Shown here: piece by piece, positions 1 to 64,000 of the stretch
How the letters are laid out: every line of letters starts with the position of its first letter
Numbering within the stretch: the stretch's first letter is position 1
Virus record (IMG/VR): IMGVR_UViG_3300049043_000112
Location: 62,001 to 126,000 of that record
Direction: 5' to 3' (one strand)
Origin: a virus
Length of the DNA stretch: 64,000 bases
Position numbers and translations under genes: made by a program
Notes under the pieces: model-generated
The model's input: only the letters and a program-made list of their open reading frames with translations
Database searches by the model: none
What the model was told of the DNA's origin: nothing

Positions 1-168
1 TATCGGATTTGGAGGTGTAGAATTCCAATTAGCATCTCTTCCAAATCCAGATGTTGTTGGATTGGATAATCCAACAAAAACATAATATGAATTTGCAGAC
101 TTCTGAACTTCGTCTATAAAAGTAGACGCATTCAGTATTCTAAATTAATCTGTTACAAATGCAGACAT
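1..168 (-). pseudogene. Virion structural protein, 5' part, in-frame stop at codon 8
   Basis: From the ATG at 168 the frame reads MSAFVTD, TAA (145-147), then FRILNASTF, and stays open to the window edge with YYVFVGLSNP further on. A family of T4-like cyanophage structural proteins begins this way with Gln at the stop position (recalled, not searched); CAA or CAG to TAA is one transition. A late promoter lies about 19 bp upstream of the ATG. The gene continues outside the window. It is either a real nonsense mutation or a base error. Confidence 0.6.
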
Positions 169-187
169 CTGAATATTGTTTTTTCTA

Positions 188-195
188 TATTTATA
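188..195 (-). promoter_or_regulatory. T4-type late promoter TATAAATA
   Basis: The minus strand reads TATAAATA, an exact T4 late -10 box, 19 bp before the ATG at 168 and just after the giant gene's stop codon. Confidence 0.7.
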
Positions 196-200
196 TCACG

Positions 201-2477
201 TTAAAGAATCTTTTTAATTGGTCCAATACTTCTCAATCCATATCCTCTTCTTTGAATTGTTGGAAAGGTTGATAATCCAACATCAACATTATATCCAGAA
301 ACTGCTATTGAAACTGGAGAAGATGAGCGAGTAAATCCATACATTTTACCCCAAGAGAACTTACCAACCGTTAATCCTGTTGTTGCAATACCCACAACCG
401 AAGAATTTGATCTAATATTGCAAGTTATAATTCCTAGAGAAGTATTAAATGCACTAATCTGATATACATTATCCAAGAATGTAGTTCCAACACCAACAAT
501 ACTAGAATCATGATTGACAATTGATGTTACTCCACTTCCTACGCAAGTATTGTAAATGTAAATTGGATATCCAACTGCCCAGTCAGTAAACGGTGCCAAT
601 GCAGGATTTAAGGTAAACTTAATTGCAAGGTTAGTACCAATTCCAGTTGCAGTTGCAATTCCAATAATATTTCCAAAAGATCCAGCAACTCCAGTGATAT
701 TTTTGATGTTTTCATAAATTGGATTTGAGAGAGGAACAATAACTTCAGGCACATTTGAAGTAGTATATCCAAATCCTGGATTGATTATTGTAACTGAAGA
801 AGTGAGAGATCCATTGACGACTGCAATTGTTGCAGTTGCTGTTGTACCCAATCCAACTCCAACAGAAGGTGGTGCAGAAATTTTAACTTCGACAGAAGAC
901 CCAGTATATCCACCACCAACTTGATTAATTGTTAAAGTTTGAATAGTTCCTGCTACAGAAACGGTTGCCGTAACTGCTGCGGAGACAGGATCTAATGAAC
1001 CAGATACTATTAAACCATCAAAATCAGTTGGTGCATCATAACTAAAGAATTTAATATTGTCTACAAAAATTTGATTAGTTGTTGAAGAAAAATCTGATAT
1101 TATCTTTGCGGTTGGATATATTTGAGATTCTACAGAATCTCTTGCTTTTGATACTGTGTTTCCATCAATAACTTTATCAACTTTTTGTTTTATCCAACTT
1201 AAATTAAGTTGTCTATCAGGTTGTGAATTAATTCCTTGGAAGAAATAATTATTAGTTTGAATTTTATCGGCAGATGGGATATCAAAAATATTTCTAATCT
1301 CCTGAGTGGTTGTAATTCCAAGATAATTATTGTTACTAAATGCTTGTACAGAATCTCCAATTTTAAGAGTTTCTGAAACATTTACTTGAGTACTATCATT
1401 ACCACTTCCTCTGTAGAAGAAGATTGCAATGTTGTCCTCTGTTTTAGGTGGTTGAGTAAAAGTAAACGATGTACCACCATTAAATTGATATGCAACGCCT
1501 GGTTGTTGAAGAACACCATTAATAAAAATAATTAATAGTGTATTAAAGTCAATCAGTTGAGAATCAGGATCAGAATTATTTTTTTCAAAACTTAACAACT
1601 GAGAATTATAATATAGAGGGAATCTAGTTCTAGATCCATTTTGATAAGTCTTTACACTATCAATATAATCCATTTGCCCAAATTGCCAGGCGGAGAAGGA
1701 ATCTGTAAATGTACTAAGAATAGTTAATTGGAATTCTGATACTGGTTGAGAAAGACCATAAGCAGTAACAAGACCAACTGCTCTAACCACGTCTCCAGGT
1801 TTAAATCCATATCCATTTCTTACAACTTTAAATCCAGTAACTTCAAATAATGTAGATCCAATACCAGTAGTTGAACTTGCTCCAACATCTACATTTAATA
1901 GTAAACCTACTCCAGCATCAGTAGTTGAACCAATACTTAGTCTTGAGACACCTGTGATTGGTAAATTACTATAATTTGGTGGTGATATGGTTATAGTTGG
2001 ATTTGTATATGCAGTTCCAGCGTTAACAACGTTAAATGAAAGGGTCCCGCCAGCCCCAACATTTGCTGTTATTGTTGCTGCTGTTCCAATGTGTCCAGTC
2101 TCTGATATAGAAATTATCACTGGTAATCTATATCCAGATCCCCAACTTCCAGTTGTTCCAATACCAATGGAAACAATTGTTCCACCAGCACCAACAATTG
2201 CTGTTACTGATGCGCCAACTAAAGGAGCATATCCAAGACCTGGAGTTGAACCAAGAGAAACAATTAGTCCCCCTCTTGGCAATTGATTGACATTTACATC
2301 GTCTATAGACACATATGTTGATCCATTTGAAGACGTAATTCCTGAGAATACAATACTACTAATTCCTAAAGTAGTATTTTCTATAATAGAAAAATTGTTA
2401 TTGGAATTGTTTTCTGTTGTAGGAGTTTGGAATATTCCATTTATGAATACAATGCCATTTCCACCGGTGCTTCCCAA
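201..2477 (-). CDS. Giant virion structural protein, C-terminal part (frameshifted from 2582-10945)
   Basis: The 758-codon frame can only start at TTG. It stays open upstream to about 2618 and continues the giant gene after a one-base shift (SSFNGRVFLRKDYTT follows the preceding frame). The joined gene is 10,745 nt, one base short of a multiple of three. Like the rest of the protein it holds repeated beta-type modules ending in Gly-x-Gly-Tyr (GGGYTGSSV, PGFGYTTSN). It lacks its own start and ribosome site, so it is not an independent gene. Function: virion component, probably baseplate or fibre. Confidence 0.7.
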   Translation of the reverse strand: MGSTGGNGIVFINGIFQTPTTENNSNNNFSIIENTTLGISSIVFSGITSSNGSTYVSIDDVNVNQLPRGGLIVSLGSTPGLGYAPLVGASVTAIVGAGGTIVSIGIGTTGSWGSGYRLPVIISISETGHIGTAATITANVGAGGTLSFNVVNAGTAYTNPTITISPPNYSNLPITGVSRLSIGSTTDAGVGLLLNVDVGASSTTGIGSTLFEVTGFKVVRNGYGFKPGDVVRAVGLVTAYGLSQPVSEFQLTILSTFTDSFSAWQFGQMDYIDSVKTYQNGSRTRFPLYYNSQLLSFEKNNSDPDSQLIDFNTLLIIFINGVLQQPGVAYQFNGGTSFTFTQPPKTEDNIAIFFYRGSGNDSTQVNVSETLKIGDSVQAFSNNNYLGITTTQEIRNIFDIPSADKIQTNNYFFQGINSQPDRQLNLSWIKQKVDKVIDGNTVSKARDSVESQIYPTAKIISDFSSTTNQIFVDNIKFFSYDAPTDFDGLIVSGSLDPVSAAVTATVSVAGTIQTLTINQVGGGYTGSSVEVKISAPPSVGVGLGTTATATIAVVNGSLTSSVTIINPGFGYTTSNVPEVIVPLSNPIYENIKNITGVAGSFGNIIGIATATGIGTNLAIKFTLNPALAPFTDWAVGYPIYIYNTCVGSGVTSIVNHDSSIVGVGTTFLDNVYQISAFNTSLGIITCNIRSNSSVVGIATTGLTVGKFSWGKMYGFTRSSSPVSIAVSGYNVDVGLSTFPTIQRRGYGLRSIGPIKKIL

Positions 2478-2581
2478 ACCAACAGTGTTAATACCATTTA
2501 CTGTTAATGTATAGGTCTGACCAATACCAGTAAATCTTTCCGAAACATTATCATAAACTTGATTAGTTGTATAATCTTTTC

Positions 2582-5500
2582 TTAAAAATACTCTACCATT
2601 GAATGAAGAGGTTGGTCTGGAAGACCAAAAGTGCTAGAATAGTATGAAGATGTTGTAATTCCCCTTGGTGGATCAGTGAAGTAAATTTTATTATTTACAA
2701 TATTAAAAGTACCTCTGTAAAGAGAAACTGAACTGTAGTTTGAGTGTGTTGTTGAAGACGATCCAACAAATCCTCTTTGAACATTGACTAAAGGAAATGT
2801 TCCAGCAAATGAAATCGGACCAGAGTATGATGTTCCAAATCCAACAGTAATTACCTTCATATATTCATTATCAATTTTTAAAATATCTCCGAGTACAATT
2901 GAAGATATTCCACTTAATCCAAAAATAGTAGACGCAGTTCCTATTTGACCACCAGTATTAACTGTGTAATTAAGTAACGAATATGCTATTGGCGATTGAA
3001 CAATATTATTAATTGAGATTATAGATTTATCATTCTTTTTGGACATTTCGAATTGATGAGAATTTCCTGCTCCCACTGTTGTAAACGTTACAGCAATTGC
3101 TGGATTTGCTAATGCATATTCTCTACGTGTTGCAATTTTAAAATTATCGTTATCAATTTTAATTGCATATACTGTAGATGGTAATTTGTCTGTTACAACT
3201 CCAACGTTATTCAACGTTGATCCTATACCAACAGAAGTTGAAGCAAATCCAGGTGTTGTTGAACCTGGAGTATAAATCAATTCTTCTCCAGTACTAAAGA
3301 AGTGACTTAAAATACTAAACTGACCAGTTGATGGATTAACTACAGCAGAATCTGCAGGATCAAATACTTTTCTAAAAATAGGAGTTCCTTGGTAATTTAA
3401 ATCAAAAACAGTTTGAGTTTCTGTAAATTGAGAACTAATGTCGTCAATATTAAGAACTCTATTTGTTCTACATTCAATATAATCTGCTAATCTTCTATTT
3501 TTTAGTTTTAAAAATCTTGAACTGTTTCCGTCAGTATCAACATCGATAACTAAATCAAAATTATTAATAGTATCAACTCTATTTTCATCTATAAAATTAT
3601 ATACAAAATCTGCATATTGATTGGATGTAATTCCAATTCCAGCATTTTTGACTATTTGAGTGTCCGAAAAATTCTTAAGACCACTTGTATGTAAAAGACT
3701 ATTAACTGGGCTTACAATATCCACCCATTCTTGATTACTCTTTACAGAATAAGCCAGATTTTGATAATAGTCATTATCAGCAATTACTTGAATATCTTCA
3801 TCAAGTTTTCCAATATCATCAGACCAACCAATATCTTGTGTTGCGGAATAGTTTACTTCAAATTGACCTAAAGATTCTTTTGTCTCACTGATTGTTGCAA
3901 TTGTTCCAGATTGTACTCCTCTAACAGTTTGATTTGCCAATAATTCATAAGAACCAGAGACTTTGATATAATTTTTATTACTTTCTGTTATTTTAAGATC
4001 ACTATTTACATATCCAAGAGAGGTACTAACTTGTAGAGACTCGCCAAGAATAAAGTTTGAAAATTCTTGATTTACTGTAAATCTTGGATAATTTTTGTAA
4101 TTTACAATAGTTCCATAAATTCCAGTTGTTATCGTTTGTGCAATTCCTGGATTTACTGTCGATTTTAGTTCTCTTAAATCAAATGTTAATACTCTAGGTA
4201 ATTCTGTGCCAGAATTTGCATAATTAGAAACTGTAAAGAATTTATATCCATAATCTGCTGAGTTAAATCCATCTCCACTAGATCCATATTTCAAAATTCC
4301 CTCTACAAAAATTTTATCTCCAACAGCAAAAGGTTCTGTAACAAATCCAGTAAATGGAGTCACTAAGAAGCATGTAACAATACCAATTGCAGACGTTTGT
4401 ACGGTTTGAATACCAACACCGTTATCATTATTAACTGCAATAATTCTGGAGTCTAATTGAGGCAATCCTTTTGGATTTTGATCTATTTCAACTGATACAA
4501 TAGCGGTACCATTAATTGTTGGAGTCAGAAATCCAGAGTTAACTATACTTTCAGTAACTGAATTTACAACAATTAAATTAGGGGGAAACGTATAATTTCT
4601 TCCGCCAAAGGAAACGTCAATATCAACAATTTCATTTGAATCTTTAATAACTAAGAATTTAGAAATAGACGCTTCTGGTCTTAAAGTTTTATCAGAAGAA
4701 TATTCAAATCCTTCGTTTAAAATTCTAACTTTATTAATTTTGCCAATACTATTAGATTGTGGTATAATATAAGCACCACTTCCAGAAGTTGATCCTATTC
4801 CATCGAAAATTGGTAACTTATTAAAATTAAATCCTGGAGAAATAGTTCTAACTTTAGATATTCCTCCAAAAGATGAAGTAGAAGATGTAGTGTATTCTAA
4901 CAAATCACATTGTGTTTGTGAATAATTATAATTTTCTGGTGAAACTGGTAAAGAAACTTTAAAAGTAGTATCTGCAACACCAGAAATTTTATAAGTGTTA
5001 TTATAGTAACTATTAATGAAATTAATTTGACAATAATTTTGAACTTCTAAATCTGGAAGTTTTACTACTCCCGACTGCTCTAATCCATAAAACAGTGAAG
5101 ATGGTAATTCATCATCATAATTAATTGTCAATGAGGCATTCGTTGACACACCTACAGTACCAACACCTGTTATTGAAAACGTACTAGTTGTTCCAACAGA
5201 AATAAATTCATCTTTTAATGTTTGATCGTAAAATATTTTGAACTTATACCCAGAAAGAGAAGAATCTGAAAGATCAAAAACTACGTTATTATTTTTAATT
5301 ACATCTAGATTTGGATTGATGGGCAGTAGTTTGTGTGTAACTGCTGGTGCCGAATTAATATCAACAAATAAAGGTGGATTGGAAAAAGAATCAATAAGTG
5401 TTTGGCATAATTTAATTTTACTGTCATCTACTTTATAAACATAATAAATTCCTGTTGACAATCCAGAGACGACAGTTGGAGAATTGTAAATAACCTTAGT

Positions 5501-8500
5501 TCCAGTTTTAAAACCATGATTTGAAATGGTAATTTCATTAGAAACTGTATTAATTCCGCTTGATGTAAATTCAACAGGATTGATAATTAATTTATCTTCA
5601 CTAGAGTTGTATAAGACTTTGATTGATGTAGAAGTGCCAATTCCAACCGAAAGATTTGGTTTAGCAATTAGTTCAATTTCATCACCATTACTCATCTGAT
5701 GAGAAGTTGATATCGACACAACAGTTGTAACTCTTTGAACGTCACCTTTTATTTGTGAAAAATTAGATCTTATTGAATATTGATGGTCATCAGAACCATT
5801 AGAAATAAAGTATAGACCATTAGTAGAAGTTGTAAGACCAACTTGAGTTGTAATTCCAATGTAATCTACAGATTTTTTAATAATATAAACAGTTTGTTCG
5901 TTTCCACTAAAAGGTAAATCAAAAGGAGTAGAAGTAGATGTATTTGCCACAGAAATTGCAGAAGCAGTTCCTGGTTTTGTTAAAATTACTTCTTGATTAT
6001 TTTTAAACGGATGATTAGGTAAATATAAAGATTGTGTTGGTATATAAACTGAACTAATACGTGTCCCTATGATGTAGTTTACAGACACTCCAAGTCCGCT
6101 AGTTGTTCCAACACCAACTGATTTTTTGGGATTAAAATAAACTATATCGTTATCTTTAGATTCGAAATAATCTGTTTTTTTATTGATTATAAAGGAATCA
6201 GGACTAAAGTAAACTGTAGAAGTTGCCGTATGAATTCCTCCAGATGTATTTCTAGAAACTCTAAGAACATTTTCATATTCAAAAATATTCAATAAAGAAA
6301 ATGTTTCAGATCCAATACCTATACTACTTCCTATAGAAATATTATCTGGAATACTAGAGACATAAATGTCTGTTACTATTCCTGTTGAAGCATATGCAGG
6401 AACATCTCTACCTAACGTAGAAGTATATGAAGTAATTCCAATTTGATAAAATCCATTTATATCACTAAGATTTGTTGAAAATCCAGAAATACTTACATAA
6501 TCTAAATTTTCTAATTCATGTTTAGGAGAAACTTTTATTTTTATATTTTCACCATCTTGTCGTGTAAATAATACGTCATCATAAGATAATAAACTGGTTT
6601 CTAATTTTTGAATTTCTTGCCCTTTAACTCTTGAAACTTGAGCAACTAACCCTCCGCCACCACTGTTAGTTTCGTCAAAAATTAACGAATCACCTACTTT
6701 ATAATTGGTGCCTGCATCAACAATTTCATAAGATTCAATTTTACCCTTTGTGACAGATTCAACTACAGATAATTGATTAATAAATTCATTAGATTCTAAA
6801 AGAAAATCATTGTTTGCAAAAGTATCATTAACTTTATATGGGAAGGTATTTCTAATTAAAGTTGATTTATTAAAATCAAAAGTTTGATTTAATGTTTCAT
6901 TTTCTCTTATAAACTTGGATCTATATCTGTTTCCAATAAAGTATGGGAAACTTCCGACATTATTTCCATTTCCATCAACTATAGAGGTTGCAAAATAAGC
7001 ATAAACGCCATTTGGAAACTCTGGTGTTACACAAAATCTTCCGTTATATTCATCCAAATCGCCAGAGTTTGTAAATTTATAGTCTTCTATAAAAAATCCA
7101 GGTGAAAATCCAGAAGGACGATTGGAAATATAATTGGTATCTAGAGAGTAACCTGAAACAAGCCTTCTAATGACCGAGTTTCTATTTTTTGGATTTGAAT
7201 ATCCATATGAACCATAAATCGGATTTCCATCATATGCCCATCCAATAATTGGTGAGTGTGTCGCACCGGTGTCGTTAAAGGCACTCTGTACAAGACCAGA
7301 ATAACCAGAAATTGTATATTGTAAATTATTGTATGAAGAATAGATAACTTCGTTCGAAATCGTTGCATTATCGTTAATATCATCATATAAGAAGTTATTA
7401 TTCAGGGTAATCGATTTAACTTGTGGATCAAATATTACACCCTTTCCTGATGGTACAATAGAAATTCTGGTATCTAATGTAGAATAACCAGCACCAGGAT
7501 TAACAATAACAACATCTGAAATTCTATTATTAATGATTACTGGTTTTAAAATTGCACCTGTTCCAATTCCAATAACTTTTAAATCAGGTGTTGAATAATA
7601 TTCAAGACCTCCATACTGAATTGAAACATCTTTTATTTGTCCGTTAACAACAACTGGAGTAAGTTGGGCATATTTTCCAGATTTAATACTAATTGTTGGT
7701 TTATTATGATAATCTAAAATATTAGATCCATAGTCTGATCCAGTTTCATAAACATAAGCATCTATAATTTTTCCTCTTACAATTGGAGTTGCAACTATAG
7801 ATCCTCTAGATTGGGTACTACCCAAACCAACAGCACTGTATTCTACATTTAAAGATATATTTGGATAATTGAAAATATGATATCCTGTTCCAGTTGATCC
7901 CAAACTTACATAATTTTTTCTTGTATAATTTGAAGTTATTGTTGCTCCAACTCCAGCATCAGCAAGTCTAAAAGTATCATTATCAACTTTAAGAACGTAA
8001 TACTGATTTGTTGTTGATAACCCAGAAATTGGAGTTGAAACTGTTGTTGAAATTCCAGTATTTGAATATACAATAATTTCACCATCTTTAAATCCATGAT
8101 TTACAAAAGAAATAGAATCATTTATTGTAGAAATTCCTGTTGACTTAACTCTTAACTTTCTGTTTGTATAACCACTTCCACCATTAATAATTTTAATTTG
8201 AGTTAAAGTATTTTTTGGTTCTGTTAAGAACTTTTGAATTCCCGCTGTTCCAATTGTAGTAAATCCTACAGTATTAATACCAGAATTATAATCTGACAGC
8301 GATTGATATAGTTGAATGGTTCTATCATTTACATATTTTGCATAATAAGTTGATCCATTTTTTAGAGTTTCTCCACTATCAAAATTTAGACCTTGGAAAG
8401 TCGCAATTCCAATTGATGGATTATTTCCTGGACTGTAAATAATTGGTTGACCGTTTATAAGATTATGATCTGATACAAATGTAATAGTTTCAAAGGTTGT

Positions 8501-10945
8501 GTCTATTCCACCACCATCTATAAGTTCTCTTGCATCAAATTCAATTTCTCTACTTCTCTTTTCTATAACTGGTTCAAATGTTGCACCAGATCCATTACCC
8601 CCAGTTAAAGTAACAGAAACAATTACATCAATATCAAAATTTTGAGGATCAATATAAATTGTTTCTAAAGACCCACTTATAACTGGTTGAATGGAAGCAT
8701 TTCCAGAAGAAAACTCCAATAACGGATTATTAATTACATCATATCCACTTCCTCCGTTTAAAACATTTACCGATTCTAACGGACCATAATAAACTTTATT
8801 ATTTGTTTTATAGTTTAAAATTTCAACGCCATTCACCAACATTCCGACAGAACCTGGTTCAGTTAAATCAGATTTACCATCTCCCTTATTAAATGGAAGT
8901 GGAAATTTTCTTAATATTTTTTGTGGAGATAAGATTTTTTCTTTTTGTGTTCTAAGAACAAAATTATGAGTTCCTGCTGTTAATGTTCCTAAACTTATAT
9001 AATTTGAAGATCCAATGACATATCTAGAATTATACAATCTAATTGAAGTTGCACCTGCACCAACTTCAACAAAATAAAAACCTTTAGACAATCCAGAAAT
9101 TGATGATTGTGATGGTTCATAATAAATTTCACTTCCTGTTAAAAATGAAACAGGAGTGCTAAATGCTACACTTGAATATAAACCAGTATCTTCATCAAGT
9201 CCTAATACTCCAGAGGCATTATATGAAAAAATAGATTTTGTTATCTGATATGAAGGCAACGAATTAGATGCCACATACATGTATTCATTATTTTGATTAT
9301 AAACATTTTGTACATCTGCTGTTGTTGGATTAAATTCCAACGGAACAATTGAAGAATTTGCATTTTTTAATTTTCTTCTTACATCATAATTAAAACTTTG
9401 GTTTAGGGTAAAAGAAGTGCTAGTTGTAACTTGTTTTCCTGTAATTTGAGTTACTAAAAGATTAGATGCAACAACAGTTTGCGAATCTCTATTTAAAATA
9501 TCAATATAATCCCCTATTTTAAGACTAGATTTATCAATATCACTTTTCAATACAATCTGAGAAATTGCACCTGAGGCAAAAGTATCAATTTCATATCTTG
9601 AACTCGTATTATAAATCCAACTATTTGCAAAGATTTCCTTATAAGATGGATTAGTAGATGGATTTTTAATTATTTCTCCTACACTTTTAACAGATATAAT
9701 TTCATCTGAATTAATTGGAGAATTTTGTTCTACAACATTATATTTTGATAAAACTCCAGTAAGTCTTAGTTCTACTTTTTTAGTTAAATCTCCATTTTCA
9801 TATCCATAATATATTTCATCTGACCTAACTACAGATCCTGGTGCGATTTGCGATTTAACTCCAGAACATCCAAAAAATTGATTTATACTTTTATTTGTAT
9901 AAGTAATTACATTACTTCCAGAGTAAATTGTTCCAGAAGAAGAAAATCCAATTGTGGAATCAACAGTAATAACAGAACTACCGATGCTAACTGTTTCTAC
10001 ATTTTTTGTATTTCCAGTAATATTAAAAGTTCCTGTAACTGTAGGAAATGCATCATCATATCCAATAAAAAGAAAGAGTTTATAGTATGTTTTTCCACTT
10101 CTTCTAATAATTTCAACTTCAGATATCGACGCAGTACTAGTTGAATCGTTATTTTTAAAAATTGTTTGTCCAGATAAATTAAGAGGATCACCAGAAATTG
10201 CTTCTGCAACAGCAACTTCTCTTCTAACATATGTTGCAGAAGAAGGTTTTAATAAAAATTGTTCCAGATCAATTACTTTTGGAGTTTCACCAAATAGAAC
10301 ATTGAAGAGAATTCTAAAAGATTCATCAGTTCCTTTTGATTCGTATAAAGTTCTTGCTTCTTTAATAAAATTCCCAACGTTTAAATCAGAAACAAAATTT
10401 AAATCTTCAAGTCCAGGCGCTAGAGTATATTTTAATTTTTTATATAATTCTTTTAAAAAGAGAGAACTTAAATTTTGAACAGTTGATAATCCAACATGAG
10501 ATGCTGCATTTGATGTTGAAAATACCAACTCCCCATAATTTAAATCTTTATGATAACTTGTAATACCAGAAAATCCACGAACACAACCAGTAAATGTAGT
10601 TGCAGAAGTTCCAGTATAAGTAATGATTTCATCATCAATTTTTAATAGACCGTATGATGAAGGAAATCCTTTTGTCGAAGTAACAGTAATAATTCCAGAA
10701 GACGCGGTAATATTAGTTGTTAATCCGGTAAATCCATTAACAACTTCTGGAGTTAAATTATCAAGCTTTAAATATTGATCAAGATTTTCTGAAATATCAG
10801 TAGGACCACCTTGATATTCTTGTGAAATATAATACTGCTTTAAAAAATCTAAAGTTTTAGGGCTTTCTTCCAAAATAAATTCTGGAAGTTGACTTTCAAG
10901 TACCTGCTGTACTTTTACTCTGGATTCAAAACCCGTCTTTATCAT
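2582..10945 (-). CDS. Giant virion structural protein, N-terminal 2787 residues
   Basis: The start MIKTGFESRVKVQQVLESQL resembles cyanophage structural proteins encoded next to gp6. The body is Ser/Thr/Gly/Asn rich with dozens of repeats of the form GGxGYxxxPxxxI (GGSGYTNRKL, PGAGYSTLD, GGSGYDVIN), typical of beta-strand virion proteins. A YHYH-like motif (GWAYDGNPIYGSYGY) lies near residue 1200. The last residues (PLHSMVEYF) follow a probable one-base deletion near 2611-2625; the true protein continues into 201-2477, about 3,580 residues in all. Position downstream of gp25 and gp6 suggests a baseplate-associated or tail-fibre role. Confidence 0.8.
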   Translation of the reverse strand: MIKTGFESRVKVQQVLESQLPEFILEESPKTLDFLKQYYISQEYQGGPTDISENLDQYLKLDNLTPEVVNGFTGLTTNITASSGIITVTSTKGFPSSYGLLKIDDEIITYTGTSATTFTGCVRGFSGITSYHKDLNYGELVFSTSNAASHVGLSTVQNLSSLFLKELYKKLKYTLAPGLEDLNFVSDLNVGNFIKEARTLYESKGTDESFRILFNVLFGETPKVIDLEQFLLKPSSATYVRREVAVAEAISGDPLNLSGQTIFKNNDSTSTASISEVEIIRRSGKTYYKLFLFIGYDDAFPTVTGTFNITGNTKNVETVSIGSSVITVDSTIGFSSSGTIYSGSNVITYTNKSINQFFGCSGVKSQIAPGSVVRSDEIYYGYENGDLTKKVELRLTGVLSKYNVVEQNSPINSDEIISVKSVGEIIKNPSTNPSYKEIFANSWIYNTSSRYEIDTFASGAISQIVLKSDIDKSSLKIGDYIDILNRDSQTVVASNLLVTQITGKQVTTSTSFTLNQSFNYDVRRKLKNANSSIVPLEFNPTTADVQNVYNQNNEYMYVASNSLPSYQITKSIFSYNASGVLGLDEDTGLYSSVAFSTPVSFLTGSEIYYEPSQSSISGLSKGFYFVEVGAGATSIRLYNSRYVIGSSNYISLGTLTAGTHNFVLRTQKEKILSPQKILRKFPLPFNKGDGKSDLTEPGSVGMLVNGVEILNYKTNNKVYYGPLESVNVLNGGSGYDVINNPLLEFSSGNASIQPVISGSLETIYIDPQNFDIDVIVSVTLTGGNGSGATFEPVIEKRSREIEFDARELIDGGGIDTTFETITFVSDHNLINGQPIIYSPGNNPSIGIATFQGLNFDSGETLKNGSTYYAKYVNDRTIQLYQSLSDYNSGINTVGFTTIGTAGIQKFLTEPKNTLTQIKIINGGSGYTNRKLRVKSTGISTINDSISFVNHGFKDGEIIVYSNTGISTTVSTPISGLSTTNQYYVLKVDNDTFRLADAGVGATITSNYTRKNYVSLGSTGTGYHIFNYPNISLNVEYSAVGLGSTQSRGSIVATPIVRGKIIDAYVYETGSDYGSNILDYHNKPTISIKSGKYAQLTPVVVNGQIKDVSIQYGGLEYYSTPDLKVIGIGTGAILKPVIINNRISDVVIVNPGAGYSTLDTRISIVPSGKGVIFDPQVKSITLNNNFLYDDINDNATISNEVIYSSYNNLQYTISGYSGLVQSAFNDTGATHSPIIGWAYDGNPIYGSYGYSNPKNRNSVIRRLVSGYSLDTNYISNRPSGFSPGFFIEDYKFTNSGDLDEYNGRFCVTPEFPNGVYAYFATSIVDGNGNNVGSFPYFIGNRYRSKFIRENETLNQTFDFNKSTLIRNTFPYKVNDTFANNDFLLESNEFINQLSVVESVTKGKIESYEIVDAGTNYKVGDSLIFDETNSGGGGLVAQVSRVKGQEIQKLETSLLSYDDVLFTRQDGENIKIKVSPKHELENLDYVSISGFSTNLSDINGFYQIGITSYTSTLGRDVPAYASTGIVTDIYVSSIPDNISIGSSIGIGSETFSLLNIFEYENVLRVSRNTSGGIHTATSTVYFSPDSFIINKKTDYFESKDNDIVYFNPKKSVGVGTTSGLGVSVNYIIGTRISSVYIPTQSLYLPNHPFKNNQEVILTKPGTASAISVANTSTSTPFDLPFSGNEQTVYIIKKSVDYIGITTQVGLTTSTNGLYFISNGSDDHQYSIRSNFSQIKGDVQRVTTVVSISTSHQMSNGDEIELIAKPNLSVGIGTSTSIKVLYNSSEDKLIINPVEFTSSGINTVSNEITISNHGFKTGTKVIYNSPTVVSGLSTGIYYVYKVDDSKIKLCQTLIDSFSNPPLFVDINSAPAVTHKLLPINPNLDVIKNNNVVFDLSDSSLSGYKFKIFYDQTLKDEFISVGTTSTFSITGVGTVGVSTNASLTINYDDELPSSLFYGLEQSGVVKLPDLEVQNYCQINFINSYYNNTYKISGVADTTFKVSLPVSPENYNYSQTQCDLLEYTTSSTSSFGGISKVRTISPGFNFNKLPIFDGIGSTSGSGAYIIPQSNSIGKINKVRILNEGFEYSSDKTLRPEASISKFLVIKDSNEIVDIDVSFGGRNYTFPPNLIVVNSVTESIVNSGFLTPTINGTAIVSVEIDQNPKGLPQLDSRIIAVNNDNGVGIQTVQTSAIGIVTCFLVTPFTGFVTEPFAVGDKIFVEGILKYGSSGDGFNSADYGYKFFTVSNYANSGTELPRVLTFDLRELKSTVNPGIAQTITTGIYGTIVNYKNYPRFTVNQEFSNFILGESLQVSTSLGYVNSDLKITESNKNYIKVSGSYELLANQTVRGVQSGTIATISETKESLGQFEVNYSATQDIGWSDDIGKLDEDIQVIADNDYYQNLAYSVKSNQEWVDIVSPVNSLLHTSGLKNFSDTQIVKNAGIGITSNQYADFVYNFIDENRVDTINNFDLVIDVDTDGNSSRFLKLKNRRLADYIECRTNRVLNIDDISSQFTETQTVFDLNYQGTPIFRKVFDPADSAVVNPSTGQFSILSHFFSTGEELIYTPGSTTPGFASTSVGIGSTLNNVGVVTDKLPSTVYAIKIDNDNFKIATRREYALANPAIAVTFTTVGAGNSHQFEMSKKNDKSIISINNIVQSPIAYSLLNYTVNTGGQIGTASTIFGLSGISSIVLGDILKIDNEYMKVITVGFGTSYSGPISFAGTFPLVNVQRGFVGSSSTTHSNYSSVSLYRGTFNIVNNKIYFTDPPRGITTSSYYSSTFGLPDQPLHSMVEYF

Positions 10946-10946
10946 T

Positions 10947-11054
10947 TTATGACCTCTTTAATTCCCCGTTAGAATAACTTGATCTATAGTAACTATTACT
11001 GGAAAATAGTGTTCCGGAAACATCGTCGCCAGAGGCAATAACGTCTTTAATCAT
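10947..11054 (-). CDS. Small ORF (35 aa) between gp6 and the giant gene
   Basis: The frame MIKDVIASGDDVSGTLF to ELKRS fills the gap between the two structural genes and stops 2 bp before the giant gene's ATG. A late-type box (AATAAATA) directly abuts the ATG, so a late transcript would start inside the ORF. It may be a real small virion gene or the remnant of a longer one. Confidence 0.4.
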   Translation of the reverse strand: MIKDVIASGDDVSGTLFSSNSYYRSSYSNGELKRS

Positions 11055-11076
11055 ATTTATTTTGCTTTTTGAAATA

Positions 11077-12573
11077 CTAAAAGACAGATAAAAGATCTTT
11101 TAGTCCAATAATATCATTTGACTCTGGAAAAGCCTGTATTTCAATAATATCTTGACTTAAAGAAGTTTCTGTAATTGTAATTCCATTCAGTAAAATTTCA
11201 CCAGAGGAATAATCTACAGTTCCTGCAGATTTAACCATGACCAAAGTACTAAATGTCGATGTTGTTCCTACACCAGCAACCACCGATGTTTCTTTTACAA
11301 TTGATATTGTTCCTTTTCCACTACCATCTAGATTACCTTTTGAATCCTTGTTAGGAGTATCTGTTAAATAAACTGTTGCTGTTTCTCCAGGTATTTTAAA
11401 TCCTGTAGATTTAATATTTTTCCCCTCAGGATTTATATGAAACTTATTTCCGAAACAAATTTCATATTGAGTTGGAGCATTAATCAATGCTTTTAAATCT
11501 CTTCTAAGTCTTATTTTTGTAATATTAGAAGTAATTGCAGCATCAGTATTATCAATAACCTGTAAAACTTTACTATATTTAAATCTTCCACCAAAAACAT
11601 TTAGATCTGATGATTCCGAATATTTTGTTAAAGAATAAATTACCTTTGTTTTAAGATCTTCAACACTTCCAACCTGAGAGTAATTGTAGTAAATTGAAGA
11701 ATCAATTTCAACATATAGGATTTTAAGATCTATAATTTCTGGATTAATTCCTGCAACAGTATATTGCTTTAATTTATTTTTGATTTGCTGCTTATCAAAA
11801 TCAGAAACATATGTTCCATTTTTTGGTTTAATGCTAATCAAAACTTTACCATACTGTGGTGGACTTAATTCTTCACCACCGACTATAGATATTGATTCCG
11901 CATTTTCATAGATTTTAGATTTAATTAAAGATTCATAGTCTCTAGGAGTTACAGCACGATACTGTGAAGCATAAAGTCTAGGTGCATATGATTTAACTGA
12001 CTGAATACTTTCAATATCAAATCCATTTTGAGAAGATTGGACTGTTGTGATTGTAATTGTATTGCTTACGACTTCAACAGCATCATTTTCATTTTTAAAA
12101 GTTCCAGCAAAACTAAATGAATTTACACCATTTCCACTTTTACCATCAGTTGTAATGTATGTTATTGTAATAATTGAATTATTTTCAAGTTTTTTCCCAA
12201 ATCTACCATCACCAAAAAGAATTTCATATTTTTCATCTTTAACTTCTTGAATTAGATAAGTTTCGGAAGTTGATTTAACTTCAAAAATATTATCTACAAG
12301 AGTATATAAATTTCCAAGTCCTGTGCTGCTTGGCGATTTTACATAAACACGAATTGTAGTTGTATCAATAAAAGAATTGTCTAATATAAATCTCTGATCT
12401 AATGAACCATTTACAACAAATTGCTTTTTAAGAAACGTTCCTTCTCTAACAGTAACATTGTTAAACGTTGCTGTTCCATTGACTACACTTGCTGTAACGT
12501 TATCAGGGATTGAAAAGACATATGATGAACCACTTGCTGAACCAGTACACACCAAACCTGCTTGTAACGTCAA
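11077..12573 (-). CDS. 6: Baseplate wedge protein gp6, C-terminal part (frameshifted)
   Basis: This 498-codon frame carries the body of a T4 gp6-like baseplate wedge protein, including LYASQYRAVTPRDYESLI, typical of the baseplate J/gp6 family. Its apparent start is TTG, but the frame is open up to 12660 where it matches the continuation of 12632-12895. The full span 11077-12895 is 1819 nt, one base over a multiple of three, consistent with one inserted base at 12661. gp6 forms the inner wedge ring of the baseplate. Confidence 0.8.
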   Translation of the reverse strand: MTLQAGLVCTGSASGSSYVFSIPDNVTASVVNGTATFNNVTVREGTFLKKQFVVNGSLDQRFILDNSFIDTTTIRVYVKSPSSTGLGNLYTLVDNIFEVKSTSETYLIQEVKDEKYEILFGDGRFGKKLENNSIITITYITTDGKSGNGVNSFSFAGTFKNENDAVEVVSNTITITTVQSSQNGFDIESIQSVKSYAPRLYASQYRAVTPRDYESLIKSKIYENAESISIVGGEELSPPQYGKVLISIKPKNGTYVSDFDKQQIKNKLKQYTVAGINPEIIDLKILYVEIDSSIYYNYSQVGSVEDLKTKVIYSLTKYSESSDLNVFGGRFKYSKVLQVIDNTDAAITSNITKIRLRRDLKALINAPTQYEICFGNKFHINPEGKNIKSTGFKIPGETATVYLTDTPNKDSKGNLDGSGKGTISIVKETSVVAGVGTTSTFSTLVMVKSAGTVDYSSGEILLNGITITETSLSQDIIEIQAFPESNDIIGLKDLLSVF

Positions 12574-12631
12574 TGTTGAAGTTGAACTTGTTGGTTGTGC
12601 TGTAAAAGAAACAACAGCACTTGAAGATGTC

Positions 12632-12895
12632 CTAGATTTGGGGACATACCCAATATTTCTCAGCTAAAGAAACAACATTTTCTCTTACGGTTGCAGAGTC
12701 CAAAAAGGACTCGTTGACAACCATATTTGAGTTAAATGCTGTAATATAAGTATTATACGCTAACGTATCAATTAAGACAGAAAAATTAAATCCTTCAAAG
12801 TCAAAATCCGTGAAATCTGAATTTGCACGGAGATAATCCTTGATGGATGTTTTAATCTGATCAAAATCTAAATTAGTAAACTTTGTAAAAGGCAT
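12632..12895 (-). CDS. 6: Baseplate wedge protein gp6, N-terminal part (frameshifted)
   Basis: MPFTKFTNLDFDQIKTSI and the following NSNMVVNESFLDSATVREN are the N-terminus of cyanophage gp6. After VVSLA the frame changes to EKYWVCPQI and stops. Dropping the C at 12661 restores RNIGYVPKSRTSSSA and joins 11077-12573. The gene begins 2 bp after the gp25 stop, the usual gp25-gp6 order. Confidence 0.85.
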   Translation of the reverse strand: MPFTKFTNLDFDQIKTSIKDYLRANSDFTDFDFEGFNFSVLIDTLAYNTYITAFNSNMVVNESFLDSATVRENVVSLAEKYWVCPQI

Positions 12896-12896
12896 T

Positions 12897-13298
12897 TTAT
12901 CTTGCTGCCTCTAGTATGAATGAAAATTGTTGTGTTGGAATTTCTTGCCCTATAATATCGAAAGTAATTGTAACTTCAAATTCATTTGTATCTGGACTTG
13001 GATTTACCTGTACCAATACATTTTGTACTCTTGGTTCAAAGTTCTGAATTGTTAGACGAATTTGATCTTGGATAACTGAAGCAGTTCCAAAATCAACAAA
13101 ATCAAATAAACTTGATCGAACATTAGAACCAAGAGATGGATTAAAAAATCTTTCTGTAGGAATAGTTTGAACTAAATTTCGAATCGAACGAATAATAGCG
13201 TTCTGATTCTTCAAAATAGGTAAATCATTAGTAACAGGATGAGGATCGAAAGACAAACTAATGTCTTTAAATGCTCTAGATACCCTACTGATTGCCAT
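12897..13298 (-). CDS. 25: Baseplate wedge protein gp25 (lysozyme-like)
   Basis: The 133-residue product has the normal length and features of T4 gp25/GPW proteins: AIIRSIRNLVQTIPTERFF, then PSLGSNVRSSLFDF, and a beta-rich C-terminus ending FSFILEAAR. gp25 sits in the inner baseplate with gp6 and gp53 and is needed for sheath assembly. A late promoter lies 22 bp upstream. Confidence 0.92.
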   Translation of the reverse strand: MAISRVSRAFKDISLSFDPHPVTNDLPILKNQNAIIRSIRNLVQTIPTERFFNPSLGSNVRSSLFDFVDFGTASVIQDQIRLTIQNFEPRVQNVLVQVNPSPDTNEFEVTITFDIIGQEIPTQQFSFILEAAR

Positions 13299-13319
13299 TA
13301 GGACATAGAATTTCTTCTT

Positions 13320-13327
13320 TATTTATC
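13320..13327 (-). promoter_or_regulatory. Late promoter (GATAAATA) for gp25-gp6
   Basis: The minus strand reads GATAAATA 21 bp before the gp25 ATG, one base from the T4 late consensus. Confidence 0.6.
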
Positions 13328-13328
13328 C

Positions 13329-13570
13329 CTATTTCCAAGAAGATCCGTAGATTGGTTCAGTTCCATAGTCCCAATCATTATAGTCTTCATCATTTCTAAT
13401 TTTTTCATGCAACTCGACTTGTTTTTTGAAGTCATGTTTTGGTGCAGTATCATGCATCACTTCTTGAATGACTCTTTTTGAGGGACATCACCATAATCTG
13501 TGATTAATCGATCTGTTCCCCACATATCATACATATAATCTTTGTCTCTATCGACTGGTAAATTCGACAT
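13329..13570 (-). pseudogene. Conserved cyanophage small protein, one-base frameshift
   Basis: From the ATG at 13570 the frame reads MSNLPVDRDKDYMYDMWGTD to DVPQK, then runs ESFKK and stops. Adding one A to the run at 13475-13479 gives RVIQEVMHDTAPKHDF through DYGTEPIYGSSWK and a stop at 13329. The span is 242 nt, one base short of 81 codons. Neighbours are virion genes. The lesion sits in a CAAAAAG context shared with three other frameshifts in this window. Confidence 0.65.
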
Positions 13571-13576
13571 GTTAGC

Positions 13577-13626
13577 TCCTGTTTTAACAAATAAAACAGA
13601 ACTTTTATAAAGGAGGTTGCTATCTC
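13577..13626 (-). terminator. Two small hairpins downstream of speD
   Basis: Minus strand: AAGGAG-N8-CTCCTT followed by an A/T-rich tract, then CTGTTTTA-N5-TAAAACAG just before the next ATG. Either could end the speD transcript; neither has a strong T-run. Confidence 0.4.
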
Positions 13627-13637
13627 CTTATTTCTAT

Positions 13638-13979
13638 TTAACGGTCGAGTTCTCTCAGTGAATATTGATCAGAATCCAAGTATTTAAGTATTTCTAAAGC
13701 AATCAAACGTGGATTTCCTTCACCACACGTGTACACATCCACTGCCAGACAACCATTTTCTGGCCAAGTATGGCAAGAAACATGACTTTCTGCCAGTGCA
13801 ATTACCACTGTACACCCTTGTGGAAGGAAACAATGTGAAAATACGTTCAAAACGGTCATCTCTGCCCGTTCAATGCCCTTTAACATGACATTTTGAAGCG
13901 ATTCTACGTCATTAATCGCTTCAAAATTTACATCATACACCTCTAGCAGCAGGTGCTTACCCATTGAAATCTGTTTCAA
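13638..13979 (-). CDS. speD: S-adenosylmethionine decarboxylase (SpeD)
   Basis: The 113-residue protein matches prokaryotic SpeD. It starts MKQISMGKHLLLEVYDV, and the pyruvoyl-forming region ESHVSCHTWPENG (around residues 64-76) contains the Ser that is converted to pyruvoyl during autocleavage. TCGEGNP follows. The enzyme makes decarboxylated AdoMet for spermidine synthesis. speD is a known cyanophage auxiliary metabolic gene. An AATAAATA box 20 bp upstream suggests late expression. Confidence 0.93.
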   Translation of the reverse strand: MKQISMGKHLLLEVYDVNFEAINDVESLQNVMLKGIERAEMTVLNVFSHCFLPQGCTVVIALAESHVSCHTWPENGCLAVDVYTCGEGNPRLIALEILKYLDSDQYSLRELDR

Positions 13980-13999
13980 TTCAATTTTTACTAAAAATC

Positions 14000-14007
14000 T
14001 ATTTATT
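14000..14007 (-). promoter_or_regulatory. Probable late promoter (AATAAATA) for speD
   Basis: AATAAATA on the minus strand, 20 bp before the speD ATG and overlapping the end of the preceding gene; one base from TATAAATA. Confidence 0.5.
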
Positions 14008-14593
14008 TCACGTAAAAACCCTTGCGTAAGTAGTCAGAGTCTTGAATAAATCGCATATTTTCTACCGTTTCATCGTCCCAGATTGGTATTGCGACCGAAT
14101 TATTATACCTAAAGTCAGGATTACGCCGAAAGTGTACTTCAATCAAACTTTCACCAATAAATTCACAGTTAATCCAGTCATATTCACCCTTTAAGTTCTT
14201 TAAAATTTTAGGAAAATTAACTTTTCGATCAATTTTTTCCCATTTCTGCCACTTATAATAAGGTTCTTTTACATCACGAGTGCCTAATACAATCAATTCC
14301 GCCTTCTGTTGATAAAAATCTACACTTAAGTGTTCACCTTCAAAAATTTCACACCAAAATTCTCCAGGATGAAACATATCAGTATATTTTTCAATCCATT
14401 CTTGACGAGCAAATCGCCCCATACCCAATAAATTCATCATCGGGCGTACAATATAAAAGTCGGGTTTAGGAACTGTCGTCCCAACAGGACCACAAGTATA
14501 ACCTAAAACCCGACTTAGAGATAACTTATTATAAACCCAAAGGTCGTCAGAATGAATATGATTCCACTCATCATTACCTTCAAGTAAATACAT
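14003..14593 (-). CDS. Conserved cyanophage protein of unknown function (196 aa)
   Basis: Begins MYLLEGNDEWNHIHSDDLWV and contains an aromatic-rich centre (GEFWCEIFEGEHLSVDFY). I recognise the type from cyanophage genomes but no catalytic motif is clear. Its ATG overlaps the stop of the upstream 52-codon gene (TAATG), so the two are co-translated. Confidence 0.75.
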   Translation of the reverse strand: MYLLEGNDEWNHIHSDDLWVYNKLSLSRVLGYTCGPVGTTVPKPDFYIVRPMMNLLGMGRFARQEWIEKYTDMFHPGEFWCEIFEGEHLSVDFYQQKAELIVLGTRDVKEPYYKWQKWEKIDRKVNFPKILKNLKGEYDWINCEFIGESLIEVHFRRNPDFRYNNSVAIPIWDDETVENMRFIQDSDYLRKGFYVK

Positions 14594-14751
14594 TAACCTT
14601 TACCTTGACCTCTATACTTCTTCCGTGCTCCATTGCGAGAAGACGCGGCATACTTGGTTCCAGCACCATCGCCTTGGCGAGACTTTTTAGGTGGACCAGG
14701 AACATAAGACTTTACTTTATAAGATCCAGTTGTTTTTGATTTTGCAGCCAT
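14593..14751 (-). CDS. Small basic protein (52 aa)
   Basis: MAAKSKTTGSYKVKSYVPGP then KKSRQGDGAGTKYAAS and a basic tail (ARKKYRGQGKG). Strongly basic and unstructured-looking, so nucleic-acid or capsid association is possible. It overlaps the upstream gene by 40 nt and the downstream ATG by 1 nt. Confidence 0.6.
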   Translation of the reverse strand: MAAKSKTTGSYKVKSYVPGPPKKSRQGDGAGTKYAASSRNGARKKYRGQGKG

Positions 14752-14921
14752 TGATTATTCTCCAATAAAATTTCAGTTTCAAGATCTTCAGGTAATGGAG
14801 AACCTGTCTGATAATATTCAATCGACAGATCCTCCATGGTATTGAAATATTCTTCTTCTGTAAGACTTGTATAAATTCGTTTTCCTTTACAAAGAATATT
14901 GTAACGTTCGTTAGACATCAA
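14712..14921 (-). CDS. Conserved small cyanophage protein (69 aa)
   Basis: MMSNERYNILCKGKRIYTSL, then LTEEEYFNTMEDLSIEYY. Acidic, no membrane segment; similar small proteins are common in cyanomyoviruses. It overlaps the glycosyltransferase stop by 4 nt. Confidence 0.7.
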   Translation of the reverse strand: MMSNERYNILCKGKRIYTSLTEEEYFNTMEDLSIEYYQTGSPLPEDLETEILLENNQWLQNQKQLDLIK

Positions 14922-15676
14922 ATCACTCTTGATTTTTCGTGCCCAACGCGAATGCGAGGATCACACCAAATGTCAAATCCTGCTTCTTTTGCATCCAAAC
15001 AGAAACTTACATCTTCTCCACACATATCTTGAACCTGACCAGATTCAAAAACTTGCATCTTTGGTGCAAACCAAGGATATTTCATTTCAGAATGTTCAAA
15101 TACTCCATTCTTAATCAGAACCCAACCAAAACCAGTGTAATCAACGGTAAATGGTTTACGTCTCTTTGAAATTGTTTCAACAGTTTCATGATTCATCACT
15201 CCACCATTGCCACGGAAATCATCTTCATCTAACCAATGTGCAACTGATGTCGTCACACCATCTTCTGTTGCATACCAACCAGCAGCAATCTCTTTATCCA
15301 TTAGAACAAGTTGCCAAAACTTTTCTGTGTTGAATACAATATCACTGTCAATCCATAACTGCCAATCATACTTCAGTTTACCATCCCAGGGAACTTGATC
15401 TGGTCCACGAAGTACATTTGCACCAAGACACTTGCAACGTGCAAAGTTAACCATTGATGAATAGTCTTGTGAAATCTGAATACTTGCTCCTGCCTGAACC
15501 AAATCAAAACAGAGTTGAACAAAGTTCTTCAGATAAACGTAAGAAACTCCTCTACCAGGAAGACAGAATACAACTGACTTTCCACGCACCATTTCTTTTG
15601 CTAAATTATAGTCCCATTCTTCTACAGAACTATTTGCAACTGGCGCTTTTGCTTTTACTGTGAATCCTTTAGCCAT
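14918..15676 (-). CDS. Glycosyltransferase-like protein
   Basis: 252 residues with a Rossmann-like start (GKSVVFCLPGRGVSYVYLK), then DYDWQLWIDSDIVF-type sequence in which the DSD at about 110-112 is a DxD-like nucleotide-sugar/metal site. A late GEDVSFCLDAKEAGFDIW resembles the acceptor-side ED motif of GT-A enzymes. Probably a family 2-like glycosyltransferase acting on phage or host glycans. A consensus sigma-70 promoter lies upstream. Confidence 0.65.
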   Translation of the reverse strand: MAKGFTVKAKAPVANSSVEEWDYNLAKEMVRGKSVVFCLPGRGVSYVYLKNFVQLCFDLVQAGASIQISQDYSSMVNFARCKCLGANVLRGPDQVPWDGKLKYDWQLWIDSDIVFNTEKFWQLVLMDKEIAAGWYATEDGVTTSVAHWLDEDDFRGNGGVMNHETVETISKRRKPFTVDYTGFGWVLIKNGVFEHSEMKYPWFAPKMQVFESGQVQDMCGEDVSFCLDAKEAGFDIWCDPRIRVGHEKSRVI

Positions 15677-15698
15677 AAGATAAAACGTTTACTTCAGT

Positions 15699-15727
15699 AT
15701 CATACTTTATTATGTAGTGAATGTCAA
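15699..15727 (-). promoter_or_regulatory. Consensus sigma-70 promoter (TTGACA-N17-TATGAT)
   Basis: TTGACA at 15722-15727 and TATGAT at 15699-15704 on the minus strand, exactly 17 bp apart, before the glycosyltransferase-like gene. The -35 overlaps the stop codon of the upstream gene. Confidence 0.7.
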
Positions 15728-15897
15728 TGGACTCTCTCTGAAAGAATAATCTCATCACCTTCAATCAAAAACTTAATCTCAGTATCTTCATACCAAGAAA
15801 GTTCGTTAACAATTTCTTCTGGAATAACCAGATAATACTCCCCTGTAATTGGATCGACTTGTAGGGACTCAAAAATATCTCCGGAATTTTTTTTCAT
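15724..15897 (-). CDS. AbrB/MazE-like small DNA-binding protein candidate (57 aa)
   Basis: MKKNSGDIFESLQVDPITGE, then YYLVIPEEIVNELSWYEDTE and KFLIEGDEIILSERVH. This follows the SpoVT-AbrB swapped-hairpin pattern: a strand, IPxEIVxxLxW, a second strand, then IxLxE. Such proteins are dimeric DNA-binding regulators or antitoxins. No toxin gene is adjacent. Confidence 0.6.
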   Translation of the reverse strand: MKKNSGDIFESLQVDPITGEYYLVIPEEIVNELSWYEDTEIKFLIEGDEIILSERVH

Positions 15898-16124
15898 TTC
15901 TGTAGTATAATTAACCTTTTTTTAATTTATATATTCTTCCGGGATTTTTTGAATCAATGAATATAGAGAGGTCGATTCGGGTCGTTTATAGCTTACAGGG
16001 ACCCATTAATTTTTATATCGGCATCCTTATACCTTATATCACGCGGGGCGCCCACCACGGGGACGGCGGCGGGGCACTGTCGATCACGAACGAACGCACT
16101 AGTGCCCCACGAACGGGGGAGGGG

Positions 16125-16313
16125 TCACCCCCACTGCAGCTGGCGCACGTCGTTGCGGTTGGCAGCGCCGAACTGCCCCGCGATGATGGCGGCAGGCACA
16201 CCCCAGCAGATGTAGGGGGCAGGGCGACCGTCGGCGTTCTTCGCGTTATCGGCGTCGCTGACCCATTTGGTTTCACGGGTCACCAGGTCAGAGCAGATGA
16301 AGAAGGAGGGCAT
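16125..16313 (-). CDS. Small hypothetical protein (62 aa), GC-rich island
   Basis: MPSFFICSDLVTRETKWVSD then NAKNADGRPAPYICWGVPAA. The start is the ATG nearest the -10 box (TACAAT, 25 bp upstream) rather than an upstream in-frame codon. No known domain. Confidence 0.6.
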   Translation of the reverse strand: MPSFFICSDLVTRETKWVSDADNAKNADGRPAPYICWGVPAAIIAGQFGAANRNDVRQLQWG

Positions 16314-16360
16314 GGGTCGGTTGCGAACGAATGAATTGTAGACCACGAACGGGGCAGGGG

Positions 16361-16549
16361 TCAATACCCCAACCACACCAGGAACTCCCCCGTATCGACC
16401 TGTCCGAATTTGGCGGTCACCCCATAGTCGGTGCGGAAGTCATCCCAGAGCCCGTGCTCCTTCGCTGCCTGGCAGGCGGTGCTCCAGGGGATGGTGCCAT
16501 TGTCGGGGTTGGTGCAGTTCCACAGGATCTCAGCGAAAGTGGCGTTCAT
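16361..16549 (-). CDS. Small hypothetical protein (62 aa), GC-rich island
   Basis: MNATFAEILWNCTNPDNGTI to VDTGEFLVWLGY. Leader TACAAT-TCTCTCAACCGCAA precedes the ATG. The upstream gene's stop lies only about 10 bp before the -10. Unknown function. Confidence 0.65.
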   Translation of the reverse strand: MNATFAEILWNCTNPDNGTIPWSTACQAAKEHGLWDDFRTDYGVTAKFGQVDTGEFLVWLGY

Positions 16550-16584
16550 CGGGTGCCTTGCGGTTGAGAGAATTGTAGCACGGA

Positions 16585-16851
16585 TCAGAAGCGGACTGCG
16601 AGCGGCGAATGACTCACGCGGTCCATCAGGCGGTCACGGGCGGCGGCGATACGGTCGGCGCGGTGCTGTGCCTTAGCGTTGCGGATGGCGCCTTCCAGGT
16701 CATCAACCATCACGCGCCCCAGACCAGTTACGGGGGTGAGCGTCATGCCGCGACCCGACCCGTTAGCAGACCCGACTGCCATAGAAGCGCGAACGCCATC
16801 GGCGCCGCTGCCCAGGTGACCGATTGCTTTGTGTTGGTTGTGGAGTGCCAT
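16585..16851 (-). CDS. Small hypothetical protein (88 aa), GC-rich island
   Basis: MALHNQHKAIGHLGSGADGV, a Gly-rich middle, then a helical basic C-terminus (LEGAIRNAKAQHRADRIAAA). TATAAT lies about 22 bp upstream of the ATG. Could bind nucleic acid; unrecognised. Confidence 0.6.
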   Translation of the reverse strand: MALHNQHKAIGHLGSGADGVRASMAVGSANGSGRGMTLTPVTGLGRVMVDDLEGAIRNAKAQHRADRIAAARDRLMDRVSHSPLAVRF

Positions 16852-16887
16852 TGGTTGGGGGTGGTGAACTGAGAGAATTATAGCAGG

Positions 16888-17109
16888 TCAGGCGGCACGT
16901 GCTGCTAGGAGCAGGGCGTGGAATTTATGGAACTCATGGGTCATGCCAGGGGAGAGGGTCGGGCGTCCTTTGCTGCCATGGGTCGGAAGGTGGAAGGTCT
17001 GAGAGATGGTAGGATGGGTCACCTTGTCATGGCTGCCCCCTGGTTTGATCGTGGCACCTGCCTTGAGAATTAGGCGGCGGGCATCGCGGACCTTGATCGG
17101 GGATGCCAT
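16888..17109 (-). CDS. HicA-like mRNA interferase fold protein
   Basis: 73 residues: MASPIKVRDARRLILKAGAT, then GGSHDKVTHP and HLPTHGSKGRPTLSPGMTHE. This follows the HicA double-stranded-RNA-binding fold: helix, beta strand with the conserved Gly-Ser-His (the catalytic His of HicA toxins), then a His-Pro/Gly turn and helix. Length fits HicA. No HicB antitoxin is adjacent, so its role is uncertain. Preceded by TACAAT and the CAACCGCAACCGAC leader. Confidence 0.6.
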   Translation of the reverse strand: MASPIKVRDARRLILKAGATIKPGGSHDKVTHPTISQTFHLPTHGSKGRPTLSPGMTHEFHKFHALLLAARAA

Positions 17110-17144
17110 GAGTCGGTTGCGGTTGAGAATATTGTAGCACGGGG

Positions 17145-17324
17145 TCAGCGCCACCCCAGGAAGGTGGCGGGGTTGCCATACTCACCGATCACAACCCCAT
17201 TGCAGCGGACCTCAGCGTAACCATACTCCTCAGACAGGTTGAAGCACAGATCCCAGGCACGGTCCTCATCACAGGTGTGGTTCTCCCAGGGGGCGGAGGG
17301 GCAGATCACGTCGTAGCGGGTCAT
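17145..17324 (-). CDS. Small hypothetical protein (59 aa), GC-rich island
   Basis: MTRYDVICPSAPWENHTCDE then EEYGYAEVRCNGVVIGEYGN. A beta-rich fold with three Cys. The start is the ATG after the TATACT promoter; the codon 24 bp upstream lies inside the promoter leader. Confidence 0.65.
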   Translation of the reverse strand: MTRYDVICPSAPWENHTCDEDRAWDLCFNLSEEYGYAEVRCNGVVIGEYGNPATFLGWR

Positions 17325-17348
17325 GGTTGTTTGGTTGACTGTCCCCAT

Positions 17349-17405
17349 AGTATAAGACCCCCCAGAGCGGATCGTGGGGGTCGGTGGCCAGTGTCAGAAC
17401 TGGAT
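17349..17405 (-). promoter_or_regulatory. TGNCA-type promoter element before 17145-17324
   Basis: ATCCA-N10-TGGCCAC, 29 bp, then TATACT. A weak copy of the half-sites but with exact spacing; the spacer holds a C5/G6 hairpin. Confidence 0.55.
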
Positions 17406-17537
17406 CGCTTCGAAGTGGGCGGCGGCGTCTGCGATGTTATCCTGCTCAACCCCATCCACAAGGGTCTCCAGAATCTGCAGGATCTCATCGCCATTGGTGC
17501 CACGGCGGAGCAGGGAGATGGCAAGGTTGCTGGTCAT
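17394..17537 (-). CDS. Conserved small cyanophage protein (47 aa)
   Basis: MTSNLAISLLRRGTNGDEIL then QILETLVDGVEQDNIADAAA. The NLAISLLRRG start recurs in cyanophage small proteins. Mostly helical; function unknown. The next gene's promoter element overlaps its 3' end. Confidence 0.65.
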   Translation of the reverse strand: MTSNLAISLLRRGTNGDEILQILETLVDGVEQDNIADAAAHFEAIQF

Positions 17538-17597
17538 GGTTCGTTTGTATCAGTGTGGTTTGTGGGCGTCTTTCAGGGCGCACCCGTTCCCATTGTA

Positions 17598-17789
17598 TCA
17601 GGCAGCGATCAGCAGGTCATCCTCCCAACGGGCAACGCTCAGGACCTCATCATAGAACAGCAGGTCAGCGATCTGATCCATCGTAGCACTGAACTGGCGC
17701 TGCTCATCCGCCTTCATAATGGCGGCACGGCACTGGGCAGCGATCTCATCGATGCTCAGAGCGCGGTCGGTGGCGGGGTTGTAGCGCAT
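17598..17789 (-). CDS. Small acidic helical protein (63 aa), GC-rich island
   Basis: MRYNPATDRALSIDEIAAQC then QIADLLFYDEVLSVARWEDD. Own promoter element upstream. No family recognised. Confidence 0.6.
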   Translation of the reverse strand: MRYNPATDRALSIDEIAAQCRAAIMKADEQRQFSATMDQIADLLFYDEVLSVARWEDDLLIAA

Positions 17790-17816
17790 GGGGTGTTGCC
17801 TTTGGTTGACTTGTAC

Positions 17817-17873
17817 AGTGTAGAGTGGCGGGGGTCAGTTGCGACCCCCTGGTGGACAGTTGCTGGATTGTCA
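17817..17873 (-). promoter_or_regulatory. TGNCA-type promoter element before 17598-17789
   Basis: TGACA-N10-TGTCCAC, 29 bp, then TACACT. The spacer contains GGGGGTC-N6-GACCCCC. Confidence 0.65.
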
Positions 17874-18059
17874 GTCCAGGGCGCCCTCTTCATTCAGGAC
17901 GCCGCAGGCAAACTCCAGACCGTTGCCCAGATCATAGATGCCCAGGTACAGGCGACCGATGCTGATGCCCAGGTACTCACCGCTGCGGGCGGGGGCGTTC
18001 AGGTCAAAACCGAAGTAGAACAGGTCGGCGTTGATCAGGTCGTGAGTGTTGAAGCGCAT
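17871..18059 (-). CDS. Small hypothetical protein (62 aa), GC-rich island
   Basis: MRFNTHDLINADLFYFGFDL then ISIGRLYLGIYDLGNGLEFA. Beta-rich. Promoter element and TCTCTCAGTTCAC leader upstream. Unknown role. Confidence 0.65.
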   Translation of the reverse strand: MRFNTHDLINADLFYFGFDLNAPARSGEYLGISIGRLYLGIYDLGNGLEFACGVLNEEGALD

Positions 18060-18083
18060 GGGGTTCAGGTGTGAACTGAGAGA

Positions 18084-18140
18084 ATTGTAGAGCAGTTTAG
18101 GGTCAGTGCTCAGGACCGTGTGCCAGTTGCTCAGGCGGTT
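18084..18140 (-). promoter_or_regulatory. TGNCA-type promoter element before 17871-18059
   Basis: AACCG-N10-TGGCACA, 29 bp, then TACAAT. Confidence 0.65.
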
Positions 18141-18337
18141 GCCAGGGCGGATTCGAAGTTGATCTCCCGCTCTTCAATCTCTGCCCAATCATACTCTCCC
18201 TGTTCACCAGGAGCGCCCTCCAGTTGCTCAGCGTATGCCTGGGCGGTGGACTTGCAATCGAACAGGCGCAGGGAGCGGAAGTCGGCACCCTCATACTGGA
18301 TGCAACCGATCACAGCGTAGACACGTTGCTGAGGCAT
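18131..18337 (-). CDS. Small hypothetical protein (68 aa), GC-rich island
   Basis: MPQQRVYAVIGCIQYEGADF then RLFDCKSTAQAYAEQL and an acidic tail. The pattern beta-strand, FDCKSTAQAYAEQ helix recurs in small phage proteins that handle conditional stress, but no function is assignable. Confidence 0.65.
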   Translation of the reverse strand: MPQQRVYAVIGCIQYEGADFRSLRLFDCKSTAQAYAEQLEGAPGEQGEYDWAEIEEREINFESALATA

Positions 18338-18360
18338 TGGGGTTCCTTTGAACTGAGATC

Positions 18361-18417
18361 AGTATAGAGGGTCAGGTGGGGGGTTGGTGCCCCCGTGTGC
18401 CAGTGCCTCAATCGGCA
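18361..18417 (-). promoter_or_regulatory. TGNCA-type promoter element before 18131-18337
   Basis: TGCCG-N10-TGGCACA, 29 bp, then TATACT. The left half lies in the last codons of the upstream gene. Confidence 0.7.
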
Positions 18418-18584
18418 TAGAGGGATTGGAAGTCCTCCACAAACTCCCGTGCCTCATCGCCACTCATGCGGGAGATCATCTCCCGCCCGACGGTCTCCCA
18501 GGAGAAGTCGTCTGCCAGGTCGTAGATTGCGACACGTGCCTGGTTGGCGGTCATCCAGGCGGCGTTGATCTGGTCGTAGGACAT
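18408..18584 (-). CDS. Small hypothetical protein (58 aa), GC-rich island
   Basis: MSYDQINAAWMTANQARVAI then WETVGREMISRMSGDEAREF. Helical and acidic. The start is the ATG following the TATACT leader; the longer in-frame extension would cover the promoter. Confidence 0.65.
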   Translation of the reverse strand: MSYDQINAAWMTANQARVAIYDLADDFSWETVGREMISRMSGDEAREFVEDFQSLYAD

Positions 18585-18608
18585 GGGTTGGTTGGTTGAA
18601 CTGATGTA

Positions 18609-18665
18609 AGTATAGAGGGTCAGGCGGTCAGAACCCTGCCTGCTGTTCCAGTTGGTCAAGTGGCA
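18609..18665 (-). promoter_or_regulatory. TGNCA-type promoter element before 18408-18584
   Basis: TGCCA-N10-TGGAACA, 29 bp, then TATACT. The whole palindrome lies within the 3' coding end of the gene at 18628-18816. Confidence 0.7.
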
Positions 18666-18816
18666 CACGGTTCCAGGTGGAGAACAGAGTCACGTGATCC
18701 AGAATGCGGCACATCGTATCGGTGTCGGTCTGGGGGTCATCCAGCACCTGATCCATGCCGATGCTCATCAGGCGGTGGATCACGGCGTAGGTCTCCTGAC
18801 TGATGGTGATCTCCAT
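18628..18816 (-). CDS. Small hypothetical protein (62 aa), GC-rich island
   Basis: MEITISQETYAVIHRLMSIG then DPQTDTDTMCRILDHVTLFS. Helical; the last 12 codons also encode the next gene's promoter element. TACAAT with the CTCAACCGCAACAGACCC leader upstream. Confidence 0.65.
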   Translation of the reverse strand: MEITISQETYAVIHRLMSIGMDQVLDDPQTDTDTMCRILDHVTLFSTWNRVPLDQLEQQAGF

Positions 18817-18848
18817 GGGTCTGTTGCGGTTGAGAGTATTGTAGCAGG

Positions 18849-19031
18849 TCAGCGGCGGTCGGTGAGTGCCAGGAAGGCGAACCCTGCCAGGCAGATCAGG
18901 GCGATGATGCCTGCGGCGGTCACATCCTGCTGCGTCAGTTGGGGGCGGGGACTGGAGGTGCCGACGCTGCTACCGTGCCCTGTGAAGCAGCTGGTGCAGA
19001 CGGGAACGTAGGCGGCGAAGGGGGCAGGCAT
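18849..19031 (-). CDS. Small membrane protein with CxxC motif (60 aa)
   Basis: MPAPFAAYVPVCTSCFTGHG, a linker, and a C-terminal hydrophobic helix (AAGIIALICLAGFAFLAL) ending TDRR. Probably a single-pass inner-membrane protein with a small Cys-containing domain. The start is set by the TACAAT leader. Confidence 0.6.
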   Translation of the reverse strand: MPAPFAAYVPVCTSCFTGHGSSVGTSSPRPQLTQQDVTAAGIIALICLAGFAFLALTDRR

Positions 19032-19053
19032 CGGGTCTGTTGCGGTTGAGATC

Positions 19054-19111
19054 ATTGTAGGGGGTGGCGCCCCTCTCTGGTGAGGTTTGATGGACGGTTC
19101 TCCAATTGGCA
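19054..19111 (-). promoter_or_regulatory. Weak TGNCA-type promoter element before 18849-19031
   Basis: TGCCA-N10-CGTCCAT, 30 bp, then TACAAT. The right half is degenerate but the spacing is right. Confidence 0.45.
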
Positions 19112-19131
19112 CACTAAATAGTTGTTGCCTG

Positions 19132-19201
19132 GTTTGTGTGGTAACTTGTCAGGTTGGGGAGATTTTATCATCTCCCCTTATAAATAATACACCACACAAA
19201 C
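19132..19201 (+). promoter_or_regulatory. Late-expression switch before the HNH gene
   Basis: Order on the plus strand: 5' arm GTTTGTGTGGT (19132-19142), hairpin GGGGAGAT-N6-ATCTCCCC (19156-19177), late promoter TATAAATA (19179-19186), 3' arm ACCACACAAAC (19191-19201), ATG at 19211. The arms pair over 11 bp. A transcript from upstream would contain both arms; one from the late promoter would lack the 5' arm. Confidence 0.65.
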
Positions 19202-19210
19202 ATAGAGCAG

Positions 19211-19651
19211 ATGAAAGAAATTGCAGGGCATCCTGGTTACTTTGTCACAGAAGATGGCAGAGTGTTTAGTAACAAATCAGGAGAGTTAAAAGAAAGAAAG
19301 CAGTATAAACATAAAAAAGGATATAAGATAATCTGCATCAATACGGAGGGAAAACAATATACTTTGAGGGTGCATAGATTAGTTGCAGAATTGTATATCC
19401 CAAATCCAAACAATTTACCTCAAGTTAATCATAAAGATGAGGTCAAAGATAATAACCACATTAACAACTTAGAGTGGTGTGATAATCAATACAACTGCGA
19501 ATATTCACACGCAAAGACGCATAAAATAAAAACCCCCACAGGTGAAACTGTAGAGGTCTTTAATATCAGAAAGTTTTGTAGAGAGAATAACCTTCACTCT
19601 GGTGCTCTATACACTAGAGGAAAGAATAAAGGTTATTCTCTCATTAATTAG
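19211..19651 (+). CDS. HNH homing endonuclease (NUMOD4 + HNH)
   Basis: 146 residues. The N-terminal NUMOD4 motif MKEIAGHPGYFVTEDGRVFS is followed by the HNH core VHRLVAELYIPNP, PQVNHKDEVKDNNHINNLEW and a C-terminal NUMOD-like DNA-contact module. AT-rich in a GC-rich island and on the opposite strand to its neighbours, so an inserted selfish element. It overlaps the convergent gene by 4 nt. Late promoter and hairpin upstream suggest late expression. Confidence 0.9.
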   Translation: MKEIAGHPGYFVTEDGRVFSNKSGELKERKQYKHKKGYKIICINTEGKQYTLRVHRLVAELYIPNPNNLPQVNHKDEVKDNNHINNLEWCDNQYNCEYSHAKTHKIKTPTGETVEVFNIRKFCRENNLHSGALYTRGKNKGYSLIN

Positions 19652-19887
19652 AAGGCGACTAACTGATCAATGGTCCACTGATCAACCTCCTGAACGTCGC
19701 CACCGCAGTTCTTCCGCAGCCAGGCGTTGATGTGCTTCGTGGTGGTGCTGCTCCACTTGTGGGCGGTGCGGATCCAACCCTTACCAGGCACCAGGGCGGC
19801 AACGGGGGTCACGTAGGAGAACAGGATGCAGGTCCCGTCTGCCAGTTGCACCTCAGTCTGGTTGCTGCCGATCTGTTGGACGATCAT
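19648..19887 (-). CDS. Conserved cyanophage protein (79 aa)
   Basis: MIVQQIGSNQTEVQLADGTC, then FSYVTPVAALVPGKGWIRTA and KWSSTTTKHINAWLRKN. This arrangement (beta strands, TPVAA, then WSxTTxKHIN helix) is widespread in phages as an uncharacterised family. Function unknown. Confidence 0.75.
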   Translation of the reverse strand: MIVQQIGSNQTEVQLADGTCILFSYVTPVAALVPGKGWIRTAHKWSSTTTKHINAWLRKNCGGDVQEVDQWTIDQLVAF

Positions 19888-19909
19888 GGGGTTCCTTTGA
19901 ACTGATGTA

Positions 19910-19967
19910 AGTATAAGGGGTCAGACGGTCAGGGAGGCGGGGGGTTGTGCCACTGGTTTAAGTGTCA
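19910..19967 (-). promoter_or_regulatory. TGNCA-type promoter element before 19648-19887
   Basis: TGACA-N10-TGGCACA, 30 bp, then TATACT. Confidence 0.75.
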
Positions 19968-20075
19968 CCACCACCATGGGGTTCTGGGGTTGACTTTCAT
20001 CCCCATGGCAGCACACAGTATGGGGAACCCGATGGCAACGACCATCAGCAGGGCGGCGGCAAGGTAGTGATTCAT
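19965..20075 (-). CDS. Tiny membrane protein (36 aa)
   Basis: MNHYLAAALLMVVAIGFPIL then CAAMGMKVNPRTPWWW. One transmembrane helix and a Trp-rich end. Its ATG overlaps the upstream stop (ATGA), so it is translationally coupled. Confidence 0.55.
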   Translation of the reverse strand: MNHYLAAALLMVVAIGFPILCAAMGMKVNPRTPWWW

Positions 20076-20188
20076 CGGGCGATCAGGTCGGCGGTAGTGT
20101 GCAGCACGTCAGCTGTCACACTGCGGACGGGACGGATCGGTTCCCATAGTAGCCAGAGCAGCGTGGCAGCGATCAGGATGCGGAGCAT
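20072..20188 (-). CDS. Tiny membrane protein (38 aa)
   Basis: MLRILIAATLLWLLWEPIRP then VRSVTADVLHTTADLIAR. N-terminal hydrophobic helix plus an amphipathic helix. Third-to-last of three coupled small genes. Confidence 0.55.
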   Translation of the reverse strand: MLRILIAATLLWLLWEPIRPVRSVTADVLHTTADLIAR

Positions 20189-20191
20189 GGG

Positions 20192-20338
20192 TCAGGCGGC
20201 AAGGTGAGCAGGGGAACCACAGGAGCGGTAGAAGTCTACCATGCGCTCCGCCTCTTCAAGGGTGGGGAACCACTGGGAGCGCCACTCACACTGGTTGTAG
20301 GGGACCTGGTAACGGACTTCGTAGCGAATCAGTGCCAT
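20192..20338 (-). CDS. Small hypothetical protein (48 aa)
   Basis: MALIRYEVRYQVPYNQCEWR then FPTLEEAERMVDFYRSCGSP. Beta-beta-helix pattern. First gene of the 20338-to-19965 unit with its own promoter element. Confidence 0.6.
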   Translation of the reverse strand: MALIRYEVRYQVPYNQCEWRSQWFPTLEEAERMVDFYRSCGSPAHLAA

Positions 20339-20360
20339 GGGGTTGGTTGCTGATGAAATC

Positions 20361-20417
20361 AGTATAAGGGGTCAGGGTGCCAGGTCTACGGGGTGTGTGC
20401 CACCTGTTCAACTGGCA
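20361..20417 (-). promoter_or_regulatory. TGNCA-type promoter element before 20192-20338
   Basis: TGTGCCA-N10-TGGCACA, a perfect 7-bp palindrome, then 29 bp and TATACT. Confidence 0.8.
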
Positions 20418-20448
20418 CACGGGCAGCCGACCTGAGTATACCTAACTC

Positions 20449-21345
20449 CTACGCTGCCACGTTGAAGCGCCCAGCGTTGAAGTTATGATAAGCGAAGACC
20501 TCACGATTCACCAGTTTGAACATACCAAACTCATTAGAGAGAACATAACCTTCGGCATCAATTCGGTTGCCGTTGATGTATGCTGCAGGACCATTGTTGC
20601 GGCACAGGAACAGGCAGTCATCTTTGATCGACTTCACCAACGCCCACAGACGCAGCAGGTTAGCATCACAATCAAAGTCCTCTGCTACGATCTCATCACC
20701 AGCACGAATGTAGGCATTGATCTGTTGTTTGATTCGTGCTGCCTCTTTATCACTCACAAAGGTTGCAGTGGTTGCCATTTGACGGGCGAACATGCACACC
20801 TCTTCAACATCAGCGAACGACGTTTGACCGTGCTGGATGTATGCTTCAGGTTGCACGAACAGAACGTGCTCAGTGCTCTGCAGATTCACCATCAGAGGCT
20901 CTGCCCAACTGTCACGAAGATCGTCGTTTGCTTCATACACAGTGTGCGGAGCGATGATAATGTTCTGGGTCACAATGTCTCCGAACAGATAGGTAATCGT
21001 GTTGGGAGTGTACTCATTCAGACCACCAAACCCGATAAAGTCACCCTGAATGATAGACTCAGTACGGGGCAGATGGTCAAGGCACGAGTGCAGAATTTGG
21101 GCAACTTCACCCTGATAGAACGCATCAACCTCCTCATGATTGTGGGCAATACGAATCTTTTTCTTGTTAAAGACTGCTTTGGTTCCTACAAAGAACTCAC
21201 CGCAGGCAGGATCAATACCCCACACGATTGCAGGACTTCCATCAATTTTTACACTTAACTTACCAGGATTGACAAACCAATCCAAAACCGACAAATCTCC
21301 CGTAAGGATGGTATCTTCAGGATGTTCGAGGTGTGTGTTTTGCAT
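20449..21345 (-). CDS. KxDG-motif nucleotidyltransferase/ligase-like protein
   Basis: 298 residues. LSVKIDGSPAIVWG (Lys at about 33) matches motif I (KxDG) of covalent nucleotidyltransferases; GEFFVGTKAVFNKK and SIIQGDFIGFGG fit later motifs of an uncharacterised T4-like phage family with a ligase-type adenylation fold. Start: the ATG giving MQNTHLEHPEDTIL, after the AATACT promoter; an upstream in-frame codon lies inside the promoter element. Substrate unknown. Confidence 0.65.
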   Translation of the reverse strand: MQNTHLEHPEDTILTGDLSVLDWFVNPGKLSVKIDGSPAIVWGIDPACGEFFVGTKAVFNKKKIRIAHNHEEVDAFYQGEVAQILHSCLDHLPRTESIIQGDFIGFGGLNEYTPNTITYLFGDIVTQNIIIAPHTVYEANDDLRDSWAEPLMVNLQSTEHVLFVQPEAYIQHGQTSFADVEEVCMFARQMATTATFVSDKEAARIKQQINAYIRAGDEIVAEDFDCDANLLRLWALVKSIKDDCLFLCRNNGPAAYINGNRIDAEGYVLSNEFGMFKLVNREVFAYHNFNAGRFNVAA

Positions 21346-21366
21346 TGCTTGTTTGTTGATGCCTTT

Positions 21367-21424
21367 AGTATTGCACGGATTCAGGAGGACCACAAGGGGT
21401 CTTGTGCCAGTTCTCAAAGTGGCA
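21367..21424 (-). promoter_or_regulatory. TGNCA-type promoter element before 20449-21345
   Basis: TGCCA-N10-TGGCACA, 30 bp, then AATACT. The opposite strand here carries the late promoter of the HNH gene at 21462. Confidence 0.75.
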
Positions 21425-21429
21425 TATAA

Positions 21430-21437
21430 TATAAATA
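21430..21437 (+). promoter_or_regulatory. Late promoter TATAAATA for the HNH gene
   Basis: An exact TATAAATA on the plus strand, 24 bp before the ATG at 21462. A short GGGGTC/GACCCC pair flanks it, weaker than in the other endonuclease genes. Confidence 0.65.
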
Positions 21438-21461
21438 AAATAGACGGACCCCAGCAACTTT

Positions 21462-21932
21462 ATGAATCTAATACAACGAAACGCAATACAATTTGAAACA
21501 CCAAAGTTTCAAATTGAAATGAACGAATGGATTAGAATTGCCAGTGATCAAATAAGAAAAAGACACAGTAGGACTAGAGTAGGAAAGGTCAAACATTCTA
21601 GGTGTGATGCTAAACCAGTCCTGAAAGAAGAAGATTATTGTTATTACACTGGCATTAGATTTGCAGATGTGGAACAACAATTTGTCAATCCAAATGACCC
21701 ACGAAAAAGATCATTAGATCATAAAATTCCTCTAGCAATTTGTTACATCAACGGAATGACAATGGATGAAGCGAATCATCCAGACAATCTATGTTGGTGC
21801 CTAAAAGTTATAAACAATATCAGGGGCACTTCAGACCTTGAATCATTCAAACCTGTTGCAGAATACTATAGAAAAAAGTTCATAGAAGCAGGATACGATT
21901 ATACATCCTCTTCAAGTTGCTCTGCAGGGTAG
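21462..21932 (+). CDS. HNH endonuclease
   Basis: 156 residues. CYYTGIRFADVEQQF, then PNDPRKRSLDHKIPLAICYI and NLCWCLKVINNIRG: a Cys-containing HNH site with the catalytic LDHKIP. A lone homing-type endonuclease on the strand opposite its neighbours. Its last 34 nt overlap the convergent gene. Confidence 0.85.
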   Translation: MNLIQRNAIQFETPKFQIEMNEWIRIASDQIRKRHSRTRVGKVKHSRCDAKPVLKEEDYCYYTGIRFADVEQQFVNPNDPRKRSLDHKIPLAICYINGMTMDEANHPDNLCWCLKVINNIRGTSDLESFKPVAEYYRKKFIEAGYDYTSSSSCSAG

Positions 21933-22102
21933 TTAAAGAGTTTATTAATCCTCTCAACTTCCTGCTCAAAAAACTCCATTGCTTCTAGGGATTCAATACC
22001 ATTATCCTCAGCAAGTTCGCCAAGTTTCCACCGCAAATCATTCATCTCCCTAAGTTGAGTTAGAATGAACAAACGAACCTCATTCTTTTGTGATTGTTTC
22101 AT
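21899..22102 (-). CDS. Small coiled-coil-like protein (67 aa)
   Basis: MKQSQKNEVRLFILTQLREM then DLRWKLGELAEDNGIESLEA. Helical and charged. Coupled to 22102-22290 by a TGATG overlap. Confidence 0.65.
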   Translation of the reverse strand: MKQSQKNEVRLFILTQLREMNDLRWKLGELAEDNGIESLEAMEFFEQEVERINKLFNYPAEQLEEDV

Positions 22103-22290
22103 CAGGCGCAGTTGATAACTTTGTTTGCAGTCTGGCGACTAATCTCAAAATCGCAAATCAGTTCCTCCACGATGTCATCATTGCTGACATTAAAGTGGCG
22201 GGAGTGGAGAACGTAATTAAGGCATTCTTCAAGATGACTGATTTCGTAACCCGTTGAAAAAGCAAGTTGTTCGAGGTGTGTGTTTTTCAT
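22102..22290 (-). CDS. Small acidic protein (62 aa) sharing a leader with 20449
   Basis: MKNTHLEQLAFSTGYEISHL then DIVEELICDFEISRQTANKV. The region from the -10 box through codon 7 is nearly the same as at the 20449 gene (TGCAATACTAA, then AACACACACCTCGAAC), though the rest differs. Possibly a small helix-turn-helix-like protein. Confidence 0.65.
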   Translation of the reverse strand: MKNTHLEQLAFSTGYEISHLEECLNYVLHSRHFNVSNDDIVEELICDFEISRQTANKVINCA

Positions 22291-22296
22291 ACTGTT

Positions 22297-22354
22297 AGTA
22301 TTGCACGAAAAAGGGGAGACCGCAACCCCCCTTGTGCCACTCTCTCAACCGTCC
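22297..22354 (-). promoter_or_regulatory. TGNCA-type promoter element before 22102-22290
   Basis: GGACG-N10-TGGCACA, 30 bp, then AATACT. The spacer has a GGGG/CCCC hairpin followed by T5, a rho-independent terminator. Confidence 0.75.
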
Positions 22355-22533
22355 TCCAGCAGATCGGGATAGTAAGATTCAACCTCAGAAATCAGTTCCT
22401 CATCAGTATAGCTGGTGATGTTTTCTTCCATCTGATCACCAACAATACGAAGCAAATCCTTGGTGCTCATGTTATCAAGCAAACGGTCAATGTATGCTTC
22501 AACGAGTGCTTGACGATTGAAAGTGTTGCTCAT
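22345..22533 (-). CDS. Conserved small cyanophage protein (62 aa)
   Basis: MSNTFNRQALVEAYIDRLLD then RIVGDQMEENITSYTDEELI and EVESYYPDLLEDG. This pattern recurs in cyanophage genomes. Acidic and helical; unknown role. Confidence 0.7.
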   Translation of the reverse strand: MSNTFNRQALVEAYIDRLLDNMSTKDLLRIVGDQMEENITSYTDEELISEVESYYPDLLEDG

Positions 22534-22538
22534 TGGTT

Positions 22539-22715
22539 TCAGTTAGAGGGGAAGTTAGCGCAGACAGCATCACACAGGACACGAACTAAGTCATCGAATT
22601 GTTCCTGTGAGTTGGGGAAATGTTCGCAGAAGAACTTATCACAGATAGCATCAATGTCCTCCATCAGTTGTTCACGAGCAGTCAACATTTCCAGTTTAGG
22701 ATTCAATTCAGTCAT
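22539..22715 (-). CDS. Small acidic protein (58 aa)
   Basis: MTELNPKLEMLTAREQLMED then DDLVRVLCDAVCANFPSN with four Cys. Last gene of a three-gene unit (22539-23016) with TGATG couplings. Confidence 0.6.
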   Translation of the reverse strand: MTELNPKLEMLTAREQLMEDIDAICDKFFCEHFPNSQEQFDDLVRVLCDAVCANFPSN

Positions 22716-22891
22716 CAGTCGTTGGTGGGATGATTTACAATTTGGTCTTCAATTTGGTTCGCAAGTTCTTCCATAAACTTACGATCTTCTTCCTCATCCT
22801 CAAACTGTGCATTGTTTCGCACAATTTGCATCAGAAACTCAATTTGTTCGTCAGTGAAGTGATACTCTTTGAGTGTTTGATTCCAAGTCAT
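22715..22891 (-). CDS. Small acidic protein (58 aa)
   Basis: MTWNQTLKEYHFTDEQIEFL then EDEEEDRKFMEELANQIEDQ. Acidic and helical; overlaps both neighbours' stop/start codons. Confidence 0.6.
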   Translation of the reverse strand: MTWNQTLKEYHFTDEQIEFLMQIVRNNAQFEDEEEDRKFMEELANQIEDQIVNHPTND

Positions 22892-23016
22892 CAGTAATCG
22901 TAGTTTGCGTTCAGGTACTCATTCACATCAAACTTTTCATCACGAAGTTCGGGAATGTCAAGGTCAAAGATCTCACCAGGAGCATCTTGAATCTCAGACC
23001 AGAGTTCATCAAACAT
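22891..23016 (-). CDS. Small acidic protein (41 aa)
   Basis: MFDELWSEIQDAPGEIFDLD then LRDEKFDVNEYLNANYDY. First gene of the unit, 25 bp from the TACATT box. Confidence 0.55.
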   Translation of the reverse strand: MFDELWSEIQDAPGEIFDLDIPELRDEKFDVNEYLNANYDY

Positions 23017-23040
23017 GGTGCATCTCTCAGGGACGAATGT

Positions 23041-23098
23041 AATGTATCAGGGTCTGGGGGGCATTGCAACCCCCTATGTGCCACTCTCTCAACTGGCA
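23041..23098 (-). promoter_or_regulatory. TGNCA-type promoter element before 22891-23016
   Basis: TGCCA-N10-TGGCACA, 30 bp, then TACATT. The spacer carries a GGGGG/CCCCC hairpin. Confidence 0.8.
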
Positions 23099-23107
23099 CA
23101 AGAATTC

Positions 23108-23242
23108 TTATACAAACTCCGCAAGATAGTAATCTAAAGGCAACTCAAGTTCTGCCGCTTTAAATTCCCATTCGTCCCATTCTTCAGGGGAAGCATCATT
23201 GAAAAAATCTTCCCGAGTATAACCAGAAGCAGGACCACACAT
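23108..23242 (-). CDS. Small acidic protein (44 aa), paralogue of 27334-27516 at its C-terminus
   Basis: MCGPASGYTREDFFNDASPE then WEFKAAELELPLDYYLAEFV. The last 17 residues match the end of 27334-27516 (KAAELEVTVDYYIQEFV). The start is taken at the ATG downstream of the TATGTT box. Confidence 0.6.
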   Translation of the reverse strand: MCGPASGYTREDFFNDASPEEWDEWEFKAAELELPLDYYLAEFV

Positions 23243-23267
23243 TGACAACAATTGCGACGACCTGAGT

Positions 23268-23325
23268 AACATAAACCACCACGTGGCAGATATCAAGGGG
23301 TCTTGTGCCAGTTACGAAACTGTCC
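23268..23325 (-). promoter_or_regulatory. TGNCA-type promoter element before 23108-23242
   Basis: GGACA-N10-TGGCACA, 30 bp, then TATGTT. Confidence 0.7.
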
Positions 23326-23437
23326 ACCAAACCCCCCACAAGGTCCCTTGCCGTGATATCTTAATATTAATCGAATGAGGGGAAGGGTATCCCTGCAGAC
23401 GAAAATACATCGCCACTCCCCCTGCCATAAAATATTC

Positions 23438-23466
23438 ATTCGCAATAAGAAACCCTTATTGCGAAT
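23438..23466. repeat. 12-bp inverted repeat, third copy at 24562-24573
   Basis: ATTCGCAATAAG-N5-CTTATTGCGAAT is a perfect stem. It lies where the -10 box would be expected for the element at 23475. The same 12-mer recurs at 24562-24573. Confidence 0.7.
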
Positions 23467-23474
23467 AAGAGTCT

Positions 23475-23496
23475 TGTGCCAATATTTAAACTGTCA
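23475..23496 (-). promoter_or_regulatory. TGNCA-N10-TGGCACA element without a -10 box
   Basis: TGACA-N10-TGGCACA lies just after the stop of 23499-23651. At the usual distance there is a 12-bp inverted repeat instead of a -10 box, so this copy may be disrupted. Confidence 0.55.
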
Positions 23497-23498
23497 CA

Positions 23499-23651
23499 CT
23501 AATCGAACGGGTCGAATTCTTTTACCCTACAATGAATATCTTCCCCTGGTTCGAGTTGCAATAACTCTCTCCAGTCCACGTGATCTAGATTTAGGTCATC
23601 ATAACACATAATGTCTAGTGTAACCTGTATGATGCGCTTCTGTGCTAACAT
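23499..23651 (-). CDS. Small conserved cyanophage-type protein (50 aa)
   Basis: MLAQKRIIQVTLDIMCYDDL then LDHVDWRELLQLEPGEDIHC. The xVTLDIxxYDDL...DWRELL pattern recurs in small cyanophage proteins. Acidic; unknown function. Confidence 0.6.
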   Translation of the reverse strand: MLAQKRIIQVTLDIMCYDDLNLDHVDWRELLQLEPGEDIHCRVKEFDPFD

Positions 23652-23683
23652 GGTGTCTAGATGTGTATGTGTACTAGATTATA

Positions 23684-23836
23684 TCATGCATAATGACGAT
23701 ACGCAAGCTCGTTATAGTCTTGCGAATCACGTGCATAATCCTCGTCGAGCTCCTGTGCATCTAGTGCATAATACTCTTCGAGATCGTATGAATAGTCTGA
23801 TGCGTATGTATAGTCGAGATCGTAATCGTCGTACAT
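23684..23836 (-). CDS. Tyr/Asp-rich tiny protein (50 aa)
   Basis: MYDDYDLDYTYASDYSYDLE then EYYALDAQELDEDYARDSQD. About a quarter Tyr and a quarter acidic. The frame contains dense CTCGA/TCGAG motifs related to the arms before the HNH gene at 23978. TACAAT lies about 30 bp upstream. Confidence 0.5.
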   Translation of the reverse strand: MYDDYDLDYTYASDYSYDLEEYYALDAQELDEDYARDSQDYNELAYRHYA

Positions 23837-23872
23837 AACTCGTCGAGCTTATTGAATGCTTGTATATTGTAG

Positions 23873-23972
23873 CATAAAGCTAGTCGAGATGCAATATGAT
23901 CTAGATGTAGATCTCGACTAGCTTCTAGTACATATATATGCGATCTGAGTTGATTTCTCGACTAGCTTTATG
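23873..23972 (+). promoter_or_regulatory. Three-arm hairpin region before the HNH gene
   Basis: Arm 1 (23873-23890, CATAAAGCTAGTCGAGAT) can pair with arm 2 (23911-23924, 14 bp) or arm 3 (23956-23972, 17 bp). Arm 3 ends 5 nt before the ATG at 23978, so the arm 1-arm 3 stem would block ribosome binding and the arm 1-arm 2 stem would free it. No clear late box is present. Confidence 0.6.
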
Positions 23973-23977
23973 TTAGA

Positions 23978-24343
23978 ATGGAAATAATGTTTAGACTAGA
24001 TTTTATGATGAGATCTCTACGAGAATTAAATCCACTTCTCGAAGGGTATTATGCAACATATGATGGAAAAATAATATCTCGAAAAAATAAATTACTTAAA
24101 CAGTTTAGAAGAAACAAACAATCCAGATGTCCGTACTTAACTATAAGTGTCTGGGATAAAAGTGTTGGGTTTGCAAGACCATTTTTTGTACACCGACTTG
24201 TAGCATATCAATATTGCAATTTAAATATTGAAGATGTAGAAGGTCTTGTAGTTAATCACATCGATGGTAATCCTTATAATAATCACGCGCAAAACTTAGA
24301 ATGGGTTACGCAACGGGAGAATATATTAAAATCAAAATTATAG
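23978..24343 (+). CDS. HNH homing endonuclease
   Basis: 121 residues: LEGYYATYDGKIISRKNKLL (NUMOD4-like), then FFVHRLVAYQYC and VVNHIDGNPYNNHAQNLEWV, the HNH core (HRLV, NHIDGN, NLEWV). On the strand opposite its neighbours. Expression probably controlled by the alternative hairpins just upstream. Confidence 0.88.
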   Translation: MEIMFRLDFMMRSLRELNPLLEGYYATYDGKIISRKNKLLKQFRRNKQSRCPYLTISVWDKSVGFARPFFVHRLVAYQYCNLNIEDVEGLVVNHIDGNPYNNHAQNLEWVTQRENILKSKL

Positions 24344-24365
24344 CACAAACTTATAAGAATGTCAA
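24337..24365 (-). promoter_or_regulatory. Perfect sigma-70 promoter (TTGACA-N17-TATAAT) reading into the HNH gene antisense
   Basis: TTGACA (24360-24365), 17 bp, TATAAT (24337-24342) on the minus strand. No minus-strand gene begins for 500 bp downstream; the HNH gene lies between it and 23684-23836. The endonuclease probably inserted just downstream of an older promoter. Confidence 0.7.
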
Positions 24366-24712
24366 GTATTATAAGACTTATGTGTGGGTCTCGGAGTATT
24401 TTCGCGTCCCGTGGGGGTTGACAACTGCGCGTTCTTATGCTAACGTGCTTACACCACAAGTCCCAGAAGGGTTTCTACAAGTCCCAGAGGCATTAACACA
24501 AGACCTACAAGATTAACACCTATTATCAATAATATACCTAATTGATTATCAATAACGATTGCTTATTGCGAATATAACAAATTACACACAATAATTTAAT
24601 CAAACATTAACTAAAAACAGTACCCTACAATACATAATACAAAATCTGTTATACCGTAAGATATATTAATGACACCGTACTATATAACACAGTATGACAC
24701 CATATTATAATA
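24366..24712. other. Intergenic region, no gene supported
   Basis: About 350 bp between two plus-strand endonuclease genes. It holds two direct copies of ACAAGTCCCAGA (24458 area), the third copy of the CTTATTGCGAAT 12-mer (24562-24573) and AT-rich sequence with repeated GACACC before the next ATG. Short frames on both strands lack starts. Confidence 0.6.
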
Positions 24713-25462
24713 ATGGAAAGAGGCATCATTTACCTTATTCTCAACAAGCAAACAGGTGAAAAATACGTCGGAAACACCACACTTGCGATGAATAAAGAAT
24801 GGGTACACCACATAGACCGTTCTAAAAGAATGTCTGCTGAACCCTTACATAAAGCATTCAGACAGCACGGTGTACATAACTTTATGATTAAAGAGTTAGA
24901 TGAATATGATGATACTTGTTTAAACAATAAACTGAATGAATGGATTAAGAAATATAAACCTGAATACAATCCTATTATTACAAAAGAACCAATACAAGAA
25001 AAGCAGAAAGAACCAGTAATACCTAAACCAAAACCTAAAAGTAAAAGAAATGTATCAACATCTCATCTTACACCTTGGAATAATAGTATACGTGGAGATG
25101 GTAAACACTGTGGTATCAAGATAAGAGGTAAGAACTTAGAAACTGGTTTATGTACTGACTATGAAAGTGCAAGAGTCGCAGCAATAGAAGTGACAGGTGA
25201 TCCGAATACCAATCGTAATATTCTAAATGCTGCCAGAAGTGGTATTATTGCATACGGGCATCGCTGGCAGATATTAGAAGAGAAGCAAAAGAAAAAAGCG
25301 GTATTTGGTGTCAATAAAAAAACGGAGATGATTGGTCCCCGTTATGAAAGTATTAATGCTGCTGTTCGTGCCTTTGAATGTACCGATAAGAACGGAATTC
25401 TCAAGAGTTTGAAGAATCCTGGTAAGTATTCATGGAAAGGACACTGGTGGTTCTTTGGGTGA
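24713..25462 (+). CDS. GIY-YIG homing endonuclease
   Basis: 249 residues. GIIYLILNKQTGEKYVGNT fits the GIY-YIG core (GIY as GII, YIG as YVG), with LHKAFRQHGVHNFMIKELDE. A Lys/Pro linker follows, then HLTPWNNSIRGDG-type and NUMOD1-like repeats (YESINAAVRAFECTDKNGIL) for DNA recognition. Plus strand among minus-strand genes. Confidence 0.8.
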   Translation: MERGIIYLILNKQTGEKYVGNTTLAMNKEWVHHIDRSKRMSAEPLHKAFRQHGVHNFMIKELDEYDDTCLNNKLNEWIKKYKPEYNPIITKEPIQEKQKEPVIPKPKPKSKRNVSTSHLTPWNNSIRGDGKHCGIKIRGKNLETGLCTDYESARVAAIEVTGDPNTNRNILNAARSGIIAYGHRWQILEEKQKKKAVFGVNKKTEMIGPRYESINAAVRAFECTDKNGILKSLKNPGKYSWKGHWWFFG

Positions 25463-25651
25463 TCAGGGTTTCATACCTTTCTTCTCTTGTTCTGCTGTCT
25501 GTCTTAAGTGCATTGTTGTATGAAGACGTTGTAGATTTGCATAACGATTATGCTGTCTTGTTTCAAGAGACTTTGCTCTAATCTTTGCAGAAGCAACCTT
25601 TGATTGCCGTGGTGTAAGGACTTGCTCCATAAACTGTTGAAACGTCTTCAT
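25463..25651 (-). CDS. Small basic protein (62 aa), late
   Basis: MKTFQQFMEQVLTPRQSKVA then SAKIRAKSLETRQHNRYANL. The MKTFxQFMEQ start is typical of cyanophage late proteins. Late promoter 22 bp upstream. Adjacent to the convergent GIY-YIG gene without a gap. Confidence 0.65.
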   Translation of the reverse strand: MKTFQQFMEQVLTPRQSKVASAKIRAKSLETRQHNRYANLQRLHTTMHLRQTAEQEKKGMKP

Positions 25652-25673
25652 TATCCCTTTGATGTCTTTTATG

Positions 25674-25681
25674 TATTTATT
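25674..25681 (-). promoter_or_regulatory. Late promoter (AATAAATA) before 25463-25651
   Basis: AATAAATA 22 bp before the ATG, one base from the T4 late box. Confidence 0.55.
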
Positions 25682-25745
25682 GAAGGCGGGGCTTAACGTT
25701 ACTTATACCCTTCGGTTCAACCATACCAAAGGTATGTATAAGAAC

Positions 25746-25997
25746 TCACTTTTTGACTTCTTGTGTCTTGTATGGAACTTTACCAGTCTCGGTGTACATT
25801 AGAATATCATACTTGAACTTACATTCAAGAGGGCGTTGGTTACAGAGTTTTAGAGTTTCATTGATTGTTGACTGTCTTGTGATTGGACCAGACAATGAAT
25901 ATCCAATAACGGTTGACAGTAAACAATAAACTGGTATCAGAAGATTGGTACGATTTCTGAACTTAGATAACCTTGTTTCTGTATGTGTTGTTCCCAT
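25746..25997 (-). CDS. Small membrane-anchored protein (83 aa)
   Basis: MGTTHTETRLSKFRNRTNLL, then hydrophobic LIPVYCLLSTVIGYSLSG and a Cys-containing outer part. Probable N-terminal signal anchor. Unknown function. Confidence 0.6.
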   Translation of the reverse strand: MGTTHTETRLSKFRNRTNLLIPVYCLLSTVIGYSLSGPITRQSTINETLKLCNQRPLECKFKYDILMYTETGKVPYKTQEVKK

Positions 25998-26015
25998 AAT
26001 GTAGCATCCTCAATG

Positions 26016-26258
26016 TTAAAGAAAATTGCGGTTTGTTTGGTTTGTTTGTCTTTCTTTTGTCGGTAATACACAACTTGGTATTTCATTGTCATTCCAATGT
26101 CTTACGACCCCTGCGATAATGAATAGATTAGTAAAAAGATAAGTAGCGAATATAAAAGTCCGTATATGAGCAATGTGGTCTGCTTCTCTGTCATTTTTCG
26201 ATGCCTTCTCCCCAAGAGACTTTGCCCATAGTCTCCATACAGTTTTTCTCTTCTTCAT
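26016..26258 (-). CDS. Small membrane protein (80 aa)
   Basis: MKKRKTVWRLWAKSLGEKAS, then HIRTFIFATYLFTNLFIIAG (membrane helix) and VRHWND. It overlaps the end of the upstream gene by 68 nt in another frame. Similar WAKSLGEKASKND...RHWND proteins occur in cyanophages. Confidence 0.65.
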   Translation of the reverse strand: MKKRKTVWRLWAKSLGEKASKNDREADHIAHIRTFIFATYLFTNLFIIAGVVRHWNDNEIPSCVLPTKERQTNQTNRNFL

Positions 26259-26484
26259 AAACAGATTCTCTTGACTTCACATAGGTTAATTCATTCCATT
26301 GCTTATTATAACAGAGAATCAACAATCGGTCATTACGATGTAAATCGCAAGCAGCATAGTTCTCATAAGTCTTTGGACGGACATTGGACTTAATCGTAAT
26401 GTAATCCTCTCCCTTGAAGTATACCCACCCTTCGACCTTATCATTCCAGAGAACATAATCATTGACCTGTGGTTCGTAACTCAT
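26191..26484 (-). CDS. Conserved small cyanophage protein (97 aa)
   Basis: MSYEPQVNDYVLWNDKVEGW then VYFKGEDYITIKSNVRPKTY, HRNDRLLILCYNKQWNELTY. An SH3-like beta barrel is plausible. Start chosen at the ATG of the conserved MSYEPxVNDYV. Confidence 0.7.
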   Translation of the reverse strand: MSYEPQVNDYVLWNDKVEGWVYFKGEDYITIKSNVRPKTYENYAACDLHRNDRLLILCYNKQWNELTYVKSRESVYEEEKNCMETMGKVSWGEGIEK

Positions 26485-26545
26485 ACAAATGCAGATTCTA
26501 ATGGAGTTTGTTTTGGAATCATCGCTGAATATGGTGTGGTATTCC

Positions 26546-26719
26546 TTATGTCCACCGACTGTCCAATACTTTTGGAGTTGATGGGGGAATAGTATTTTCT
26601 GGTTTTGGTGTTGTAGAATCCCCAGATACAACGAACTGCATCACCAAGATTGTAGTCAAACCGACGGTCATAATGAATCCAGATAGCAACAACATTGCGT
26701 TTAAACTCTGTTTGCTCAT
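26546..26719 (-). CDS. Tiny membrane protein (57 aa)
   Basis: MSKQSLNAMLLLSGFIMTVG then LTTILVMQFVVSGD and a Pro/Thr tail. A good AGAGGG ribosome site lies 8 nt upstream. A longer overlapping frame (26481-26825) has no such site and is less likely. Confidence 0.55.
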   Translation of the reverse strand: MSKQSLNAMLLLSGFIMTVGLTTILVMQFVVSGDSTTPKPENTIPPSTPKVLDSRWT

Positions 26720-26751
26720 AATACATTCCCTCTGGTGGTTGATGTGGAAAT

Positions 26752-26913
26752 TCAAGAATCACTGACTGCACGGAGATACTTTGGATTGTATCCTGCAGAA
26801 ACATAATACTGCAGTCGTTCATCACATTGTTCTTTAGTCAGTTGTTTGGCATTCTCTTCAATTAATTCCCAACCATGAGAATACATCTCTTCAATACGAT
26901 AAAGTTGTGTCAC
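26752..26913 (-). CDS. Small conserved protein with GTG start (53 aa)
   Basis: (M)TQLYRIEEMYSHGWELIEEN then KQLTKEQCDERLQYYVSAGY and NPKYLRAV. The LTKEQCxxRL...GYNPxxLRAV pattern is common in cyanophages. The GTG overlaps the upstream stop (GTGA) with GGAGG 10 nt before. Confidence 0.65.
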   Translation of the reverse strand: MTQLYRIEEMYSHGWELIEENAKQLTKEQCDERLQYYVSAGYNPKYLRAVSDS

Positions 26914-27140
26914 GTCGTAAATGCCTCCAACAGTCCAGACTCATAATCATCTTGCAAAGCAAACTTCTGAGAATTCACAACTCTTTCCATAATGCGGTCT
27001 GTGTAACGCTCATCAAATTGCTGCTCATTTGCAAGCAGTTCAAATGCTTCCGTATCAGACTTAGCAATCAGATTAATCAGACCACCATACTCAGAAGAGG
27101 GAAATGGCACCCAGTAATCAACAATGTAAAGATACTTCAT
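26910..27140 (-). CDS. Small hypothetical protein (76 aa)
   Basis: MKYLYIVDYWVPFPSSEYGG then KSDTEAFELLANEQQFDERY. Beta-hairpin then helices. A consensus sigma-70 promoter sits in the end of the upstream gene. Confidence 0.7.
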   Translation of the reverse strand: MKYLYIVDYWVPFPSSEYGGLINLIAKSDTEAFELLANEQQFDERYTDRIMERVVNSQKFALQDDYESGLLEAFTT

Positions 27141-27153
27141 TTTCTGTGATAAA

Positions 27154-27333
27154 TTACTCTCTAATTGTAGTGTATTTGTCGTATCCTGTCAAGCAATTCA
27201 ATTGTCGTTCAATCTCAAATTTGATGGGTAGCAAATGTGACGTGAAGAACCCAGCATACTGCCCATCTTGAAGAAGATTGCGAACATTCTCAATCTGTTG
27301 CAATGCTAGAATCAATTTCATTCGATCTGTCAT
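27154..27333 (-). CDS. Conserved small cyanophage protein (59 aa)
   Basis: MTDRMKLILALQQIENVRNL then QYAGFFTSHLLPIKFEIERQ. Helical; last codons also encode the next promoter. Confidence 0.65.
   Translation of the reverse strand: MTDRMKLILALQQIENVRNLLQDGQYAGFFTSHLLPIKFEIERQLNCLTGYDKYTTIRE
27164..27192 (-). promoter_or_regulatory. Consensus sigma-70 promoter (TTGACA-N17-TACAAT)
   Basis: TTGACA 27187-27192, 17 bp, TACAAT 27164-27169 on the minus strand, inside the 3' end of 27154-27333 and before 26910-27140. Confidence 0.7.
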
Positions 27334-27516
27334 TCAAACAAACTCCTGAATGTAATAGTCCACAGTCACTTCCAGTTCTGCTGCTTTTTGCTCATAAAAG
27401 TTGTCAGTATACTGTTTGGCACAAACCCATGCTTCGTGATTAAACTGCTCAACCTCAAAATGCTGCATAAAATCCTCAAATGCGTTCATAAATTGTGCAA
27501 TGTCTTCGTCGTTCAT
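27334..27516 (-). CDS. Small acidic protein (60 aa), paralogue of 23108-23242
   Basis: MNDEDIAQFMNAFEDFMQHF then QYTDNFYEQKAAELEVTVDY and YIQEFV. The C-terminal 17 residues are shared with 23108-23242. Helical, acidic; stop and next ATG are adjacent. Confidence 0.7.
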   Translation of the reverse strand: MNDEDIAQFMNAFEDFMQHFEVEQFNHEAWVCAKQYTDNFYEQKAAELEVTVDYYIQEFV

Positions 27517-27647
27517 TTTACGTGTTCTTGGTGATGATAATAGGCATCAAACAACTTTTGGTCGCGTTGTATCAAAAAGGCATTGTATCCAAAGAAAGCA
27601 ATTAGAAAGACAACACCAACAAAAACATACTTCGGTGAAAGGTTCAT
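27513..27647 (-). CDS. Tiny membrane protein (44 aa)
   Basis: MNLSPKYVFVGVVFLIAFFG then YNAFLIQRDQKLFDAYYHHQ. One membrane helix then a charged tail. ATGA overlaps at both ends. Confidence 0.6.
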   Translation of the reverse strand: MNLSPKYVFVGVVFLIAFFGYNAFLIQRDQKLFDAYYHHQEHVK

Positions 27648-27808
27648 TCGCATTCAAGATCGTAAAGAATAGCAGCAGACATTTCAGAAAGAATCTTTCG
27701 ATTCAAATCGTGAACATCATAGTTAATTTCTTTTGAAAGTTCGGTCCAGTCAGAATGCTTCATAAGAATGTTGAGCATCGCGCCCAGTTCATCGGTTGTA
27801 AATGCCAT
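27644..27808 (-). CDS. Small hypothetical protein (54 aa)
   Basis: MAFTTDELGAMLNILMKHSD then WTELSKEINYDVHDLNRKIL. Helical; ATG abuts the upstream gene's stop. Confidence 0.6.
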   Translation of the reverse strand: MAFTTDELGAMLNILMKHSDWTELSKEINYDVHDLNRKILSEMSAAILYDLECE

Positions 27809-28068
27809 CAGCAAGCACCATAGAAAGGATTACCAAGTTGGGGAAGGTTAGAGTTGTCACGGGTCTCAGTATAACCATAAGCAACACGCTCACGGATGTC
27901 CAGCAGCAGTTCCACACGGTTCAGAAACTTCTTGGACACTTGACCCTCAGGAGCAAAGGTTACGGTACGGAGGAACCACTCCTTAGAGATGTCACCGTAG
28001 GGGGTCTTGACAGGATAGAAGTCAACCACCATGTTGCCGTCCTTGCTAGTCAGTTGGGGGGTCTGCAT
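27808..28068 (-). CDS. Small hypothetical protein (86 aa)
   Basis: MQTPQLTSKDGNMVVDFYPV then KEWFLRTVTFAPEGQVSKKF. Starts a new unit; TATAAT about 25 bp upstream with a promoter element inside the preceding gene. Confidence 0.7.
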   Translation of the reverse strand: MQTPQLTSKDGNMVVDFYPVKTPYGDISKEWFLRTVTFAPEGQVSKKFLNRVELLLDIRERVAYGYTETRDNSNLPQLGNPFYGAC

Positions 28069-28092
28069 TGGGTCTGTCCCGATTACCTCTGT

Positions 28093-28149
28093 ATTATAGG
28101 TCAGAAGGACGGCACCACGTCGTTGCGGAGGACAGTTCCAGAAGTGTCC
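28093..28149 (-). promoter_or_regulatory. TGNCA-type promoter element before 27808-28068
   Basis: GGACA-N10-TGTCCTC, 29 bp, then TATAAT. The half-sites lie within the last codons of 28101-28304. Confidence 0.6.
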
Positions 28150-28304
28150 ATTCGCTCGAAGACGCTGTAAAGTTTGTTATACAGTGCTGGCACACTTCCA
28201 TATTCCCGTGCAATTCTATTCTCCTCACGTAGATTCAGTTCCTGCAGTGCAGATAGAATTACACCAATTTCATGAACATTTAGATTTACTTGTGTTTCAG
28301 TCAT
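28101..28304 (-). CDS. Small hypothetical protein (67 aa)
   Basis: MTETQVNLNVHEIGVILSAL then QELNLREENRIAREYGSVPA. Helical. Its 3' end doubles as the next promoter element. Confidence 0.7.
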   Translation of the reverse strand: MTETQVNLNVHEIGVILSALQELNLREENRIAREYGSVPALYNKLYSVFERMDTSGTVLRNDVVPSF

Positions 28305-28308
28305 TGTT

Positions 28309-28668
28309 TCAGTCCCAACTAATGTTTTCTAAAAGAACTCCTGGCATAATATAACTCCAACCATTGCCACCAACCTTATACTCCCACTTGTATTCACGTT
28401 GATTGTAGTTATCCCAAGTCATAAACCCTTTCTTCTTATCAAACCAGGATTTGACCGTCAGTTTCCACTTGTTAGAGAACACATTGCGAGTGCGAAGTGC
28501 TCCACCAGTTTCGCGGGTTTCAATCACCACACACAGATCTTCATAGATGTTGCTATTAGTCTCCAATTGGCAGGGAGTTTCATAACGAAACGGTTTGTAG
28601 ATTTTAGGTGGTTGAATTGCTGGTGTTGCCTGGGCAAACATCAGCGTGGCAAGCAGAGTGTTAATCAT
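28309..28668 (-). CDS. Secreted/periplasmic small protein (119 aa)
   Basis: MINTLLATLMFAQATPAIQP is a short signal peptide with a likely AQA cleavage region. The mature part has CQLETNSNIYEDLCVVIETR and aromatic beta strands. Could modify the periplasm or block superinfection (inference). ATGA overlap with the upstream gene. Confidence 0.65.
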   Translation of the reverse strand: MINTLLATLMFAQATPAIQPPKIYKPFRYETPCQLETNSNIYEDLCVVIETRETGGALRTRNVFSNKWKLTVKSWFDKKKGFMTWDNYNQREYKWEYKVGGNGWSYIMPGVLLENISWD

Positions 28669-28892
28669 TCAAATTCACCAGTACGATTGGTAGGTTGAGA
28701 GTGTTTAAGAGAATAAACTTCGGTGCTTAGAGTTTGAATTGCAGCATAAACATCTGTTTCCAGTTGATTAACTTTGTATTCAAGATTGCCGACTTGACGA
28801 TACAAATTCAAACACATCAGCAAACTACTAGAGACCCCAACAATAATGGACCATCCAATCACTTGCTCAAGTCGTTCTTCACTCAGTTTCAT
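28665..28892 (-). CDS. Membrane-anchored coiled-coil protein (75 aa)
   Basis: MKLSEERLEQVIGWSIIVGV then SSLLMCLNLYRQVGNLEYKV and QLETDVYAAIQTLSTEVY. One membrane helix followed by a heptad-like coil. The in-frame upstream extension overlaps another gene, so the later ATG is preferred. Confidence 0.65.
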   Translation of the reverse strand: MKLSEERLEQVIGWSIIVGVSSSLLMCLNLYRQVGNLEYKVNQLETDVYAAIQTLSTEVYSLKHSQPTNRTGEFE

Positions 28893-29043
28893 TGTTCTCT
28901 TCAACAACAAGTTCAAGATAATTGTATCCAATTTTAGAACGCCCTTGATGGGTGGAAGTATCAACCTTCACACCCTCATCCATAAGTTTATCCAACCTTC
29001 GATTGGTTGCATCATTCAATTTTGCAGTCCAATAGTGACTCAT
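28879..29043 (-). CDS. Small hypothetical protein (54 aa)
   Basis: MSHYWTAKLNDATNRRLDKL then DTSTHQGRSKIGYNYLELVV. Overlaps the next gene by 14 nt. Confidence 0.55.
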   Translation of the reverse strand: MSHYWTAKLNDATNRRLDKLMDEGVKVDTSTHQGRSKIGYNYLELVVEENNETE

Positions 29044-29201
29044 TTTGTTTTCTCCTGTTTCGATTGTATTATAGCACGGCGAGCGCCATATGCTTCAAAT
29101 TGTGTGGCAAAGGATGCAATGACTTGCCCACTGTCTGCCCAGTGTAGATACCATCGGTTGACAAATTGTTTGATGTAAATGGATTTAGTGGGAGTTGTCA
29201 T
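29040..29201 (-). CDS. Small basic protein (53 aa)
   Basis: MTTPTKSIYIKQFVNRWYLH then WADSGQVIASFATQFEAYGA and a Lys-rich end. ATGA coupling to 28879-29043. Confidence 0.55.
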   Translation of the reverse strand: MTTPTKSIYIKQFVNRWYLHWADSGQVIASFATQFEAYGARRAIIQSKQEKTK

Positions 29202-29286
29202 AATCATCATCTTCAAAAAAAGACGCTACAAGTGGAACTACGCCAAACACTCCAAAAAGGATTAAAAGTGTAATTAACAATGTCAT
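29185..29286 (-). CDS. Tiny membrane protein (33 aa)
   Basis: MTLLITLLILFGVFGVVPLV then ASFFEDDDYDNSH. One hydrophobic helix and an acidic tail, overlapping both neighbours. Confidence 0.45.
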   Translation of the reverse strand: MTLLITLLILFGVFGVVPLVASFFEDDDYDNSH

Positions 29287-29444
29287 ACAGAAAGATCCAC
29301 ATCAATCTCTTTAACATTCAACCCACAAAGTTGTTCATAAACACGATTGCAGATGAGAGTTGGTGCTTTCTTTGCTTTAGACTTCTCATACCAGATGGTC
29401 ACACAACCATCGTAGGTCTCAACACGAACGCGATAGTTCTTCAT
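29283..29444 (-). CDS. Small hypothetical protein (53 aa)
   Basis: MKNYRVRVETYDGCVTIWYE then KSKAKKAPTLICNRVYEQLC. Beta hairpin plus helix. Start placed after the stop of 29446-29610. Confidence 0.6.
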   Translation of the reverse strand: MKNYRVRVETYDGCVTIWYEKSKAKKAPTLICNRVYEQLCGLNVKEIDVDLSV

Positions 29445-29445
29445 G

Positions 29446-29610
29446 TCAGTTTTCCTCAGGGTAGAGTTTCCAACCATCAGGGCGGATGCCCATCTCTTCA
29501 CAGCGCACCTCATACACAATGCGCTCCAGCAACCGCAGAGGCATTTCCTGCTCAATCGTTTTCTGAATGGTGCGGCGCAGTTGGGCGTCGGTGGTGGTAT
29601 CGGTGACCAT
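29446..29610 (-). CDS. Conserved small cyanophage protein (54 aa)
   Basis: MVTDTTTDAQLRRTIQKTIE then MPLRLLERIVYEVRCEEMGI and RPDGWKLYPEEN. The pattern recurs in cyanophages. GC-richer than neighbours. Confidence 0.65.
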   Translation of the reverse strand: MVTDTTTDAQLRRTIQKTIEQEMPLRLLERIVYEVRCEEMGIRPDGWKLYPEEN

Positions 29611-29634
29611 TGCGGTTCCCTTGATTACCTTGTA

Positions 29635-29691
29635 ATTATACTGCCCTTACCAGGCGGTTCGGGAAGAACTGTGCCACTTGATGATCCGTCC
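29635..29691 (-). promoter_or_regulatory. TGNCA-type promoter element before 29446-29610
   Basis: GGACG-N10-TGGCACA, 29 bp, then TATAAT; the half-sites lie inside the SprT-like coding region. Confidence 0.75.
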
Positions 29692-30112
29692 ACCCGTTCT
29701 TCTCAAACAGGTACTCCAGATATAGCGTTTCTTCTTGCTCCCGTGCCTCTATTTCGTGTGGTTGATGCCAATAGTCGTAAAGTTCAACTGCTATTTTACC
29801 ATAATGCATTTTTCCGCGTTTCATCCGCAGTGAACCACGTACCCATTGCCGCAGGTGGACCAGTTCGTGTAAAAGGGTTTTTATATACAACTCCTCCTCC
29901 ATATGAGTATCCAATTCAATCAGAAACTCACGGGGACGATAAGATTCACCCACGTAGTCGCAGTAACCAAAGACTTCTTCACGTTTCAGACCACGATGGA
30001 GAATCTCCACATCAATCTTATGACGTGGTAGAAAACGATTTAGAAACCAAGTGGCAACGTCCTCACAGAGGCGTTTAGAATAACCGTATCCAGAAGTTTG
30101 AATGTAAGACAT
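29636..30112 (-). CDS. SprT-like zinc metallopeptidase
   Basis: 158 residues. LYIKTLLHELVHLRQWVRGS carries HExxH (HELVH) and the distal HEIEAREQEE offers a further ligand, as in SprT/SPRTN-like proteases. These bind DNA-protein contexts or process proteins. Start at MSYIQTSGYGYSKR; the last codons encode the next promoter element. Confidence 0.75.
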   Translation of the reverse strand: MSYIQTSGYGYSKRLCEDVATWFLNRFLPRHKIDVEILHRGLKREEVFGYCDYVGESYRPREFLIELDTHMEEELYIKTLLHELVHLRQWVRGSLRMKRGKMHYGKIAVELYDYWHQPHEIEAREQEETLYLEYLFEKNGWTDHQVAQFFPNRLVRAV

Positions 30113-30157
30113 TGCCCCCAGTGTAGAAACCAAATAAAACTTGAAACAAAGAGAAGT

Positions 30158-30250
30158 TTATGAGTCGTGGTCATCGGGTGTTTCAATTAACTTTCCAATG
30201 ATTACTGCGACAGGAATAGAAAGTAAAATCCACAGAAGTATCCAAGTCAT
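30158..30250 (-). CDS. Tiny membrane protein (30 aa)
   Basis: MTWILLWILLSIPVAVIIGK then LIETPDDHDS. Single membrane helix; ATGA coupling to 30247-30474. Confidence 0.45.
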   Translation of the reverse strand: MTWILLWILLSIPVAVIIGKLIETPDDHDS

Positions 30251-30474
30251 CGTGCGATAATGTCCAGAGACTCCAGCAGCATCATAGCAAGTTCCACCTG
30301 GTTGTCTTCATCAACAACAGGAATGTTGGACTGCACAAACTCACTTGCAAGTTCGTGAAGCAAATCAGTCATTCGCTGGTCAGCATAAGCAAACATAGCA
30401 AACTCAGACTTGAACCCGTTGCTCAGCAGGCGGAGGGACTTGGTGACGGTCAGGTCGTGAACGGTGTTGTCCAT
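30247..30474 (-). CDS. Small hypothetical protein (75 aa)
   Basis: MDNTVHDLTVTKSLRLLSNG then SEFAMFAYADQRMTDLLHEL. Helical; own promoter element with TATAAT about 23 bp upstream. Confidence 0.7.
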   Translation of the reverse strand: MDNTVHDLTVTKSLRLLSNGFKSEFAMFAYADQRMTDLLHELASEFVQSNIPVVDEDNQVELAMMLLESLDIIAR

Positions 30475-30497
30475 TGGTGTCTTTGGTTGATGAATGT

Positions 30498-30554
30498 ATT
30501 ATAGGGCATCCAGAGGGGTCTGGTGTGCCCTATGTGACAGTTGTTGAACTGGTT
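30498..30554 (-). promoter_or_regulatory. TGNCA-type promoter element before 30247-30474
   Basis: AACCA-N10-TGTCACA, 29 bp, then TATAAT. Confidence 0.7.
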
Positions 30555-30700
30555 CAGCGAGTGTAAGAATAACCAGATTTTAAGGATTTATGAATTTCAG
30601 ACATAGTTTCTTCACTACTCTTTAGTCTGGGATTACAAATAGGTGGTGGAGGTGGATTATAGAGTTTAATCGTTAATGATAAACGAAGATCATTTCGCAT
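30554..30700 (-). CDS. Small proline-rich protein (48 aa)
   Basis: MRNDLRLSLTIKLYNPPPPP then NPRLKSSEETMSEIHKSLKS. Overlaps the upstream gene's end by 11 nt. Unclear function. Confidence 0.5.
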   Translation of the reverse strand: MRNDLRLSLTIKLYNPPPPPICNPRLKSSEETMSEIHKSLKSGYSYTR

Positions 30701-31148
30701 ACAGATATCCTCCCGCCCAATCAGCATTCTCAAGCAACCATTCACGCTGCTCAATGATGCGGAGATCGTAGCGAACACCCTTAGCAGGTGCTTTCCAACT
30801 GGCGCTTTTGTAAACTTGACCAGTCTTCTTATCCACAAAAGCGTGGACAGAACGGGAACCATTTGCAACCATAATAATTTTGTGATACTTACGACCCGTT
30901 TCAGGGTAGAACTCATAATCACAAACACCATTCTTCAGGTCTTGAATACATGCGAGATGATAGGTCTCTTCGCAATCAGTGATAATATCTTCCAGACTTT
31001 TCAAAGAACGCTGGTGCGACTTGATGCTGTAATCAATGTAATTCTGACGCAGTGCCTCACACAGAGCATAGGTGTGACCCAGAACTGCCTCTGCGATGTT
31101 CTTCCGTGCCTCTGCAGTGGCGGCGTAGTCAGCGAAGGTGGTGGTCAT
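30690..31148 (-). CDS. Conserved phage protein (152 aa)
   Basis: MTTTFADYAATAEARKNIAE then YEFYPETGRKYHKIIMVANG and SRSVHAFVDKKTGQVYKSAS. The last motif (VHAFVDKKTGxVYKxASW) is common in cyanophage proteins of unknown function. Own promoter element. Confidence 0.75.
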   Translation of the reverse strand: MTTTFADYAATAEARKNIAEAVLGHTYALCEALRQNYIDYSIKSHQRSLKSLEDIITDCEETYHLACIQDLKNGVCDYEFYPETGRKYHKIIMVANGSRSVHAFVDKKTGQVYKSASWKAPAKGVRYDLRIIEQREWLLENADWAGGYLYAK

Positions 31149-31169
31149 TGCTTGGTTGCGTATGAACGT

Positions 31170-31226
31170 ATTATAGGAGCATACAGGGGCATTTCAGGAA
31201 GCCCTGTGCCACCCGTTAAACTGTCA
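31170..31226 (-). promoter_or_regulatory. TGNCA-type promoter element before 30690-31148
   Basis: TGACA-N10-TGGCACA, 29 bp, then TATAAT. One of the best copies. Confidence 0.82.
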
Positions 31227-31625
31227 CATAAACGCTTCCACGCCAACAGGATTGCCGAAACTATAGTCATATTCAAGGGCGTTGGCACAGACAAAATGTG
31301 GATGTTTTACGTCAACACCAAGACGTTCACACAATTCCTTATGATTATCCTCCATAAGTTCCACAGCGTACAGCATATTATCCAAAATATGTTCGGAAGA
31401 GTGATATTCCTTGAGTTTTTCGTACAGTGCAACCATAAAGTTGCCAGAACCAGCAGAATTATCAAGAAATGTGCTTTTAGGATTTTTCAGCACATCTTCT
31501 GGAATTTCAGATACCATCTTGGCGCAAAGTTCTGCAGGAGTGAATACTTCACCAGTTGCATCAATCCTGTCATCAGAGCGTTCAATCTCCGACCCGACCA
31601 TTTCATTATGCTTATTCTTGGACAT
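31224..31625 (-). CDS. Split adenine methyltransferase, AdoMet-binding half
   Basis: 133 residues. DATGEVFTPAELCAKMVSEI is the motif-X region of Type I/IIG N6-adenine methyltransferases, FLDNSAGSGNFMVAL (53-67) is motif I, MLYAVELMEDNHKELCERL motif II, and CANALEYDY motif III. It ends before motif IV (NPPY), which is on the separate upstream protein 31628-32623. Probably associates with it to methylate DNA. Last gene of the operon. Confidence 0.78.
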   Translation of the reverse strand: MSKNKHNEMVGSEIERSDDRIDATGEVFTPAELCAKMVSEIPEDVLKNPKSTFLDNSAGSGNFMVALYEKLKEYHSSEHILDNMLYAVELMEDNHKELCERLGVDVKHPHFVCANALEYDYSFGNPVGVEAFM

Positions 31626-31627
31626 AC

Positions 31628-32623
31628 TTAGGATACCTCATTAAAAGGCGATGGAATTTTTTTGAACAGATCTTTAGTAGGATGAAAAGAAGTCATATTC
31701 ATCTTAACAAGTTCCTTAACCTTATCAGACATAAGGTAATCTCTAAGAATGACTGCATCCTCGATTGTATCCGTTTTTAGGAACACAACACTGAAAGTAA
31801 CAGATGCTTCATAAGGTTTGATCATAATTTTACCCAGTCCACCCCACTCTGCTGCCATATTCATAATGACACCGTGCTGATTGCGACCAGTTTCTTCTAA
31901 ACCAGGTTCAATATACCTAATTTTTGGAGTCTCTTCTGTCCCAAGAATTTCAACAATCGGAACACCACCAGGATGATCTTTGATTGCATTCCGATACAGA
32001 TTTCCGTTAAAATACCTGTGTGCCATATTGTTAGAAACTTGATCAATAAAGTTAGGATTGTCCAACTTGATCAAGTCTTTCTCTGTCAGATTTTTTTCAA
32101 TAACTGTACCGTCCTTATAAGTAACCTTGCAAGGTCCTTTGTGATTTTTATCCCAGGTTACAACACAAGTTTGAGTATTCTGAACAGTCGGAAACGTTTC
32201 TGGCGGAAGGTATTGAATAGAAACCAAATTCCCAGAACTGAACAGTTTTTTTCTAAAATTAGAGGAAGATTTCATAAAGTGTTTTGCCCTAATAATTAGA
32301 GAAACTCTGTCAGCAATTTCTGTGCTTTTCGTAAAGAAATCAGAATCCAAATTATTAGAACAACCACCCGTATTAGCACCACTAACTTTAGAGCGATCGG
32401 AATATGGAGGGTTACCGATTACAACATTAAACCTCATACCTTTATCCGCAAGTTCTAAAAATTCCTGAAAATCTACAACTACATTTATTTTATCATTTAT
32501 CTGATTGATTGTATAGATGTGCCTAGGATCATTCTCCCAAACCCAAATATTCTCTGGTGAATATTTTTTAAGGGCAACCATCGAATGAGTACCCTTAGGG
32601 TCTCCAATAATCAGGAGGTTCAT
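31628..32623 (-). CDS. Split adenine methyltransferase, NPPY catalytic half
   Basis: 331 residues. NVVIGNPPYSDRSK (NPPY at 71-74) is catalytic motif IV of N6-adenine methyltransferases, followed by SLIIRAKHFM and a C-terminal region resembling target recognition. The N-terminus NLLIIGDPKGTHSMV / NIWVWENDP looks like a degenerate AdoMet fold, so it may be a second partial domain. Overlaps the helicase stop (ATGA) and lies 2 bp from 31224-31625. Confidence 0.78.
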   Translation of the reverse strand: MNLLIIGDPKGTHSMVALKKYSPENIWVWENDPRHIYTINQINDKINVVVDFQEFLELADKGMRFNVVIGNPPYSDRSKVSGANTGGCSNNLDSDFFTKSTEIADRVSLIIRAKHFMKSSSNFRKKLFSSGNLVSIQYLPPETFPTVQNTQTCVVTWDKNHKGPCKVTYKDGTVIEKNLTEKDLIKLDNPNFIDQVSNNMAHRYFNGNLYRNAIKDHPGGVPIVEILGTEETPKIRYIEPGLEETGRNQHGVIMNMAAEWGGLGKIMIKPYEASVTFSVVFLKTDTIEDAVILRDYLMSDKVKELVKMNMTSFHPTKDLFKKIPSPFNEVS

Positions 32624-34740
32624 ACGTTCAACATTTCTTCAAACAAGTCTACTGGAATACCCTGCTGAGTCTGCGCCGACTCGGACAGTTTATCAAGTGT
32701 CACAACCTTGTTGTTCTGCATAGAATGTTGTACGTCAACATATGCTTTACTGATTCGGGTACTCAACGATTTACGATTGATAACTCCATACTCCAATGCC
32801 ATCTGCAGGATGTTTTCATCGTCAAGAGTTACTGGTTGATAATGAGCAGACTCAAGAACAGAGTCGATGTTGTTCATAACTTCACCAGAATTGATGGCGT
32901 GAAAAAGAACAAGAGGAATTCTCTCCAAAATTGCTTGAATGGTTTCAATCTTTTGGTAGATTTCATCTTTGACAGACTTTTGCAGTTCGTTTACCCGTTT
33001 CTTGTTACTTTTACCGTTAGCATTATTATCATTCAGTTGAACAGATTTTGCAACGTTAGAGTTGACTGCTGCAAGACTTAAGTTGAAGTCAAGTTCACGA
33101 AGTTTGCTGTAGTCAAGAGAAGTAGCAAGACTAGACACAAGACGAATAGCATTACCAACATCTGCTGCCAGAATTTCATTCACTTTCTCAGCAGAAAGAG
33201 TTTCAAATCCCTGATTCCATTCACTGATGGCAACATAATCCGTGAAATCATATTCCGCAACTTCAGGAGAAGTGTCACAAGCAGCAACAAATGTCTGCCG
33301 AAGTGATTCCAAACAACGTTGCGGGCAGAAGTCAATTACAGTCCAGTCTTTATCAGAAGAACCACCACGGAAAGCAAATTGTGTCCAGAATTCGATACTA
33401 CTGCCCTCTGCACAGTTGATAATCGTATCAACTTCAGAAGCAGTTACACCAAGAACATTAGCGGTACGTGTCAGAATGCAAGAACCGTTAGGATTTTGTG
33501 CGATATGGAGGTTGATATCCTCAGCATCTTTACCAGTGTCTCCAGTAACAACAAGAGGAGCAAACCTTGTACCTTCCATATACTTGCTAATAGCATGGCA
33601 AGCAGCAACAGAGGGCAACGTCATATAAAGATGAGTTGAATCCTTCAGCAGACGATGTTGAGGGCGAAGAGTACGTTGAGTTTCGAAATGATTGGTAACA
33701 AAATCTTGAACCAAAGAAGGTTCTACAAAATTACCTTCATCATCAACTCGGAACAGATTCTTCATAGCATCAGGGTCATCTCCAAAGAGTTCTTGATACT
33801 GTGCAGAAGCATATTTTGCAAGAACAACCTTCATAGAGGGGCGGTTAATCAGACCACGCTTCTTGTCGAGTTGTTCCTCATAGTAAGAGTAAATGTAACG
33901 GTTGGAATTGTTAAAATCCCAAACCATTTTATATGCAGTTCCAGTTACATACAGAACCTTACAATCATAAGAATTTTGAAGTTCAGTCCACTGCTTTGAA
34001 CCATATCCAATATGTGCCTCATCATAAACAATCAGGTCAATATTGCAAGGAAGGTTTGTAAGTTTACGACTCTGAATACAACCCCAGAGAACCAGTTGTT
34101 TATCAGTCTTCAGATACTTCTCAATCTCCTGCTCATAACCTTTCTTATTCAGGTCAATGTAGACCAGATTCTCAAAGTTCTTAAAATTAGAATCTTCACG
34201 CCAAGATTGTTCTGGCGACTTGTATCGGGAGACCACAAGTGTTACCTTGACACCACTTTCTACAATGGCACTCAGCACCATCATAGATTTACCAGCACGA
34301 CACTTTGCAAACAGCAGAAACTCTTTCCACTCTTCCCAGTTTGAAAGAACTTTAGTTACAAATTCTTGCTGGTGCTTATAGAGTTCCCGAGTCTCTGCAA
34401 CTTTATTGACAGATTGGGCACCTTGATACTGCTCCAGTTCATAAGCAGCATCTTCCACAGTGATAAAGAACCACTCACGGTCCTTATCATCACGAGTTTT
34501 ATTATACCCTTGCTTCAGAAGATGCTTGTGAAACTCCTTATCACCAAATGTAGTTTCATACACACCCTTAGTAATAAGTTGCTGAGGGTTAGAAGTTGTA
34601 TCTTGCTGATTGATACGGTCTTCTGCTTCTTCTTGTTGCGTGTCTCCAATCTTCAGCATCGGCACACGACCAAGTTCAACCTGATCCTCGTAGTGTGCTT
34701 TAGTTGAATAAAAATAGATTTTCTTTTGAAGAGTAATCAT
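32620..34740 (-). CDS. GIY-YIG-like (T5orf172) / SF2 helicase fusion, restriction-like
   Basis: 706 residues. Residues 1-95 (KIYFYSTKAH, PMLKIGDTQQEEAEDRIN, REWFFI) match the T5orf172/GIY-YIG-like domain. The SF2 helicase follows: FAKCRAGKSMM Walker A at about 146-154, DEAH at 240-243, LYVTGTAYK motif III-like, and a helicase C domain with RTANVLGVTASEVDTIIN and FAFRGGSSDKD. A nuclease-helicase layout beside a methyltransferase suggests a restriction subunit. First large gene of the operon 31224-34869. Confidence 0.8.
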   Translation of the reverse strand: MITLQKKIYFYSTKAHYEDQVELGRVPMLKIGDTQQEEAEDRINQQDTTSNPQQLITKGVYETTFGDKEFHKHLLKQGYNKTRDDKDREWFFITVEDAAYELEQYQGAQSVNKVAETRELYKHQQEFVTKVLSNWEEWKEFLLFAKCRAGKSMMVLSAIVESGVKVTLVVSRYKSPEQSWREDSNFKNFENLVYIDLNKKGYEQEIEKYLKTDKQLVLWGCIQSRKLTNLPCNIDLIVYDEAHIGYGSKQWTELQNSYDCKVLYVTGTAYKMVWDFNNSNRYIYSYYEEQLDKKRGLINRPSMKVVLAKYASAQYQELFGDDPDAMKNLFRVDDEGNFVEPSLVQDFVTNHFETQRTLRPQHRLLKDSTHLYMTLPSVAACHAISKYMEGTRFAPLVVTGDTGKDAEDINLHIAQNPNGSCILTRTANVLGVTASEVDTIINCAEGSSIEFWTQFAFRGGSSDKDWTVIDFCPQRCLESLRQTFVAACDTSPEVAEYDFTDYVAISEWNQGFETLSAEKVNEILAADVGNAIRLVSSLATSLDYSKLRELDFNLSLAAVNSNVAKSVQLNDNNANGKSNKKRVNELQKSVKDEIYQKIETIQAILERIPLVLFHAINSGEVMNNIDSVLESAHYQPVTLDDENILQMALEYGVINRKSLSTRISKAYVDVQHSMQNNKVVTLDKLSESAQTQQGIPVDLFEEMLNV

Positions 34741-34743
34741 GAT

Positions 34744-34869
34744 TCAGTAAACAAATTCAGAAGCAAAATCAATAGTGTCGTCGGATTCAAGGTAACCCAT
34801 CCAATCTTGTGGATTGGTCTCATAGATTGCAATTTCCCGCAGTTCATCAATCAGTTCAGACAGATCCAT
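34744..34869 (-). CDS. Tiny acidic protein leading the methyltransferase-helicase operon (41 aa)
   Basis: MDLSELIDELREIAIYETNP then MGYLESDDTIDFASEFVY. Very acidic. It sits between the operon promoter and the helicase gene with a GAGGG ribosome site. An acidic leader protein could be an inhibitor or regulator of the operon products (inference). Confidence 0.55.
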   Translation of the reverse strand: MDLSELIDELREIAIYETNPQDWMGYLESDDTIDFASEFVY

Positions 34870-34892
34870 AAGAAACCCTCAGTTACTTGTTT

Positions 34893-34948
34893 ATTATAGC
34901 AGAAAACCCGCCTTAAGGGCGGGTCGTGTGCCAGTTCTCAGACTGCCA
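34893..34948 (-). promoter_or_regulatory. TGNCA-type promoter element for the methyltransferase-helicase operon
   Basis: TGGCA-N10-TGGCACA, 28 bp, then TATAAT. The spacer is a rho-independent terminator (ACCCGCC-loop-GGCGGGTTTTCT). Confidence 0.8.
34901..34924 (-). terminator. Rho-independent terminator inside the promoter spacer
   Basis: ACCCGCC-CTTAA-GGCGGGT then TTTCT on the minus strand, between the half-sites and the -10 box; it would stop transcripts from 34938-35352. Confidence 0.75.
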
Positions 34949-35352
34949 GTGCTCCAGAAGGAATCTCTACACCTTCAAGGTAAGATTCGTGCCAGTCACA
35001 AGTATCGTAGCACAACCAACCTTCAGATTCGGGTGTAGATGTATGCAAACTCTTCAGCATCTTGAGTCAGATACTCGTGCAGGTTAGCATTGTGGCGAGG
35101 AGGGCAATCTTCACCACGTTGAGAATAGTATTGGGGACCATATTCTTCTGCTTTGGTTTCACTATTCCAACGCTCATTAGTCCAGCAGGAAGACATATCA
35201 CCACCATCAATAAGTTCAGCAACTTGTTGACGAGTATTGTAGTGATTCTTCAGGATGCGACCCAACCATTCAGGATAAGAGTCCCAATGATGATACACAG
35301 AAAGAACACTGCCGTTTTTGAGTTCAATGCCAATGCGAGCGCGGGTTGCCAT
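34938..35352 (-). pseudogene. Conserved cyanophage protein, one-base frameshift near its end
   Basis: MATRARIGIELKNGSVLSVY, HHWDSYPEWLGRILKNHYNT to EFAYIYTRI, then stop at 35023. Dropping one C in the CCC at 35031-35033 restores ESEGWLCYDTCDWHESYLEG through PSGALAV with a stop at 34938. The span is 415 nt, one over a multiple of three. The intact part may still function. Family of unknown role, widespread in phages. Confidence 0.65.
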
Positions 35353-35375
35353 GGGGGCGTCCGTTGATTACCTTG

Positions 35376-35942
35376 TTAGTATAATGCCTCTTCCAGCGGA
35401 TTCTGGGTGCCTTGTGCCACCTCTTCAACTGGCACATACAAGGTTCCATACTTGCCAAAAGCAGTCTTGAATTGCTGCAGATTTTTTCCAAGATAAACCA
35501 CGGCAGACTGGAAGGGTGCAGCACCTTTCCCATCACCAAACTTCAATCGACGATTAACTGCAATCCAAGGATATTTGGCAATAGACTTCCACCACTGTGT
35601 AGAAACATCTAGTTTAATCAACAGAACCATCTCTTTAGCGTTTCCACACTCATATTGTGAAGCAGCATATGGAATCCAACGCTTACTGTCACTGTAAGGG
35701 TGATTCATAAAAACGCTTTCTGCAGTCCAAGGATGCGACAACCCATTGGTCTTTTCAGTGTAAACCTTTTTTGCAGGAACATTTGGTGATTGTTCATCAT
35801 TAGAACAAGGGTCGAGTTCTAATTCTCCACCAAAGAAATCTAGTACATCTGCAACAAATTCTGGTGGCGTATTCCAACAATCTGTACGATTACCAGTTGT
35901 TGCAGTAAGTGCCTTAAGAGCAGTTGATACCACAAATTGCAT
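35376..35942 (-). CDS. Dam-type phage N6-adenine DNA methyltransferase
   Basis: 188 residues matching the phage Dam family: RTDCWNTPPEFVADVLDFFG, GELELDPCSNDE (motif I-like, 42-48) and VFMNHPYSDSKRW. The catalytic motif is NHPY rather than NPPY/DPPY. Likely protects phage DNA or marks it. Promoter is sigma-70 consensus. Its last 20 codons contain the next gene's promoter element. Confidence 0.82.
   Translation of the reverse strand: MQFVVSTALKALTATTGNRTDCWNTPPEFVADVLDFFGGELELDPCSNDEQSPNVPAKKVYTEKTNGLSHPWTAESVFMNHPYSDSKRWIPYAASQYECGNAKEMVLLIKLDVSTQWWKSIAKYPWIAVNRRLKFGDGKGAAPFQSAVVYLGKNLQQFKTAFGKYGTLYVPVEEVAQGTQNPLEEALY
35378..35434 (-). promoter_or_regulatory. TGNCA-type promoter element before 34938-35352
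   Basis: TGTGCCA-N10-TGGCACA palindrome, 29 bp, then TATACT, entirely within the 3' coding end of the Dam-type gene. Confidence 0.82.
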
Positions 35943-35955
35943 TCAGTTAGAGTCC

Positions 35956-35984
35956 AATATAACATAAAAAAAGAGGGTTGTCAA
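35956..35984 (-). promoter_or_regulatory. Consensus sigma-70 promoter (TTGACA-N17-TATATT) overlapping a terminator
   Basis: TTGACA 35979-35984 sits in the loop of a terminator hairpin; TATATT at 35956-35961 is 17 bp away. It drives the Dam-type gene. Confidence 0.7.
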
Positions 35985-35990
35985 CCCTCT
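35972..35990. terminator. Bidirectional rho-independent terminator after cp12
   Basis: AGAGGGTT-loop-AACCCTCT with T7 on the minus strand and T5 on the plus strand. It ends the cp12 transcript just before the Dam-type gene's promoter. Confidence 0.8.
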
Positions 35991-35996
35991 AAAAAT

Positions 35997-36209
35997 TCAA
36001 TCATCATAAACTCTACATTCAAGTGCATTGGGGTGCAATTCACAATACAACTCTAATGGTGTTGGATCGTGCGAATCTTCTGGATGATGTTCCTTATATA
36101 TTTTGAGTGCTTCTAATTCTTCTTCTGTATGTCTTCTCGCTTGTGGAGAAGTTTGTGGATTATCCAGAATCTCCTTATCTTTCTGGATATGTTGATCGAT
36201 TGTATCCAT
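35997..36209 (-). CDS. cp12: CP12 (Calvin-cycle regulatory protein)
   Basis: 70 residues. The C-terminus LELYCELHPNALECRVYDD carries the CP12 signature CxxxPxxxECRxYDD with the redox Cys pair. CP12 locks GAPDH and phosphoribulokinase together, slowing carbon fixation; phage copies are thought to steer NADPH to nucleotide synthesis. The start is the ATG before IDQHIQKDKEI; a late-type box is 20 bp upstream. Confidence 0.9.
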   Translation of the reverse strand: MDTIDQHIQKDKEILDNPQTSPQARRHTEEELEALKIYKEHHPEDSHDPTPLELYCELHPNALECRVYDD

Positions 36210-36229
36210 AGTTTTGTATCGTGTTGATA

Positions 36230-36237
36230 TATTTATT
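36230..36237 (-). promoter_or_regulatory. Late promoter (AATAAATA) for cp12
   Basis: AATAAATA, 20 bp before the cp12 ATG, just downstream of the bilin reductase gene. Confidence 0.5.
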
Positions 36238-36876
36238 TTAAGTGGAAAATAAAAACTCGGTAATATATTTTTGTGAAAAATCTTTTCCAAAGTAAGATTT
36301 TAAAATACCGAATGCAGGATTGTTAGATGCCATATGGTAATTATACTTTTGATGCATCGTTTCAAATGATTTTGAAGATTTATTGCAAATAGATATGAGT
36401 TTTTTATATTGGTGCAAATAATTTTTAACCCAAATTAGATATTCATTATAGAAATCTTCTCTTTGTTTTTTTATCCACATTTTATTTGAAAAAAATTCTT
36501 TTAAGTCATAAAATTTTGAATATTCAATTTTAATATCTGGAAACTCCGAAAGTAACTTCAAATATTCTATATTATCTGAGATGGGATGAAAATCAATGGC
36601 AGCTAAATGTCTTTTATTTGATATATTTACATATTCTGTCCCAAATATTGGATAGTCATAGTCCGAATTTGGATATATTACCAATGCTTCCGCTTCAAAC
36701 TTGTTTTCTATTTGTAATTCACAGAGTCTAATTCTTGTAAAAACATCAGAATCCCACAAATAAGACCTTAAAGTTGCATTTTTAGATTTAATTTCAAAAC
36801 TTAACCAGTCTGGAAGATTTCTCTGATTTAAAACAAAAAAATCTTTAATTATTTCATTTAATGATATTTTATTCAC
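36238..36876 (-). CDS. Ferredoxin-dependent bilin reductase (PebA/PcyX/PebS family)
   Basis: 212 residues. YPNSDYDYPIFGTEYVNISN and HLAAIDFHPIS, then FFSNKMWI, YLIWVKNYLHQYKKL and YNYHMASNNPAFGILKSYFG match the FDBR fold. These enzymes reduce biliverdin to phycobilins using ferredoxin. The sequence looks closer to PebA/PcyX types than to PebS, but I cannot assign the product. GTG start overlaps the upstream stop. AT-rich and Lys-rich versus neighbours, suggesting separate acquisition. Confidence 0.82.
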   Translation of the reverse strand: MNKISLNEIIKDFFVLNQRNLPDWLSFEIKSKNATLRSYLWDSDVFTRIRLCELQIENKFEAEALVIYPNSDYDYPIFGTEYVNISNKRHLAAIDFHPISDNIEYLKLLSEFPDIKIEYSKFYDLKEFFSNKMWIKKQREDFYNEYLIWVKNYLHQYKKLISICNKSSKSFETMHQKYNYHMASNNPAFGILKSYFGKDFSQKYITEFLFST

Positions 36877-37075
36877 TTAATGATGAACCTCTCCAGTTTT
36901 TTGGTGTGGGTGGATCACACTTACCTTCCAGTGAACGAACCATTAACTCAGCAAACTTTTCCATTTTTTCAGCAGAAACTGACTGTGGATAATACGTGAT
37001 TGCATCTTTTAGTGCAACAAGTTCATCCCATTCTTCTTTTGTAAGAACTTCAGTGCCAGTTTTTGCTAGTGTCAT
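36869..37075 (-). CDS. Conserved small cyanophage protein (68 aa)
   Basis: MTLAKTGTEVLTKEEWDELV then VSAEKMEKFAELMVRSLEGK and CDPPTPKNW. Pattern typical of cyanophages. A longer in-frame start exists at 37108; the later ATG matches the conserved N-terminus. Confidence 0.68.
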   Translation of the reverse strand: MTLAKTGTEVLTKEEWDELVALKDAITYYPQSVSAEKMEKFAELMVRSLEGKCDPPTPKNWRGSSLSE

Positions 37076-37160
37076 AGGTGTTTTTGCAATGTGTCCCAAT
37101 GTTAGCATTCCAATATATGATTATCTATAAACTTAATATTTTCTTTGGGATTGGGTTACA

Positions 37161-37507
37161 TTACTTAATAAAATTATCTAAAGTATCAAGATCATCTTTG
37201 AATTCTTTTTCTCTTTTTTATCATGATAATAAGACCAGAGAGCATTGTGAACATCCATAAGTTCACTTATCCAAAAACCAGTGGGATAGATACCAAGTTT
37301 ATTTTGAAGTCCACGATGACTGGTGCCTTCTTCTTCTGCCTCACACATAATAGTGCAGATTGCTTGAACCATATCAAGTTTATCTTCTTCGGAAAGCATA
37401 AAATACTTCCCAACAGCACGTTCTTTTGCTTCTTGATGTGATTTCTGAAGTTGTTTGCAAGCATCAGAATCCCACCACTCTTGCCAGGTGTTTTTCTTTT
37501 CAGTCAT
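37161..37507 (-). pseudogene. Conserved small cyanophage protein with C-terminal frameshift
   Basis: MTEKKNTWQEWWDSDACKQL to MDVHNALWSYYHDKKEKKNS, ending abnormally at KMILIL. One more A in the run at 37206-37210 gives EFKDDLDTLDNFIK and a stop at 37161. Span 347 nt, one base short. Only the last 15 residues are affected, so the protein may still work. Confidence 0.6.
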
Positions 37508-37730
37508 CTTTTCCAAAGATAGTTCCAAAGAAACCAGAGTCACCTGGTTTACGGTTTTCAAGTTTATCTAGGATAGAATCAGTTGTTTGCAGAGATTCAA
37601 TACGACTAATTAAATCAGCAATCACACTACAAACCATAGGACGTTCTTGACGTGCAGCGTATGCTAGTGCGTTACGCAGAGATGCTTCTGCTTCTTTCAG
37701 GGATTCTTCAACAGATTGTGATAGTGCCAT
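37500..37730 (-). CDS. Conserved small cyanophage protein (76 aa)
   Basis: MALSQSVEESLKEAEASLRN then MVCSVIADLISRIESLQTTD and a Gly/Phe-rich end. Helical with a flexible tail. Confidence 0.7.
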   Translation of the reverse strand: MALSQSVEESLKEAEASLRNALAYAARQERPMVCSVIADLISRIESLQTTDSILDKLENRKPGDSGFFGTIFGKDD

Positions 37731-37942
37731 ACTTCAGGGTTTTCTAAATCTTTACAACGGGGATAGAAGATGCCATCTTTGTAGCAAGCATCTTTTGGGT
37801 CTTGTCTGTCATATTTTAGCACGACTTCAGGTGGTTGTCTAATGTTACAGAGTTCACCTTGCATTTTAACAAAGTTATCAACACATAATCCACCCACAAA
37901 AGGTGCAATTGCAGATAATTGCCATAACCAAAAATCTGCCAT
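37697..37942 (-). CDS. Membrane-anchored small protein (81 aa)
   Basis: MADFWLWQLSAIAPFVGGLC (hydrophobic N-terminus), then NFVKMQGELCNIRQPPEVVL and four more Cys/His-rich positions. Probably exported. TGATG coupling with 37942-38163. Confidence 0.65.
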   Translation of the reverse strand: MADFWLWQLSAIAPFVGGLCVDNFVKMQGELCNIRQPPEVVLKYDRQDPKDACYKDGIFYPRCKDLENPEVWHYHNLLKNP

Positions 37943-38163
37943 CAACACTCATCCATTCCAAGAAGTTTTGTTGGTACAATTTTGCGAATTATCCAAGTTC
38001 CATCTTCATTATCCACCCACTCAATAAGGTCACCTTCTTTCAGGTTTGCTGCCTCAAGCAAATCATCAGGGAATGATACACAATATACATCTTCATTAGT
38101 GTCTTCATCTTTGACTTCTTCAACAGGAAGAATCCACCTCTTTTTGCAGTAAGTGGTGTCCAT
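37942..38163 (-). CDS. AbrB-like C-terminal domain, probably split from 38040-38522
   Basis: WILPVEEVKDEDTNEDVYCV then SFPDDLLEAANLKEGDLIEW is an AbrB-type swapped-hairpin domain. In related phages this domain is fused to the protein encoded by the overlapping upstream frame (recalled, not searched). Adding one A in the run at 38141-38145 joins the two; the combined span is one base short of a multiple of three. Confidence 0.65.
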   Translation of the reverse strand: MDTTYCKKRWILPVEEVKDEDTNEDVYCVSFPDDLLEAANLKEGDLIEWVDNEDGTWIIRKIVPTKLLGMDEC

Positions 38164-38522
38164 TCATATCCACCTTGCTTACGAATTTCTTCTATTTCTT
38201 TATCAAGATTGACAGATTCTTTATGTTCTTCTGGATAATAGTGTTCTTCCCAGAAGTCATTCCACGCTTTTTGACATTCTGCAGACTTATCATTTTTATC
38301 ACACGCAAGCACAGATTCATCAGCAACAGGACGATGACCACTCATAAGTTCAAGTAGTCCAAATGCACGTGCAGAATGATCTTTATAATACTGATAATCC
38401 TCCTGCACTGCTTCACGAATCGCAGAATAGATTTCGTGTGGTGATGCTTCTCCAACACTTAGAGCATCATGCACCCACTCTTGCAACTTATCAAGAGAAT
38501 ACTTTTTATAATCAGAGGTCAT
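38040..38522 (-). CDS. Conserved cyanophage protein, N-terminal part (frameshifted)
   Basis: MTSDYKKYSLDKLQEWVHDA, then REAVQEDYQYYKDHSARAFG and VLACDKNDKSAECQKAWNDF: a conserved acidic helical protein. The last about 40 residues (from RGGFFLLKKSK) are out-of-frame sequence over the AbrB-like domain of 37942-38163. Confidence 0.7.
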   Translation of the reverse strand: MTSDYKKYSLDKLQEWVHDALSVGEASPHEIYSAIREAVQEDYQYYKDHSARAFGLLELMSGHRPVADESVLACDKNDKSAECQKAWNDFWEEHYYPEEHKESVNLDKEIEEIRKQGGYEWTPLTAKRGGFFLLKKSKMKTLMKMYIVYHSLMICLRQQT

Positions 38523-38679
38523 CGAGGTAGTCTTTGATTGCTTGTTCCATAATAACTTGAATTTCTTTCTGTGTCAACCCATTTAACCATTTCCAGTTCG
38601 GGTCTTGTGGGTCCCAGTCCATTGTGAACGATCCGTCCTCATTTTGTGTTATTTTAAGAGAGTCACTGTTCTTTTCCAT
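38512..38679 (-). CDS. Conserved small cyanophage protein (55 aa)
   Basis: MEKNSDSLKITQNEDGSFTM then DWDPQDPNWKWLNGLTQKEI. The NEDGSFTMDWDPQDPNW pattern is common in cyanophages. Overlaps both neighbours slightly. Confidence 0.7.
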   Translation of the reverse strand: MEKNSDSLKITQNEDGSFTMDWDPQDPNWKWLNGLTQKEIQVIMEQAIKDYLDDL

Positions 38680-38836
38680 ATTGCTTTTTTGCTTTTTTTA
38701 GTTCTTTCAGTTCTTCTTTAATTTCTTTATATGCTGACTAAGCATCTATTTTATCACCCATTTCAAGAGCAATAATAATATCTACTCTTGTTCCAAAATG
38801 TGCTAATGCTTTTTCAAATGAATCTAACTCATACAT
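38663..38836 (-). pseudogene. Conserved small cyanophage protein with internal TAG
   Basis: MYELDSFEKALAHFGTRVDI then ALEMGDKIDA, TAG (38738-38740, codon 33), SAYKEIKEELKELKKAKKQY to GKEQ. The frame is intact on both sides and ends normally at 38663. The pattern KIxAxxAYKxIKxELK is conserved in relatives as I recall, so codon 33 was probably CAG or GAG. Confidence 0.6.
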
Positions 38837-39044
38837 TGTAATCAGTCCCATAATGCTCGGTAAGAATATCTATGCGGGCATCCAAAGAATTCTCCATACG
38901 ATAAAGTTCATTGGTAAGTTCTACATTTTCTTCTTCAAGAACTTTAACTCTTTGTTCCAAATCAACTAATCTTTGGTACAATTCATCAACAAGAACAGGG
39001 TCATCAAGTCCCCATTTTCTCTGAAACCAATTTGTTTGAATCAT
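38829..39044 (-). CDS. Small coiled-coil protein (71 aa)
   Basis: MIQTNWFQRKWGLDDPVLVD then LYQRLVDLEQRVKVLEEENV, a clear heptad coil. Probably dimeric. Overlaps 38663-38836 by 8 nt. Confidence 0.7.
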   Translation of the reverse strand: MIQTNWFQRKWGLDDPVLVDELYQRLVDLEQRVKVLEEENVELTNELYRMENSLDARIDILTEHYGTDYNV

Positions 39045-39205
39045 AATACACCAACCTCTTTTAGATAATTTCTATATCTCATAAAACGATTCCAGTTTGG
39101 TTGTCCTTGAACGTCTAACTGGTGACAAATTTCACAGTAACATAACCACTCATACCAAGGAGTAGTAGAATCTAAAACGTGATAAGGATAATCAGAGTTT
39201 TCCAT
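39041..39205 (-). CDS. Small aromatic/Cys-rich protein (54 aa)
   Basis: MENSDYPYHVLDSTTPWYEW then LCYCEICHQLDVQGQPNWNR. Possible metal-binding Cys/His. ATGA coupling. Confidence 0.6.
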   Translation of the reverse strand: MENSDYPYHVLDSTTPWYEWLCYCEICHQLDVQGQPNWNRFMRYRNYLKEVGVL

Positions 39206-39398
39206 CTACTGTCCCTGAATGAACTTTGGATTCAGGGAAACCTTCCTGCCGTCCTTTAAGATAAAAGCGCGTCGCTGAGATACACTGCTCTTCAGTGAGA
39301 GATGTGACCAGTCCTGTACCATCTTTATCGGTTGAACCCCATAGTCCATACTTTTTTTGTTCGACATAAAAAGCATCATCAATTAGTTTCTTTTCCAT
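39192..39398 (-). CDS. Conserved small cyanophage protein (68 aa)
   Basis: MEKKLIDDAFYVEQKKYGLW then STDKDGTGLVTSLTEEQCIS and ATRFYLKGRQEGFPE. Highly typical cyanophage protein; function unknown. Confidence 0.72.
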   Translation of the reverse strand: MEKKLIDDAFYVEQKKYGLWGSTDKDGTGLVTSLTEEQCISATRFYLKGRQEGFPESKVHSGTVDGKL

Positions 39399-39537
39399 TT
39401 TTTAAATCTGGATGGGGAGCATACAATGGACCTTCATAATTACCAGCGTGAAGTTGTTTGAGTGCTTCAATAGTTTCAGGAGTTTCCTCCCAAGTCCATT
39501 GATTATTATTTTTATCAGTAAAAGTACGTGTTGTCAT
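39379..39537 (-). CDS. Small hypothetical protein (52 aa)
   Basis: MTTRTFTDKNNNQWTWEETP then ETIEALKQLHAGNYEGPLYA. Overlaps both neighbours. Confidence 0.6.
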   Translation of the reverse strand: MTTRTFTDKNNNQWTWEETPETIEALKQLHAGNYEGPLYAPHPDLKNGKETN

Positions 39538-40559
39538 AGAGTAATCCAGCGTTCGTTTTTAAGAGTCCAATTTGTCACTTCAGAAATACGTTCACGAACT
39601 GACTTCTGAGGAACCCATCCCAGTTGTTTCATTTTATCACCATCTAAGGCATAACGCAAATCGTGCCCTGGGCGTGATGAATGAAAATCTACAAGTTGAT
39701 AATTCAATTCTCTCCCCTGGGATTCAGCAATAATCTGTGCTAACTCCAAGTTGTTGAGTTCTTCCGAACCAACAATGTTAAACTTAGGGCATTTAGCGTT
39801 GCCCCACGTGGGCTCAAACTTACCTTCATAATTCAACAGAAAAAGAACGGCAGATGCAACATCTTCAGCGTGAATATAATGTCTAGACCCAGGAATGGTT
39901 CTAGTGGAGTCACTATGAATTGTAACTGCTTCACCGTCACGAATTCGTTTAATACACATTGGAATGTACTTTTCAGGATGCTGACGCTCACCAAACACGT
40001 TCATTGTATGAGTGATATAAATGGGAAGACCATAAGTATTCTCATACGCCACAGCAAGTTCTTCACCACCTGCTTTCGTTGCACTATAAGGATTGGTGGA
40101 ATTATACCGATCATTTTCCTTATATTTGATACCATTTGGAGCAGGACCAAATACTTCATCTGTACTGAAATAAACAAATCTTTCCAAATTTTCTTGAATA
40201 CGTGCGAACTCAAGAATATTGCAAGTTCCTACAACATTATCAAGTACAAACTCCATAGGATACTCAATACTGCGATCAACGTGAGAACCAGCAGCAAGAT
40301 GGAGAATGTAATCAACCTTACCAATTTCGGAACGGACAAGTGGATTAAGTTCTGCTTTCAAATCGTGATGAACTACTTTTACACGTTTGCGTACTTCAGG
40401 ATCAAACGAAAGCATCAGATTGTGAAGACGATTTAAGTTACCACTGTAGTCAAGACGATCGAGTGTAATAATGTCCCAATCAGTAGTTTTTAGAACTTGT
40501 CCAATAAGATGGTGGGCGATGAATCCTGCGCCACCAGTAATAAGAACTCGTTTAGTCAT
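39534..40559 (-). CDS. Nucleotide-sugar 4,6-dehydratase (RmlB-like SDR)
   Basis: 341 residues, normal length for extended SDR dehydratases. MTKRVLITGGAGFIAHHLIG binds NAD (GGxGFIxxH), DYILHLAAGSHVDRS, YFSTDEVFGP and PYSATKAGGEELAVAY (catalytic YxxxK) follow. Likely converts dTDP- or UDP-hexose to the 4-keto-6-deoxy sugar for virion or host surface glycans, working with the cupin at 40794. Confidence 0.88.
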   Translation of the reverse strand: MTKRVLITGGAGFIAHHLIGQVLKTTDWDIITLDRLDYSGNLNRLHNLMLSFDPEVRKRVKVVHHDLKAELNPLVRSEIGKVDYILHLAAGSHVDRSIEYPMEFVLDNVVGTCNILEFARIQENLERFVYFSTDEVFGPAPNGIKYKENDRYNSTNPYSATKAGGEELAVAYENTYGLPIYITHTMNVFGERQHPEKYIPMCIKRIRDGEAVTIHSDSTRTIPGSRHYIHAEDVASAVLFLLNYEGKFEPTWGNAKCPKFNIVGSEELNNLELAQIIAESQGRELNYQLVDFHSSRPGHDLRYALDGDKMKQLGWVPQKSVRERISEVTNWTLKNERWITL

Positions 40560-40564
40560 AGTTA

Positions 40565-40735
40565 TTATTCGTATTTGTAACTAATTTTAATGTCTTTTTT
40601 CTTCAGTTTGTATCGATCAATATGCTTTTGACGATGACTTTCGGATTCAAAATAACATTTACGAGTCTCATTGCCATCCTTATAAACAAGTTTCCAAGGA
40701 AATTGGTCAAAGGGAAATTCTTCTGTACGGTCCAT
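40565..40735 (-). CDS. Small basic protein (56 aa)
   Basis: MDRTEEFPFDQFPWKLVYKD then SESHRQKHIDRYKLKKKDIK. Basic C-terminus. Consensus promoter upstream. Confidence 0.6.
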   Translation of the reverse strand: MDRTEEFPFDQFPWKLVYKDGNETRKCYFESESHRQKHIDRYKLKKKDIKISYKYE

Positions 40736-40758
40736 CAAGTAGGTTGTTCAACTCTCTG

Positions 40759-40787
40759 AGTATAGACCACATTAAACAATCCGTCAA
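40759..40787 (-). promoter_or_regulatory. Consensus sigma-70 promoter (TTGACG-N17-TATACT)
   Basis: TTGACG 40782-40787, 17 bp, TATACT 40759-40764, 24 bp before the ATG at 40735. Confidence 0.7.
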
Positions 40788-40793
40788 GGGGTA

Positions 40794-41267
40794 TTATTCT
40801 CCAAGAGTATGAATGACTGGTTTTTCGTGTGCAAGAATGTGATAAAGGTCTGGATTCTTTGCTGCTGATACTGGAACAAATTCTGTCTCAGGATTAAACT
40901 CTTCATCACGAATTGCCTGATTAATGACAATAGAACCATCAGCACCAGAATATGAACGATGGAAGGTCATCTTAGGGATCACCAGAGCACCAGAAGAACG
41001 GTTAAGATGTACGATATGATATGGATAACGCCACTCTGGATTCACCAGTTCAAATGTGCGAAGACCTTGTAAAACGCGATTATGATCGATCTGATGATAA
41101 TGAATATAAAATTGTTTTGCACCAACAATATCGTCAGGTGGACTGATTGCAGGTCCAGTATGACATACAAGGTCTTGTGCATTAGATCCATCTACCGAAA
41201 TATCATAAAAGACAACTGCTTCGGTCTCACGAAATACTCTATGTTTCTTAAACTGAACTTCTGACAT
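40794..41267 (-). CDS. Cupin-like sugar isomerase/epimerase candidate (157 aa)
   Basis: KQFYIHYHQIDHNRVLQGLR then VHLNRSSGALVIPKMTFHRS: a double-stranded beta-helix with His-rich strands (HYHQIDH...HLN...FHR), as in WxcM/FdtA-type sugar 3,4-ketoisomerases and RmlC relatives. Proximity to the dehydratase at 39534 supports a nucleotide-sugar role; the family assignment is inference. Confidence 0.6.
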   Translation of the reverse strand: MSEVQFKKHRVFRETEAVVFYDISVDGSNAQDLVCHTGPAISPPDDIVGAKQFYIHYHQIDHNRVLQGLRTFELVNPEWRYPYHIVHLNRSSGALVIPKMTFHRSYSGADGSIVINQAIRDEEFNPETEFVPVSAAKNPDLYHILAHEKPVIHTLGE

Positions 41268-41268
41268 T

Positions 41269-41463
41269 TTAATCGTAAGTGTTTTGCTCCTGGTTCAGTC
41301 TATCTATATGATGATAAATGGTCGCCTGTGAGTATTTAAATTCTTCAAATCGTTGCGGTTTATTCTTCTGCATTTTTGTGAGCATATTGATCCACTGATA
41401 ACGACTGTCTACCACCCAACCATAACGACGCTCATCGTGCATCATATCATAAATTGAAATCAT
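41269..41463 (-). CDS. Small hypothetical protein (64 aa)
   Basis: MISIYDMMHDERRYGWVVDS then QRFEEFKYSQATIYHHIDRL. Helical; SQATIYHHI could be a small HTH. Abuts the cupin-like gene's start. Confidence 0.65.
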   Translation of the reverse strand: MISIYDMMHDERRYGWVVDSRYQWINMLTKMQKNKPQRFEEFKYSQATIYHHIDRLNQEQNTYD

Positions 41464-41657
41464 TTGAACCCCCTACTTTTCTTTTTGTCTAATACTTCAA
41501 TGTGACTTAGAAAATTTCCACCACGCTGAAACCATGTGACCTGAACATCTTCATAGTTGTCAAAAACCATTTGGTTACCATCTTCAAAGATTAACTTATA
41601 ATCGTGAAGAATATAAGGTTCATCTGATGTTTGTTTGAATACTTTAAGTTCGGTCAT
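41460..41657 (-). CDS. Small hypothetical protein (65 aa)
   Basis: MTELKVFKQTSDEPYILHDY then NYEDVQVTWFQRGGNFLSHI. Beta-rich. Confidence 0.65.
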   Translation of the reverse strand: MTELKVFKQTSDEPYILHDYKLIFEDGNQMVFDNYEDVQVTWFQRGGNFLSHIEVLDKKKSRGFK

Positions 41658-41823
41658 TTTTCATAATAATAAGTTTACCAGCAAGCATTCCATAAAACAT
41701 CTCACACACCTTATCCTCACAAGATTTCATTTTCTCTTTGGAGAGAACAATAAGTGCGTTCAGTTCTTCTTCGTTAAGATTCCAATCAGTTAGGTTGTGC
41801 TCGGTTACTTTCATTTCATCCAT
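41644..41823 (-). CDS. Small helical protein (59 aa)
   Basis: MDEMKVTEHNLTDWNLNEEE then KMKSCEDKVCEMFYGMLAGK. Overlaps neighbours by 8-14 nt. Confidence 0.62.
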   Translation of the reverse strand: MDEMKVTEHNLTDWNLNEEELNALIVLSKEKMKSCEDKVCEMFYGMLAGKLIIMKNDRT

Positions 41824-42007
41824 AACATAAAGATTTTGGTTTTTCAGTATCAAATGTTGACCACTTTGCTATTTTAAGGCACATCAGCAAAGTTTGGTGT
41901 TCGCGGTTATACAGTTCCCAATCTTGTTTAAGTTTCGCAGCATACCTACGACGATAAGCACAACACCAGACATTGTAGTAGATTTTGTCCTTTTCACTCA
42001 GGGACAT
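41816..42007 (-). CDS. Small basic helical protein (63 aa)
   Basis: MSLSEKDKIYYNVWCCAYRR then KQDWELYNREHQTLLMCLKI. ATG preferred over an in-frame TTG 21 bp upstream. Confidence 0.62.
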   Translation of the reverse strand: MSLSEKDKIYYNVWCCAYRRRYAAKLKQDWELYNREHQTLLMCLKIAKWSTFDTEKPKSLCYG

Positions 42008-42177
42008 ATCTGCTCTCCATATACCCAACCAGTATCAGTCTTGATAAGTTCCCAATAAGAATCTTCACCAAGTCTTCTAAAAAGATAACGTGTCCCATCT
42101 TCACGCTCACAAAGATAATCACACTTGTGAGGAGAATACAAGCGAACTTCAAGTACTTTGTCGTTTTTGTTGAGCAT
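41998..42177 (-). CDS. Small hypothetical protein (59 aa)
   Basis: MLNKNDKVLEVRLYSPHKCD then CEREDGTRYLFRRLGEDSYW. A beta-barrel-like small protein. Confidence 0.62.
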   Translation of the reverse strand: MLNKNDKVLEVRLYSPHKCDYLCEREDGTRYLFRRLGEDSYWELIKTDTGWVYGEQICP

Positions 42178-42289
42178 AGGTAATCACATATTTTTTATGT
42201 TCAGTATAAAGGTCGGAACAAGTATAGTGTTCCAACTTACCACCAAGTTCTTCTGCAATTTTTTGCAATTGTTTTTCAAGTTCAGTCAT
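42149..42289 (-). CDS. Small helical protein (46 aa)
   Basis: MTELEKQLQKIAEELGGKLE then HYTCSDLYTEHKKYVITYAQ. Overlaps the next gene by 29 nt. Confidence 0.55.
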   Translation of the reverse strand: MTELEKQLQKIAEELGGKLEHYTCSDLYTEHKKYVITYAQQKRQST

Positions 42290-42486
42290 TTGGAGCAATG
42301 TAAAAAGTAAAAGTAACGTGCTGCATTTGTAGGTCCATATTGTACCACATCACAACCCTTATAAGTATCAACAACCACAAACTTTCTTTCTATTGGAGTT
42401 GGTTGCATTTCTAACCAGTTAGCAGCAAAGTTGATACCAAATGCTAGTAATGCGAAACCAGCAAAAATTAGAATAGCATTTTTCAT
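42286..42486 (-). CDS. Small membrane protein (66 aa)
   Basis: MKNAILIFAGFALLAFGINF (membrane helix) then PIERKFVVVDTYKGCDVVQY. Probably exported domain with two Cys. Confidence 0.65.
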   Translation of the reverse strand: MKNAILIFAGFALLAFGINFAANWLEMQPTPIERKFVVVDTYKGCDVVQYGPTNAARYFYFLHCSK

Positions 42487-42665
42487 TCTTCATCATCCCA
42501 AGGTGCTTTGCGGTTCATAAGTCTTTTAACACTCTCCATCGTTTCTTCACTTGGTAATTCTAGCATCTCTACAAGAGCATCAAAGTCTTTTGCTGGTAAG
42601 GTAATCTTTTCTGGTGGATAAGAACCTTTACCCCAATACTTCTCAAACTCATATTTGTATTCCAT
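42483..42665 (-). CDS. Conserved small phage protein (60 aa)
   Basis: MEYKYEFEKYWGKGSYPPEK then LPAKDFDALVEMLELPSEET and LMNRKAPWDDEE. The KITLPAKDFDALVE part resembles ribbon-helix-helix antitoxins (DUF1778 type), but no toxin is adjacent. Confidence 0.65.
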   Translation of the reverse strand: MEYKYEFEKYWGKGSYPPEKITLPAKDFDALVEMLELPSEETMESVKRLMNRKAPWDDEE

Positions 42666-42682
42666 ATCCAAATACCCACCAT

Positions 42683-42817
42683 TCAGAGAAGACCAGAAAA
42701 TCCCCAGACACCATAATCATCAAAACGGAAACCTTCGTGAGAAATCAAACGATACCACCACCAGAAACTTGAATAACGGAGAAACCTGCTGCCTATGATA
42801 AGTTTATGGAAGTTCAT
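42683..42817 (-). CDS. Small aromatic protein (44 aa)
   Basis: MNFHKLIIGSRFLRYSSFWW then WYRLISHEGFRFDDYGVWGF. Short; overlaps the upstream stop by 4 nt. Confidence 0.5.
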   Translation of the reverse strand: MNFHKLIIGSRFLRYSSFWWWYRLISHEGFRFDDYGVWGFSGLL

Positions 42818-43128
42818 TTCTTCGTCCAACAATAAACTTCCATTTGCATCCAACCATCATTTAGTTCTGCCCACATTGCGTGAGGAAGTTTATAAGAATA
42901 CTTCTTATCTCTCATCCAATGAGACCACGCTTCCCAAGCATACCCTACACTCTGCCATCCCCAGATGAAGTTTCTCCACTTCTTAAGGTCATATACCCAG
43001 TCGTTATCAGTATCAAAAATATTAAATTTAAAATGAGGTTTGAAATCGTATTCAAAAAAATGTTTGTTATACTGTTTGCGAGTGTAGTTATCGTATCGTT
43101 GGCGGAGATTGATGAGAGTGTTGAGCAT
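42814..43128 (-). CDS. Small Trp/Lys-rich protein (104 aa)
   Basis: MLNTLINLRQRYDNYTRKQY then WVYDLKKWRNFIWGWQSVGY and HAMWAELNDGWMQMEVYCW. Own promoter element; similar Trp-rich proteins at 44321 and 52545. Confidence 0.65.
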   Translation of the reverse strand: MLNTLINLRQRYDNYTRKQYNKHFFEYDFKPHFKFNIFDTDNDWVYDLKKWRNFIWGWQSVGYAWEAWSHWMRDKKYSYKLPHAMWAELNDGWMQMEVYCWTKK

Positions 43129-43150
43129 AACAATTTGACTTCATAAAGTT

Positions 43151-43209
43151 ATTATACAGCAAAGGGCACCTGATTTCAAGTGCCCCCTGTTCCAGTTCTT
43201 CAAGTGTCC
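43151..43209 (-). promoter_or_regulatory. TGNCA-type promoter element before 42814-43128
   Basis: GGACA-N10-TGGAACA, 31 bp, then TATAAT. The spacer is a GGGCAC-N10-GTGCCC terminator hairpin followed by TTT. Confidence 0.75.
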
Positions 43210-43988
43210 TTATGATATTCTTACTCTTTTGGAAGTATCTATTTCTCTTGCTCGTTGATATTGAGTAAGATTTCCAGCATTAGTTATAAATCCAGTTTCA
43301 AGACACATCCATTTTTGTGAGGCAACTTTTTTACCAGTTTCACTCATTTGCTTACTCGTCAACGAAAATATTCCTTTTTCTCTTCATAATTTTTCTTGAC
43401 TATTTGCCGTTTTTCTTCAGTAGTTAAAGAAAATATTCCCTTACCTTCATCACGAAGTTTTTTTCCTTTTTCACTATGGTTCTCAAAAGTTTGTGCGTGA
43501 ATTCCTTTTCGTTCTTTATAAAGTTTTTGCCCGTTTCTTTTTCCCAATTCACTTCTTTCTTCAAAAGTTTGTGAGTGAATTCCTTTTTTATCTCTATAAA
43601 GTTTTTGTCCTCTTTTTCTTCTTTCTTCTGTGGTTTCTGCGTGAATTCCCTTACATTCTTTATATTGATTTTGTCCAGTTTTTCTATTAATATTTAATGA
43701 AATAAAACCACCACAATTTTCATTCAAGCACCACTTATCTGTATTGTAAAATGGTTTGATTAATCTTTTTTCAACTTCTTGTGCTTCAATATATCCTTCA
43801 TCAGTAAAATCAAAAAACTGGAGTATTTGTTTCTTTGGAGTATAAAGTTCCCAACACCATTTATGAGTTATAGGAGAACCCATATAATACTCATTATATG
43901 TTTTTTCTTTATGAACACCATAATAGTAATACAAAACTTCCTCAAAGGTAATTTTGTATAAGTATATTCTTGGACTTTGTGAAGTCAT
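43210..43988 (-). pseudogene. GIY-YIG-like/NUMOD3 homing endonuclease with C-terminal frameshift
   Basis: Intact for 209 codons (43359-43988): IYLYKITFEEVLYYYYGVHK, a GIY-YIG-like core (YYYGVH, EYYMGS), then NUMOD3 repeats such as KGIHAETTEERRKRGQ and KGIHSQTFEERSELGK. It ends at KKEYFR. One more A at 43375-43379 restores KGIFSLTSKQMSETGKK and WMCLETGFITNAGNLTQYQR to a stop at 43210, matching the end of the homologue 47777-48502. Confidence 0.75.
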
Positions 43989-43994
43989 TTCTAT

Positions 43995-44081
43995 TCTACA
44001 AGAACCGCATTACTATTTATAATAGAAAAGGTGCCCGAAAGCACCTAATCTTTTGTCTGTAGAGATTGCGGTTCCTATAGA
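43995..44081 (-). promoter_or_regulatory. Late-expression switch before the endonuclease at 43210-43988
   Basis: Minus-strand order: 5' arm TCTATAGGAACCGCA (44067-44081), terminator hairpin GGTGC-N6-GCACC + TTTTCT (44030-44045), late promoter TATAAATA (44014-44021), 3' arm TGCGGTTCTTGTAGA (43995-44009), ATG 43988. The arms pair over 15 bp with two G-U pairs. Confidence 0.75.
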
Positions 44082-44090
44082 CATTAATAT

Positions 44091-44324
44091 TTAGTAACGA
44101 TGCTCTGGAACAATCGTAGGTTCTTCTACATCTGGACCTTTCATATTTCCAGTATTACAAGAATAAAGAGTTGAAAGTTTTTTACCTTTACGGACGATGT
44201 TAAAGTGGTCTATTTGTCCATTAGAATGAGTGAAGGAAAACCAAACAGCATCATCTCCCATTACCTCATAATGAACACTCACATTATCCAGGAAGAGTTC
44301 ATCAACATTTTGTAGTTCGTTCAT
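44091..44324 (-). CDS. Small hypothetical protein (77 aa)
   Basis: MNELQNVDELFLDNVSVHYE then GDDAVWFSFTHSNGQIDHFN. Beta-rich. ATG overlaps the upstream stop (ATGA). Confidence 0.65.
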   Translation of the reverse strand: MNELQNVDELFLDNVSVHYEVMGDDAVWFSFTHSNGQIDHFNIVRKGKKLSTLYSCNTGNMKGPDVEEPTIVPEHRY

Positions 44325-44497
44325 AAGTCCCTGATTTTCCCATAGTTCAAATAGTCCCAAAACCTATCGTTATAATCCTCAAAGTCCCATTCAGGATCAG
44401 TTCCATCATAAGTCATCAAGTCACTCCAATTTTGATATACCCATCTCCACATCAATCTTCGCAACCAGAACTGTTTGATCTTATATGTGAGGTTCAT
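44321..44497 (-). CDS. Small Trp-rich protein (58 aa)
   Basis: MNLTYKIKQFWLRRLMWRWV then YQNWSDLMTYDGTDPEWDFE. Basic-aromatic N-terminus; may be membrane-associated. Confidence 0.58.
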   Translation of the reverse strand: MNLTYKIKQFWLRRLMWRWVYQNWSDLMTYDGTDPEWDFEDYNDRFWDYLNYGKIRDL

Positions 44498-44667
44498 TTT
44501 GGTTCCTCATCTTTATTAAAGACTTTATAAGAAGAAGTAGTAGTCATCACAGCAATCAAAAGAAACCAACCCCAACCAGCAATCCCGTGAAGAGCAAGAA
44601 AAGTTGCTCCAACCACACAGGCAATAGAAGTTAGTTCAGAACAAAATAAAAGAAGTGCGTGTTTCAT
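44494..44667 (-). CDS. Small membrane protein (57 aa)
   Basis: MKHALLLFCSELTSIACVVG then ALHGIAGWGWFLLIAVMTTT. Two membrane helices. ATG preferred over an upstream in-frame TTG. Confidence 0.6.
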   Translation of the reverse strand: MKHALLLFCSELTSIACVVGATFLALHGIAGWGWFLLIAVMTTTSSYKVFNKDEEPK

Positions 44668-44894
44668 TTGATAGTCAAAGTTTGATTTTTGATTTGACAA
44701 AGACGGGAAAGATTATCACCAGCAGCAGCAACTTGAAAGAAGTTGTAGTTAGTCCCACACTCTTGATTAAGTGCTTGTTGAGTTGTGATGACTTTTGTAA
44801 CTGCTATGATAGGAGCAGAAATAAACATAAGAATAACACTACCAACAATCAAAACAGTAAAAGCATCCTCAGGATTAAAGTTTTTGAGTTTCAT
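44664..44894 (-). CDS. Small membrane-anchored protein (76 aa)
   Basis: MKLKNFNPEDAFTVLIVGSV then ILMFISAPIIAVTKVI and a Cys-containing tail. One membrane helix; first of four coupled genes. Confidence 0.65.
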   Translation of the reverse strand: MKLKNFNPEDAFTVLIVGSVILMFISAPIIAVTKVITTQQALNQECGTNYNFFQVAAAGDNLSRLCQIKNQTLTIK

Positions 44895-44917
44895 CAGGTT
44901 TCTGTGTGTATGAAGTC

Positions 44918-44974
44918 ATTATAAAGCATCCAGAGACACCCAGAGCATCCCCTGTGCCAGTTCTTCAAGTGTCT
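44918..44974 (-). promoter_or_regulatory. TGNCA-type promoter element before 44664-44894
   Basis: AGACA-N10-TGGCACA, 29 bp, then TATAAT. Confidence 0.78.
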
Positions 44975-45642
44975 TATGCTACACCATCAGCACTATCTTT
45001 CCATTCAGTATCTTCTTTATCTCTCAAACTATCCAATACTTGAAGAAGAAAGGCAATAGAGTCAGCATACTCTCGTCCATCTTGCCCACCCATTACCATA
45101 TAAGCAATCTCTTTCTCAGCAAGTTCAATTCTCTCATTTCTTGTAAGTTCTTCTAGTGTAGGACGATACCATTCACCATTTTCCTTCTTTTTGTAACCAG
45201 CAGCAAGTTTTCTGGTTTCTTCCTCTTGTTCCCATCGTTTTACATAAGCAAGTTGTCCGAATTCTTCTTCCTCAATTTCAGCAAGTTTCGTCATCGCATT
45301 ACCATTCTCTTCATAGAGTTTATCAAGAGCATCAAGAGCCTTCCGTTCTGCTTCTCTTTTTTCTGCTAATTCAAACATTTCATCGGGATATGGTTCAGTC
45401 ATTTTGATTTCAAGTTTAGTTTCAGGTGCTTTGGTTCCAATAGTAAGGTCTTCAAGAGTAAATTGACCAGTCATACGGGAAGTTTCTTTACCATTAGTCT
45501 TGAAGATTAAGTCCTTATCCATAAGTTCTCTCAATTTCTGTTTGCCGTATTCTGTGAGTTCTTTTTTAGATTTGCGGAGATCTTCTACTTCCTTATCAGA
45601 AAGATGGAACCCATCAGGAATGTTCCCGTATTCTTCGGTCAT
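44974..45642 (-). CDS. Charged helical protein (222 aa)
   Basis: MTEEYGNIPDGFHLSDKEVE then LTEYGKQKLRELMDKDLIFK and EKREAERKALDALDKLYEEN. Rich in Glu/Lys, long helices. Unknown. Start chosen at the ATGA overlap with 45639-45788; an in-frame ATG exists 27 bp upstream. Confidence 0.68.
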   Translation of the reverse strand: MTEEYGNIPDGFHLSDKEVEDLRKSKKELTEYGKQKLRELMDKDLIFKTNGKETSRMTGQFTLEDLTIGTKAPETKLEIKMTEPYPDEMFELAEKREAERKALDALDKLYEENGNAMTKLAEIEEEEFGQLAYVKRWEQEEETRKLAAGYKKKENGEWYRPTLEELTRNERIELAEKEIAYMVMGGQDGREYADSIAFLLQVLDSLRDKEDTEWKDSADGVA

Positions 45643-45788
45643 TTGAATGTATCCTGAAACTTCTTCCATCCTTCATCTAATTGTTTTTCTGCCCATCCCC
45701 AAACACCGTGCTCCATACCATCAATTTTAGCACATTCAATCTCATCTTGAATGAGTCTGCGGAGCATTTCAATTTGTTCTTCAGTCAT
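45639..45788 (-). CDS. Small paralogous protein ending WKKFQDTFK (49 aa)
   Basis: MTEEQIEMLRRLIQDEIECA then EHGVWGWAEKQLDEGWKKFQ and DTFK. Same plan as 46167-46316 (MTDEQIDQLRALIQCEVDY ... WETFKETFK). Confidence 0.65.
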   Translation of the reverse strand: MTEEQIEMLRRLIQDEIECAKIDGMEHGVWGWAEKQLDEGWKKFQDTFK

Positions 45789-45969
45789 CTCTCTCCATTT
45801 CGTTTTCATAATCACGATAATCCCACTTGAGGTGGTGTTGTATCAGTTTGAGAGCACTTGGAACATCCAGAGCATCTCCATCACAAGTCCATTCACCAAC
45901 TTTGATATCATAATACACCAGACAATCTGGGGTGTATTGATGTATGTTGATGTCTATGTGGTTAGTCAT
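45781..45969 (-). CDS. Small protein paralogous to 50118-50291 (62 aa)
   Basis: MTNHIDINIHQYTPDCLVYY then EWTCDGDALDVPSALKLIQH. Shares HIDIxxxQYxP...LxLxxVxxxIKxHL layout with 50118-50291. Confidence 0.65.
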   Translation of the reverse strand: MTNHIDINIHQYTPDCLVYYDIKVGEWTCDGDALDVPSALKLIQHHLKWDYRDYENEMERDD

Positions 45970-46170
45970 TTTTTGAATGTCTCCTTGAAGGTTTCCCAAG
46001 TATAAGATTTCAGTCGTTCCACATCATTTTCAAGTTCTTCAATTCTAAAATAAAGTGCCTTCAAATGTGATGCGAGTTTATAAATGTTTACCTTATCAAT
46101 CTCATAACATCCACTATCATCTGTGAGATTCGGTGAAGATATTTCTCCAATCGTCGGTGTGTTCAGTCAT
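45966..46170 (-). pseudogene. Small coiled-coil paralogue with an N-terminal frameshift
   Basis: From the ATG at 46170 the frame dies after MTEHTDDWRNIFTESHR. Dropping the base at 46164 gives MTNTPTIGEISSPNLTDDSG, then IYKLASHLKALYFRIEELEN and ...SYTWETFKETFKK to 45966. Span 205 nt, one base over. The C-terminal WETFKETFK repeats that of 46167-46316. Confidence 0.55.
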
Positions 46171-46316
46171 TTGAATGTTTCCTTGAAGGTTTCCCAAGCA
46201 AGGGTATTGAAGTTATTATGCTCATAAGCAAACTTCTCTCCTCGTTCTTCCCTCAACATATAATCAACCTCACACTGAATAAGTGCCCGAAGTTGGTCAA
46301 TCTGTTCGTCAGTCAT
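46167..46316 (-). CDS. Small paralogous protein ending WETFKETFK (49 aa)
   Basis: MTDEQIDQLRALIQCEVDYM then EHNNFNTLAWETFKETFK. Paralogue of 45639-45788. Confidence 0.65.
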   Translation of the reverse strand: MTDEQIDQLRALIQCEVDYMLREERGEKFAYEHNNFNTLAWETFKETFK

Positions 46317-46585
46317 CGCAGTTTCTCCCGCATAAGTTTCAGACACTCATTCCATTTGTAAGAGTTAGTATCGTGAGATGGAGGTATCCATTCGGCAACA
46401 ATATCTACAAGTCTATCAGTCATCTCATCACAGTCAATACCATATCCAACTTTCTTTCCAACTTCTTCCCAAATCAAGTCATAAAGTGTCTGTGGTTTTG
46501 ATTCTTCCACTCTCTTATACTTCACACCCATAATGGTTGCATATTCTCCTTCTATGAGAACCTTTGAGATGTCGGTTTCAGTCAT
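46313..46585 (-). CDS. Small hypothetical protein (90 aa)
   Basis: MTETDISKVLIEGEYATIMG then WEEVGKKVGYGIDCDEMTDR and VDIVAEWIPPSHDTNSYKWN. Helical C-terminal half. Confidence 0.68.
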   Translation of the reverse strand: MTETDISKVLIEGEYATIMGVKYKRVEESKPQTLYDLIWEEVGKKVGYGIDCDEMTDRLVDIVAEWIPPSHDTNSYKWNECLKLMREKLR

Positions 46586-47075
46586 ACTTTCCTTTCTTTA
46601 CATCATTAAACCAAAGTCCTTCAAGAAGACGACGAGTTTCAGTATCAGTAATAGCAATCATCATCACCACACCCTCATCAGTAAATTTTCTCTTATACCA
46701 ATTATGACTTCCATCATTAAATTCATGACGACTATAATTCTCATCATTATAAAGGACAATCTCAAACTTACCACCAAGTTCAAAGTTCATTCTTGGTTGA
46801 GATTTATGTGTCTCAATCTCTTTGAGAAGTTCCAGTTTCTTTTGAAGCACTTTGATTTCTGCTTCTGTCTTTTCAATATCAGAATTAAAAGTCATTTGTT
46901 TCAGGTAAGGAGTAGCATCCATCACACCATCTTTCATTGCTTGTCTAAAAGCATTACGCAGACCTTCGTCTACTTGTTCTGGTGTTTGTGGAGTTGGTTG
47001 AAATTCAGTCATCGGTTCTGGTAAAAATCCTTCACGGATAATTCGTGGTTTTGGAAACTCTGGTTTATTCATCAT
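46578..47075 (-). CDS. Hypothetical protein with coiled-coil centre (165 aa)
   Basis: MMNKPEFPKPRIIREGFLPE, then SDIEKTEAEIKVLQKKLELL (coil) and a beta-rich C-terminus (FELGGKFEIVLYNDENYSRH). The coil resembles that of 47085-47696 (EQVEGEIKVLEKQLALLEEM), suggesting related proteins. Confidence 0.68.
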   Translation of the reverse strand: MMNKPEFPKPRIIREGFLPEPMTEFQPTPQTPEQVDEGLRNAFRQAMKDGVMDATPYLKQMTFNSDIEKTEAEIKVLQKKLELLKEIETHKSQPRMNFELGGKFEIVLYNDENYSRHEFNDGSHNWYKRKFTDEGVVMMIAITDTETRRLLEGLWFNDVKKGKYD

Positions 47076-47084
47076 ATCTCCGCA

Positions 47085-47696
47085 TCAATATTCATAAAAT
47101 TGATCAATTACTTTATAATCTTTATCTCGTACCGTACCAGCATAAGGATAGATAGAACTTACAGTTTCTTCCATATCAGGAACAACTTCATAACGGTAAA
47201 TGTCATCGGCATTTCCACCACAATCAACAGAGATTACATTTCCGTCAGGTAAAGTACCACTATAAGTAAAAATATACTTATAATAACTTGAAAATTTCAC
47301 CTTTACTTCACCGTATTTTTCAATAAACTCTTCTTTTGTCATTTGGAGTTGGCAGTGTTGTTTGTGTATGAGAGCATTATACGACAAAAGGCACTCGGTT
47401 TCAAGTGCCCGTGTTCCAGTTTGCGAAGTGTCCTTTTCTATTTCATCATAATACTCTGGTTCATCAGGTGGTTCAGGGTACCCATCTTTTAATTGTACTG
47501 CTTCATAACCCTTCTGGAAGGCATCCCAACTCACAGCATCCCAATCTCCCATAGCAATACTTGTTTCTGGATAATGTCCATAAACATCTTTATATGCTTC
47601 TTCTACTGGAGATTTCATCTTCTCCATTTCTTCCAAGAGTGCAAGTTGCTTTTCCAGCACTTTGATTTCTCCTTCTACTTGTTCAATTAGGTTCAT
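47085..47696 (-). CDS. Two genes read as one frame: coiled-coil protein plus 85-aa protein
   Basis: Part 1 (from 47696): MNLIEQVEGEIKVLEKQLAL, EEAYKDVYGHYPETSIAMGD to EPEYYDEIE. Then codons run through a promoter element (47376-47433) without a stop, into part 2, which has its own ATG at 47342: MTKEEFIEKYGEVKVKFSSY to YKVIDQFYEY. In most other places a stop codon precedes this element, so a stop was probably lost. Part 2 (47085-47342) is likely the separate gene. Confidence 0.6.
   Translation of the reverse strand: MNLIEQVEGEIKVLEKQLALLEEMEKMKSPVEEAYKDVYGHYPETSIAMGDWDAVSWDAFQKGYEAVQLKDGYPEPPDEPEYYDEIEKDTSQTGTRALETECLLSYNALIHKQHCQLQMTKEEFIEKYGEVKVKFSSYYKYIFTYSGTLPDGNVISVDCGGNADDIYRYEVVPDMEETVSSIYPYAGTVRDKDYKVIDQFYEY
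47376..47433 (-). promoter_or_regulatory. TGNCA-type promoter element for 47085-47342
   Basis: GGACA-N10-TGGAACA, 30 bp, then TATAAT; the spacer is GGCACT-N8-AGTGCC + TTTT, a terminator. It lies within the long open frame. Confidence 0.75.
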
Positions 47697-47718
47697 CAGT
47701 CTTAGAGCATCTCCCAGT

Positions 47719-47776
47719 ATTATAACCTGTAAGGCACCCGAAATCAAGTGCCCGTATTCCAGTTTATAAAGTGTCC
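47719..47776 (-). promoter_or_regulatory. TGNCA-type promoter element before 47085-47696
   Basis: GGACA-N10-TGGAATA, 30 bp, then TATAAT; spacer hairpin GGCAC-N10-GTGCC. Confidence 0.75.
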
Positions 47777-48502
47777 TTATGATACTCTCACTCTTTTAGA
47801 AGTATCAATACCTTTTGCTTTTTGATATTTTGATAAACCACCAGAATTAGTGATATAACCAGTTTCAAGGCACATCCATTTTTGTGCGTTATTTTTTCTG
47901 GATAATTCACTTCTTTGTTCTGGTGTTAGTGAAAAAATACCAGTTCCATTTTTCATTTGGGTTCTTGCCCCCATTCTACCATATTCACTTCTTACTTCTT
48001 TTGGTAATTTTCCAAGTCCGCTTGCATATGCTTTTTTGGCAGAGGCAGATAATTCTTCACTCGTTAGTGTGAATATGCCGAGTTTATTATCTCTTGTATA
48101 AGCACCATTTCTTTTTCCAAGTTCAACTCTTTCTTCTGTTGTAAGTTGAAACATTCCTAATTTATTTTTATGTTGATTTTTTCCTTTTCTACTTGCCTCT
48201 TCAAAAGATGGTATATAACAAAACTTTGTAGAAGTTTGTTTGGATTTATTAGCAAAGTGTGGATTTTCAACTACTTTATAATACTCTTGTAAAATAATCT
48301 TATCAGCATATGCTTCCTCTCTTGTAGCATAATCACTTTTCAAAATTATCTTCTGTGTTGGATTGAATGTCCTATCGTGAAAAGAACCAAAATACTTTAC
48401 ATCTTCTTCTGGTAAGCATTTACAAGTTCTACTACCAATATATCCTCTACCATATTCCTCATAGGAATAATAGGTGTAATGATACTCTTTTTGAGTTTCC
48501 AT
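47777..48502 (-). CDS. GIY-YIG/NUMOD3 homing endonuclease
   Basis: 241 residues. YHYTYYSYEEYGRGYIGSRT is a GIY-YIG-like core (YYS...GYIGSR), then QKIILKSDYATREEAYADKI. NUMOD3 repeats follow (KLGMFQLTTEERVELGKRNG, KLGIFTLTSEELSASAKKAY, GTGIFSLTPEQRSELSRKNN) and the end KWMCLETGYITNSGGLSKYQ. Homologue of 43210-43988. Confidence 0.8.
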   Translation of the reverse strand: METQKEYHYTYYSYEEYGRGYIGSRTCKCLPEEDVKYFGSFHDRTFNPTQKIILKSDYATREEAYADKIILQEYYKVVENPHFANKSKQTSTKFCYIPSFEEASRKGKNQHKNKLGMFQLTTEERVELGKRNGAYTRDNKLGIFTLTSEELSASAKKAYASGLGKLPKEVRSEYGRMGARTQMKNGTGIFSLTPEQRSELSRKNNAQKWMCLETGYITNSGGLSKYQKAKGIDTSKRVRVS

Positions 48503-48510
48503 AGTTCTAT

Positions 48511-48604
48511 TCTATTAAGACGGCACTACTATTTATAATAGTTTATAATAGAAAAGGTGCCCGAAAGCACCTAATCTGTCCGTAGAGATTGCCGTCTTAA
48601 CAGA
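48511..48604 (-). promoter_or_regulatory. Late-expression switch before the endonuclease at 47777-48502
   Basis: 5' arm TCTGTTAAGACGGCA (48590-48604), terminator GGTGC-N6-GCACC (48556-48571), TATAAATA (48530-48537), 3' arm TGCCGTCTTAATAGA (48511-48525), ATG 48502. Arms pair over 15 bp with one G-U. Confidence 0.78.
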
Positions 48605-48609
48605 CATTC

Positions 48610-48864
48610 TTATTTATTATCGTTCTCTACATCTTCTTCCAGTTGTTTATAAAGAGCATATTCATATCCGCACAAAAATGCACTTTCAACCCAAGAAATA
48701 AGAATTTGTTTCCTTTGGTTCTCATCTTCAATTCTTATGTCGTCTTCAAAGTATTCATACCGAAATGTAAATCTACCATAAAAATCTCCATAAAACCACT
48801 TATTAAATGAAAGTTGAGCATCTTCTTGAGGGTCAAGATATTCATTTGTTGGATGTTTAGTCAT
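48610..48864 (-). CDS. Small acidic protein (84 aa)
   Basis: MTKHPTNEYLDPQEDAQLSF then WFYGDFYGRFTFRYEYFEDD. ATGA overlap with 48861-49223. Confidence 0.65.
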   Translation of the reverse strand: MTKHPTNEYLDPQEDAQLSFNKWFYGDFYGRFTFRYEYFEDDIRIEDENQRKQILISWVESAFLCGYEYALYKQLEEDVENDNK

Positions 48865-49223
48865 TCTTCCAAACTCTTAATACATTTTTGAATAAGGGCA
48901 TTCCACCTCTTTGGAGTAAGTTTCTCACTCGCATAAGAACTCCTAAAAGGATACTTATACCAAGTCAAACGGAAGTTCTCACTTGGGATTTCAAAGTTAG
49001 GTTTATCCATCTCATCTTCTTCATCACCCCAATAATAAGGACGGATGATAAAGAAGTCGTTGGAGAAATGTGGAGTATATCCATAATCTTTTTCTCCTGT
49101 TTTTTCTGTAATCGCATCAATCAGGATTTGAAATGGGCCACCCATCCATTTCTCACGAGGAACACTATATTCTTCTGTGGGATTGCCGAATAAGATTTGT
49201 CCTAGTTCAAGTTCGTTAGTCAT
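48861..49223 (-). CDS. Hypothetical protein (120 aa)
   Basis: MTNELELGQILFGNPTEEYS then IIRPYYWGDEEDEMDKPNFE and LTWYKYPFRSSYASEKLTPK. The GQILFGNPTEEY start is common in phage small proteins. Confidence 0.68.
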   Translation of the reverse strand: MTNELELGQILFGNPTEEYSVPREKWMGGPFQILIDAITEKTGEKDYGYTPHFSNDFFIIRPYYWGDEEDEMDKPNFEIPSENFRLTWYKYPFRSSYASEKLTPKRWNALIQKCIKSLEE

Positions 49224-49558
49224 TTCAGGTTCAGTAGTTCTTTTTCTTCATCAGTTAAGGAAGCAAGGTCTTTTTTGAGTTGTTTAAGTTTCCGTTCTTT
49301 TGCTTTTGCTTTGACTGCTTTTTCTTTTTCCAGTTGTTTTAGTCGTTTCGCATACTCTTTATCGTTTTCTTCCCGATGCTTATAAAGGTAATATTCAGTG
49401 TATTTTTCACCACCATAATCCCACTCATATTCACTTTCAATCCCTTCCCAACCAGCATCTAACTCTGCTTGTAGTGAGGTAATAATACTTTCAAGAGTTC
49501 CTTCAAGAATCCCATAATATTTTTGAGTTTCTTTGACTTGAATTCGTTTGATAGTCAT
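49220..49558 (-). CDS. Charged helical protein (112 aa)
   Basis: MTIKRIQVKETQKYYGILEG then WEGIESEYEWDYGGEKYTEY and a Lys/Glu-rich coil. ATG preferred over upstream in-frame GTG. Confidence 0.65.
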   Translation of the reverse strand: MTIKRIQVKETQKYYGILEGTLESIITSLQAELDAGWEGIESEYEWDYGGEKYTEYYLYKHREENDKEYAKRLKQLEKEKAVKAKAKERKLKQLKKDLASLTDEEKELLNLK

Positions 49559-49559
49559 T

Positions 49560-49796
49560 TCATTCACCTTTCAATTGACGAATTTCACTTTCAAGTTCAT
49601 AAATGCGTTCATTCATTTGGTGAAGAAGCATAATCAACGAACGACCACAGATGGTTTCACCACTATCTTCTGAAATAGCAGAAATAATATCTTCTGCTTC
49701 AGAGTTGTTGTAGGGGAAGTATTCCTTTGCGTGTGCTTCGGGATATTGAGTATCCCAAGACCTTTCAGGAATAGTTTTTTCAAAGAGAGTAGTCAT
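49560..49796 (-). CDS. Small acidic protein (78 aa)
   Basis: MTTLFEKTIPERSWDTQYPE then NSEAEDIISAISEDSGETIC and a coiled end (QMNERIYELESEIRQLKGE). Confidence 0.65.
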   Translation of the reverse strand: MTTLFEKTIPERSWDTQYPEAHAKEYFPYNNSEAEDIISAISEDSGETICGRSLIMLLHQMNERIYELESEIRQLKGE

Positions 49797-50116
49797 TTCA
49801 GTTCTCCATAAGAAAGATGTTGGATTTCTTCTTTGGTCAAGGTTTTCATATAACCACGAGGATACTCATTATCATAAGCATTGAAGACAAAAACTGGAAT
49901 GTTTCTTTCCTTACAGATTTGTTTGAACTTTTCTTCATTCAGTTCAAACTTATGAACATAAACAACGATTGGATAATCATCCCAAAATCCAACAAGACTT
50001 TCTGGATAATAATCCCACTCAAACTCATCAAGTTCTTGAATGATTTTTTCTACATCTTGAATATGTTCTGGATTAGTGTAAATGCGTCCGTATCCTTTGT
50101 AATTGAAGGCAGTCAT
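49793..50116 (-). CDS. Hypothetical protein (107 aa)
   Basis: MTAFNYKGYGRIYTNPEHIQ then DVEKIIQELDEFEWDYYPES and VFVFNAYDNEYPRGYMKTLT. Alpha/beta, unknown. Confidence 0.66.
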   Translation of the reverse strand: MTAFNYKGYGRIYTNPEHIQDVEKIIQELDEFEWDYYPESLVGFWDDYPIVVYVHKFELNEEKFKQICKERNIPVFVFNAYDNEYPRGYMKTLTKEEIQHLSYGELK

Positions 50117-50117
50117 T

Positions 50118-50291
50118 TCAAATCTGGTGTTGTTTAAGGTGAAGTTTGATACAATCCATAACATCATTAAGAGTTAGACATTCTCCTTCATAAGTAAAGT
50201 CTCCATTTTCCAGATGTAGAATTTCAAGAGTGTAATAAAACATTCCTTGAGGATGATATTGTTTGATGTCAATGTGGGTTTCGTAGTCCAT
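50118..50291 (-). CDS. Small protein paralogous to 45781-45969 (57 aa)
   Basis: MDYETHIDIKQYHPQGMFYY then NGDFTYEGECLTLNDVMDCI and KLHL. Same layout as 45781-45969. Confidence 0.65.
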   Translation of the reverse strand: MDYETHIDIKQYHPQGMFYYTLEILHLENGDFTYEGECLTLNDVMDCIKLHLKQHQI

Positions 50292-50515
50292 CAGTTCTTA
50301 TAGAGTTTGTAGATTGCGTCTGCGAGTGCGAGTGCTTCTTCTTTATCCATACAAATGTAATTAACCCTTTTATCACCTTTCTCTTTATTATAATCAAACT
50401 CCCAATAAGAAACAGTGAAACCATCGCATCCTACATCAAGATGAGTGTCTTCGGCAGTGTACCAGAAATCTTGATGTTGTTGAATACGAACTTGATTGGT
50501 GATTTTAAGAGTCAT
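50291..50515 (-). CDS. Small beta-rich protein (74 aa)
   Basis: MTLKITNQVRIQQHQDFWYT then DGFTVSYWEFDYNKEKGDKR and EALALADAIYKLYKN. Confidence 0.66.
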   Translation of the reverse strand: MTLKITNQVRIQQHQDFWYTAEDTHLDVGCDGFTVSYWEFDYNKEKGDKRVNYICMDKEEALALADAIYKLYKN

Positions 50516-50543
50516 TGGTTTGGTTGCGTATAAAAGTATTATA

Positions 50544-50828
50544 TCAAATGGAATAAGAAGAACTCACTTCCGTCCAAGGAAGAGTTTCCAGTTCCTCATC
50601 GGTAAATTGAATACCATCATCATAACTTGCTTCATTTTTGTAGAGATAAAACTGCTTAAAATTAACAACAGTCCCTCTCAAATCTCCTTCTTCATCTACT
50701 TCATAGACAAGCACATCACAATACTTATTCCTATCATAAGTCAAGATTGTTGCCTTACGAATAGGTGCTGGTTTTCCAGCAACATCACCATAACATTCAA
50801 TAGGATAATCAGTAAAAGCATCAAGCAT
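50544..50828 (-). CDS. Small hypothetical protein (94 aa)
   Basis: MLDAFTDYPIECYGDVAGKP then TYDRNKYCDVLVYEVDEEGD. Beta-barrel-like. Own promoter element. Confidence 0.68.
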   Translation of the reverse strand: MLDAFTDYPIECYGDVAGKPAPIRKATILTYDRNKYCDVLVYEVDEEGDLRGTVVNFKQFYLYKNEASYDDGIQFTDEELETLPWTEVSSSYSI

Positions 50829-50853
50829 TTGGAGTTCCTTTGTGTATGAGTGT

Positions 50854-50911
50854 ATTATAAGGCATCCAGAGGCACCTGTGAAGTGTCCTTGTGCCAGTTC
50901 TTCAAGTGTCA
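50854..50911 (-). promoter_or_regulatory. TGNCA-type promoter element before 50544-50828
   Basis: TGACA-N10-TGGCACA, 30 bp, then TATAAT. The TGA of the left half is the stop codon of 50909-51094. Confidence 0.82.
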
Positions 50912-51094
50912 GTCAAGGTTTTCAATCTCTTCACATAGTTCCAATAAATCATAACACATAATCACACCAGGAGACACTTGAAGAACATTAATCACCTCAC
51001 GGAGAGTAGCAGCAAGATGTAGGTTAGGGTCGTGCTGTGGGTCATAATAATAATGAGAAAATACTTTTCTTGCTTTTTCTTTCATAGTAGTCAT
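50909..51094 (-). CDS. Small hypothetical protein (61 aa)
   Basis: MTTMKEKARKVFSHYYYDPQ then ATLREVINVLQVSPGVIMCY. Helical. ATGA overlap with 51091-51294. Confidence 0.65.
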   Translation of the reverse strand: MTTMKEKARKVFSHYYYDPQHDPNLHLAATLREVINVLQVSPGVIMCYDLLELCEEIENLD

Positions 51095-51294
51095 AGTGCT
51101 CCCTCCTCAATCATTTTACGCATCGTTGCTTCACTAATAATGTCTTGTTCCAGTTCGTGTGGTGGTGCTACTTTGAGGTAGATTTCATAATGAAACTCAT
51201 TCATATCTTTGGAAGGGATATATCCTTTGTAAGAAATCATTTTTTGAATTGCTTTGCGGGCAGGGTCTTCCCAGTCCTCTTTGAAGTTGAACAT
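51091..51294 (-). CDS. Small hypothetical protein (67 aa)
   Basis: MFNFKEDWEDPARKAIQKMI then PPHELEQDIISEATMRKMIE. Helical; stop adjoins 51294-51533. Confidence 0.65.
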   Translation of the reverse strand: MFNFKEDWEDPARKAIQKMISYKGYIPSKDMNEFHYEIYLKVAPPHELEQDIISEATMRKMIEEGAL

Positions 51295-51533
51295 TACAGA
51301 ACCTCACATAATGGAAAAACTCTTACACTTGAAATAAATCCTGGTTTTGTGTATTTTTCTTTGTAATCTGCTGCGAACTCTTTTGCTTGAAGTTTAGTTT
51401 CAAAAGTCCCAAAGTATCGGTGAAATGCTTCTACACCTTCATATTTGTTATAAAGTCCCACTATCCACTTATGAGAATGTTCTGGGTAGGTGTCGTTTTC
51501 TTCTATCCAAGAGTAGTATGCGTCCTTATTCAT
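51294..51533 (-). CDS. Small hypothetical protein (79 aa)
   Basis: MNKDAYYSWIEENDTYPEHS then HKWIVGLYNKYEGVEAFHRY and a ...ETKLQAKEFAADYKEKY helix. Confidence 0.63.
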   Translation of the reverse strand: MNKDAYYSWIEENDTYPEHSHKWIVGLYNKYEGVEAFHRYFGTFETKLQAKEFAADYKEKYTKPGFISSVRVFPLCEVL

Positions 51534-51811
51534 CACCAACTCCCATACTTGTCTTCAATTTCTTTCACCCGTTCCATAAAACTATCCTCTCCGTGATCGC
51601 CAGCATACAACCTATCAATATGATACATCACATCAGACAACTTGTGAAGATAGTGGACTTGTTCTTCCAGATACTCTATGGTTTCTGGACTATAGTTCTT
51701 CACATAACCATACTCATCCTCTTTGTTATTGTTGAGGATTTCTTCTTCCAAGTCCCTAGCAAATTGGGAAACTTGGAAGTAGCAGTAATCACCAAAGTGT
51801 CCGCCGCTCAT
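51533..51811 (-). CDS. Small acidic protein (92 aa)
   Basis: MSGGHFGDYCYFQVSQFARD then EEILNNNKEDEYGYVKNYSP and HYLHKLSDVMYHIDRLYAGD. The MSGGHFxxxxYxxxxFAxxLE pattern is widespread in phages. Confidence 0.7.
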   Translation of the reverse strand: MSGGHFGDYCYFQVSQFARDLEEEILNNNKEDEYGYVKNYSPETIEYLEEQVHYLHKLSDVMYHIDRLYAGDHGEDSFMERVKEIEDKYGSW

Positions 51812-51984
51812 TCTTCCTCCTCCTCATAAGGGAACATAGCATCATACTCTTCATCAGTCAGAGTAAGATACTCCACATCAGCATCTTGATGATCTTCGGC
51901 ATATATTACCTGATAACGCTGGAATTCGTTCCAGTCATTAGCAGCATATTCTATGATGCCGTTCAGAAGACAAAGGTAGTTCAT
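51808..51984 (-). CDS. Small acidic protein (58 aa)
   Basis: MNYLCLLNGIIEYAANDWNE then YAEDHQDADVEYLTLTDEEY and an acidic tail. Confidence 0.62.
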   Translation of the reverse strand: MNYLCLLNGIIEYAANDWNEFQRYQVIYAEDHQDADVEYLTLTDEEYDAMFPYEEEEE

Positions 51985-52124
51985 CACAATACCTCCCAAT
52001 CACATTCCCAATGACAATCGTTGCTTACATTTACCCAGAAGAAGTATTTCTGGTTCTCTGATGCGAGAAACATCATACCATCACCCTTGTCCTGTTCCAC
52101 AATACAAATAGGATTGTTGTCCAT
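51984..52124 (-). CDS. Small hypothetical protein (46 aa)
   Basis: MDNNPICIVEQDKGDGMMFL then ENQKYFFWVNVSNDCHWECD. Small beta-rich Cys protein. Confidence 0.58.
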   Translation of the reverse strand: MDNNPICIVEQDKGDGMMFLASENQKYFFWVNVSNDCHWECDWEVL

Positions 52125-52128
52125 CGTA

Positions 52129-52401
52129 TTACACAGACGGTTCTTGGCTTTGCTGCTTTTGGGTCTTACGGTTACTCTTCTCATTTTGAATCTCCAATTT
52201 CAGTTTGCGGATACCAGTAATAAAATAAGCGAAGTCACGGGTTTCTGTGATAGGTTTGATTTCACCACAGACACCACACTTTGACTCATAAACAGAGGAG
52301 CATCCTACGGAATACACTCCATACTTTTTCCCGCAGTCAAAGCAGGTATTGGCAGCATTCTCAAGTTTCTTGAGTAGTGCTTTCTTCTCTTTGAGGTTCA
52401 T
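52129..52401 (-). CDS. Zinc-ribbon-like small protein (90 aa)
   Basis: MNLKEKKALLKKLENAANTC then CGKKYGVYSVGCSSVYESKC and GVCGEIKP. Paired CxxC...CxxC suggests a zinc ribbon, typical of small regulatory or nuclease-associated proteins. Own TATGAT promoter element. Confidence 0.7.
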   Translation of the reverse strand: MNLKEKKALLKKLENAANTCFDCGKKYGVYSVGCSSVYESKCGVCGEIKPITETRDFAYFITGIRKLKLEIQNEKSNRKTQKQQSQEPSV

Positions 52402-52561
52402 AGTAGAGTTCAACTCCATACTTGTTTTTGAGGTTGTCTGTGAGGTAATCATACAGCAGGTCGGCAAACCCGTAATGGGGTCTTGTGCCACTTTCTATAC
52501 TGGAACTGGTCGCCACTGTCCACATTATATCCAGTGCTTTCTTATCAGGTAGGTTCTTCAT
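52361..52561 (-). CDS. Small protein overlapping a promoter element (66 aa)
   Basis: MKNLPDKKALDIMWTVATSS then HYGFADLLYDYLTDNLKNKY. The coding frame contains the promoter element at 52448-52505. Sequence looks protein-like, but it could be two short frames. Confidence 0.5.
   Translation of the reverse strand: MKNLPDKKALDIMWTVATSSSIESGTRPHYGFADLLYDYLTDNLKNKYGVELYYEPQREESTTQET
52448..52505 (-). promoter_or_regulatory. TGNCA-type promoter element before 52129-52401
   Basis: TTCCA-N10-TGGCACA, 30 bp, then TATGAT. Confidence 0.65.
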
Positions 52562-52949
52562 CTTCTAATGCCTCATCTAAATCCACACCTTCCAATACTT
52601 CATTTGCCCACTTCAACTTATCCATTACTTCATCCATAGGATATGTCTCTACTTTACCAAGCTCAACATCTTCTACCATTTGCATCAGGTGCTCTAAAAA
52701 GTGTTTGGGATAAATGTCATCTTCCAAACTATCCCAGAAATAAAGAGCACACTGTTCTAATGGGTCATCACTTATAAGAAGAGCATATTCTTGATAGTTG
52801 TCTCCCATCAAGTCACCCCAGTTCTTGAAAGCATACCAACAATTATACCACCCTTGAATGATACAAGAGTGCCAAATATATTCAAACCAAGTTAATTTGG
52901 TTTTTTTCTTATCAGTTCCTAAAAGAGGTCGTGAAAACATATGAAACAT
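52545..52949 (-). CDS. Hypothetical protein (134 aa)
   Basis: MFHMFSRPLLGTDKKKTKLT then WFEYIWHSCIIQGWYNCWYA and an acidic C-terminus. Trp/aromatic-rich. Unknown. Confidence 0.66.
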   Translation of the reverse strand: MFHMFSRPLLGTDKKKTKLTWFEYIWHSCIIQGWYNCWYAFKNWGDLMGDNYQEYALLISDDPLEQCALYFWDSLEDDIYPKHFLEHLMQMVEDVELGKVETYPMDEVMDKLKWANEVLEGVDLDEALEDEEPT

Positions 52950-52952
52950 TCT

Positions 52953-53591
52953 TTACTTTAACATCATAGCATTTTTGTTGAAAAATATCCATCCTTTGTG
53001 TTGTTTTTGTTTTTTATTTAATACTTTAATAAATGCTGATTGGTCTAGATTATATTTTCTACATATTTCACGCATAGTATCATATTCTTCTATTACTTTT
53101 CCAGATGGAGAAACTAGAATATAACTTTTTTTAAAGTTATTTTTAAATTTTTCAATAGTTTCCTTTGATACAATTTTTCCTTTATTTAATCTACTTAATT
53201 TTTCTCTCGTCTCCAGAGTAATTATTCTATTCTTACTTTTTTCTGCTATTTTTTGTTTTGTTTCTAATGTATGCCTCTTACCATAAAAATTATTTTTTTC
53301 TCCAGAGGCAATACGACCACTTACTCCATCACCACCATCAGTTTTGTTATAGAGAATACCTGTTTCTAAATCTTTTCTACCAAACACGGCAATCATATAG
53401 ATTTCGTGCTTAAATGCTTCTTCTTCTGTTAAATTCTTTTTGAGAAATATTATTCTATCTAGATTTTTTGGTTTCCCAACTTCACCTTTACCCTTATTAT
53501 ATAATCTTCGTCCTTCTCCTTTACCTATGTAATAGGGTGTTCCATCCTCACGCAAATACGCATAAGTATAAAATCTAGGTGAATTTGCCAT
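52953..53591 (-). CDS. GIY-YIG homing endonuclease (NUMOD3 type)
   Basis: 212 residues. RFYTYAYLREDGTPYYIGKG is a clear GIY-YIG core (YAY...YIGKG), then DRIIFLKKNLTEEEAFKHEI, a Gly-rich linker, NUMOD3-type repeats (KRHTLETKQKIAEKSKNR) and a C-terminal helix-turn-helix. Late switch upstream. Confidence 0.88.
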   Translation of the reverse strand: MANSPRFYTYAYLREDGTPYYIGKGEGRRLYNKGKGEVGKPKNLDRIIFLKKNLTEEEAFKHEIYMIAVFGRKDLETGILYNKTDGGDGVSGRIASGEKNNFYGKRHTLETKQKIAEKSKNRIITLETREKLSRLNKGKIVSKETIEKFKNNFKKSYILVSPSGKVIEEYDTMREICRKYNLDQSAFIKVLNKKQKQHKGWIFFNKNAMMLK

Positions 53592-53600
53592 AGTTCTACT

Positions 53601-53680
53601 CTTAAACTAACCGCATTAGTATTTATAATACAAAGGAGGAGATTTTTCTCCTCCAACCTTACAGATTGCGGTCAGTTAAG
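53601..53680 (-). promoter_or_regulatory. Late-expression switch before the GIY-YIG gene
   Basis: 5' arm CTTAACTGACCGCA (53667-53680), terminator GGAGGAG-N6-CTCCTCC (53635-53654), TATAAATA (53620-53627), 3' arm TGCGGTTAGTTTAAG (53601-53615), ATG 53591. The arms pair over 14 bp with one bulged T. Confidence 0.75.
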
Positions 53681-53690
53681 GCATTATTAT

Positions 53691-53990
53691 TTATTCAGCG
53701 GTTTCTTCACTCCATTTGTCTAAATCTTTTATAAGGTCTTCATCTACTTCCTTCATATAATCCCAGTTCCAAGTTCTGGAAAGAATATCAATATCAAACC
53801 CAAACTTATATCCCCAGAACAGAATACCCAGTACAGTTCCACTGCCAGAAGTAATCTGAATATAGGGCCAAGATGGTTCATCATTCCAACTTACAGAAAC
53901 TTGAAGCAAACTTCTACGCTTGATGTTTAGGATCTGGACATATACTTCGTGTCCAAAATCGTAACGATGCTTGAATTTAATAAGGTCTAT
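53691..53990 (-). CDS. Small protein lacking a normal start codon (ATA at 53990)
   Basis: The frame reads (ATA) DLIKFKHRYDFGHEVYVQIL then NIKRRSLLQVSVSW, WNDEPSWPYIQITSGSGTVL, and WNWDYMKEVDE. It is open from 53990 and no ATG lies before the conserved part. ATG to ATA is one transition. The ATA overlaps the upstream gene's TAG stop. Confidence 0.55.
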   Translation of the reverse strand: MDLIKFKHRYDFGHEVYVQILNIKRRSLLQVSVSWNDEPSWPYIQITSGSGTVLGILFWGYKFGFDIDILSRTWNWDYMKEVDEDLIKDLDKWSEETAE

Positions 53991-54289
53991 TTGTAGTCGT
54001 CTCCATATTCAAGGTTAGAATCTGCATTCATTAGTTCCACAGTTGTCCGATATCCTTGTGCAACTGTGACTTCGTGCTGAATTGCAATATCACGAAGTGC
54101 TTCTACATCATATTCAGGGGCAGTAATCCAACTGAAACCTTTACCGAACGTATTATCAGGATTTACAATATACCAGTGACAGGCAGTATCGGGAACAAAC
54201 ACAGAACATTTAGTCCAATCATTGTCCCATTGAGGCACTTGTACAAAAGATAGTGCCGCAAAGATAAATCCTAGAAAACTGAAAATCAT
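53987..54289 (-). CDS. Secreted small protein (100 aa)
   Basis: MIFSFLGFIFAALSFVQVPQ signal-like N-terminus, then WTKCSVFVPDTACHWYIVNP. Probably exported. ATG chosen after the in-frame TTG. Confidence 0.62.
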   Translation of the reverse strand: MIFSFLGFIFAALSFVQVPQWDNDWTKCSVFVPDTACHWYIVNPDNTFGKGFSWITAPEYDVEALRDIAIQHEVTVAQGYRTTVELMNADSNLEYGDDYK

Positions 54290-54447
54290 TGCTCTTTGAT
54301 TACACAAGACGTGGTACAGTTCAGGTCTCCAGAAGACCCAGAGACTGTAGAAGTATGTAGTGGTGTTTTTTCTGGTGTAAGGTTATAAGAAATTGCTAGA
54401 CCTACAACAAAACCAAATAGAACAATAGCGATATTACGAGTCCGCAT
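54286..54447 (-). CDS. Small membrane/exported protein (53 aa)
   Basis: MRTRNIAIVLFGFVVGLAIS (membrane helix) then Ser/Thr-rich tail with two Cys. Confidence 0.6.
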   Translation of the reverse strand: MRTRNIAIVLFGFVVGLAISYNLTPEKTPLHTSTVSGSSGDLNCTTSCVIKEQ

Positions 54448-54619
54448 TAGTATCCTCAAAATCAAACCATTCATACAGAGAGTTCATCGCAGCATCAACC
54501 ACACAATCAACCACAGCATCTTGGTGTGGATTCTCTACGTGTTTATGAGCACGATTATAACCGAAACGGACACCTTCTTCCAGTGCCATCTCTAATACTT
54601 TACGAAAGTTGGGTTTCAT
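54434..54619 (-). CDS. Small acidic protein (61 aa)
   Basis: MKPNFRKVLEMALEEGVRFG then HVENPHQDAVVDCVVDAAMN. Helical. Confidence 0.65.
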   Translation of the reverse strand: MKPNFRKVLEMALEEGVRFGYNRAHKHVENPHQDAVVDCVVDAAMNSLYEWFDFEDTNADS

Positions 54620-54620
54620 A

Positions 54621-54824
54621 TCAATAAGGAAGAGACTTTAGACCAGTCAGTACTTCTTGAAAGCGTTCAGCACGACTTTTGTGATGTTCTGCATTATCCT
54701 CAAGAACACTTACAATATCGTCCAGGACAACATCCACAGACGCATCAGTATCAAAGTATTGTTGGATTGCTTCGGCAAGATACCTCCGCCGACTCCATTC
54801 CATACTATAGGGTTTGTAGTCCAT
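54621..54824 (-). CDS. Small acidic protein (67 aa)
   Basis: MDYKPYSMEWSRRRYLAEAI then DVVLDDIVSVLEDNAEHHKS. The start follows the consensus promoter; the longer in-frame extension overlaps it. Confidence 0.66.
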   Translation of the reverse strand: MDYKPYSMEWSRRRYLAEAIQQYFDTDASVDVVLDDIVSVLEDNAEHHKSRAERFQEVLTGLKSLPY

Positions 54825-54846
54825 AATAATGGGTGTATATGGGTGT

Positions 54847-54875
54847 ATTATAGGGTATGTGTCAGGTCTTGTCAA
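54847..54875 (-). promoter_or_regulatory. Perfect sigma-70 promoter (TTGACA-N17-TATAAT)
   Basis: TTGACA 54870-54875, 17 bp, TATAAT 54847-54852. It drives 54621-54824. A terminator lies just upstream. Confidence 0.78.
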
Positions 54876-54884
54876 GCACTAAAA

Positions 54885-54900
54885 ACCCCCTTGCGGGGGT
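54885..54900 (-). terminator. Rho-independent terminator after 54914-55090
   Basis: ACCCCC-loop-GGGGGT followed by TTTTAG on the minus strand. Confidence 0.78.
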
Positions 54901-54913
54901 GTATAAGGTTTAT

Positions 54914-55090
54914 TTAATATTCGGTTAGCATTGATCTACACAATCGTTTACAAGATTGGGTTTCTTCATCGCACTCAGTTAAACACTTAAAGTATGCGTT
55001 CATCAATTCGTGTTCGTCAATGAACTCATCTATGGTCTTTTCTAAACTATTCCAAGCAGCCAGTTGATTGAAAGAAATTAGGTTGTGCAT
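54914..55090 (-). CDS. Conserved small cyanophage protein (58 aa)
   Basis: MHNLISFNQLAAWNSLEKTI then YFKCLTECDEETQSCKRLCR. Four Cys in CxxxCDxxxxxCKxxC. GGAGG 6 nt before the ATG. Common in cyanophages. Confidence 0.7.
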   Translation of the reverse strand: MHNLISFNQLAAWNSLEKTIDEFIDEHELMNAYFKCLTECDEETQSCKRLCRSMLTEY

Positions 55091-55155
55091 AATAACCTCC
55101 ATGCACAAAGAATAACATAATAAAGGGAGTTTCGTTCATCCGTATCACCTCGTAC

Positions 55156-55184
55156 AGTATACTATTATCTAGGTGTTTTGTCAG
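55156..55184 (-). promoter_or_regulatory. Sigma-70 promoter (CTGACA-N17-TATACT)
   Basis: CTGACA 55179-55184 and TATACT 55156-55161, 17 bp apart, before 54914-55090. Confidence 0.62.
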
Positions 55185-55221
55185 GATATCTTAACAATAA
55201 TTTATGCCTACGAGTTTATAC

Positions 55222-55374
55222 TTATTCGTTTTCAAGTTCCGCTAGGTAATCTGTCCACCACTGGGGGTCTTTCTCATACTTCCAGTTGGGAACTTCTTTA
55301 CCGTGCTCAAAATACCAACGCCATATTGCCTTATCAATCACTTCAGCAATCTCAATCCTCCTCATTCTTAGCAT
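55222..55374 (-). CDS. Small hypothetical protein (50 aa)
   Basis: MLRMRRIEIAEVIDKAIWRW then YFEHGKEVPNWKYEKDPQWW. GGAG lies 6 nt before this ATG; an in-frame ATG at 55437 would overlap the upstream gene by 86 nt. Confidence 0.58.
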   Translation of the reverse strand: MLRMRRIEIAEVIDKAIWRWYFEHGKEVPNWKYEKDPQWWTDYLAELENE

Positions 55375-55543
55375 CAGTGTCTCCATATGGGTTCTCCACA
55401 TAGGTTCTGTGTTCTCGTTTGGCATCTTCTCGGACATAATTGACTTCTGATACGCTAGAGGACAACCATAAAGATACTTTCATTATAACGTATATAACTG
55501 CCAGTGGAAGAAAACATAAGGAAAGTATGACTGCTTGTTTCAT
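55352..55543 (-). CDS. Small membrane protein (63 aa)
   Basis: MKQAVILSLCFLPLAVIYVI then MKVSLWLSSSVSEV and an acidic tail. ATGA overlap with 55540-55752. Confidence 0.6.
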   Translation of the reverse strand: MKQAVILSLCFLPLAVIYVIMKVSLWLSSSVSEVNYVREDAKREHRTYVENPYGDTDAKNEED

Positions 55544-55752
55544 TCCTGCTCCAAACATTTTTCAAATTTATCTCTTAACTCATTCAGTTTCGTTTGATGT
55601 TGAAACTCCATAATATGTTCATTTAGTTCTTTTTCCTTATCAGTAAATTGCATACGATACTTTGTCTTAATATCAATCAATCGCACCATATCCATATAGT
55701 GCTCTGGACTTTTATTGACAAACTCTTCGTAGGTCAATCTCTTGTTCTCCAA
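55540..55752 (-). CDS. Small helical protein (70 aa)
   Basis: MENKRLTYEEFVNKSPEHYM then QFTDKEKELNEHIMEFQHQT. Coiled-coil-like. Confidence 0.65.
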   Translation of the reverse strand: MENKRLTYEEFVNKSPEHYMDMVRLIDIKTKYRMQFTDKEKELNEHIMEFQHQTKLNELRDKFEKCLEQE

Positions 55753-56051
55753 TCGTTTTCGTCTTCATCACGCTTAAACCAATCAAGAAGTTCATCTGGA
55801 TTGTCAAAACCACGACGACCAAAACGTTCGTGTCCCATACCACCAATATCAAGTTGGTTTAGGAAGTCATCCATTTCATCCATATCAGGGTTCTCTGCTC
55901 TCCTTCTTGCCTGACGGAGTATTGTAGCGGCAGAGCGGTTTGCTTTTGCAAGTTTTTCTGCCCAAATCATATCTTCAAGACTTACCTCTTCATGAAGTAC
56001 AATCTTCTCACAGATTGCTTCAAGTCTTAACCGATATTGTGTAGAGAGCAT
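55734..56051 (-). CDS. Conserved cyanophage protein (105 aa)
   Basis: MLSTQYRLRLEAICEKIVLH then DMIWAEKLAKANRSAATILR and GFDNPDELLDWFKRDEDEND. Typical cyanophage protein of unknown role; helical, acidic end. Confidence 0.74.
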   Translation of the reverse strand: MLSTQYRLRLEAICEKIVLHEEVSLEDMIWAEKLAKANRSAATILRQARRRAENPDMDEMDDFLNQLDIGGMGHERFGRRGFDNPDELLDWFKRDEDENDWRTRD

Positions 56052-56071
56052 AACCTACTCCAAGTATGAGA

Positions 56072-56302
56072 TTATTTATTTTCGTATTCGTCCATTAACT
56101 CCTTTGCGAGTTTCATAGAACGACGCCACATTAGATATTTTACCATAGGATTGCGTGGATTATTCAATAACCACCACTTCTGCTTTTCATAGTTAGACTT
56201 TGCTAACTTAAGCATATAATAAAAAGCAGCGGCAACACTTTCATCAGTCACGATGAAATATGCCACCACTGCAAATACGATAAACCAAGCGTAATAAGTC
56301 AT
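56072..56302 (-). CDS. Small membrane protein (76 aa)
   Basis: MTYYAWFIVFAVVAYFIVTD then FYYMLKLAKSNYEKQKWWLL. One membrane helix; basic cytoplasmic part. ATGA coupling. Confidence 0.68.
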   Translation of the reverse strand: MTYYAWFIVFAVVAYFIVTDESVAAAFYYMLKLAKSNYEKQKWWLLNNPRNPMVKYLMWRRSMKLAKELMDEYENK

Positions 56303-56469
56303 CGTCTAATAGTTTTTAGATAGTCTAGCACGTGCTCACGAACTGACATGAGTTCGTTGTAACATTTTTGATTGTGAGCACATTGGCGTAGTTCGTGATC
56401 TGGTTTATGAACACTTTCTATAAACAAATCCAAACCACGATTCCATTTGACTTCGGGAGTTTCTTCCAT
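56299..56469 (-). CDS. Small hypothetical protein (56 aa)
   Basis: MEETPEVKWNRGLDLFIESV then HNQKCYNELMSVREHVLDYL. Helical. Confidence 0.6.
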   Translation of the reverse strand: MEETPEVKWNRGLDLFIESVHKPDHELRQCAHNQKCYNELMSVREHVLDYLKTIRR

Positions 56470-56500
56470 AATCAATGATGTAGTTGTACTATTTAACTAG

Positions 56501-56743
56501 TTAGAAAAACTTGTCTAAACTAGAAACCGATGCGCCTTTTGCAGACTTTTGAATGTAGGTTTTGGCGGATTTGTAGTTGTTGGCAACGTGAACTTGTTGA
56601 CCATTGTAAATGATTATAAACTTCTTACCAAATGGAACTGCTGCCCACATTCCATCTTTGGTTACATAACCTTCAGGGTCTCCTGGTGTTTCTTTTAAAA
56701 TACCAGGACGAGGAATAAAAGGTTTCTGAAACTTTTCGCTTAT
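56501..56743 (-). CDS. Conserved small protein lacking a normal start (ATA at 56743)
   Basis: (ATA) SEKFQKPFIPRPGILKET then GYVTKDGMWAAVPFGKKFII and HVANNYKSAKTYIQKSAKGA. No ATG/GTG precedes the conserved part; the codon before it is ATA. With G in place of A the site would read GGATGA, a start overlapping the upstream stop as in its neighbours. Confidence 0.6.
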   Translation of the reverse strand: MSEKFQKPFIPRPGILKETPGDPEGYVTKDGMWAAVPFGKKFIIIYNGQQVHVANNYKSAKTYIQKSAKGASVSSLDKFF

Positions 56744-56883
56744 CCGAATACTGCAGTGACACTGATAATTTTAGCCTTAGGATTACGAGCAAGTGCAGTT
56801 TCTCTTGCATCTTGATAATCACGTGCCTCTACGATCTCATCAAAGACCTTACCAGCAACAAAAAGTTGAACTTTGCAGCGCAT
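56740..56883 (-). CDS. Conserved small cyanophage protein (47 aa)
   Basis: MRCKVQLFVAGKVFDEIVEA then YQDARETALARNPKAKIISV. The RCxVQLxVAGK...EARDYQDAR pattern is a standard cyanophage small protein. Confidence 0.75.
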   Translation of the reverse strand: MRCKVQLFVAGKVFDEIVEARDYQDARETALARNPKAKIISVTAVFG

Positions 56884-56925
56884 TGGGTGGATTCCTCCTG
56901 ATGTGTAGGTAGTATAGCAGAAAAA

Positions 56926-58155
56926 TCAGCGTTTGACCACGCTGATGGCAGGGAGACCCTCATTGAAGACGGTATCCACCACCGCTTGGACCTTCCGTGC
57001 CGTGCTGATGCCCACAGAGGAGTAGACAGGGATGCAGACCAGACCGAAGGACTTGGTGTAGTCTTGCAGTGCTCCAGGGGCAATACGACCGCTCTGGAGA
57101 CCCGCTGCGTCGTCCTTATGAAGGCGGATGACCCGTCCAATGGTCTGGGAGATGCCGATATAGTCCATAGAGCGCATAAACAGCACTGCCTCCAGACCAG
57201 ACACGTTGATGCCCTCGGACAGGATGCTATGGTGCAGAACCACAAACTTCTTAGAGTCATCCTTGCCCCAGGCACTCAGAGTGTCGAAGAACACCTCACG
57301 GTTGACCTTTTGACCATCAATTACGGCACCAGTCTTAGACGTGATATACATCCAAGAAAAACCACGATCCTCCAGTTGTTGACAGAAATCAGTCTCAGAA
57401 ACCAGAGAAACAATCTGTTTGGTTGCCTTAGAGCAAATCAGAACCTTGCCAACTTCTTGGGCATCAATAGTCTGAATCAGATTCTCACAATCGACATCAG
57501 CAACAATTTGACCCTTAGAGAGCATCTCAAACTGCTGCACAACAACCTTTGGGGGCACAATGAAACCACCCTCCACCAGTTCAGGAGCAGGGACGTTACA
57601 GATGACGTTGCCATAAACGGCAGCGTCGTTCATCCCAGGTTTGGAAACAGTAGCAGAATGCTTAGGAGTAGCAGTGAAGAAATAGCAGCGGTCAGCATTA
57701 GTAGCGAAGTGCTCCGTAGCAGGGAAAAAGTGACGCTGGACACTGTTATGCGCTTCATCGAAGTAAATGGTATCAACGTGAATATCTGCCTGTTGCAGGC
57801 GTTGCAGGGAGTTATAGGTGGTGAAAATCAGTTGGTGCTTGTATGCACGACGGGACCAGTTGTAAATCTCAGAAGGTTTAGTGGTGCTCTGGTGATGCGT
57901 CTCACCACTATGCACGTGCAGAACAGCAGCAGTCGTGATAAACTCCAGAAACTCAGCAGAGAGTTGCTCAGCAAGCAAAATGCGAGGAGCAACAACAACA
58001 ATGGTCTTAGGAGTATCGGACTGAAACTCACGCAGAGCATCAAAGATAGCAATGTTAGTCTTACCACCGCCAGTCGGAATGATCACCTGACCTTTCAGAT
58101 ACTTAGCAAGGGCATCCAGAGCACGTTGCTGGTGGGGGCGAAGTTGGATCATCAT
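56926..58155 (-). CDS. SF2 DEAD/DEAH-box helicase
   Basis: About 410 residues. IQLRPHQQRALDAL, VIIPTGGGKTNIAI (Walker A), TIYFDEAHNSVQR (DEAH), YFFTATPKH (motif III), FVVLHHSILSEGINV and GISQTIGRVIRLHKD (motifs V-VI). Same family as T4 UvsW/Rad3-like helicases common in cyanophages, probably for replication or repair. Start at the ATGATG after TATAAT; an upstream in-frame codon is TTG. Confidence 0.88.
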   Translation of the reverse strand: MMIQLRPHQQRALDALAKYLKGQVIIPTGGGKTNIAIFDALREFQSDTPKTIVVVAPRILLAEQLSAEFLEFITTAAVLHVHSGETHHQSTTKPSEIYNWSRRAYKHQLIFTTYNSLQRLQQADIHVDTIYFDEAHNSVQRHFFPATEHFATNADRCYFFTATPKHSATVSKPGMNDAAVYGNVICNVPAPELVEGGFIVPPKVVVQQFEMLSKGQIVADVDCENLIQTIDAQEVGKVLICSKATKQIVSLVSETDFCQQLEDRGFSWMYITSKTGAVIDGQKVNREVFFDTLSAWGKDDSKKFVVLHHSILSEGINVSGLEAVLFMRSMDYIGISQTIGRVIRLHKDDAAGLQSGRIAPGALQDYTKSFGLVCIPVYSSVGISTARKVQAVVDTVFNEGLPAISVVKR

Positions 58156-58174
58156 CAACCAATTCAATACAGAT

Positions 58175-58231
58175 ATTATAACACCAGAATCGGCAGCACA
58201 AAACTCCAGTGTGCCAGTTCTGAAATTGTCC
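58175..58231 (-). promoter_or_regulatory. TGNCA-type promoter element before the SF2 helicase
   Basis: GGACA-N10-TGGCACA, 29 bp, then TATAAT. The plus strand carries the late promoter of 58262-60418 just beyond. Confidence 0.78.
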
Positions 58232-58238
58232 TCTCAAC

Positions 58239-58246
58239 AATAAATA
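58239..58246 (+). promoter_or_regulatory. Late promoter (AATAAATA) for 58262-60418
   Basis: AATAAATA, 15 bp before the ATG at 58262. Confidence 0.55.
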
Positions 58247-58261
58247 ATAAAAAAAACCAAA

Positions 58262-60418
58262 ATGGCGATCAAAGTATACAAAAGAATTGGAATAAGAAGA
58301 GATAGAAATCTTGCAGACGTTTCTGATTCGACTGCTGCATTAAACAATCTTTTGGACACTCTGGTTGACGATGCTAATTCTACATTCATATCTGAAGACT
58401 TAAATGCTATTCGTAATGTATTTTCCGTAGGATTAACTAATGAAGGATATCGCCAGATTGTAGGAAGTGCAGAAATATATACAGACTCAAATGGAGTTAC
58501 ACAAACATTTTTTCCAAGAATTACATATCAAAATCGCTTAAATCGCTTTGAAACGTTTTCTGGAAAACCTAGAATTAATGGAGGCGGTGGATTAACTGCA
58601 AAATATTATAATAAAGAACAAGTTTATGAAAATACAACAGATATCTTTTCTGGAGCACCATTTAAAACTGATAATTTTTGGGAAGCAGGGCAGTTTACAT
58701 ACAGTGGAAAAATTACACCAGAAGCAGTTGACGTAAATGGTGGAGTTGAATGGGAAGGTTATTTTATTCCAACGAGCACTGGACAGCATACTTTTTATGT
58801 AGATGGTAGTACATTATTAACATTTGATTTTCAAACTCAGGGTTATGTTTCTGGCATTGGAACCTACACGGAAGTAGCAAGAGTTGGATTATCAAGTATA
58901 TTTTCTAGTTCTGGTAGTATTAATACAAATACACTTACTCTAGCAAGTGCTACAAATACTAAACATATTGGAATTGGACAGAGTGTTTCTGCTTCTGGTA
59001 TTGTTGCTGGCACTACAATTGAGTCCTATAATAGGGATAGTGGAGTTATAACACTTTTACCCCCTTCTGGCACTACATATGCTCTGTCTTCAAACGTAAG
59101 CGGAAACGTTACTTTTTTCAAAACCATAGGGCAAAGCACTCAAGTATACTATACCACATACGTATTAGAAGCATATCAAAAATATAGAATTAGATTTAGA
59201 TATTATATTCCACAATCAGTTGATGCTATTGCCGCTCAGAGGAATATTAGTTTTGTTATTTTAAGACCTGGAGGAAGCACTGATGAATTTTTAAGATATC
59301 AATATCTTTATGATTTAAATTATGATTTTAGCAATAATGCAAAAGGAACTCTTAACTCATTTCTAGATAACTCAATTATTTCTAGTGGAGGAACTTTAGG
59401 AGGAACAGCAAGTTACAACGATTATGTAAAAGTACAAACTTCCAAAAAAGTTGATATTAGATATCAACCAAAATCTTCAGTTAGTGATGTTATCAAAGCA
59501 ACTACAACTGGAACGACAGTTAACTCTTCAAATGTTGTAACCATTTCAAATACATCTGGAATTGAAGTTGGTAATTATGTATTTGGAACTGGAATTCCTG
59601 ATAATACAACTGTTAACCAAATTATCATTAATAATTCAATTATTTTAAATAATAGCGCAACTGCTTCTGGATCAGTTACCTTAACTTTCATTGACCACCG
59701 TGGACTGGTTAAAAGAGCAGTTGGAAGTGGAAGTGCTGGAACTTTTACATTAAGTAGCGGAAACACTACAGACTTGAAATCTGGAATGGTAATGATTGGT
59801 TCTGGAGTTCAGGCATATACTGGAGTTACAACAACTGGTTCAGCATCTGCATTTACAATATCTCCATCGCAAACAATTGGTGCAGGAACAACAGTTTACT
59901 TTTATCAATCTAAAGGTCTAATTAATAATGCTCTAGAACCATTTTGCACTCCATCAACTACAACTTGCTTAATTGTTTCATCACTTACAGCATCTGGTTC
60001 ATCTACAATTTCAGTTAATAGCACCACAGGAATTTCAAATGGTTGGAGTGTTCAAGGGTATCAATTTGATTCTGGTACAACAATTTCTTCCTTCACATCT
60101 AGTAGCATCACACTTAACAAACCAACAATTCGCAGTTTAATCGCTGGTGCAAACTTTACCGTTACAAATGCTAGTGGTGACAGGACACTATGCTGTCCAC
60201 CAACAGATACATCGCCACCGTTTAACCCAACATTAGATGGATTAGAAACAGTTTCTGCTTCTCCAAGTCTTAAAATTCACTCTGGAAATATCGTTTTTGA
60301 TGCTTTGACTGTTGGAACTGCAAATACAATTACAGCATACAATAGTAGCACTGATGTATCCGCGTGTCGTTTATCTATTCAGACAGCATCAGGGACTTAT
60401 AAAATCTTATGTACGTAA
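58262..60418 (+). CDS. Virion structural/tail-fibre protein with PA14-like and repeated modules (718 aa)
   Basis: MAIKVYKRIGIRRDRNLADV leads to a PA14-like domain (LTAKYYNKEQVYENTTDIF, EGYFIPTSTGQHTFYVDGST), a lectin-type module of sugar-binding fibres. Then at least three related beta repeats (NTLTLASATNTKHIGIGQSV; VVTISNTSGIEVGNYVFGTG; TISVNSTTGISNGWSVQGYQ). Likely receptor-binding or decoration. It converges with and overlaps 60407-61326 by 12 nt. Confidence 0.8.
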   Translation: MAIKVYKRIGIRRDRNLADVSDSTAALNNLLDTLVDDANSTFISEDLNAIRNVFSVGLTNEGYRQIVGSAEIYTDSNGVTQTFFPRITYQNRLNRFETFSGKPRINGGGGLTAKYYNKEQVYENTTDIFSGAPFKTDNFWEAGQFTYSGKITPEAVDVNGGVEWEGYFIPTSTGQHTFYVDGSTLLTFDFQTQGYVSGIGTYTEVARVGLSSIFSSSGSINTNTLTLASATNTKHIGIGQSVSASGIVAGTTIESYNRDSGVITLLPPSGTTYALSSNVSGNVTFFKTIGQSTQVYYTTYVLEAYQKYRIRFRYYIPQSVDAIAAQRNISFVILRPGGSTDEFLRYQYLYDLNYDFSNNAKGTLNSFLDNSIISSGGTLGGTASYNDYVKVQTSKKVDIRYQPKSSVSDVIKATTTGTTVNSSNVVTISNTSGIEVGNYVFGTGIPDNTTVNQIIINNSIILNNSATASGSVTLTFIDHRGLVKRAVGSGSAGTFTLSSGNTTDLKSGMVMIGSGVQAYTGVTTTGSASAFTISPSQTIGAGTTVYFYQSKGLINNALEPFCTPSTTTCLIVSSLTASGSSTISVNSTTGISNGWSVQGYQFDSGTTISSFTSSSITLNKPTIRSLIAGANFTVTNASGDRTLCCPPTDTSPPFNPTLDGLETVSASPSLKIHSGNIVFDALTVGTANTITAYNSSTDVSACRLSIQTASGTYKILCT

Positions 60419-60632
60419 GAGTAAGTAGTAAGTCTCACCATTAATAACAACTGGTATTTTATGTGTAAATGAAGTAACTGCAACTTGTGTTGCACTTTCA
60501 GTTCCAAATCCACTAATTCTTATATCATTTCCAAAATAAAGTTCCCCAACAGAAACAGAGTTACTCATCGTACTCAATGCTGTTCCTACTTGCGTCCAGG
60601 GATTATTGTCACTCGAAAAGCTCTTGTATTAC
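60407..60632 (-). pseudogene. C-terminal part of the 60586-61326 gene, out of frame
   Basis: One more A in the plus-strand run at 60616-60619 gives SSDNNPWTQVGTALSTMSNS, VSVGELYFGNDIRISGFGTE and VINGETYYLLLRT to a stop at 60407. The whole gene 60407-61326 is one base short of a multiple of three. Confidence 0.6.
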
Positions 60633-61326
60633 CAATGAAAATACCAGGAGACTTTGCATTTGCCAGTCCCGTCGAATCAATGTTCAACTTTGCTGGATCG
60701 TTAATTACTACTGAACCTTCATATCTTAAATCATCAGTTGTAGTTGTAGTGTCTTGATTAGATTTATATTTGCAATCAATCAAATAATTTGCAGTATCAT
60801 TATTTGATTGGACAGTATCAAATACACCAATTCCTGCACCAATAAATGAAAAGTTTTCAGTGTCTTGAATAATTGGTTGAATAAAATTAATTAGATTTTC
60901 TTGATAAACAGCATCTTTACGGATAAAATAAAAATTAGTTGTAGAAACAGAAGACACATTAATTGTATTTACACCAACAGATGCTGTTGAAGGATTTGTA
61001 GATAACTTAAATTGATTTGTTCCATTAGAATTACAAACATAATAATCAACACCAAAAAATAAAGTTGTTCCCGAACCAACTGTTACAGTTTTACTGACAC
61101 CTACAACGTCGTCATTAGTAAATACGAATTGATTTGCTGCTCCAAAATAAAAGAATCCACTAGAAAGACTGTTATAAGAAACTGTAGATATATTTCTTAG
61201 ATTATTTTGAATAATTCTAAGATCATTTGCAATACCAGCACCACCAAGATTATTCAGTGTTGTGGTATCATTTGTATTTTCTTGAAGATTTAAATCTTTT
61301 CTAAAACCTTGATTTTGTATTGCCAT
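60586..61326 (-). CDS. Virion structural protein (246 aa plus frameshifted end)
   Basis: MAIQNQGFRKDLNLQENTND then LRNISTVSYNSLSSGFFYFG, GVNTINVSSVSTTNFYFIRK and SPGIFIGNTRAF. The N-terminus and Gly/Ser repeats are typical of cyanophage fibre-associated proteins. After AF the frame changes; see 60407-60632. Confidence 0.75.
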   Translation of the reverse strand: MAIQNQGFRKDLNLQENTNDTTTLNNLGGAGIANDLRIIQNNLRNISTVSYNSLSSGFFYFGAANQFVFTNDDVVGVSKTVTVGSGTTLFFGVDYYVCNSNGTNQFKLSTNPSTASVGVNTINVSSVSTTNFYFIRKDAVYQENLINFIQPIIQDTENFSFIGAGIGVFDTVQSNNDTANYLIDCKYKSNQDTTTTTDDLRYEGSVVINDPAKLNIDSTGLANAKSPGIFIGNTRAFRVTIIPGRK

Positions 61327-61327
61327 T

Positions 61328-63640
61328 TTATTCGTATGTAATAGACCAACCTTTAAATCTTAAAAATTCAATTGTATCCAGAGCTGTGCCACTTGGAAGA
61401 GCATTACTACGCAAGTTAACTGTAACTCCACCACGTTTTACTGCATTATAATTCGTAAACAAATCTGCAATAATTGCATTTACTGCCTGTTGAGTTAAAA
61501 GATTTCCAGAAAGATCAAGATATCTAAGATTATAAATTTTTGAAAATGCACCAGGAGTATAACTAGATAATTTATTATTAAATAAAATTAAGTAATAAAG
61601 TCTTGGGCAGTCACCAAAATCTGGAATTGCACCAGATATTTGATTATTGTGAGCATAAAAATAAACCAGATTTGGTAAGTTTTGAAACTGTTGTAGAGAA
61701 GTAAACTGATTATTATAAAGATAAAGATAAGTTAAATTGGAAAGATTTTTATATGCTGGTACAGCACCACTAAAAGCATTATAACTTACATCGACATAAT
61801 AAATGTTTCTGTTTGCAGCAAAGTTAGGTACTGTTCCAGTAAAATTATTGTAATGAAGTACAAGATAAGTTAAACTTGGACAGGCAGCAAGACTTGGAAA
61901 ACTTCCTGTTGTTCTTCCATAGGAAATATACCAAAGATAATATAGACTTGGCGTATATGAAAATGCGTTTGGATGAATTGGTGTTGTTAGTAAGTTTCCA
62001 GATTGTATGAGGCAATATTGAAGATTCGGAGATAATTCAAAGGTTTTTTCTGGAATAACATAACTTGTATCACCACTAATATCTCCACCAGTCAGTGCAG
62101 TATATCTTAATTCAAGATATGATAAACTTGTATTTGTAAACTTTGGCATTGCACCAGTTAATGGTGATGCATAGAAATACAAAGTACTTAGTGAACTGCA
62201 ACCATTAAACTTATAAACATTACTGCCAGTAAAAATACTTCCAATATTTCTACAATAATAACCATAAAATGTAGTTAGAGATGTTCTAGTACTTAAATCG
62301 GGGCATGGTAATCCAGTGCTGTGAATGCTAACATATTGAATTTTAGTGTTAGATGAAGAGATACTAAAAGTTGGATCAGTCAGATAATAATTTCCACCTA
62401 AATCTAAAGAAACTAGATTTGTAAGGTCTTTTAAATTATAATTACTGCCACTTGTTGTTCCGAATGCTCTAAAATCATTTCCATAAACATTATAAGTTTC
62501 GCAGGTATTTGGAACATTTGGCAATGTACAATTAGCATCTGCATTATCTGGATGGAAATATGGTCCACTACTTCTAGATAAATTTAATGTGGTTAATGTT
62601 GTAAATCGGTTGCTAATTAGATTTTCTGGAATTGAACCATAAAAAGTTCCACCAAGAGTTAAATTCTTAAGTCCTGTAGGTATTTTTGTAACAATGTTTG
62701 AATTTAAACTTCTTTCAGTTGCAGTTTCACTTAAGTATAATGGATTTTGATTTAAAAATAAGTTTTGTATACTAGGAGCAACGAAAGTAAAATCTGGAAA
62801 ATTAACAAGACTATTACTTGCAAGATTAAAACTAGTTAAATTCTGAAACTTAACTGCAGGTATACTTGAAATATTTGCAGAATTAATTGTTACAGATGAA
62901 ATATTATCAGGATTATAATAATACTGAATATATCTTTCTTTTGAAACTGCAGAACGATAACGAATTGTTGTACCTTGATTTGGAAATCTTGTAAATGAAT
63001 TTGCGTTATCAGTATCTACAATTTTCCAACTTGCTGGAGTATTATTAATTAAAGAAGTAAGTTGAATATTTGCATCTAGGTTTCTAAAGAATCCTGTAAA
63101 TACGACAGGAATTCCTTTCATTGCATAAAGAGATATTGTTCTTCCATCAATATTACACATTATTTTATGTGTAGGAAATTCTGAAGCAAACTCTTTTGCT
63201 TGTGGTGTAAGTGTTGTTTGTAGTCTTGGACCACTTACACTTGGAGATTGTGTTCCAAACTGCAATAGTCCACCAGTAATAATTCCAACTCTTGCACCAT
63301 AAGAAATTGGTGAAGTGTCTAATACTGGAGAGGCACTTGAACTCCAAGCACTGACTCTTGATGTTGAAATGTCTGCGATTTTAACTGTAGCAGAAGGTCC
63401 AGTTCCATCAAGATAACGATAACGAATTGCATTACCACTTAATGCACCGTTTAAAGTTATGTTTCCAAATAAAGTTCTATTGGTTCCTGATTTTGAGTCT
63501 AAAATTGAAGAATATAACTGCGAGTCATAATAATAACAATCTAAAGTCTTATAAAGAGGATTTGATAATCTAGACAGACTAATCCAGTCACCTCTTGTTG
63601 CACCAGCATTTTGCGATCCTCTGATGATATCAAGAATCAA
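61328..63640 (-). CDS. Leucine-rich-repeat tail-fibre-like protein (770 aa plus frameshifted start)
   Basis: A head domain (IIRGSQNAGATRGDWISLSR) precedes many plant-type LRRs of the form LxxLxLxxNxFxGxxPxF: LTYLVLHYNNFTGTVPNF, IYYVDVSYNAFSGAVPAY, LVYFYAHNNQISGAIPDF, LRYLDLSGNLLTQQAV. LRR solenoids bind ligands, so receptor binding is likely. The true start is in 63629-63743. Confidence 0.8.
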   Translation of the reverse strand: MILDIIRGSQNAGATRGDWISLSRLSNPLYKTLDCYYYDSQLYSSILDSKSGTNRTLFGNITLNGALSGNAIRYRYLDGTGPSATVKIADISTSRVSAWSSSASPVLDTSPISYGARVGIITGGLLQFGTQSPSVSGPRLQTTLTPQAKEFASEFPTHKIMCNIDGRTISLYAMKGIPVVFTGFFRNLDANIQLTSLINNTPASWKIVDTDNANSFTRFPNQGTTIRYRSAVSKERYIQYYYNPDNISSVTINSANISSIPAVKFQNLTSFNLASNSLVNFPDFTFVAPSIQNLFLNQNPLYLSETATERSLNSNIVTKIPTGLKNLTLGGTFYGSIPENLISNRFTTLTTLNLSRSSGPYFHPDNADANCTLPNVPNTCETYNVYGNDFRAFGTTSGSNYNLKDLTNLVSLDLGGNYYLTDPTFSISSSNTKIQYVSIHSTGLPCPDLSTRTSLTTFYGYYCRNIGSIFTGSNVYKFNGCSSLSTLYFYASPLTGAMPKFTNTSLSYLELRYTALTGGDISGDTSYVIPEKTFELSPNLQYCLIQSGNLLTTPIHPNAFSYTPSLYYLWYISYGRTTGSFPSLAACPSLTYLVLHYNNFTGTVPNFAANRNIYYVDVSYNAFSGAVPAYKNLSNLTYLYLYNNQFTSLQQFQNLPNLVYFYAHNNQISGAIPDFGDCPRLYYLILFNNKLSSYTPGAFSKIYNLRYLDLSGNLLTQQAVNAIIADLFTNYNAVKRGGVTVNLRSNALPSGTALDTIEFLRFKGWSITYE

Positions 63641-63743
63641 GTGGTGGAAGATTTAATGAATAAAGAGATGTTGTTCTATCTTGAACATCAGAAAGAAAAC
63701 TAGTAACGTTTAAACCAAATAACTTCGGATTGGAAAGTGCCAT
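63629..63743 (-). pseudogene. N-terminal part of the LRR protein, out of frame
   Basis: MALSNPKLFGLNVTSFLSDV then RTTSLYSLNLPPLDS and stop. Dropping one base in GAA near 63635 gives LDIIRGSQNAGA, joining 61328-63640. The span 61328-63743 is 2416 nt, one over a multiple of three. Confidence 0.65.
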
Positions 63744-63744
63744 A

Positions 63745-64000
63745 CTAGATGGTCCTCATAATAAATGCAAGCGCATAGTATGGTGGACGGTTCTCGTGGT
63801 AATCATCTGCACCTGCTGAATTTGTAGAGTCTGGACCAATATCATTAGTTGTTGCAAGTGCATAACGACCACTTTGACTATTAACGTTATTGTTACCAGA
63901 ATATCTTGAAAGTTGGTGCGTGTGTGATGGCATCTCAGCAGTTGTTAGTTGGTGTGCAGTCTCGCCACCAGTGTTTCCAGGTGCATATGCTCCACTTACA
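63745..64000 (-). CDS. Tail collar/fibre protein, C-terminal part (partial at window edge)
   Basis: ETAHQLTTAEMPSHTHQLSR then NVNSQSGRYALATTNDIGPD and NRPPYYALAFIMRTI. The HxLTTAEMPxHxH and NRPPYYALxFIMR patterns are the collar-fibre C-terminus of many phages. The start lies beyond 64000. Confidence 0.75.
   Translation of the reverse strand, partial: VSGAYAPGNTGGETAHQLTTAEMPSHTHQLSRYSGNNNVNSQSGRYALATTNDIGPDSTNSAGADDYHENRPPYYALAFIMRTI

Follow-up and report, generated by a model that had tools for sequence, protein, structure and literature searches.

The repeated element and its promoters

The window, a 64,000-nucleotide stretch of the viral record IMGVR_UViG_3300049043_000112, belongs to a 236-kb T4-like cyanophage, and its strong minus-strand promoters have in common one 24-bp dyad, TGTGMCASTT-N4-AASTGGCACA, upstream of a −10 box (Table 1). 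All but one of the 22 strong minus-strand copies of this phage sit in 40 kb, where the genes are mostly small. The window holds 21 strong minus-strand promoters with the element and a 22nd, degenerate copy (17384–17407), serving 21–22 gene groups; the sequence-only reading, made before this analysis, had counted about 25. The five copies that it had singled out as best were all recovered exactly, and the element occurs in GC-rich and AT-rich parts alike, as it had said. It had also written the element as TGNCA-N10-TGGCACA. The repeated half-sites stand, but the featureless 10-bp gap does not, since in the viral-contig copies the inner GTT/AAC is conserved and only the middle 4 bp are free.

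A scan against shuffled sequence, proposed earlier as a check, bore the element out. A composite matrix (24-bp element, gap and −10), trained on other viral contigs only with the window copies excluded, found 21 minus-strand sites scoring >12, compared with a mean of 0.02 and never more than 1 when 100 block-wise dinucleotide shuffles were scanned on both strands. The looser pattern TGNCA-N10-TGGCACA with ≤2 mismatches gave 45 window matches, a number that none of 100 dinucleotide shuffles attained (17.6 ± 4.1). At 23475–23498 the dyad is present, but the minus strand there has no −10 at the right distance.

Table 1. Minus-strand promoters carrying the 24-bp element (window positions)
Feature	Strand	Element	Gap (bp)	−10 box	ATG	Remarks
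Degenerate element copy, probable (CGATCCAGTTCTGACACTGGCCAC)	−	17384–17407	29	TATACT 17349–17354		Read from sequence, below matrix threshold
Promoter 18084–18142	−	18119–18142	29	TACAAT 18084–18089	18059	
Promoter 18361–18419	−	18396–18419	29	TATACT 18361–18366	18337	
Promoter 18609–18667	−	18644–18667	29	TATACT 18609–18614	18584	
Promoter 19910–19969	−	19946–19969	30	TATACT 19910–19915	19887	
Promoter 20361–20419	−	20396–20419	29	TATACT 20361–20366	20338	Dyad near-perfect
Promoter 21367–21426	−	21403–21426	30	AATACT 21367–21372		Gene behind: DUF6267, 20449–21345
Promoter 22297–22356	−	22333–22356	30	AATACT 22297–22302		
Promoter 23041–23100	−	23077–23100	30	TACATT 23041–23046	23016	
Promoter 23268–23327	−	23304–23327	30	TATGTT 23268–23273		
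Promoter 29635–29693	−	29670–29693	29	TATAAT 29635–29640	29610	
Promoter 30498–30556	−	30533–30556	29	TATAAT 30498–30503	30474	
Promoter 31170–31228	−	31205–31228	29	TATAAT 31170–31175		Gene behind: DUF7717, 30690–31148
Promoter 34893–34950	−	34927–34950	28	TATAAT 34893–34898	34869	
Promoter 35378–35436	−	35413–35436	29	TATACT 35378–35383	35352	Dyad near-perfect
Promoter 43151–43211	−	43188–43211	31	TATAAT 43151–43156	43128	10-bp stem-loop in gap
Promoter 44918–44976	−	44953–44976	29	TATAAT 44918–44923	44894	Top window score
Promoter 47376–47435	−	47412–47435	30	TATAAT 47376–47381		Stem-loop in gap
Promoter 47719–47778	−	47755–47778	30	TATAAT 47719–47724	47696	
Promoter 50854–50913	−	50890–50913	30	TATAAT 50854–50859	50828	
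Promoter 52448–52507	−	52484–52507	30	TATGAT 52448–52453		
Promoter 58175–58233	−	58210–58233	29	TATAAT 58175–58180		Gene behind: DEAD/ResIII helicase, 56926–58155

Promoter geometry

The gap of 28–31 bp between element and −10 box, as first described, was confirmed in the 21 window sites, where it is mostly 29 bp (n = 10) or 30 bp (n = 9), with single cases of 28 and 31 bp. The same peak was found outside the window: −10-like hexamers 3′ of 446 elements peak at offsets of 29 (174) and 30 (88), with 0–5 at nearly all other offsets. As a separate observation, the 28-bp gap of promoter 34893–34950 contains a terminator-like hairpin, CCCGCC..GGCGGGTTTT. The geometry is kept in 336 viral-contig copies, in which the −10 (TATAAT) carries 1.3–2.0 bits per position, a purine-T marks the predicted start, and the ATG follows about 15–20 nt further on. 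An A or G stands 12 nt past the first −10 base in 316 of these 336 promoters, as expected of a sigma-70 promoter with an upstream activator. A gap of 29 or 30 bp places the dyad centre at −53.5 or −54.5, in agreement with the earlier estimate of about 54 bp before the likely start, and the dyad itself spans −65 to −42.

The sequence-only reading had held that no −35 box fits and that an activator site replaces it. The first statement was too strong, as a degenerate −35 at 16–17 bp spacing occurs more often than expected: TTGACA is matched at ≥5/6 positions in 32 of 248 spacers, compared with about 4 in shuffles. The second is upheld as regards an activator-type site at a near-fixed distance; however, the element is not a substitute for the −35, because the dyad stops at −42, the −35 position is free, and the weak −35 is over-represented. 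De novo k-mer enrichment in ACG-2014f recovered TGGCAC at −37 and TGTGAC at −54 relative to the −10, and in most genomes TTGACA at −24 from the −10 was enriched separately, showing that there are two promoter classes, a box type and a TTGACA type. A search for TTGACN promoters by a loose regular expression did no better than its null.

A symmetric dyad cannot by itself separate an activator from a repressor, and the box could in principle be an operator through which a phage or host repressor shuts these promoters off at one stage or another. Repressors usually bind across the −35/−10 or the start, in varied positions. A box kept at a constant distance ahead of the polymerase footprint (−65 to −42), together with the poor −35, is instead the geometry of an activator, and we regard repression as improbable. 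A sigma-54 promoter, or a CRP/NtcA site, is barely credible, even though TGGCACA looks like the −24 element of sigma-54 and TGTGA like a CRP half-site. There is no conserved GC 10–12 bp 3′ of TGGCAC, and a sigma-70 −10 lies at 29–30 bp instead. We also rejected the sigma-54 pattern TGGCAC-N5-TTGC, as no bases are conserved 5–9 nt past TGGCAC and TATAAT stands at 29–30, and CRP/NtcA sites, as neither TGTGA-N6-TCACA nor GTA-N8-TAC allows for half-sites 18 bp apart.

Distribution among viruses and the genes served

The element is widespread among T4-like cyanophages, being present in 13 of the 19 phage records searched and in P-TIM40 besides; the named carriers are P-SSM2, S-PM2, P-HM2, P-TIM40, Syn9, S-SKS1 and ACG-2014f, and the exact composite has >100 matches in viral contigs. 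S-SM2 and S-CAM3 have just 1–4 copies. The model scan found no element in T4, HTVC008M, Melnitz-3, Ma-LMM01, P-SSP7 or MC09, a set that includes a T4-like pelagiphage and a methylophage; in MC09, a T4-like Synechococcus phage, the matrix gave one match. By these computations, the element is restricted to cyanomyoviruses.

The copies are clustered. Either-strand matrix matches fall in the densest 20% of the genome in 26 of 27 cases for G000, 31 of 34 for ACG-2014f and 19 of 21 for P-SSM2. In Syn9, the element precedes gp73, gp78, gp79 and gp183 in a block of small genes, and P-TIM40 has 11 matches, most at 48.9–55.1 kb and likewise in a block of small genes. Promoter–gene pairs are conserved between genera: the families sharing the element are DUF6267, the gp150-type peptidase family (CobT-like by our reading), a CobS-like AAA protein, the gp32 SSB and the DEAD/ResIII helicase, the last of which also has the element in S-PM2 and ACG-2014f.

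Many copies with stem-loops close by would also suit a family of repeats, or a mobile promoter cassette, that has spread through the genome without a specific reader, and the T4 family does have "promoter early stem-loop" cassettes. However, conservation is confined to the box, the −10 and the start region, with spacers and flanking sequences showing no relationship from copy to copy, and the box is kept by the same gene families across genera. We consider such a cassette highly improbable.

Host genomes and the protein that reads the box

The exact composite has no match in 85k bacterial and archaeal genomes, and the model scan found no element in WH7803, RCC307 or WH5701. Three overlapping draws of 300, 400 and 399 host relatives each gave 5 genomes with a match, mostly in mobile islands, in phage contigs in MAGs or at marginal sites; two of the matching genomes (G390 and G315) were rejected as phage contigs in MAGs. 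By the model, no clear native host promoter carries the element in about 700 or more host-family genomes, the large genome scans having used stricter filters under which weak host sites may be missed.

These results bear on whether the reader of the box is a host transcription factor, in place at infection, so that the early genes fire at once. A virus entering with DNA alone must have its early genes use what the cell contains, and both the −10 and the weak −35 are of host type. However, so specific a factor should have native targets, whereas almost no native sites were found in host genomes, and MC09 infects Synechococcus with no element by the model. A host reader is therefore doubtful, and we judge this reading rather unlikely, though the strongest of the rivals.

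The repetition of the element at a nearly fixed distance, in many related viruses and before almost no host genes, points to a probable early-gene switch. We favour, at a probability of roughly 0.6, the reading that a dimeric activator, more likely phage-supplied, uses the box as its operator at the ~22 early promoters of this T4-like cyanophage; activation rather than repression, the early timing and the phage origin of the protein are all what we infer from the arrangement. The dimer, lying over −65 to −42, would adjoin sigma region 4 and the C-terminal domain of the alpha subunit and would recruit cyanobacterial RNA polymerase with its housekeeping sigma factor, compensating for a poor −35 ahead of a good −10. 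Transcription would begin 12 nt past the first −10 base, with the start codon 15–20 nt on, and the ~22 targets would drive early host-takeover genes. If these promoters are immediate-early, the activator would have to be virion-borne or made very early, for example from a first ordinary sigma-70 promoter; a phage source appears likelier than a host one.

In a phyletic screen, phrog_507 (window 55734–56051) was the best-fitting correlate, a comparison of 11 related phages with 3 outgroups that is weak evidence. Its AlphaFold model is of modest confidence (pLDDT 70) and Foldseek returned no match at E <1 and no solved fold, and for these reasons we make no claim that it is the activator. Syn9 gp230, a PHROGs "transcriptional regulator", was rejected, as it also occurs in MC09 and, weakly, in Melnitz-3, both without the box. 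Conserved zinc-finger candidates across the phages amounted to one unconvincing 64-aa protein.

Relation to known systems

Among the ocean's photosynthetic bacteria, T4-like cyanophages are a major cause of death. Doron et al. (ISME J, 2016) reportedly described a "novel regulatory element" through which early genes are controlled in the cyanophages Syn9 and P-TIM40, said to be a conserved feature of T4-like cyanophages and distinct from host-like middle promoters. The virus group is the same, Syn9 and P-TIM40 both carry the 24-bp box, and there are likewise two promoter classes. The box is probably that element, a likeness drawn from that description and not from the motif letters, and the motif, which the sequence-only reading did not recognise as a described one, is probably not undescribed; literature searches did not find the motif text. 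New here are the exact geometry, the nested stem-loops, the conserved promoter–gene pairs and the copies in satellite-like host islands.

We note three further systems with partial likeness. First, T4 middle promoters (MotA box with AsiA) also combine a T4-like virus, an activator box, a sigma-70 −10 and a poor −35. However, the MotA box is short (9 bp) and takes the place of the −35 at about −30, whereas here a 24-bp dyad ends at −42 and the weak −35 is enriched, and T4 itself has no 24-bp box. According to one report (PMC5780444), motA/asiA and T4-type middle promoters are missing from T4-like cyanophages. The box bears on how these phages start their programme without T4's MotA/AsiA. It also gives a rule by which early genes of uncultured cyanophages can be annotated, and the exact 24-bp site, with its fixed geometry and hundreds of natural copies, can serve as bait and reporter for finding the activator.

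Second, Class I/II activator promoters (CRP and the like) share the fixed helical position of a dimeric site upstream of a sigma-70 promoter, whereas the centre here lies between the classical −41.5 and −61.5 and the half-site differs.

Third, P2/P4 late promoters have an Ogr/Delta activator box near −55 (TGT-N12-ACA, an 18-bp dyad) read by a phage-encoded activator, and the satellite P4 uses the same box. An upstream dyad centred near −55, a poor −35 and a good −10 are common to both systems. In contrast, the spacing here is TGT-N18-ACA within 24 bp, a search of 11 phage records for the Ogr_Delta zinc-finger protein (PF04606) gave nothing above the cut-off, the best E being 0.002 in S-SKS1, and the timing, late in P2/P4, is here probably early.

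It is possible, and we propose it only tentatively, that the activator is phage-supplied and that satellite-like islands resident in hosts carry its box to sense infection by T4-like cyanophages. With such a link, cyanobacteria would have a P2/P4 relation that arose anew, and the box would then be a marker for infection-responsive islands. One such island, in host genome G035, is a 16-kb low-GC element at tRNA-Ser with two full-strength boxes at promoter-like spacing; it encodes AlpA and an integrase, along with a type ISP restriction enzyme and a capsid-decoration protein that is Hoc-like. Neither the island's 206-aa protein nor a small protein beside guaA in L492 has phage relatives. In a second host genome, G110, the same tRNA has beside it an integrase of 63% identity to that of G035, and the box is present there too.

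Sequence and copies of the box

Iterated matrices resolve the half-sites ahead of the minus-strand −10 boxes into one 24-bp dyad, the box, with the consensus TGTGMCASTT-N4-AASTGGCACA, the downstream half of which is better conserved than the upstream half. With all window copies withheld from its training, a matrix found 21 box–gap–(−10) units on the minus strand of the window; shuffled windows gave 0.02 on average. The repeated element proposed by a sequence-only reading is thereby upheld, and the five best copies it named are all correct; its first copy exists as well but is degenerate (see table). The minus strand of the whole record (236,016 bp, of which the window is bases 62001–126000) carries 22 strong units, with 21 falling within the 80–121 kb stretch and a single outlier at 26,386; the reversed record contains no strong unit.

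At window 16001–20000, GC is 61–52% vs. 37% genome-wide, declining over several kb, and this stretch may have been acquired recently. Box promoters carry on into it. The T4-type late motif NATAAATA has 66 matches in the whole record, 60 of which are on the minus strand.

Promoter geometry

Spacing was analysed for 446 boxes from the window and fetched viral contigs, chosen irrespective of downstream sequence. The −10-like hexamers after these boxes peak at gaps of 29 bp (174) and 30 bp (88), with 0–5 at nearly all other offsets, so that the box spans −65 to −42 and its centre lies at −53.5 or −54.5, in agreement with the earlier estimate of about 54 bp before the likely start. The predicted start, 12 nt past the first −10 base, is a purine in 316 of 336 instances, followed by T; the first ATG mostly lies 15–20 nt further on, and most start codons in the window are 56–61 nt beyond the box. 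The sequence-only reading also suggested that the box replaces a −35, which is not borne out: the box leaves the −35 position free, and TTGACA is matched there at five or more of six positions in 32 of 248 non-redundant spacers vs. about 4 when spacers are shuffled, a weak signal mainly confined to 16–17 bp spacing. Thus, the box appears to aid a weak −35 rather than to substitute for it.

Stem-loops are common in the stretch separating the box from the −10: the same 248 spacers have a mean folding z-score of −1.27, compared with −0.01 for control stretches upstream (median) and downstream (mean). Folding energy is below −5 kcal/mol in 144 of them, only 33 of which have a T run. The stem sequences vary from copy to copy, making a protein site in the stem unlikely; on the simplest reading, the stem-loop may be a terminator of the upstream gene nested in the next promoter.

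Distribution among viruses

The exact composite pattern occurs at more than 100 viral loci, a lower bound, and is absent from all 84,980 genomes of bacteria and archaea that were scanned. The box model R1, counting both strands of palindromic sites, gave 41 matches in ACG-2014f, 26 in P-SSM2, 18 in S-SKS1, 16 in P-HM2, 14 in S-PM2, 11 in P-TIM40, 10 in P-SSM4, 9 in Syn33, 8 in Bellamy, 6 each in S-SCSM1 and Syn9, 4 in S-CAM3 and 2 in S-SM2, and no box in T4, HTVC008M, Melnitz-3, Ma-LMM01, P-SSP7 or MC09. HTVC008M and Melnitz-3 are Kyanoviridae, like the box-bearing cyanophages, and infect heterotrophs; since both lack the box, it tracks cyanobacterial hosts, though without being in every cyanophage. 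An independent, de novo search for k-mers enriched relative to −10 boxes recovered TGGCAC (position −37) and TGTGAC (position −54) from ACG-2014f; most genomes yielded TTGACA (position −24), which makes two promoter classes.

The 2016 abstract of Doron et al. reportedly describes a novel regulatory element that governs transcription of the early genes of Syn9, and comparable findings for P-TIM40; the element is said to be conserved in T4-like cyanophages. The box is probably the same motif. An early element of such kind being already known, what is probably new is the detail on the geometry of the box, the stem-loops in its spacers, its linkage to particular genes and its presence in host islands. 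T4-like cyanophages are without T4-type middle promoters and without motA and asiA (PMC5780444).

Genes behind the box

Box-driven genes are mainly small and narrowly distributed, and certain families retain the box across genera: DUF6267 (this phage, Syn9, P-SSM2, ACG-2014f, Syn33), the gp150-type peptidase family (this phage at 26 kb, P-HM2, S-SKS1), a DEAD/ResIII helicase (this phage, S-PM2, ACG-2014f), and a CobS-like AAA protein (S-PM2, P-SSM2) and the gp32 SSB (S-PM2, Syn33), the last two named from position and sequence reading, not profile search. Such pairs kept across genera are strong evidence that the box is functional. The phage also carries two adjacent genes resembling a restriction–modification pair.

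Coordinates of box-related and neighbouring features (window positions unless a host stretch, L, or contig, C, is named)
Feature	Location	Strand	Remark
Degenerate box unit	17349-17407	minus	
Restriction-modification-like gene pair	31628-34740	minus	
Eco57I-type methylase domain gene	31628-32623	minus	
T5orf172 + ResIII domains gene	32620-34740	minus	
Spacer stem-loop examples	34893-34950, 43151-43211, 47376-47435		element promoters
phrog_507 protein	55734-56051	minus	105 aa
Phage-like contigs in cyanobacterial bins	G390 C3 (L407, L408), G315 C62 (L409)		resemble cyanomyovirus DNA: baseplate genes, small phage genes, box promoters
G035 island	L396:10553-20000 + L397:1-6700		G035 C1, about 113.5-129.7 kb
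G110 related island	L402:8900-14266		G110 C11
G119 half-box promoter	L271:1480-1580		
G438 promoter-like match	L492:596-657		G438 C17

Boxes in host genomes

R1 has no match in WH7803, RCC307 or WH5701, and draws of 300, 400 and 399 host relatives (overlapping sets) each contained 5 genomes with matches. The matches in G390 and G315 fall on phage contigs binned into MAGs. Two full-strength boxes, scoring 30.6 and 31.0, are present in the cyanobacterial genome G035, where the −10-like TAAATT and TATAGT lie 29 and 30 bp from them, respectively. Both boxes sit in a 16-kb island whose GC content is 44%, against 72% in its surroundings. This island, a candidate satellite of T4-like cyanophages, adjoins tRNA-Ser and encodes an integrase, AlpA, a Hoc-like decoration protein and a type ISP restriction–modification enzyme. 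A related island at the same tRNA-Ser in G110 has an integrase 63% identical to that of G035, an AlpA-like protein and one box without a good −10. In G119, a right half-box, 30 bp and TATAAT stand beside a tyrosine integrase, with a second similar integrase in the region, and the sites in G167 and G153 are marginal. The promoter-like match in G438 lies directly downstream of host guaA, ahead of two small ORFs, for the first of which no phage relative was found.

Native host use of the box is hard to find among the genomes scanned, which argues for a reader of the box supplied by the phage; if so, the islands would use the box to sense infection.

Box-bearing cyanophages share a highly conserved phrog_507 protein, which MC09, HTVC008M and Melnitz-3 lack. 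Its predicted structure, for which a search returned no structural match, has a three-helix N-terminal half.

Follow-up and report, generated by a model that had tools for sequence, protein, structure and literature searches.

We identified, in the genome of a marine cyanophage, a locus that we believe, with a probability of roughly 60%, encodes a restriction-modification-like module, in which a two-chain adenine methyltransferase of permuted layout, with a constant SAM-binding subunit (here called motI), is combined with a translocase/nuclease built of a T5orf172 domain and an SF2 helicase-like ATPase. The locus is located on the minus strand of the window, i.e. the whole 64,000-nt stretch of DNA that was analysed, and its genes follow each other in the order helicase, NPPY chain, motI (Table 1). 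The start and stop codons of the helicase and NPPY genes overlap by 4 nt, and a gap of 2 nt separates the NPPY gene from motI. The initial annotation had assigned the catalytic NPPY motif to one chain and motifs X and I–III to another; our analysis recovered the open reading frames at the same coordinates and confirmed these motifs, with Pfam domain scores above the cut-offs. It had also counted a 41-aa acidic leader among the components of the operon. In L102/L076 the leader is found upstream of the helicase gene, with 85% conservation, but we rejected it as a component of the system, because in three other loci (L045, L025 and L027) its homologues occur downstream of motI; it belongs to an independent small family of conserved phage genes and is not an obligate part of the operon.

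Table 1. Positions of the genes, domains and motifs of the locus within the window
Feature	Position	Strand	Evidence
T5orf172 (GIY-YIG-type nuclease) + SF2 helicase-like ATPase, 706 aa	32620..34740	-	Pfam, phrog_22930, conserved motifs
T5orf172 domain, helicase chain residues 8-97	34450..34719	-	Pfam
ResIII / SF2 helicase domain, helicase chain residues 118-268	33937..34389	-	Pfam
NPPY chain, catalytic/target-recognition part of putative N6-adenine methyltransferase, 331 aa	31628..32623	-	Eco57I, AF2 model
Motif IV (NPPY), NPPY chain residues 71-74	32402..32413	-	Conservation in alignment
Short divergent Rossmann half of the NPPY chain (GDPKGTHS ... WEND ... VDF), without motif X	32435..32623	-	pLDDT, relatives
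motI, SAM-binding-type chain with motifs X, I, II and III, without motif IV, 133 aa	31224..31625	-	phrog_4376, N6_Mtase
Motif X of motI (EVFTP), residues 26-30	31536..31550	-	Conservation
Motif I of motI (DNSAGSGNF), residues 55-63	31437..31463	-	Pattern match
Acidic leader ORF, 41 aa	34744..34869	-	Homologues in relatives

The helicase chain belongs to the PHROGs family phrog_22930 (E = 3e-225) and contains the Pfam domains T5orf172 (25.2 bits, cut-off 20) and ResIII (29.2 bits, cut-off 22.5). The former match is consistent with the earlier proposal that its N-terminus is GIY-YIG-like, a prediction made at the level of sequence. The T5orf172 domain showed no relative in the PDB by sequence; its positions K-I-G, R-I, F-H-K and REWF are common to L101 and L102, and most of them are also present in L037. 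In the remainder of the chain, relatives keep the Walker A motif CRAGKS, the DEAH box, TGTAY and QFAFRGG. Elsewhere in the window we observed several free-standing HNH/GIY-YIG-like ORFs.

The NPPY chain matches the Pfam family Eco57I (39.8 bits, cut-off 25.3), and the best PDB match of its AF2 model is M.TaqI (E = 2.7e-10, probability 1.00). It combines motif IV, (N/D/S)PP(Y/F), with a TaqI-like catalytic fold, as in the gamma-class Eco57I/TaqI enzymes, and in the alignment of its relatives F65, N71, P72/P73 and Y74 are invariant or nearly so. It is therefore a putative N6-adenine methyltransferase. motI corresponds over its full length to phrog_4376 (E = 8e-74) and matches the Pfam family N6_Mtase from motif X to motif III (22.4 bits, cut-off 20.4). 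Members of this family have about 133 aa throughout 38 Synechococcus and four Prochlorococcus phage records; EVFTP was found in 110 of 111 sequences, and the pattern of motif I in 106 of them. The best match of the motI profile is CamA (E = 1.8e-4), followed by weaker matches to the N-terminal halves of HsdM, BseCI, BsaXI and MmeI. On M.TaqI, motI aligns to residues 17–60 and the catalytic half begins at residue 98, i.e. the cut is complementary.

Searches for the same gene order in other phages revealed that the two halves form a stable pair. A gene with motif IV (N-x-P-Y/F) was found upstream of motI at 75 of 75 IMG/VR loci that could be tested, i.e. those with enough upstream DNA (66 by pattern, nine by reading), compared with 3 of 424 other ORFs as background, and conversely motI lies directly downstream in 80 of 80 loci found with the catalytic half, although many of the loci in these counts belong to related cyanophages and are not independent events. 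At the 75 loci the motif-IV gene usually overlaps motI by 7–31 nt; otherwise one gene intervenes. In 77 of the 80 loci (P-SSM2-type) the catalytic chain begins exactly at motif IV and has no Rossmann half of its own. The motI of phage ACG-2014f C25, at 36 kb, at first looked like an orphan; this was ruled out by a 301-aa motif-IV protein, starting MKFDVVIGNPPY, at 137 kb, these two being the only such genes found there. Both families co-occur in the same 26 of 26 ACG-2014f records, about 100 kb apart, and the IMG/VR scan found no relatives of the 301-aa half. In all three sets the complementary motifs thus reside on co-occurring chains. Because the same pair is kept in so many other phages, the split looks, on comparative grounds, like a working design rather than a broken gene.

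In gamma-class enzymes motif I precedes motif IV, whereas beta-class enzymes have the order IV-TRD-X-I-III. The view of the initial annotation that motif I comes first in ordinary enzymes thus holds for the former class but not for the latter, and the reversed order as such has natural precedent. The separation of the halves, their reversed gene order and the link with a GIY-YIG-type/SF2 chain are conserved across phage families, as we could confirm. ORF084 of Aeromonas phage Aeh1 carries both halves in one fused chain, in the order IV-TRD-X-I-III, as do three relatives; the model of the fused Aeh1 protein is poor (pLDDT 63.5) and gave a weak Foldseek match (LlaGI, E = 0.008).

Among 33 helicase loci, motI directly follows the NPPY gene or domain in 31. 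The second-last, L104, was considered as a locus without motI, which is ruled out by a motI elsewhere on the contig, and L132, the remaining one, is distantly related. In MA01 and L112–L130 the helicase is fused to the NPPY chain and motI remains separate. Sister phages exchange the helicase/NPPY cassette, with one breakpoint at the start codon of motI: isolates of S-CAM7 have 98% DNA identity from nt 8964 on (the start codon is at 8965), whereas their helicase and NPPY chains are only about 27% identical. Comparison of ACG-2014f C24 with C25 reveals a helicase-NPPY insertion directly after motI. One constant SAM-binding subunit might act in trans with a number of exchangeable catalytic/recognition chains, among them those encoded about 100 kb away and those joined to a GIY-YIG-type/SF2 restriction motor, as a combinatorial system of adenine methylation and restriction whose specificity changes by cassette exchange; we give this extended version slightly less than an even chance.

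The closest known analogs are the Type ISP enzymes LlaGI and LlaBIII, which contain a nuclease, an SF2 helicase-like ATPase, an adenine methyltransferase and a recognition domain (PMC4666363). The same parts would form one unit here, and the fused relatives (MA01, L112–L130) have them in one chain in the order nuclease-helicase-methyltransferase-TRD. The SF2 ATPase is thus shared, but the nuclease is of the T5orf172/GIY-YIG type instead of Mrr, and in place of the single chain the window encodes three, with the helicase on its own chain and motI separate. The PADLOC entry REase_MTase_IIG PDLC03626 (1359 aa) aligns with a bacterial T5orf172-SF2 chain (151–627), phage motI (868–935) and a bacterial NPPY-TRD chain (1010–1359); it is one chain with motif I before motif IV, whereas the phage locus encodes three and its motif-I half lies downstream, and its profile matched neither the helicase nor the NPPY chain of the window. 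A clostridial operon (L133, L134, L139, L151) also has three components, including a small motif-I chain without motif IV (motif I EPACG[DN]GNF), but in the order small chain-methylase-helicase; its methylase is full length, with an altered motif I of its own (DPACKTG; DPACK[TS]GVF in the NPPY chains). Clostridial and phage helicases are 21–23% identical, and a small chain 26%.

M.AquI and M.EcoHK31I are natural two-chain DNA methyltransferases as well; however, they are cytosine-C5 enzymes with motifs I–VIII on one chain (PMC3404938), whereas here an adenine enzyme is cut between motifs III and IV and its gene order is reversed. MTA1-MTA9 resembles the proposed pair in that unequal methyltransferase-like chains join in a complex that makes 6mA (PMC9174199), but it belongs to an unrelated family, and in our pair the motif for catalysis and the canonical SAM motif are on different chains. 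A circularly permuted, single-chain M.EcoKI-like (gamma-type) adenine methylase was reported in jumbo phages (PMC7824862) and may correspond to the Aeh1 fusion; the passages of that article consulted contain no description of a split pair, a constant subunit or a helicase cassette. In the open-access papers searched, to which this statement is confined, we found no split adenine methylase of cyanophages.

In the model that we favor, the NPPY chain would perform catalysis and target recognition, and motI, as the constant chain with the canonical motifs X, I, II and III, would supply SAM. The two, presumably as a physical heterodimer, would methylate DNA, probably at adenine, in a site set by the C-terminal region of the NPPY chain, and this methylation would label the DNA of the phage itself. 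The T5orf172-SF2 chain would act as an ATP-driven translocase/nuclease in the manner of Type ISP or Type III enzymes, cleaving unmodified DNA of the host or of a competing phage, and the module may thereby be used against competitors.

The single-chain arrangement of PDLC03626 could suggest that a single methyltransferase gene broke recently and left the two parts as its fragments, an alternative that the initial annotation had raised itself. We regard it as exceedingly improbable, and effectively ruled out, by the conservation of the two genes over several phage families, the purifying selection on motI (median dN/dS 0.14), the precise split point and the overlapping starts. A stronger challenge comes from the N-terminal half of the window's NPPY chain. 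The initial annotation called this start degenerate and Rossmann-like, which is true of its sequence, yet residues 1–70 are predicted to fold confidently (pLDDT 92–95), and relatives conserve GDPxGxHS, PENIWVWEND and the motif-III D-F in this region. Owing to this half modelled in cis and the match to the M.TaqI fold, the NPPY chain may be able to fold fully without motI; the picture of a single enzyme divided in two is therefore exact only for those relatives whose catalytic chain starts at motif IV, and the window's motI is an additional SAM-binding-type chain. Profile comparison detected no homology between the N-terminal half and motI. The NPPY chain could then be a compact complete methyltransferase and motI an accessory (a regulator, a SAM carrier or an inactive paralog) that shares no active site with it here; bacterial NPPY chains have a full N-terminal half too, and S-CAM7 CC03_55 carries a canonical-looking DPAMGGG. 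We nevertheless consider this rather unlikely: motI is equally obligate beside chains with and without the N-terminal half, the latter could not work alone, and in the window the NPPY chain has no motif X and GDPKGTHS in place of motif I, while EVFTP and DNSAGSGNF are kept by the small chain.

The function may also differ from the one proposed above. The operon could shield phage DNA from host restriction or aid the degradation of host DNA instead of targeting rival phages, with the helicase-nuclease as a separate DNA-processing factor; many relatives of the P-SSM2 type have only the split methyltransferase and no fused helicase, and PMC7824862 counts methylases of phages among the means of counter-restriction and suggests a role of T5orf172 in recombination. 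However, many relatives have the helicase-nuclease and the NPPY chain joined in one polypeptide, and cassette exchange replaces both at once, as expected of a site-coupled restriction enzyme, which makes this explanation fairly doubtful. Still more improbable is a homing-like scenario, in which the helicase-NPPY pair serves chiefly as a mobile element that its GIY-YIG-type nuclease spreads, with the methylase marking genomes already occupied. Its clean presence or absence beside motI in ACG-2014f, its wholesale replacement in S-CAM7 and the free-standing HNH/GIY-YIG-like ORFs would fit such a cassette, but motor and methylase parts are atypical of homing genes, and cassettes that differ from each other all require a constant motI next to them.

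If the restriction-modification-like reading is correct, several phage families would possess an adenine methyltransferase naturally divided between SAM-binding and catalytic halves in reversed order, and in abundant ocean viruses the SAM-binding half would serve as a shared platform for swappable recognition and restriction cassettes. This would offer phages a simple route to altered methylation specificity, provide a natural split-methylase scaffold, and account for cyanophage protein families labelled "hypothetical", among them the P-SSM2 neighbors T4-GC 33 and 34. That lytic cyanophages would carry working restriction systems against their competitors is a directly testable prediction.

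Three tightly packed genes on the minus strand of the window encode, in this order, a T5orf172/SF2 helicase, a predicted N6-adenine methyltransferase chain carrying the catalytic motif IV (the NPPY chain), and motI, a putative SAM-binding chain without motif IV. The window represents bases 62001-126000 of a virus record of 236,016 bases; the closest protein relatives of its genes come from Synechococcus and Prochlorococcus myoviruses, and its gene content matches a T4-like marine cyanophage. The initial annotation also counted a short leader among the operon components. This was not upheld: the leader gene is conserved among phages and at some other loci lies downstream of motI, and it is therefore no obligate part of the operon.

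Features of the window discussed in the text
Feature	Position	Strand	Evidence
T5orf172/SF2 helicase chain, 706 aa	34740-32620	-	Pfam domains above curated cut-offs
NPPY chain, 331 aa	32623-31628	-	Pfam domain above curated cut-off
motI (motifs X, I, II, III), 133 aa	31625-31224	-	Pfam domain above curated cut-off
Acidic leader, 41 aa	34869-34744	-	
Second methyltransferase, Dam-type, 0.5 kb upstream of leader	35376-35942	-	PF05869 E=3.4e-19
Ferredoxin-dependent bilin reductase, PebS-like cyanophage auxiliary gene	36238-36876	-	PF05996 E=4e-26
88-aa ORF, HicA/YcfA-type-like	16888-17154	-	by eye
HNH-like and GIY-YIG-like ORFs	19211-19651, 21462-21932, 23978-24343, 24713-25462	+	by eye

The GC content is ~0.60 at 16001-20500 vs ~0.30-0.45 in the rest of the phage, and a megablast search of 16001-24000 against the phage collection returned no match. 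The small HicA/YcfA-type-like protein (...KPGGSHDKVTHP...PTHGSKGRPTLSPGMTHEFHK...) is encoded here. The HNH-like and GIY-YIG-like ORFs run in the opposite direction to the phage genes and are probably free-standing homing endonucleases.

The motI family measures ~133 aa throughout 38 Synechococcus and 4 Prochlorococcus phage records. Our scan of IMG/VR retrieved 80 motI loci, 75 of them with sufficient upstream DNA (in the remaining five the contig stops within or ahead of the upstream gene), and all 75 possess an upstream gene with motif IV (N-x-P-Y/F; 66 found by pattern, nine by reading the sequences), against a background of just 3 among 424 other ORFs. The reverse search, from the P-SSM2-type catalytic half (a separate motif-IV chain), found motI directly downstream in 80/80 loci, 77 of which start at motif IV, without any SAM-binding half. 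Both searches support the earlier proposal of separate methyltransferase halves, with the motif-IV gene upstream. In M.TaqI numbering, motI aligns with residues 17-60 and the catalytic half begins at residue 98, which places the split after motif III and ahead of the motif-IV strand.

In most pairs motI overlaps the upstream gene by 7-31 nt. The upstream genes are dissimilar to one another: they include chains of ~190 aa whose first residues are motif IV, chains of ~250 aa with a divergent N-terminal half, chains of ~450 aa with an N-terminal region GIY-YIG-like in appearance, and helicase-NPPY fusions of ~1050 aa, while five loci (L017, L036, L038, L048, L062) carry two different catalytic chains in tandem ahead of a single motI. 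In Bellamy-type loci one gene (Bellamy gene 87, ~190 aa, L005 3436-3999) intervenes between the NPPY gene and motI, with similar spacing in L016-L031 and L049-L059. On reading, it resembles a PD-(D/E)XK nuclease (...DRGIDGRG...VIQFKFK...) and is possibly an alternative restriction arm; it has no family match in Pfam, NCBIfam or PADLOC. Among 33 loci that encode a relative of the helicase (L101-L132 and L042), 31 have motI after the NPPY gene or domain; L104 carries it at another place on the contig, and L132 is only distantly related. MA01 and many IMG/VR loci encode helicase and NPPY parts in a single polypeptide.

The halves also occur far apart or fused. In ACG-2014f isolate C25 motI at first had no apparent partner; the only Eco57I match in this genome is a 301-aa protein beginning MKFDVVIGNPPY, 100 kb from motI, and the two families co-occur in the same 26 ACG-2014f records. 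Isolate C24 has two 301-aa-type chains at a distant site, and an NPPY chain beside motI; only one motI was found in it. In Aeromonas phages (Aeh1 ORF084 and relatives) both parts reside in one chain, in the order IV-TRD-X-I-III (TRD, target-recognition part), and other arrangements of the same parts were found in Klebsiella phage KpV477, Lak megaphages and the uncultured huge phage LR756508.

In this phage, the idea of one enzyme simply divided into two parts is weakened most by the predicted Rossmann half that the NPPY chain carries in cis. The model of this chain (mean pLDDT 74; closest PDB match M.TaqI) is confident in the N-terminal half (residues 1-70, pLDDT 92-95), which packs with the motif-IV strand, so the Rossmann sheet of the window catalytic chain is predicted to be complete, if divergent, and to lack motif X. 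In this setting motI might take the place of this half, bind next to it as a second protomer of SAM-binding type, or serve as an accessory; the model of the fused Aeh1 chain is too weak for docking to be read from it.

motI is under purifying selection (median dN/dS 0.14, 152 pairs), and EVFTP is kept in 110 of 111 sequences. In two S-CAM7 isolates the DNA is 98% identical from nt 8964 of L001 onwards, one base ahead of the motI start codon, while the preceding helicase and NPPY genes differ; what distinguishes ACG-2014f C24 from C25 is a helicase-NPPY insertion starting just past motI. Thus motI behaves like a constant component, and helicase-NPPY like a cassette that can be exchanged.

In Clostridia and other gut bacteria, an operon combines a small chain bearing motif I with a full-length Eco57I methylase and a helicase of the T5orf172-SF2 type. 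Wherever both motifs are readable (L133-L154), the small chain has EPACG[DN]GNF (once EPSCGDGNF) and the methylase DPACK[TS]GVF, i.e. Lys in place of Gly in motif I. Both the bacterial helicase and NPPY-TRD chains and phage motI can be aligned to the single-chain PADLOC profile PDLC03626. The phage system may therefore be related to a known single-chain restriction enzyme, with the parts rearranged. The phage module is proposed to work like Type ISP enzymes but is not a member, since it lacks two of their defining features (a single chain and an Mrr-family nuclease). PMC7824862 already notes that jumbo phages have circularly permuted adenine methylases, and cytosine methylases made of two polypeptides are known (PMC3404938); the open-access literature searched yielded no account of phages with a split adenine methylase whose SAM-binding subunit is constant. 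What the comparisons show directly is the composition of the module, the obligate pairing of the methyltransferase parts, their fusion, the selection on motI and the swapping. The best supported reading is a phage-borne restriction-modification-like module, in which the NPPY chain and motI would form a heterodimeric adenine methyltransferase, with motI supplying SAM and 6mA as the product, and the T5orf172-SF2 chain would act as an ATP-driven restriction arm, whose cleavage may serve to exclude competitors.
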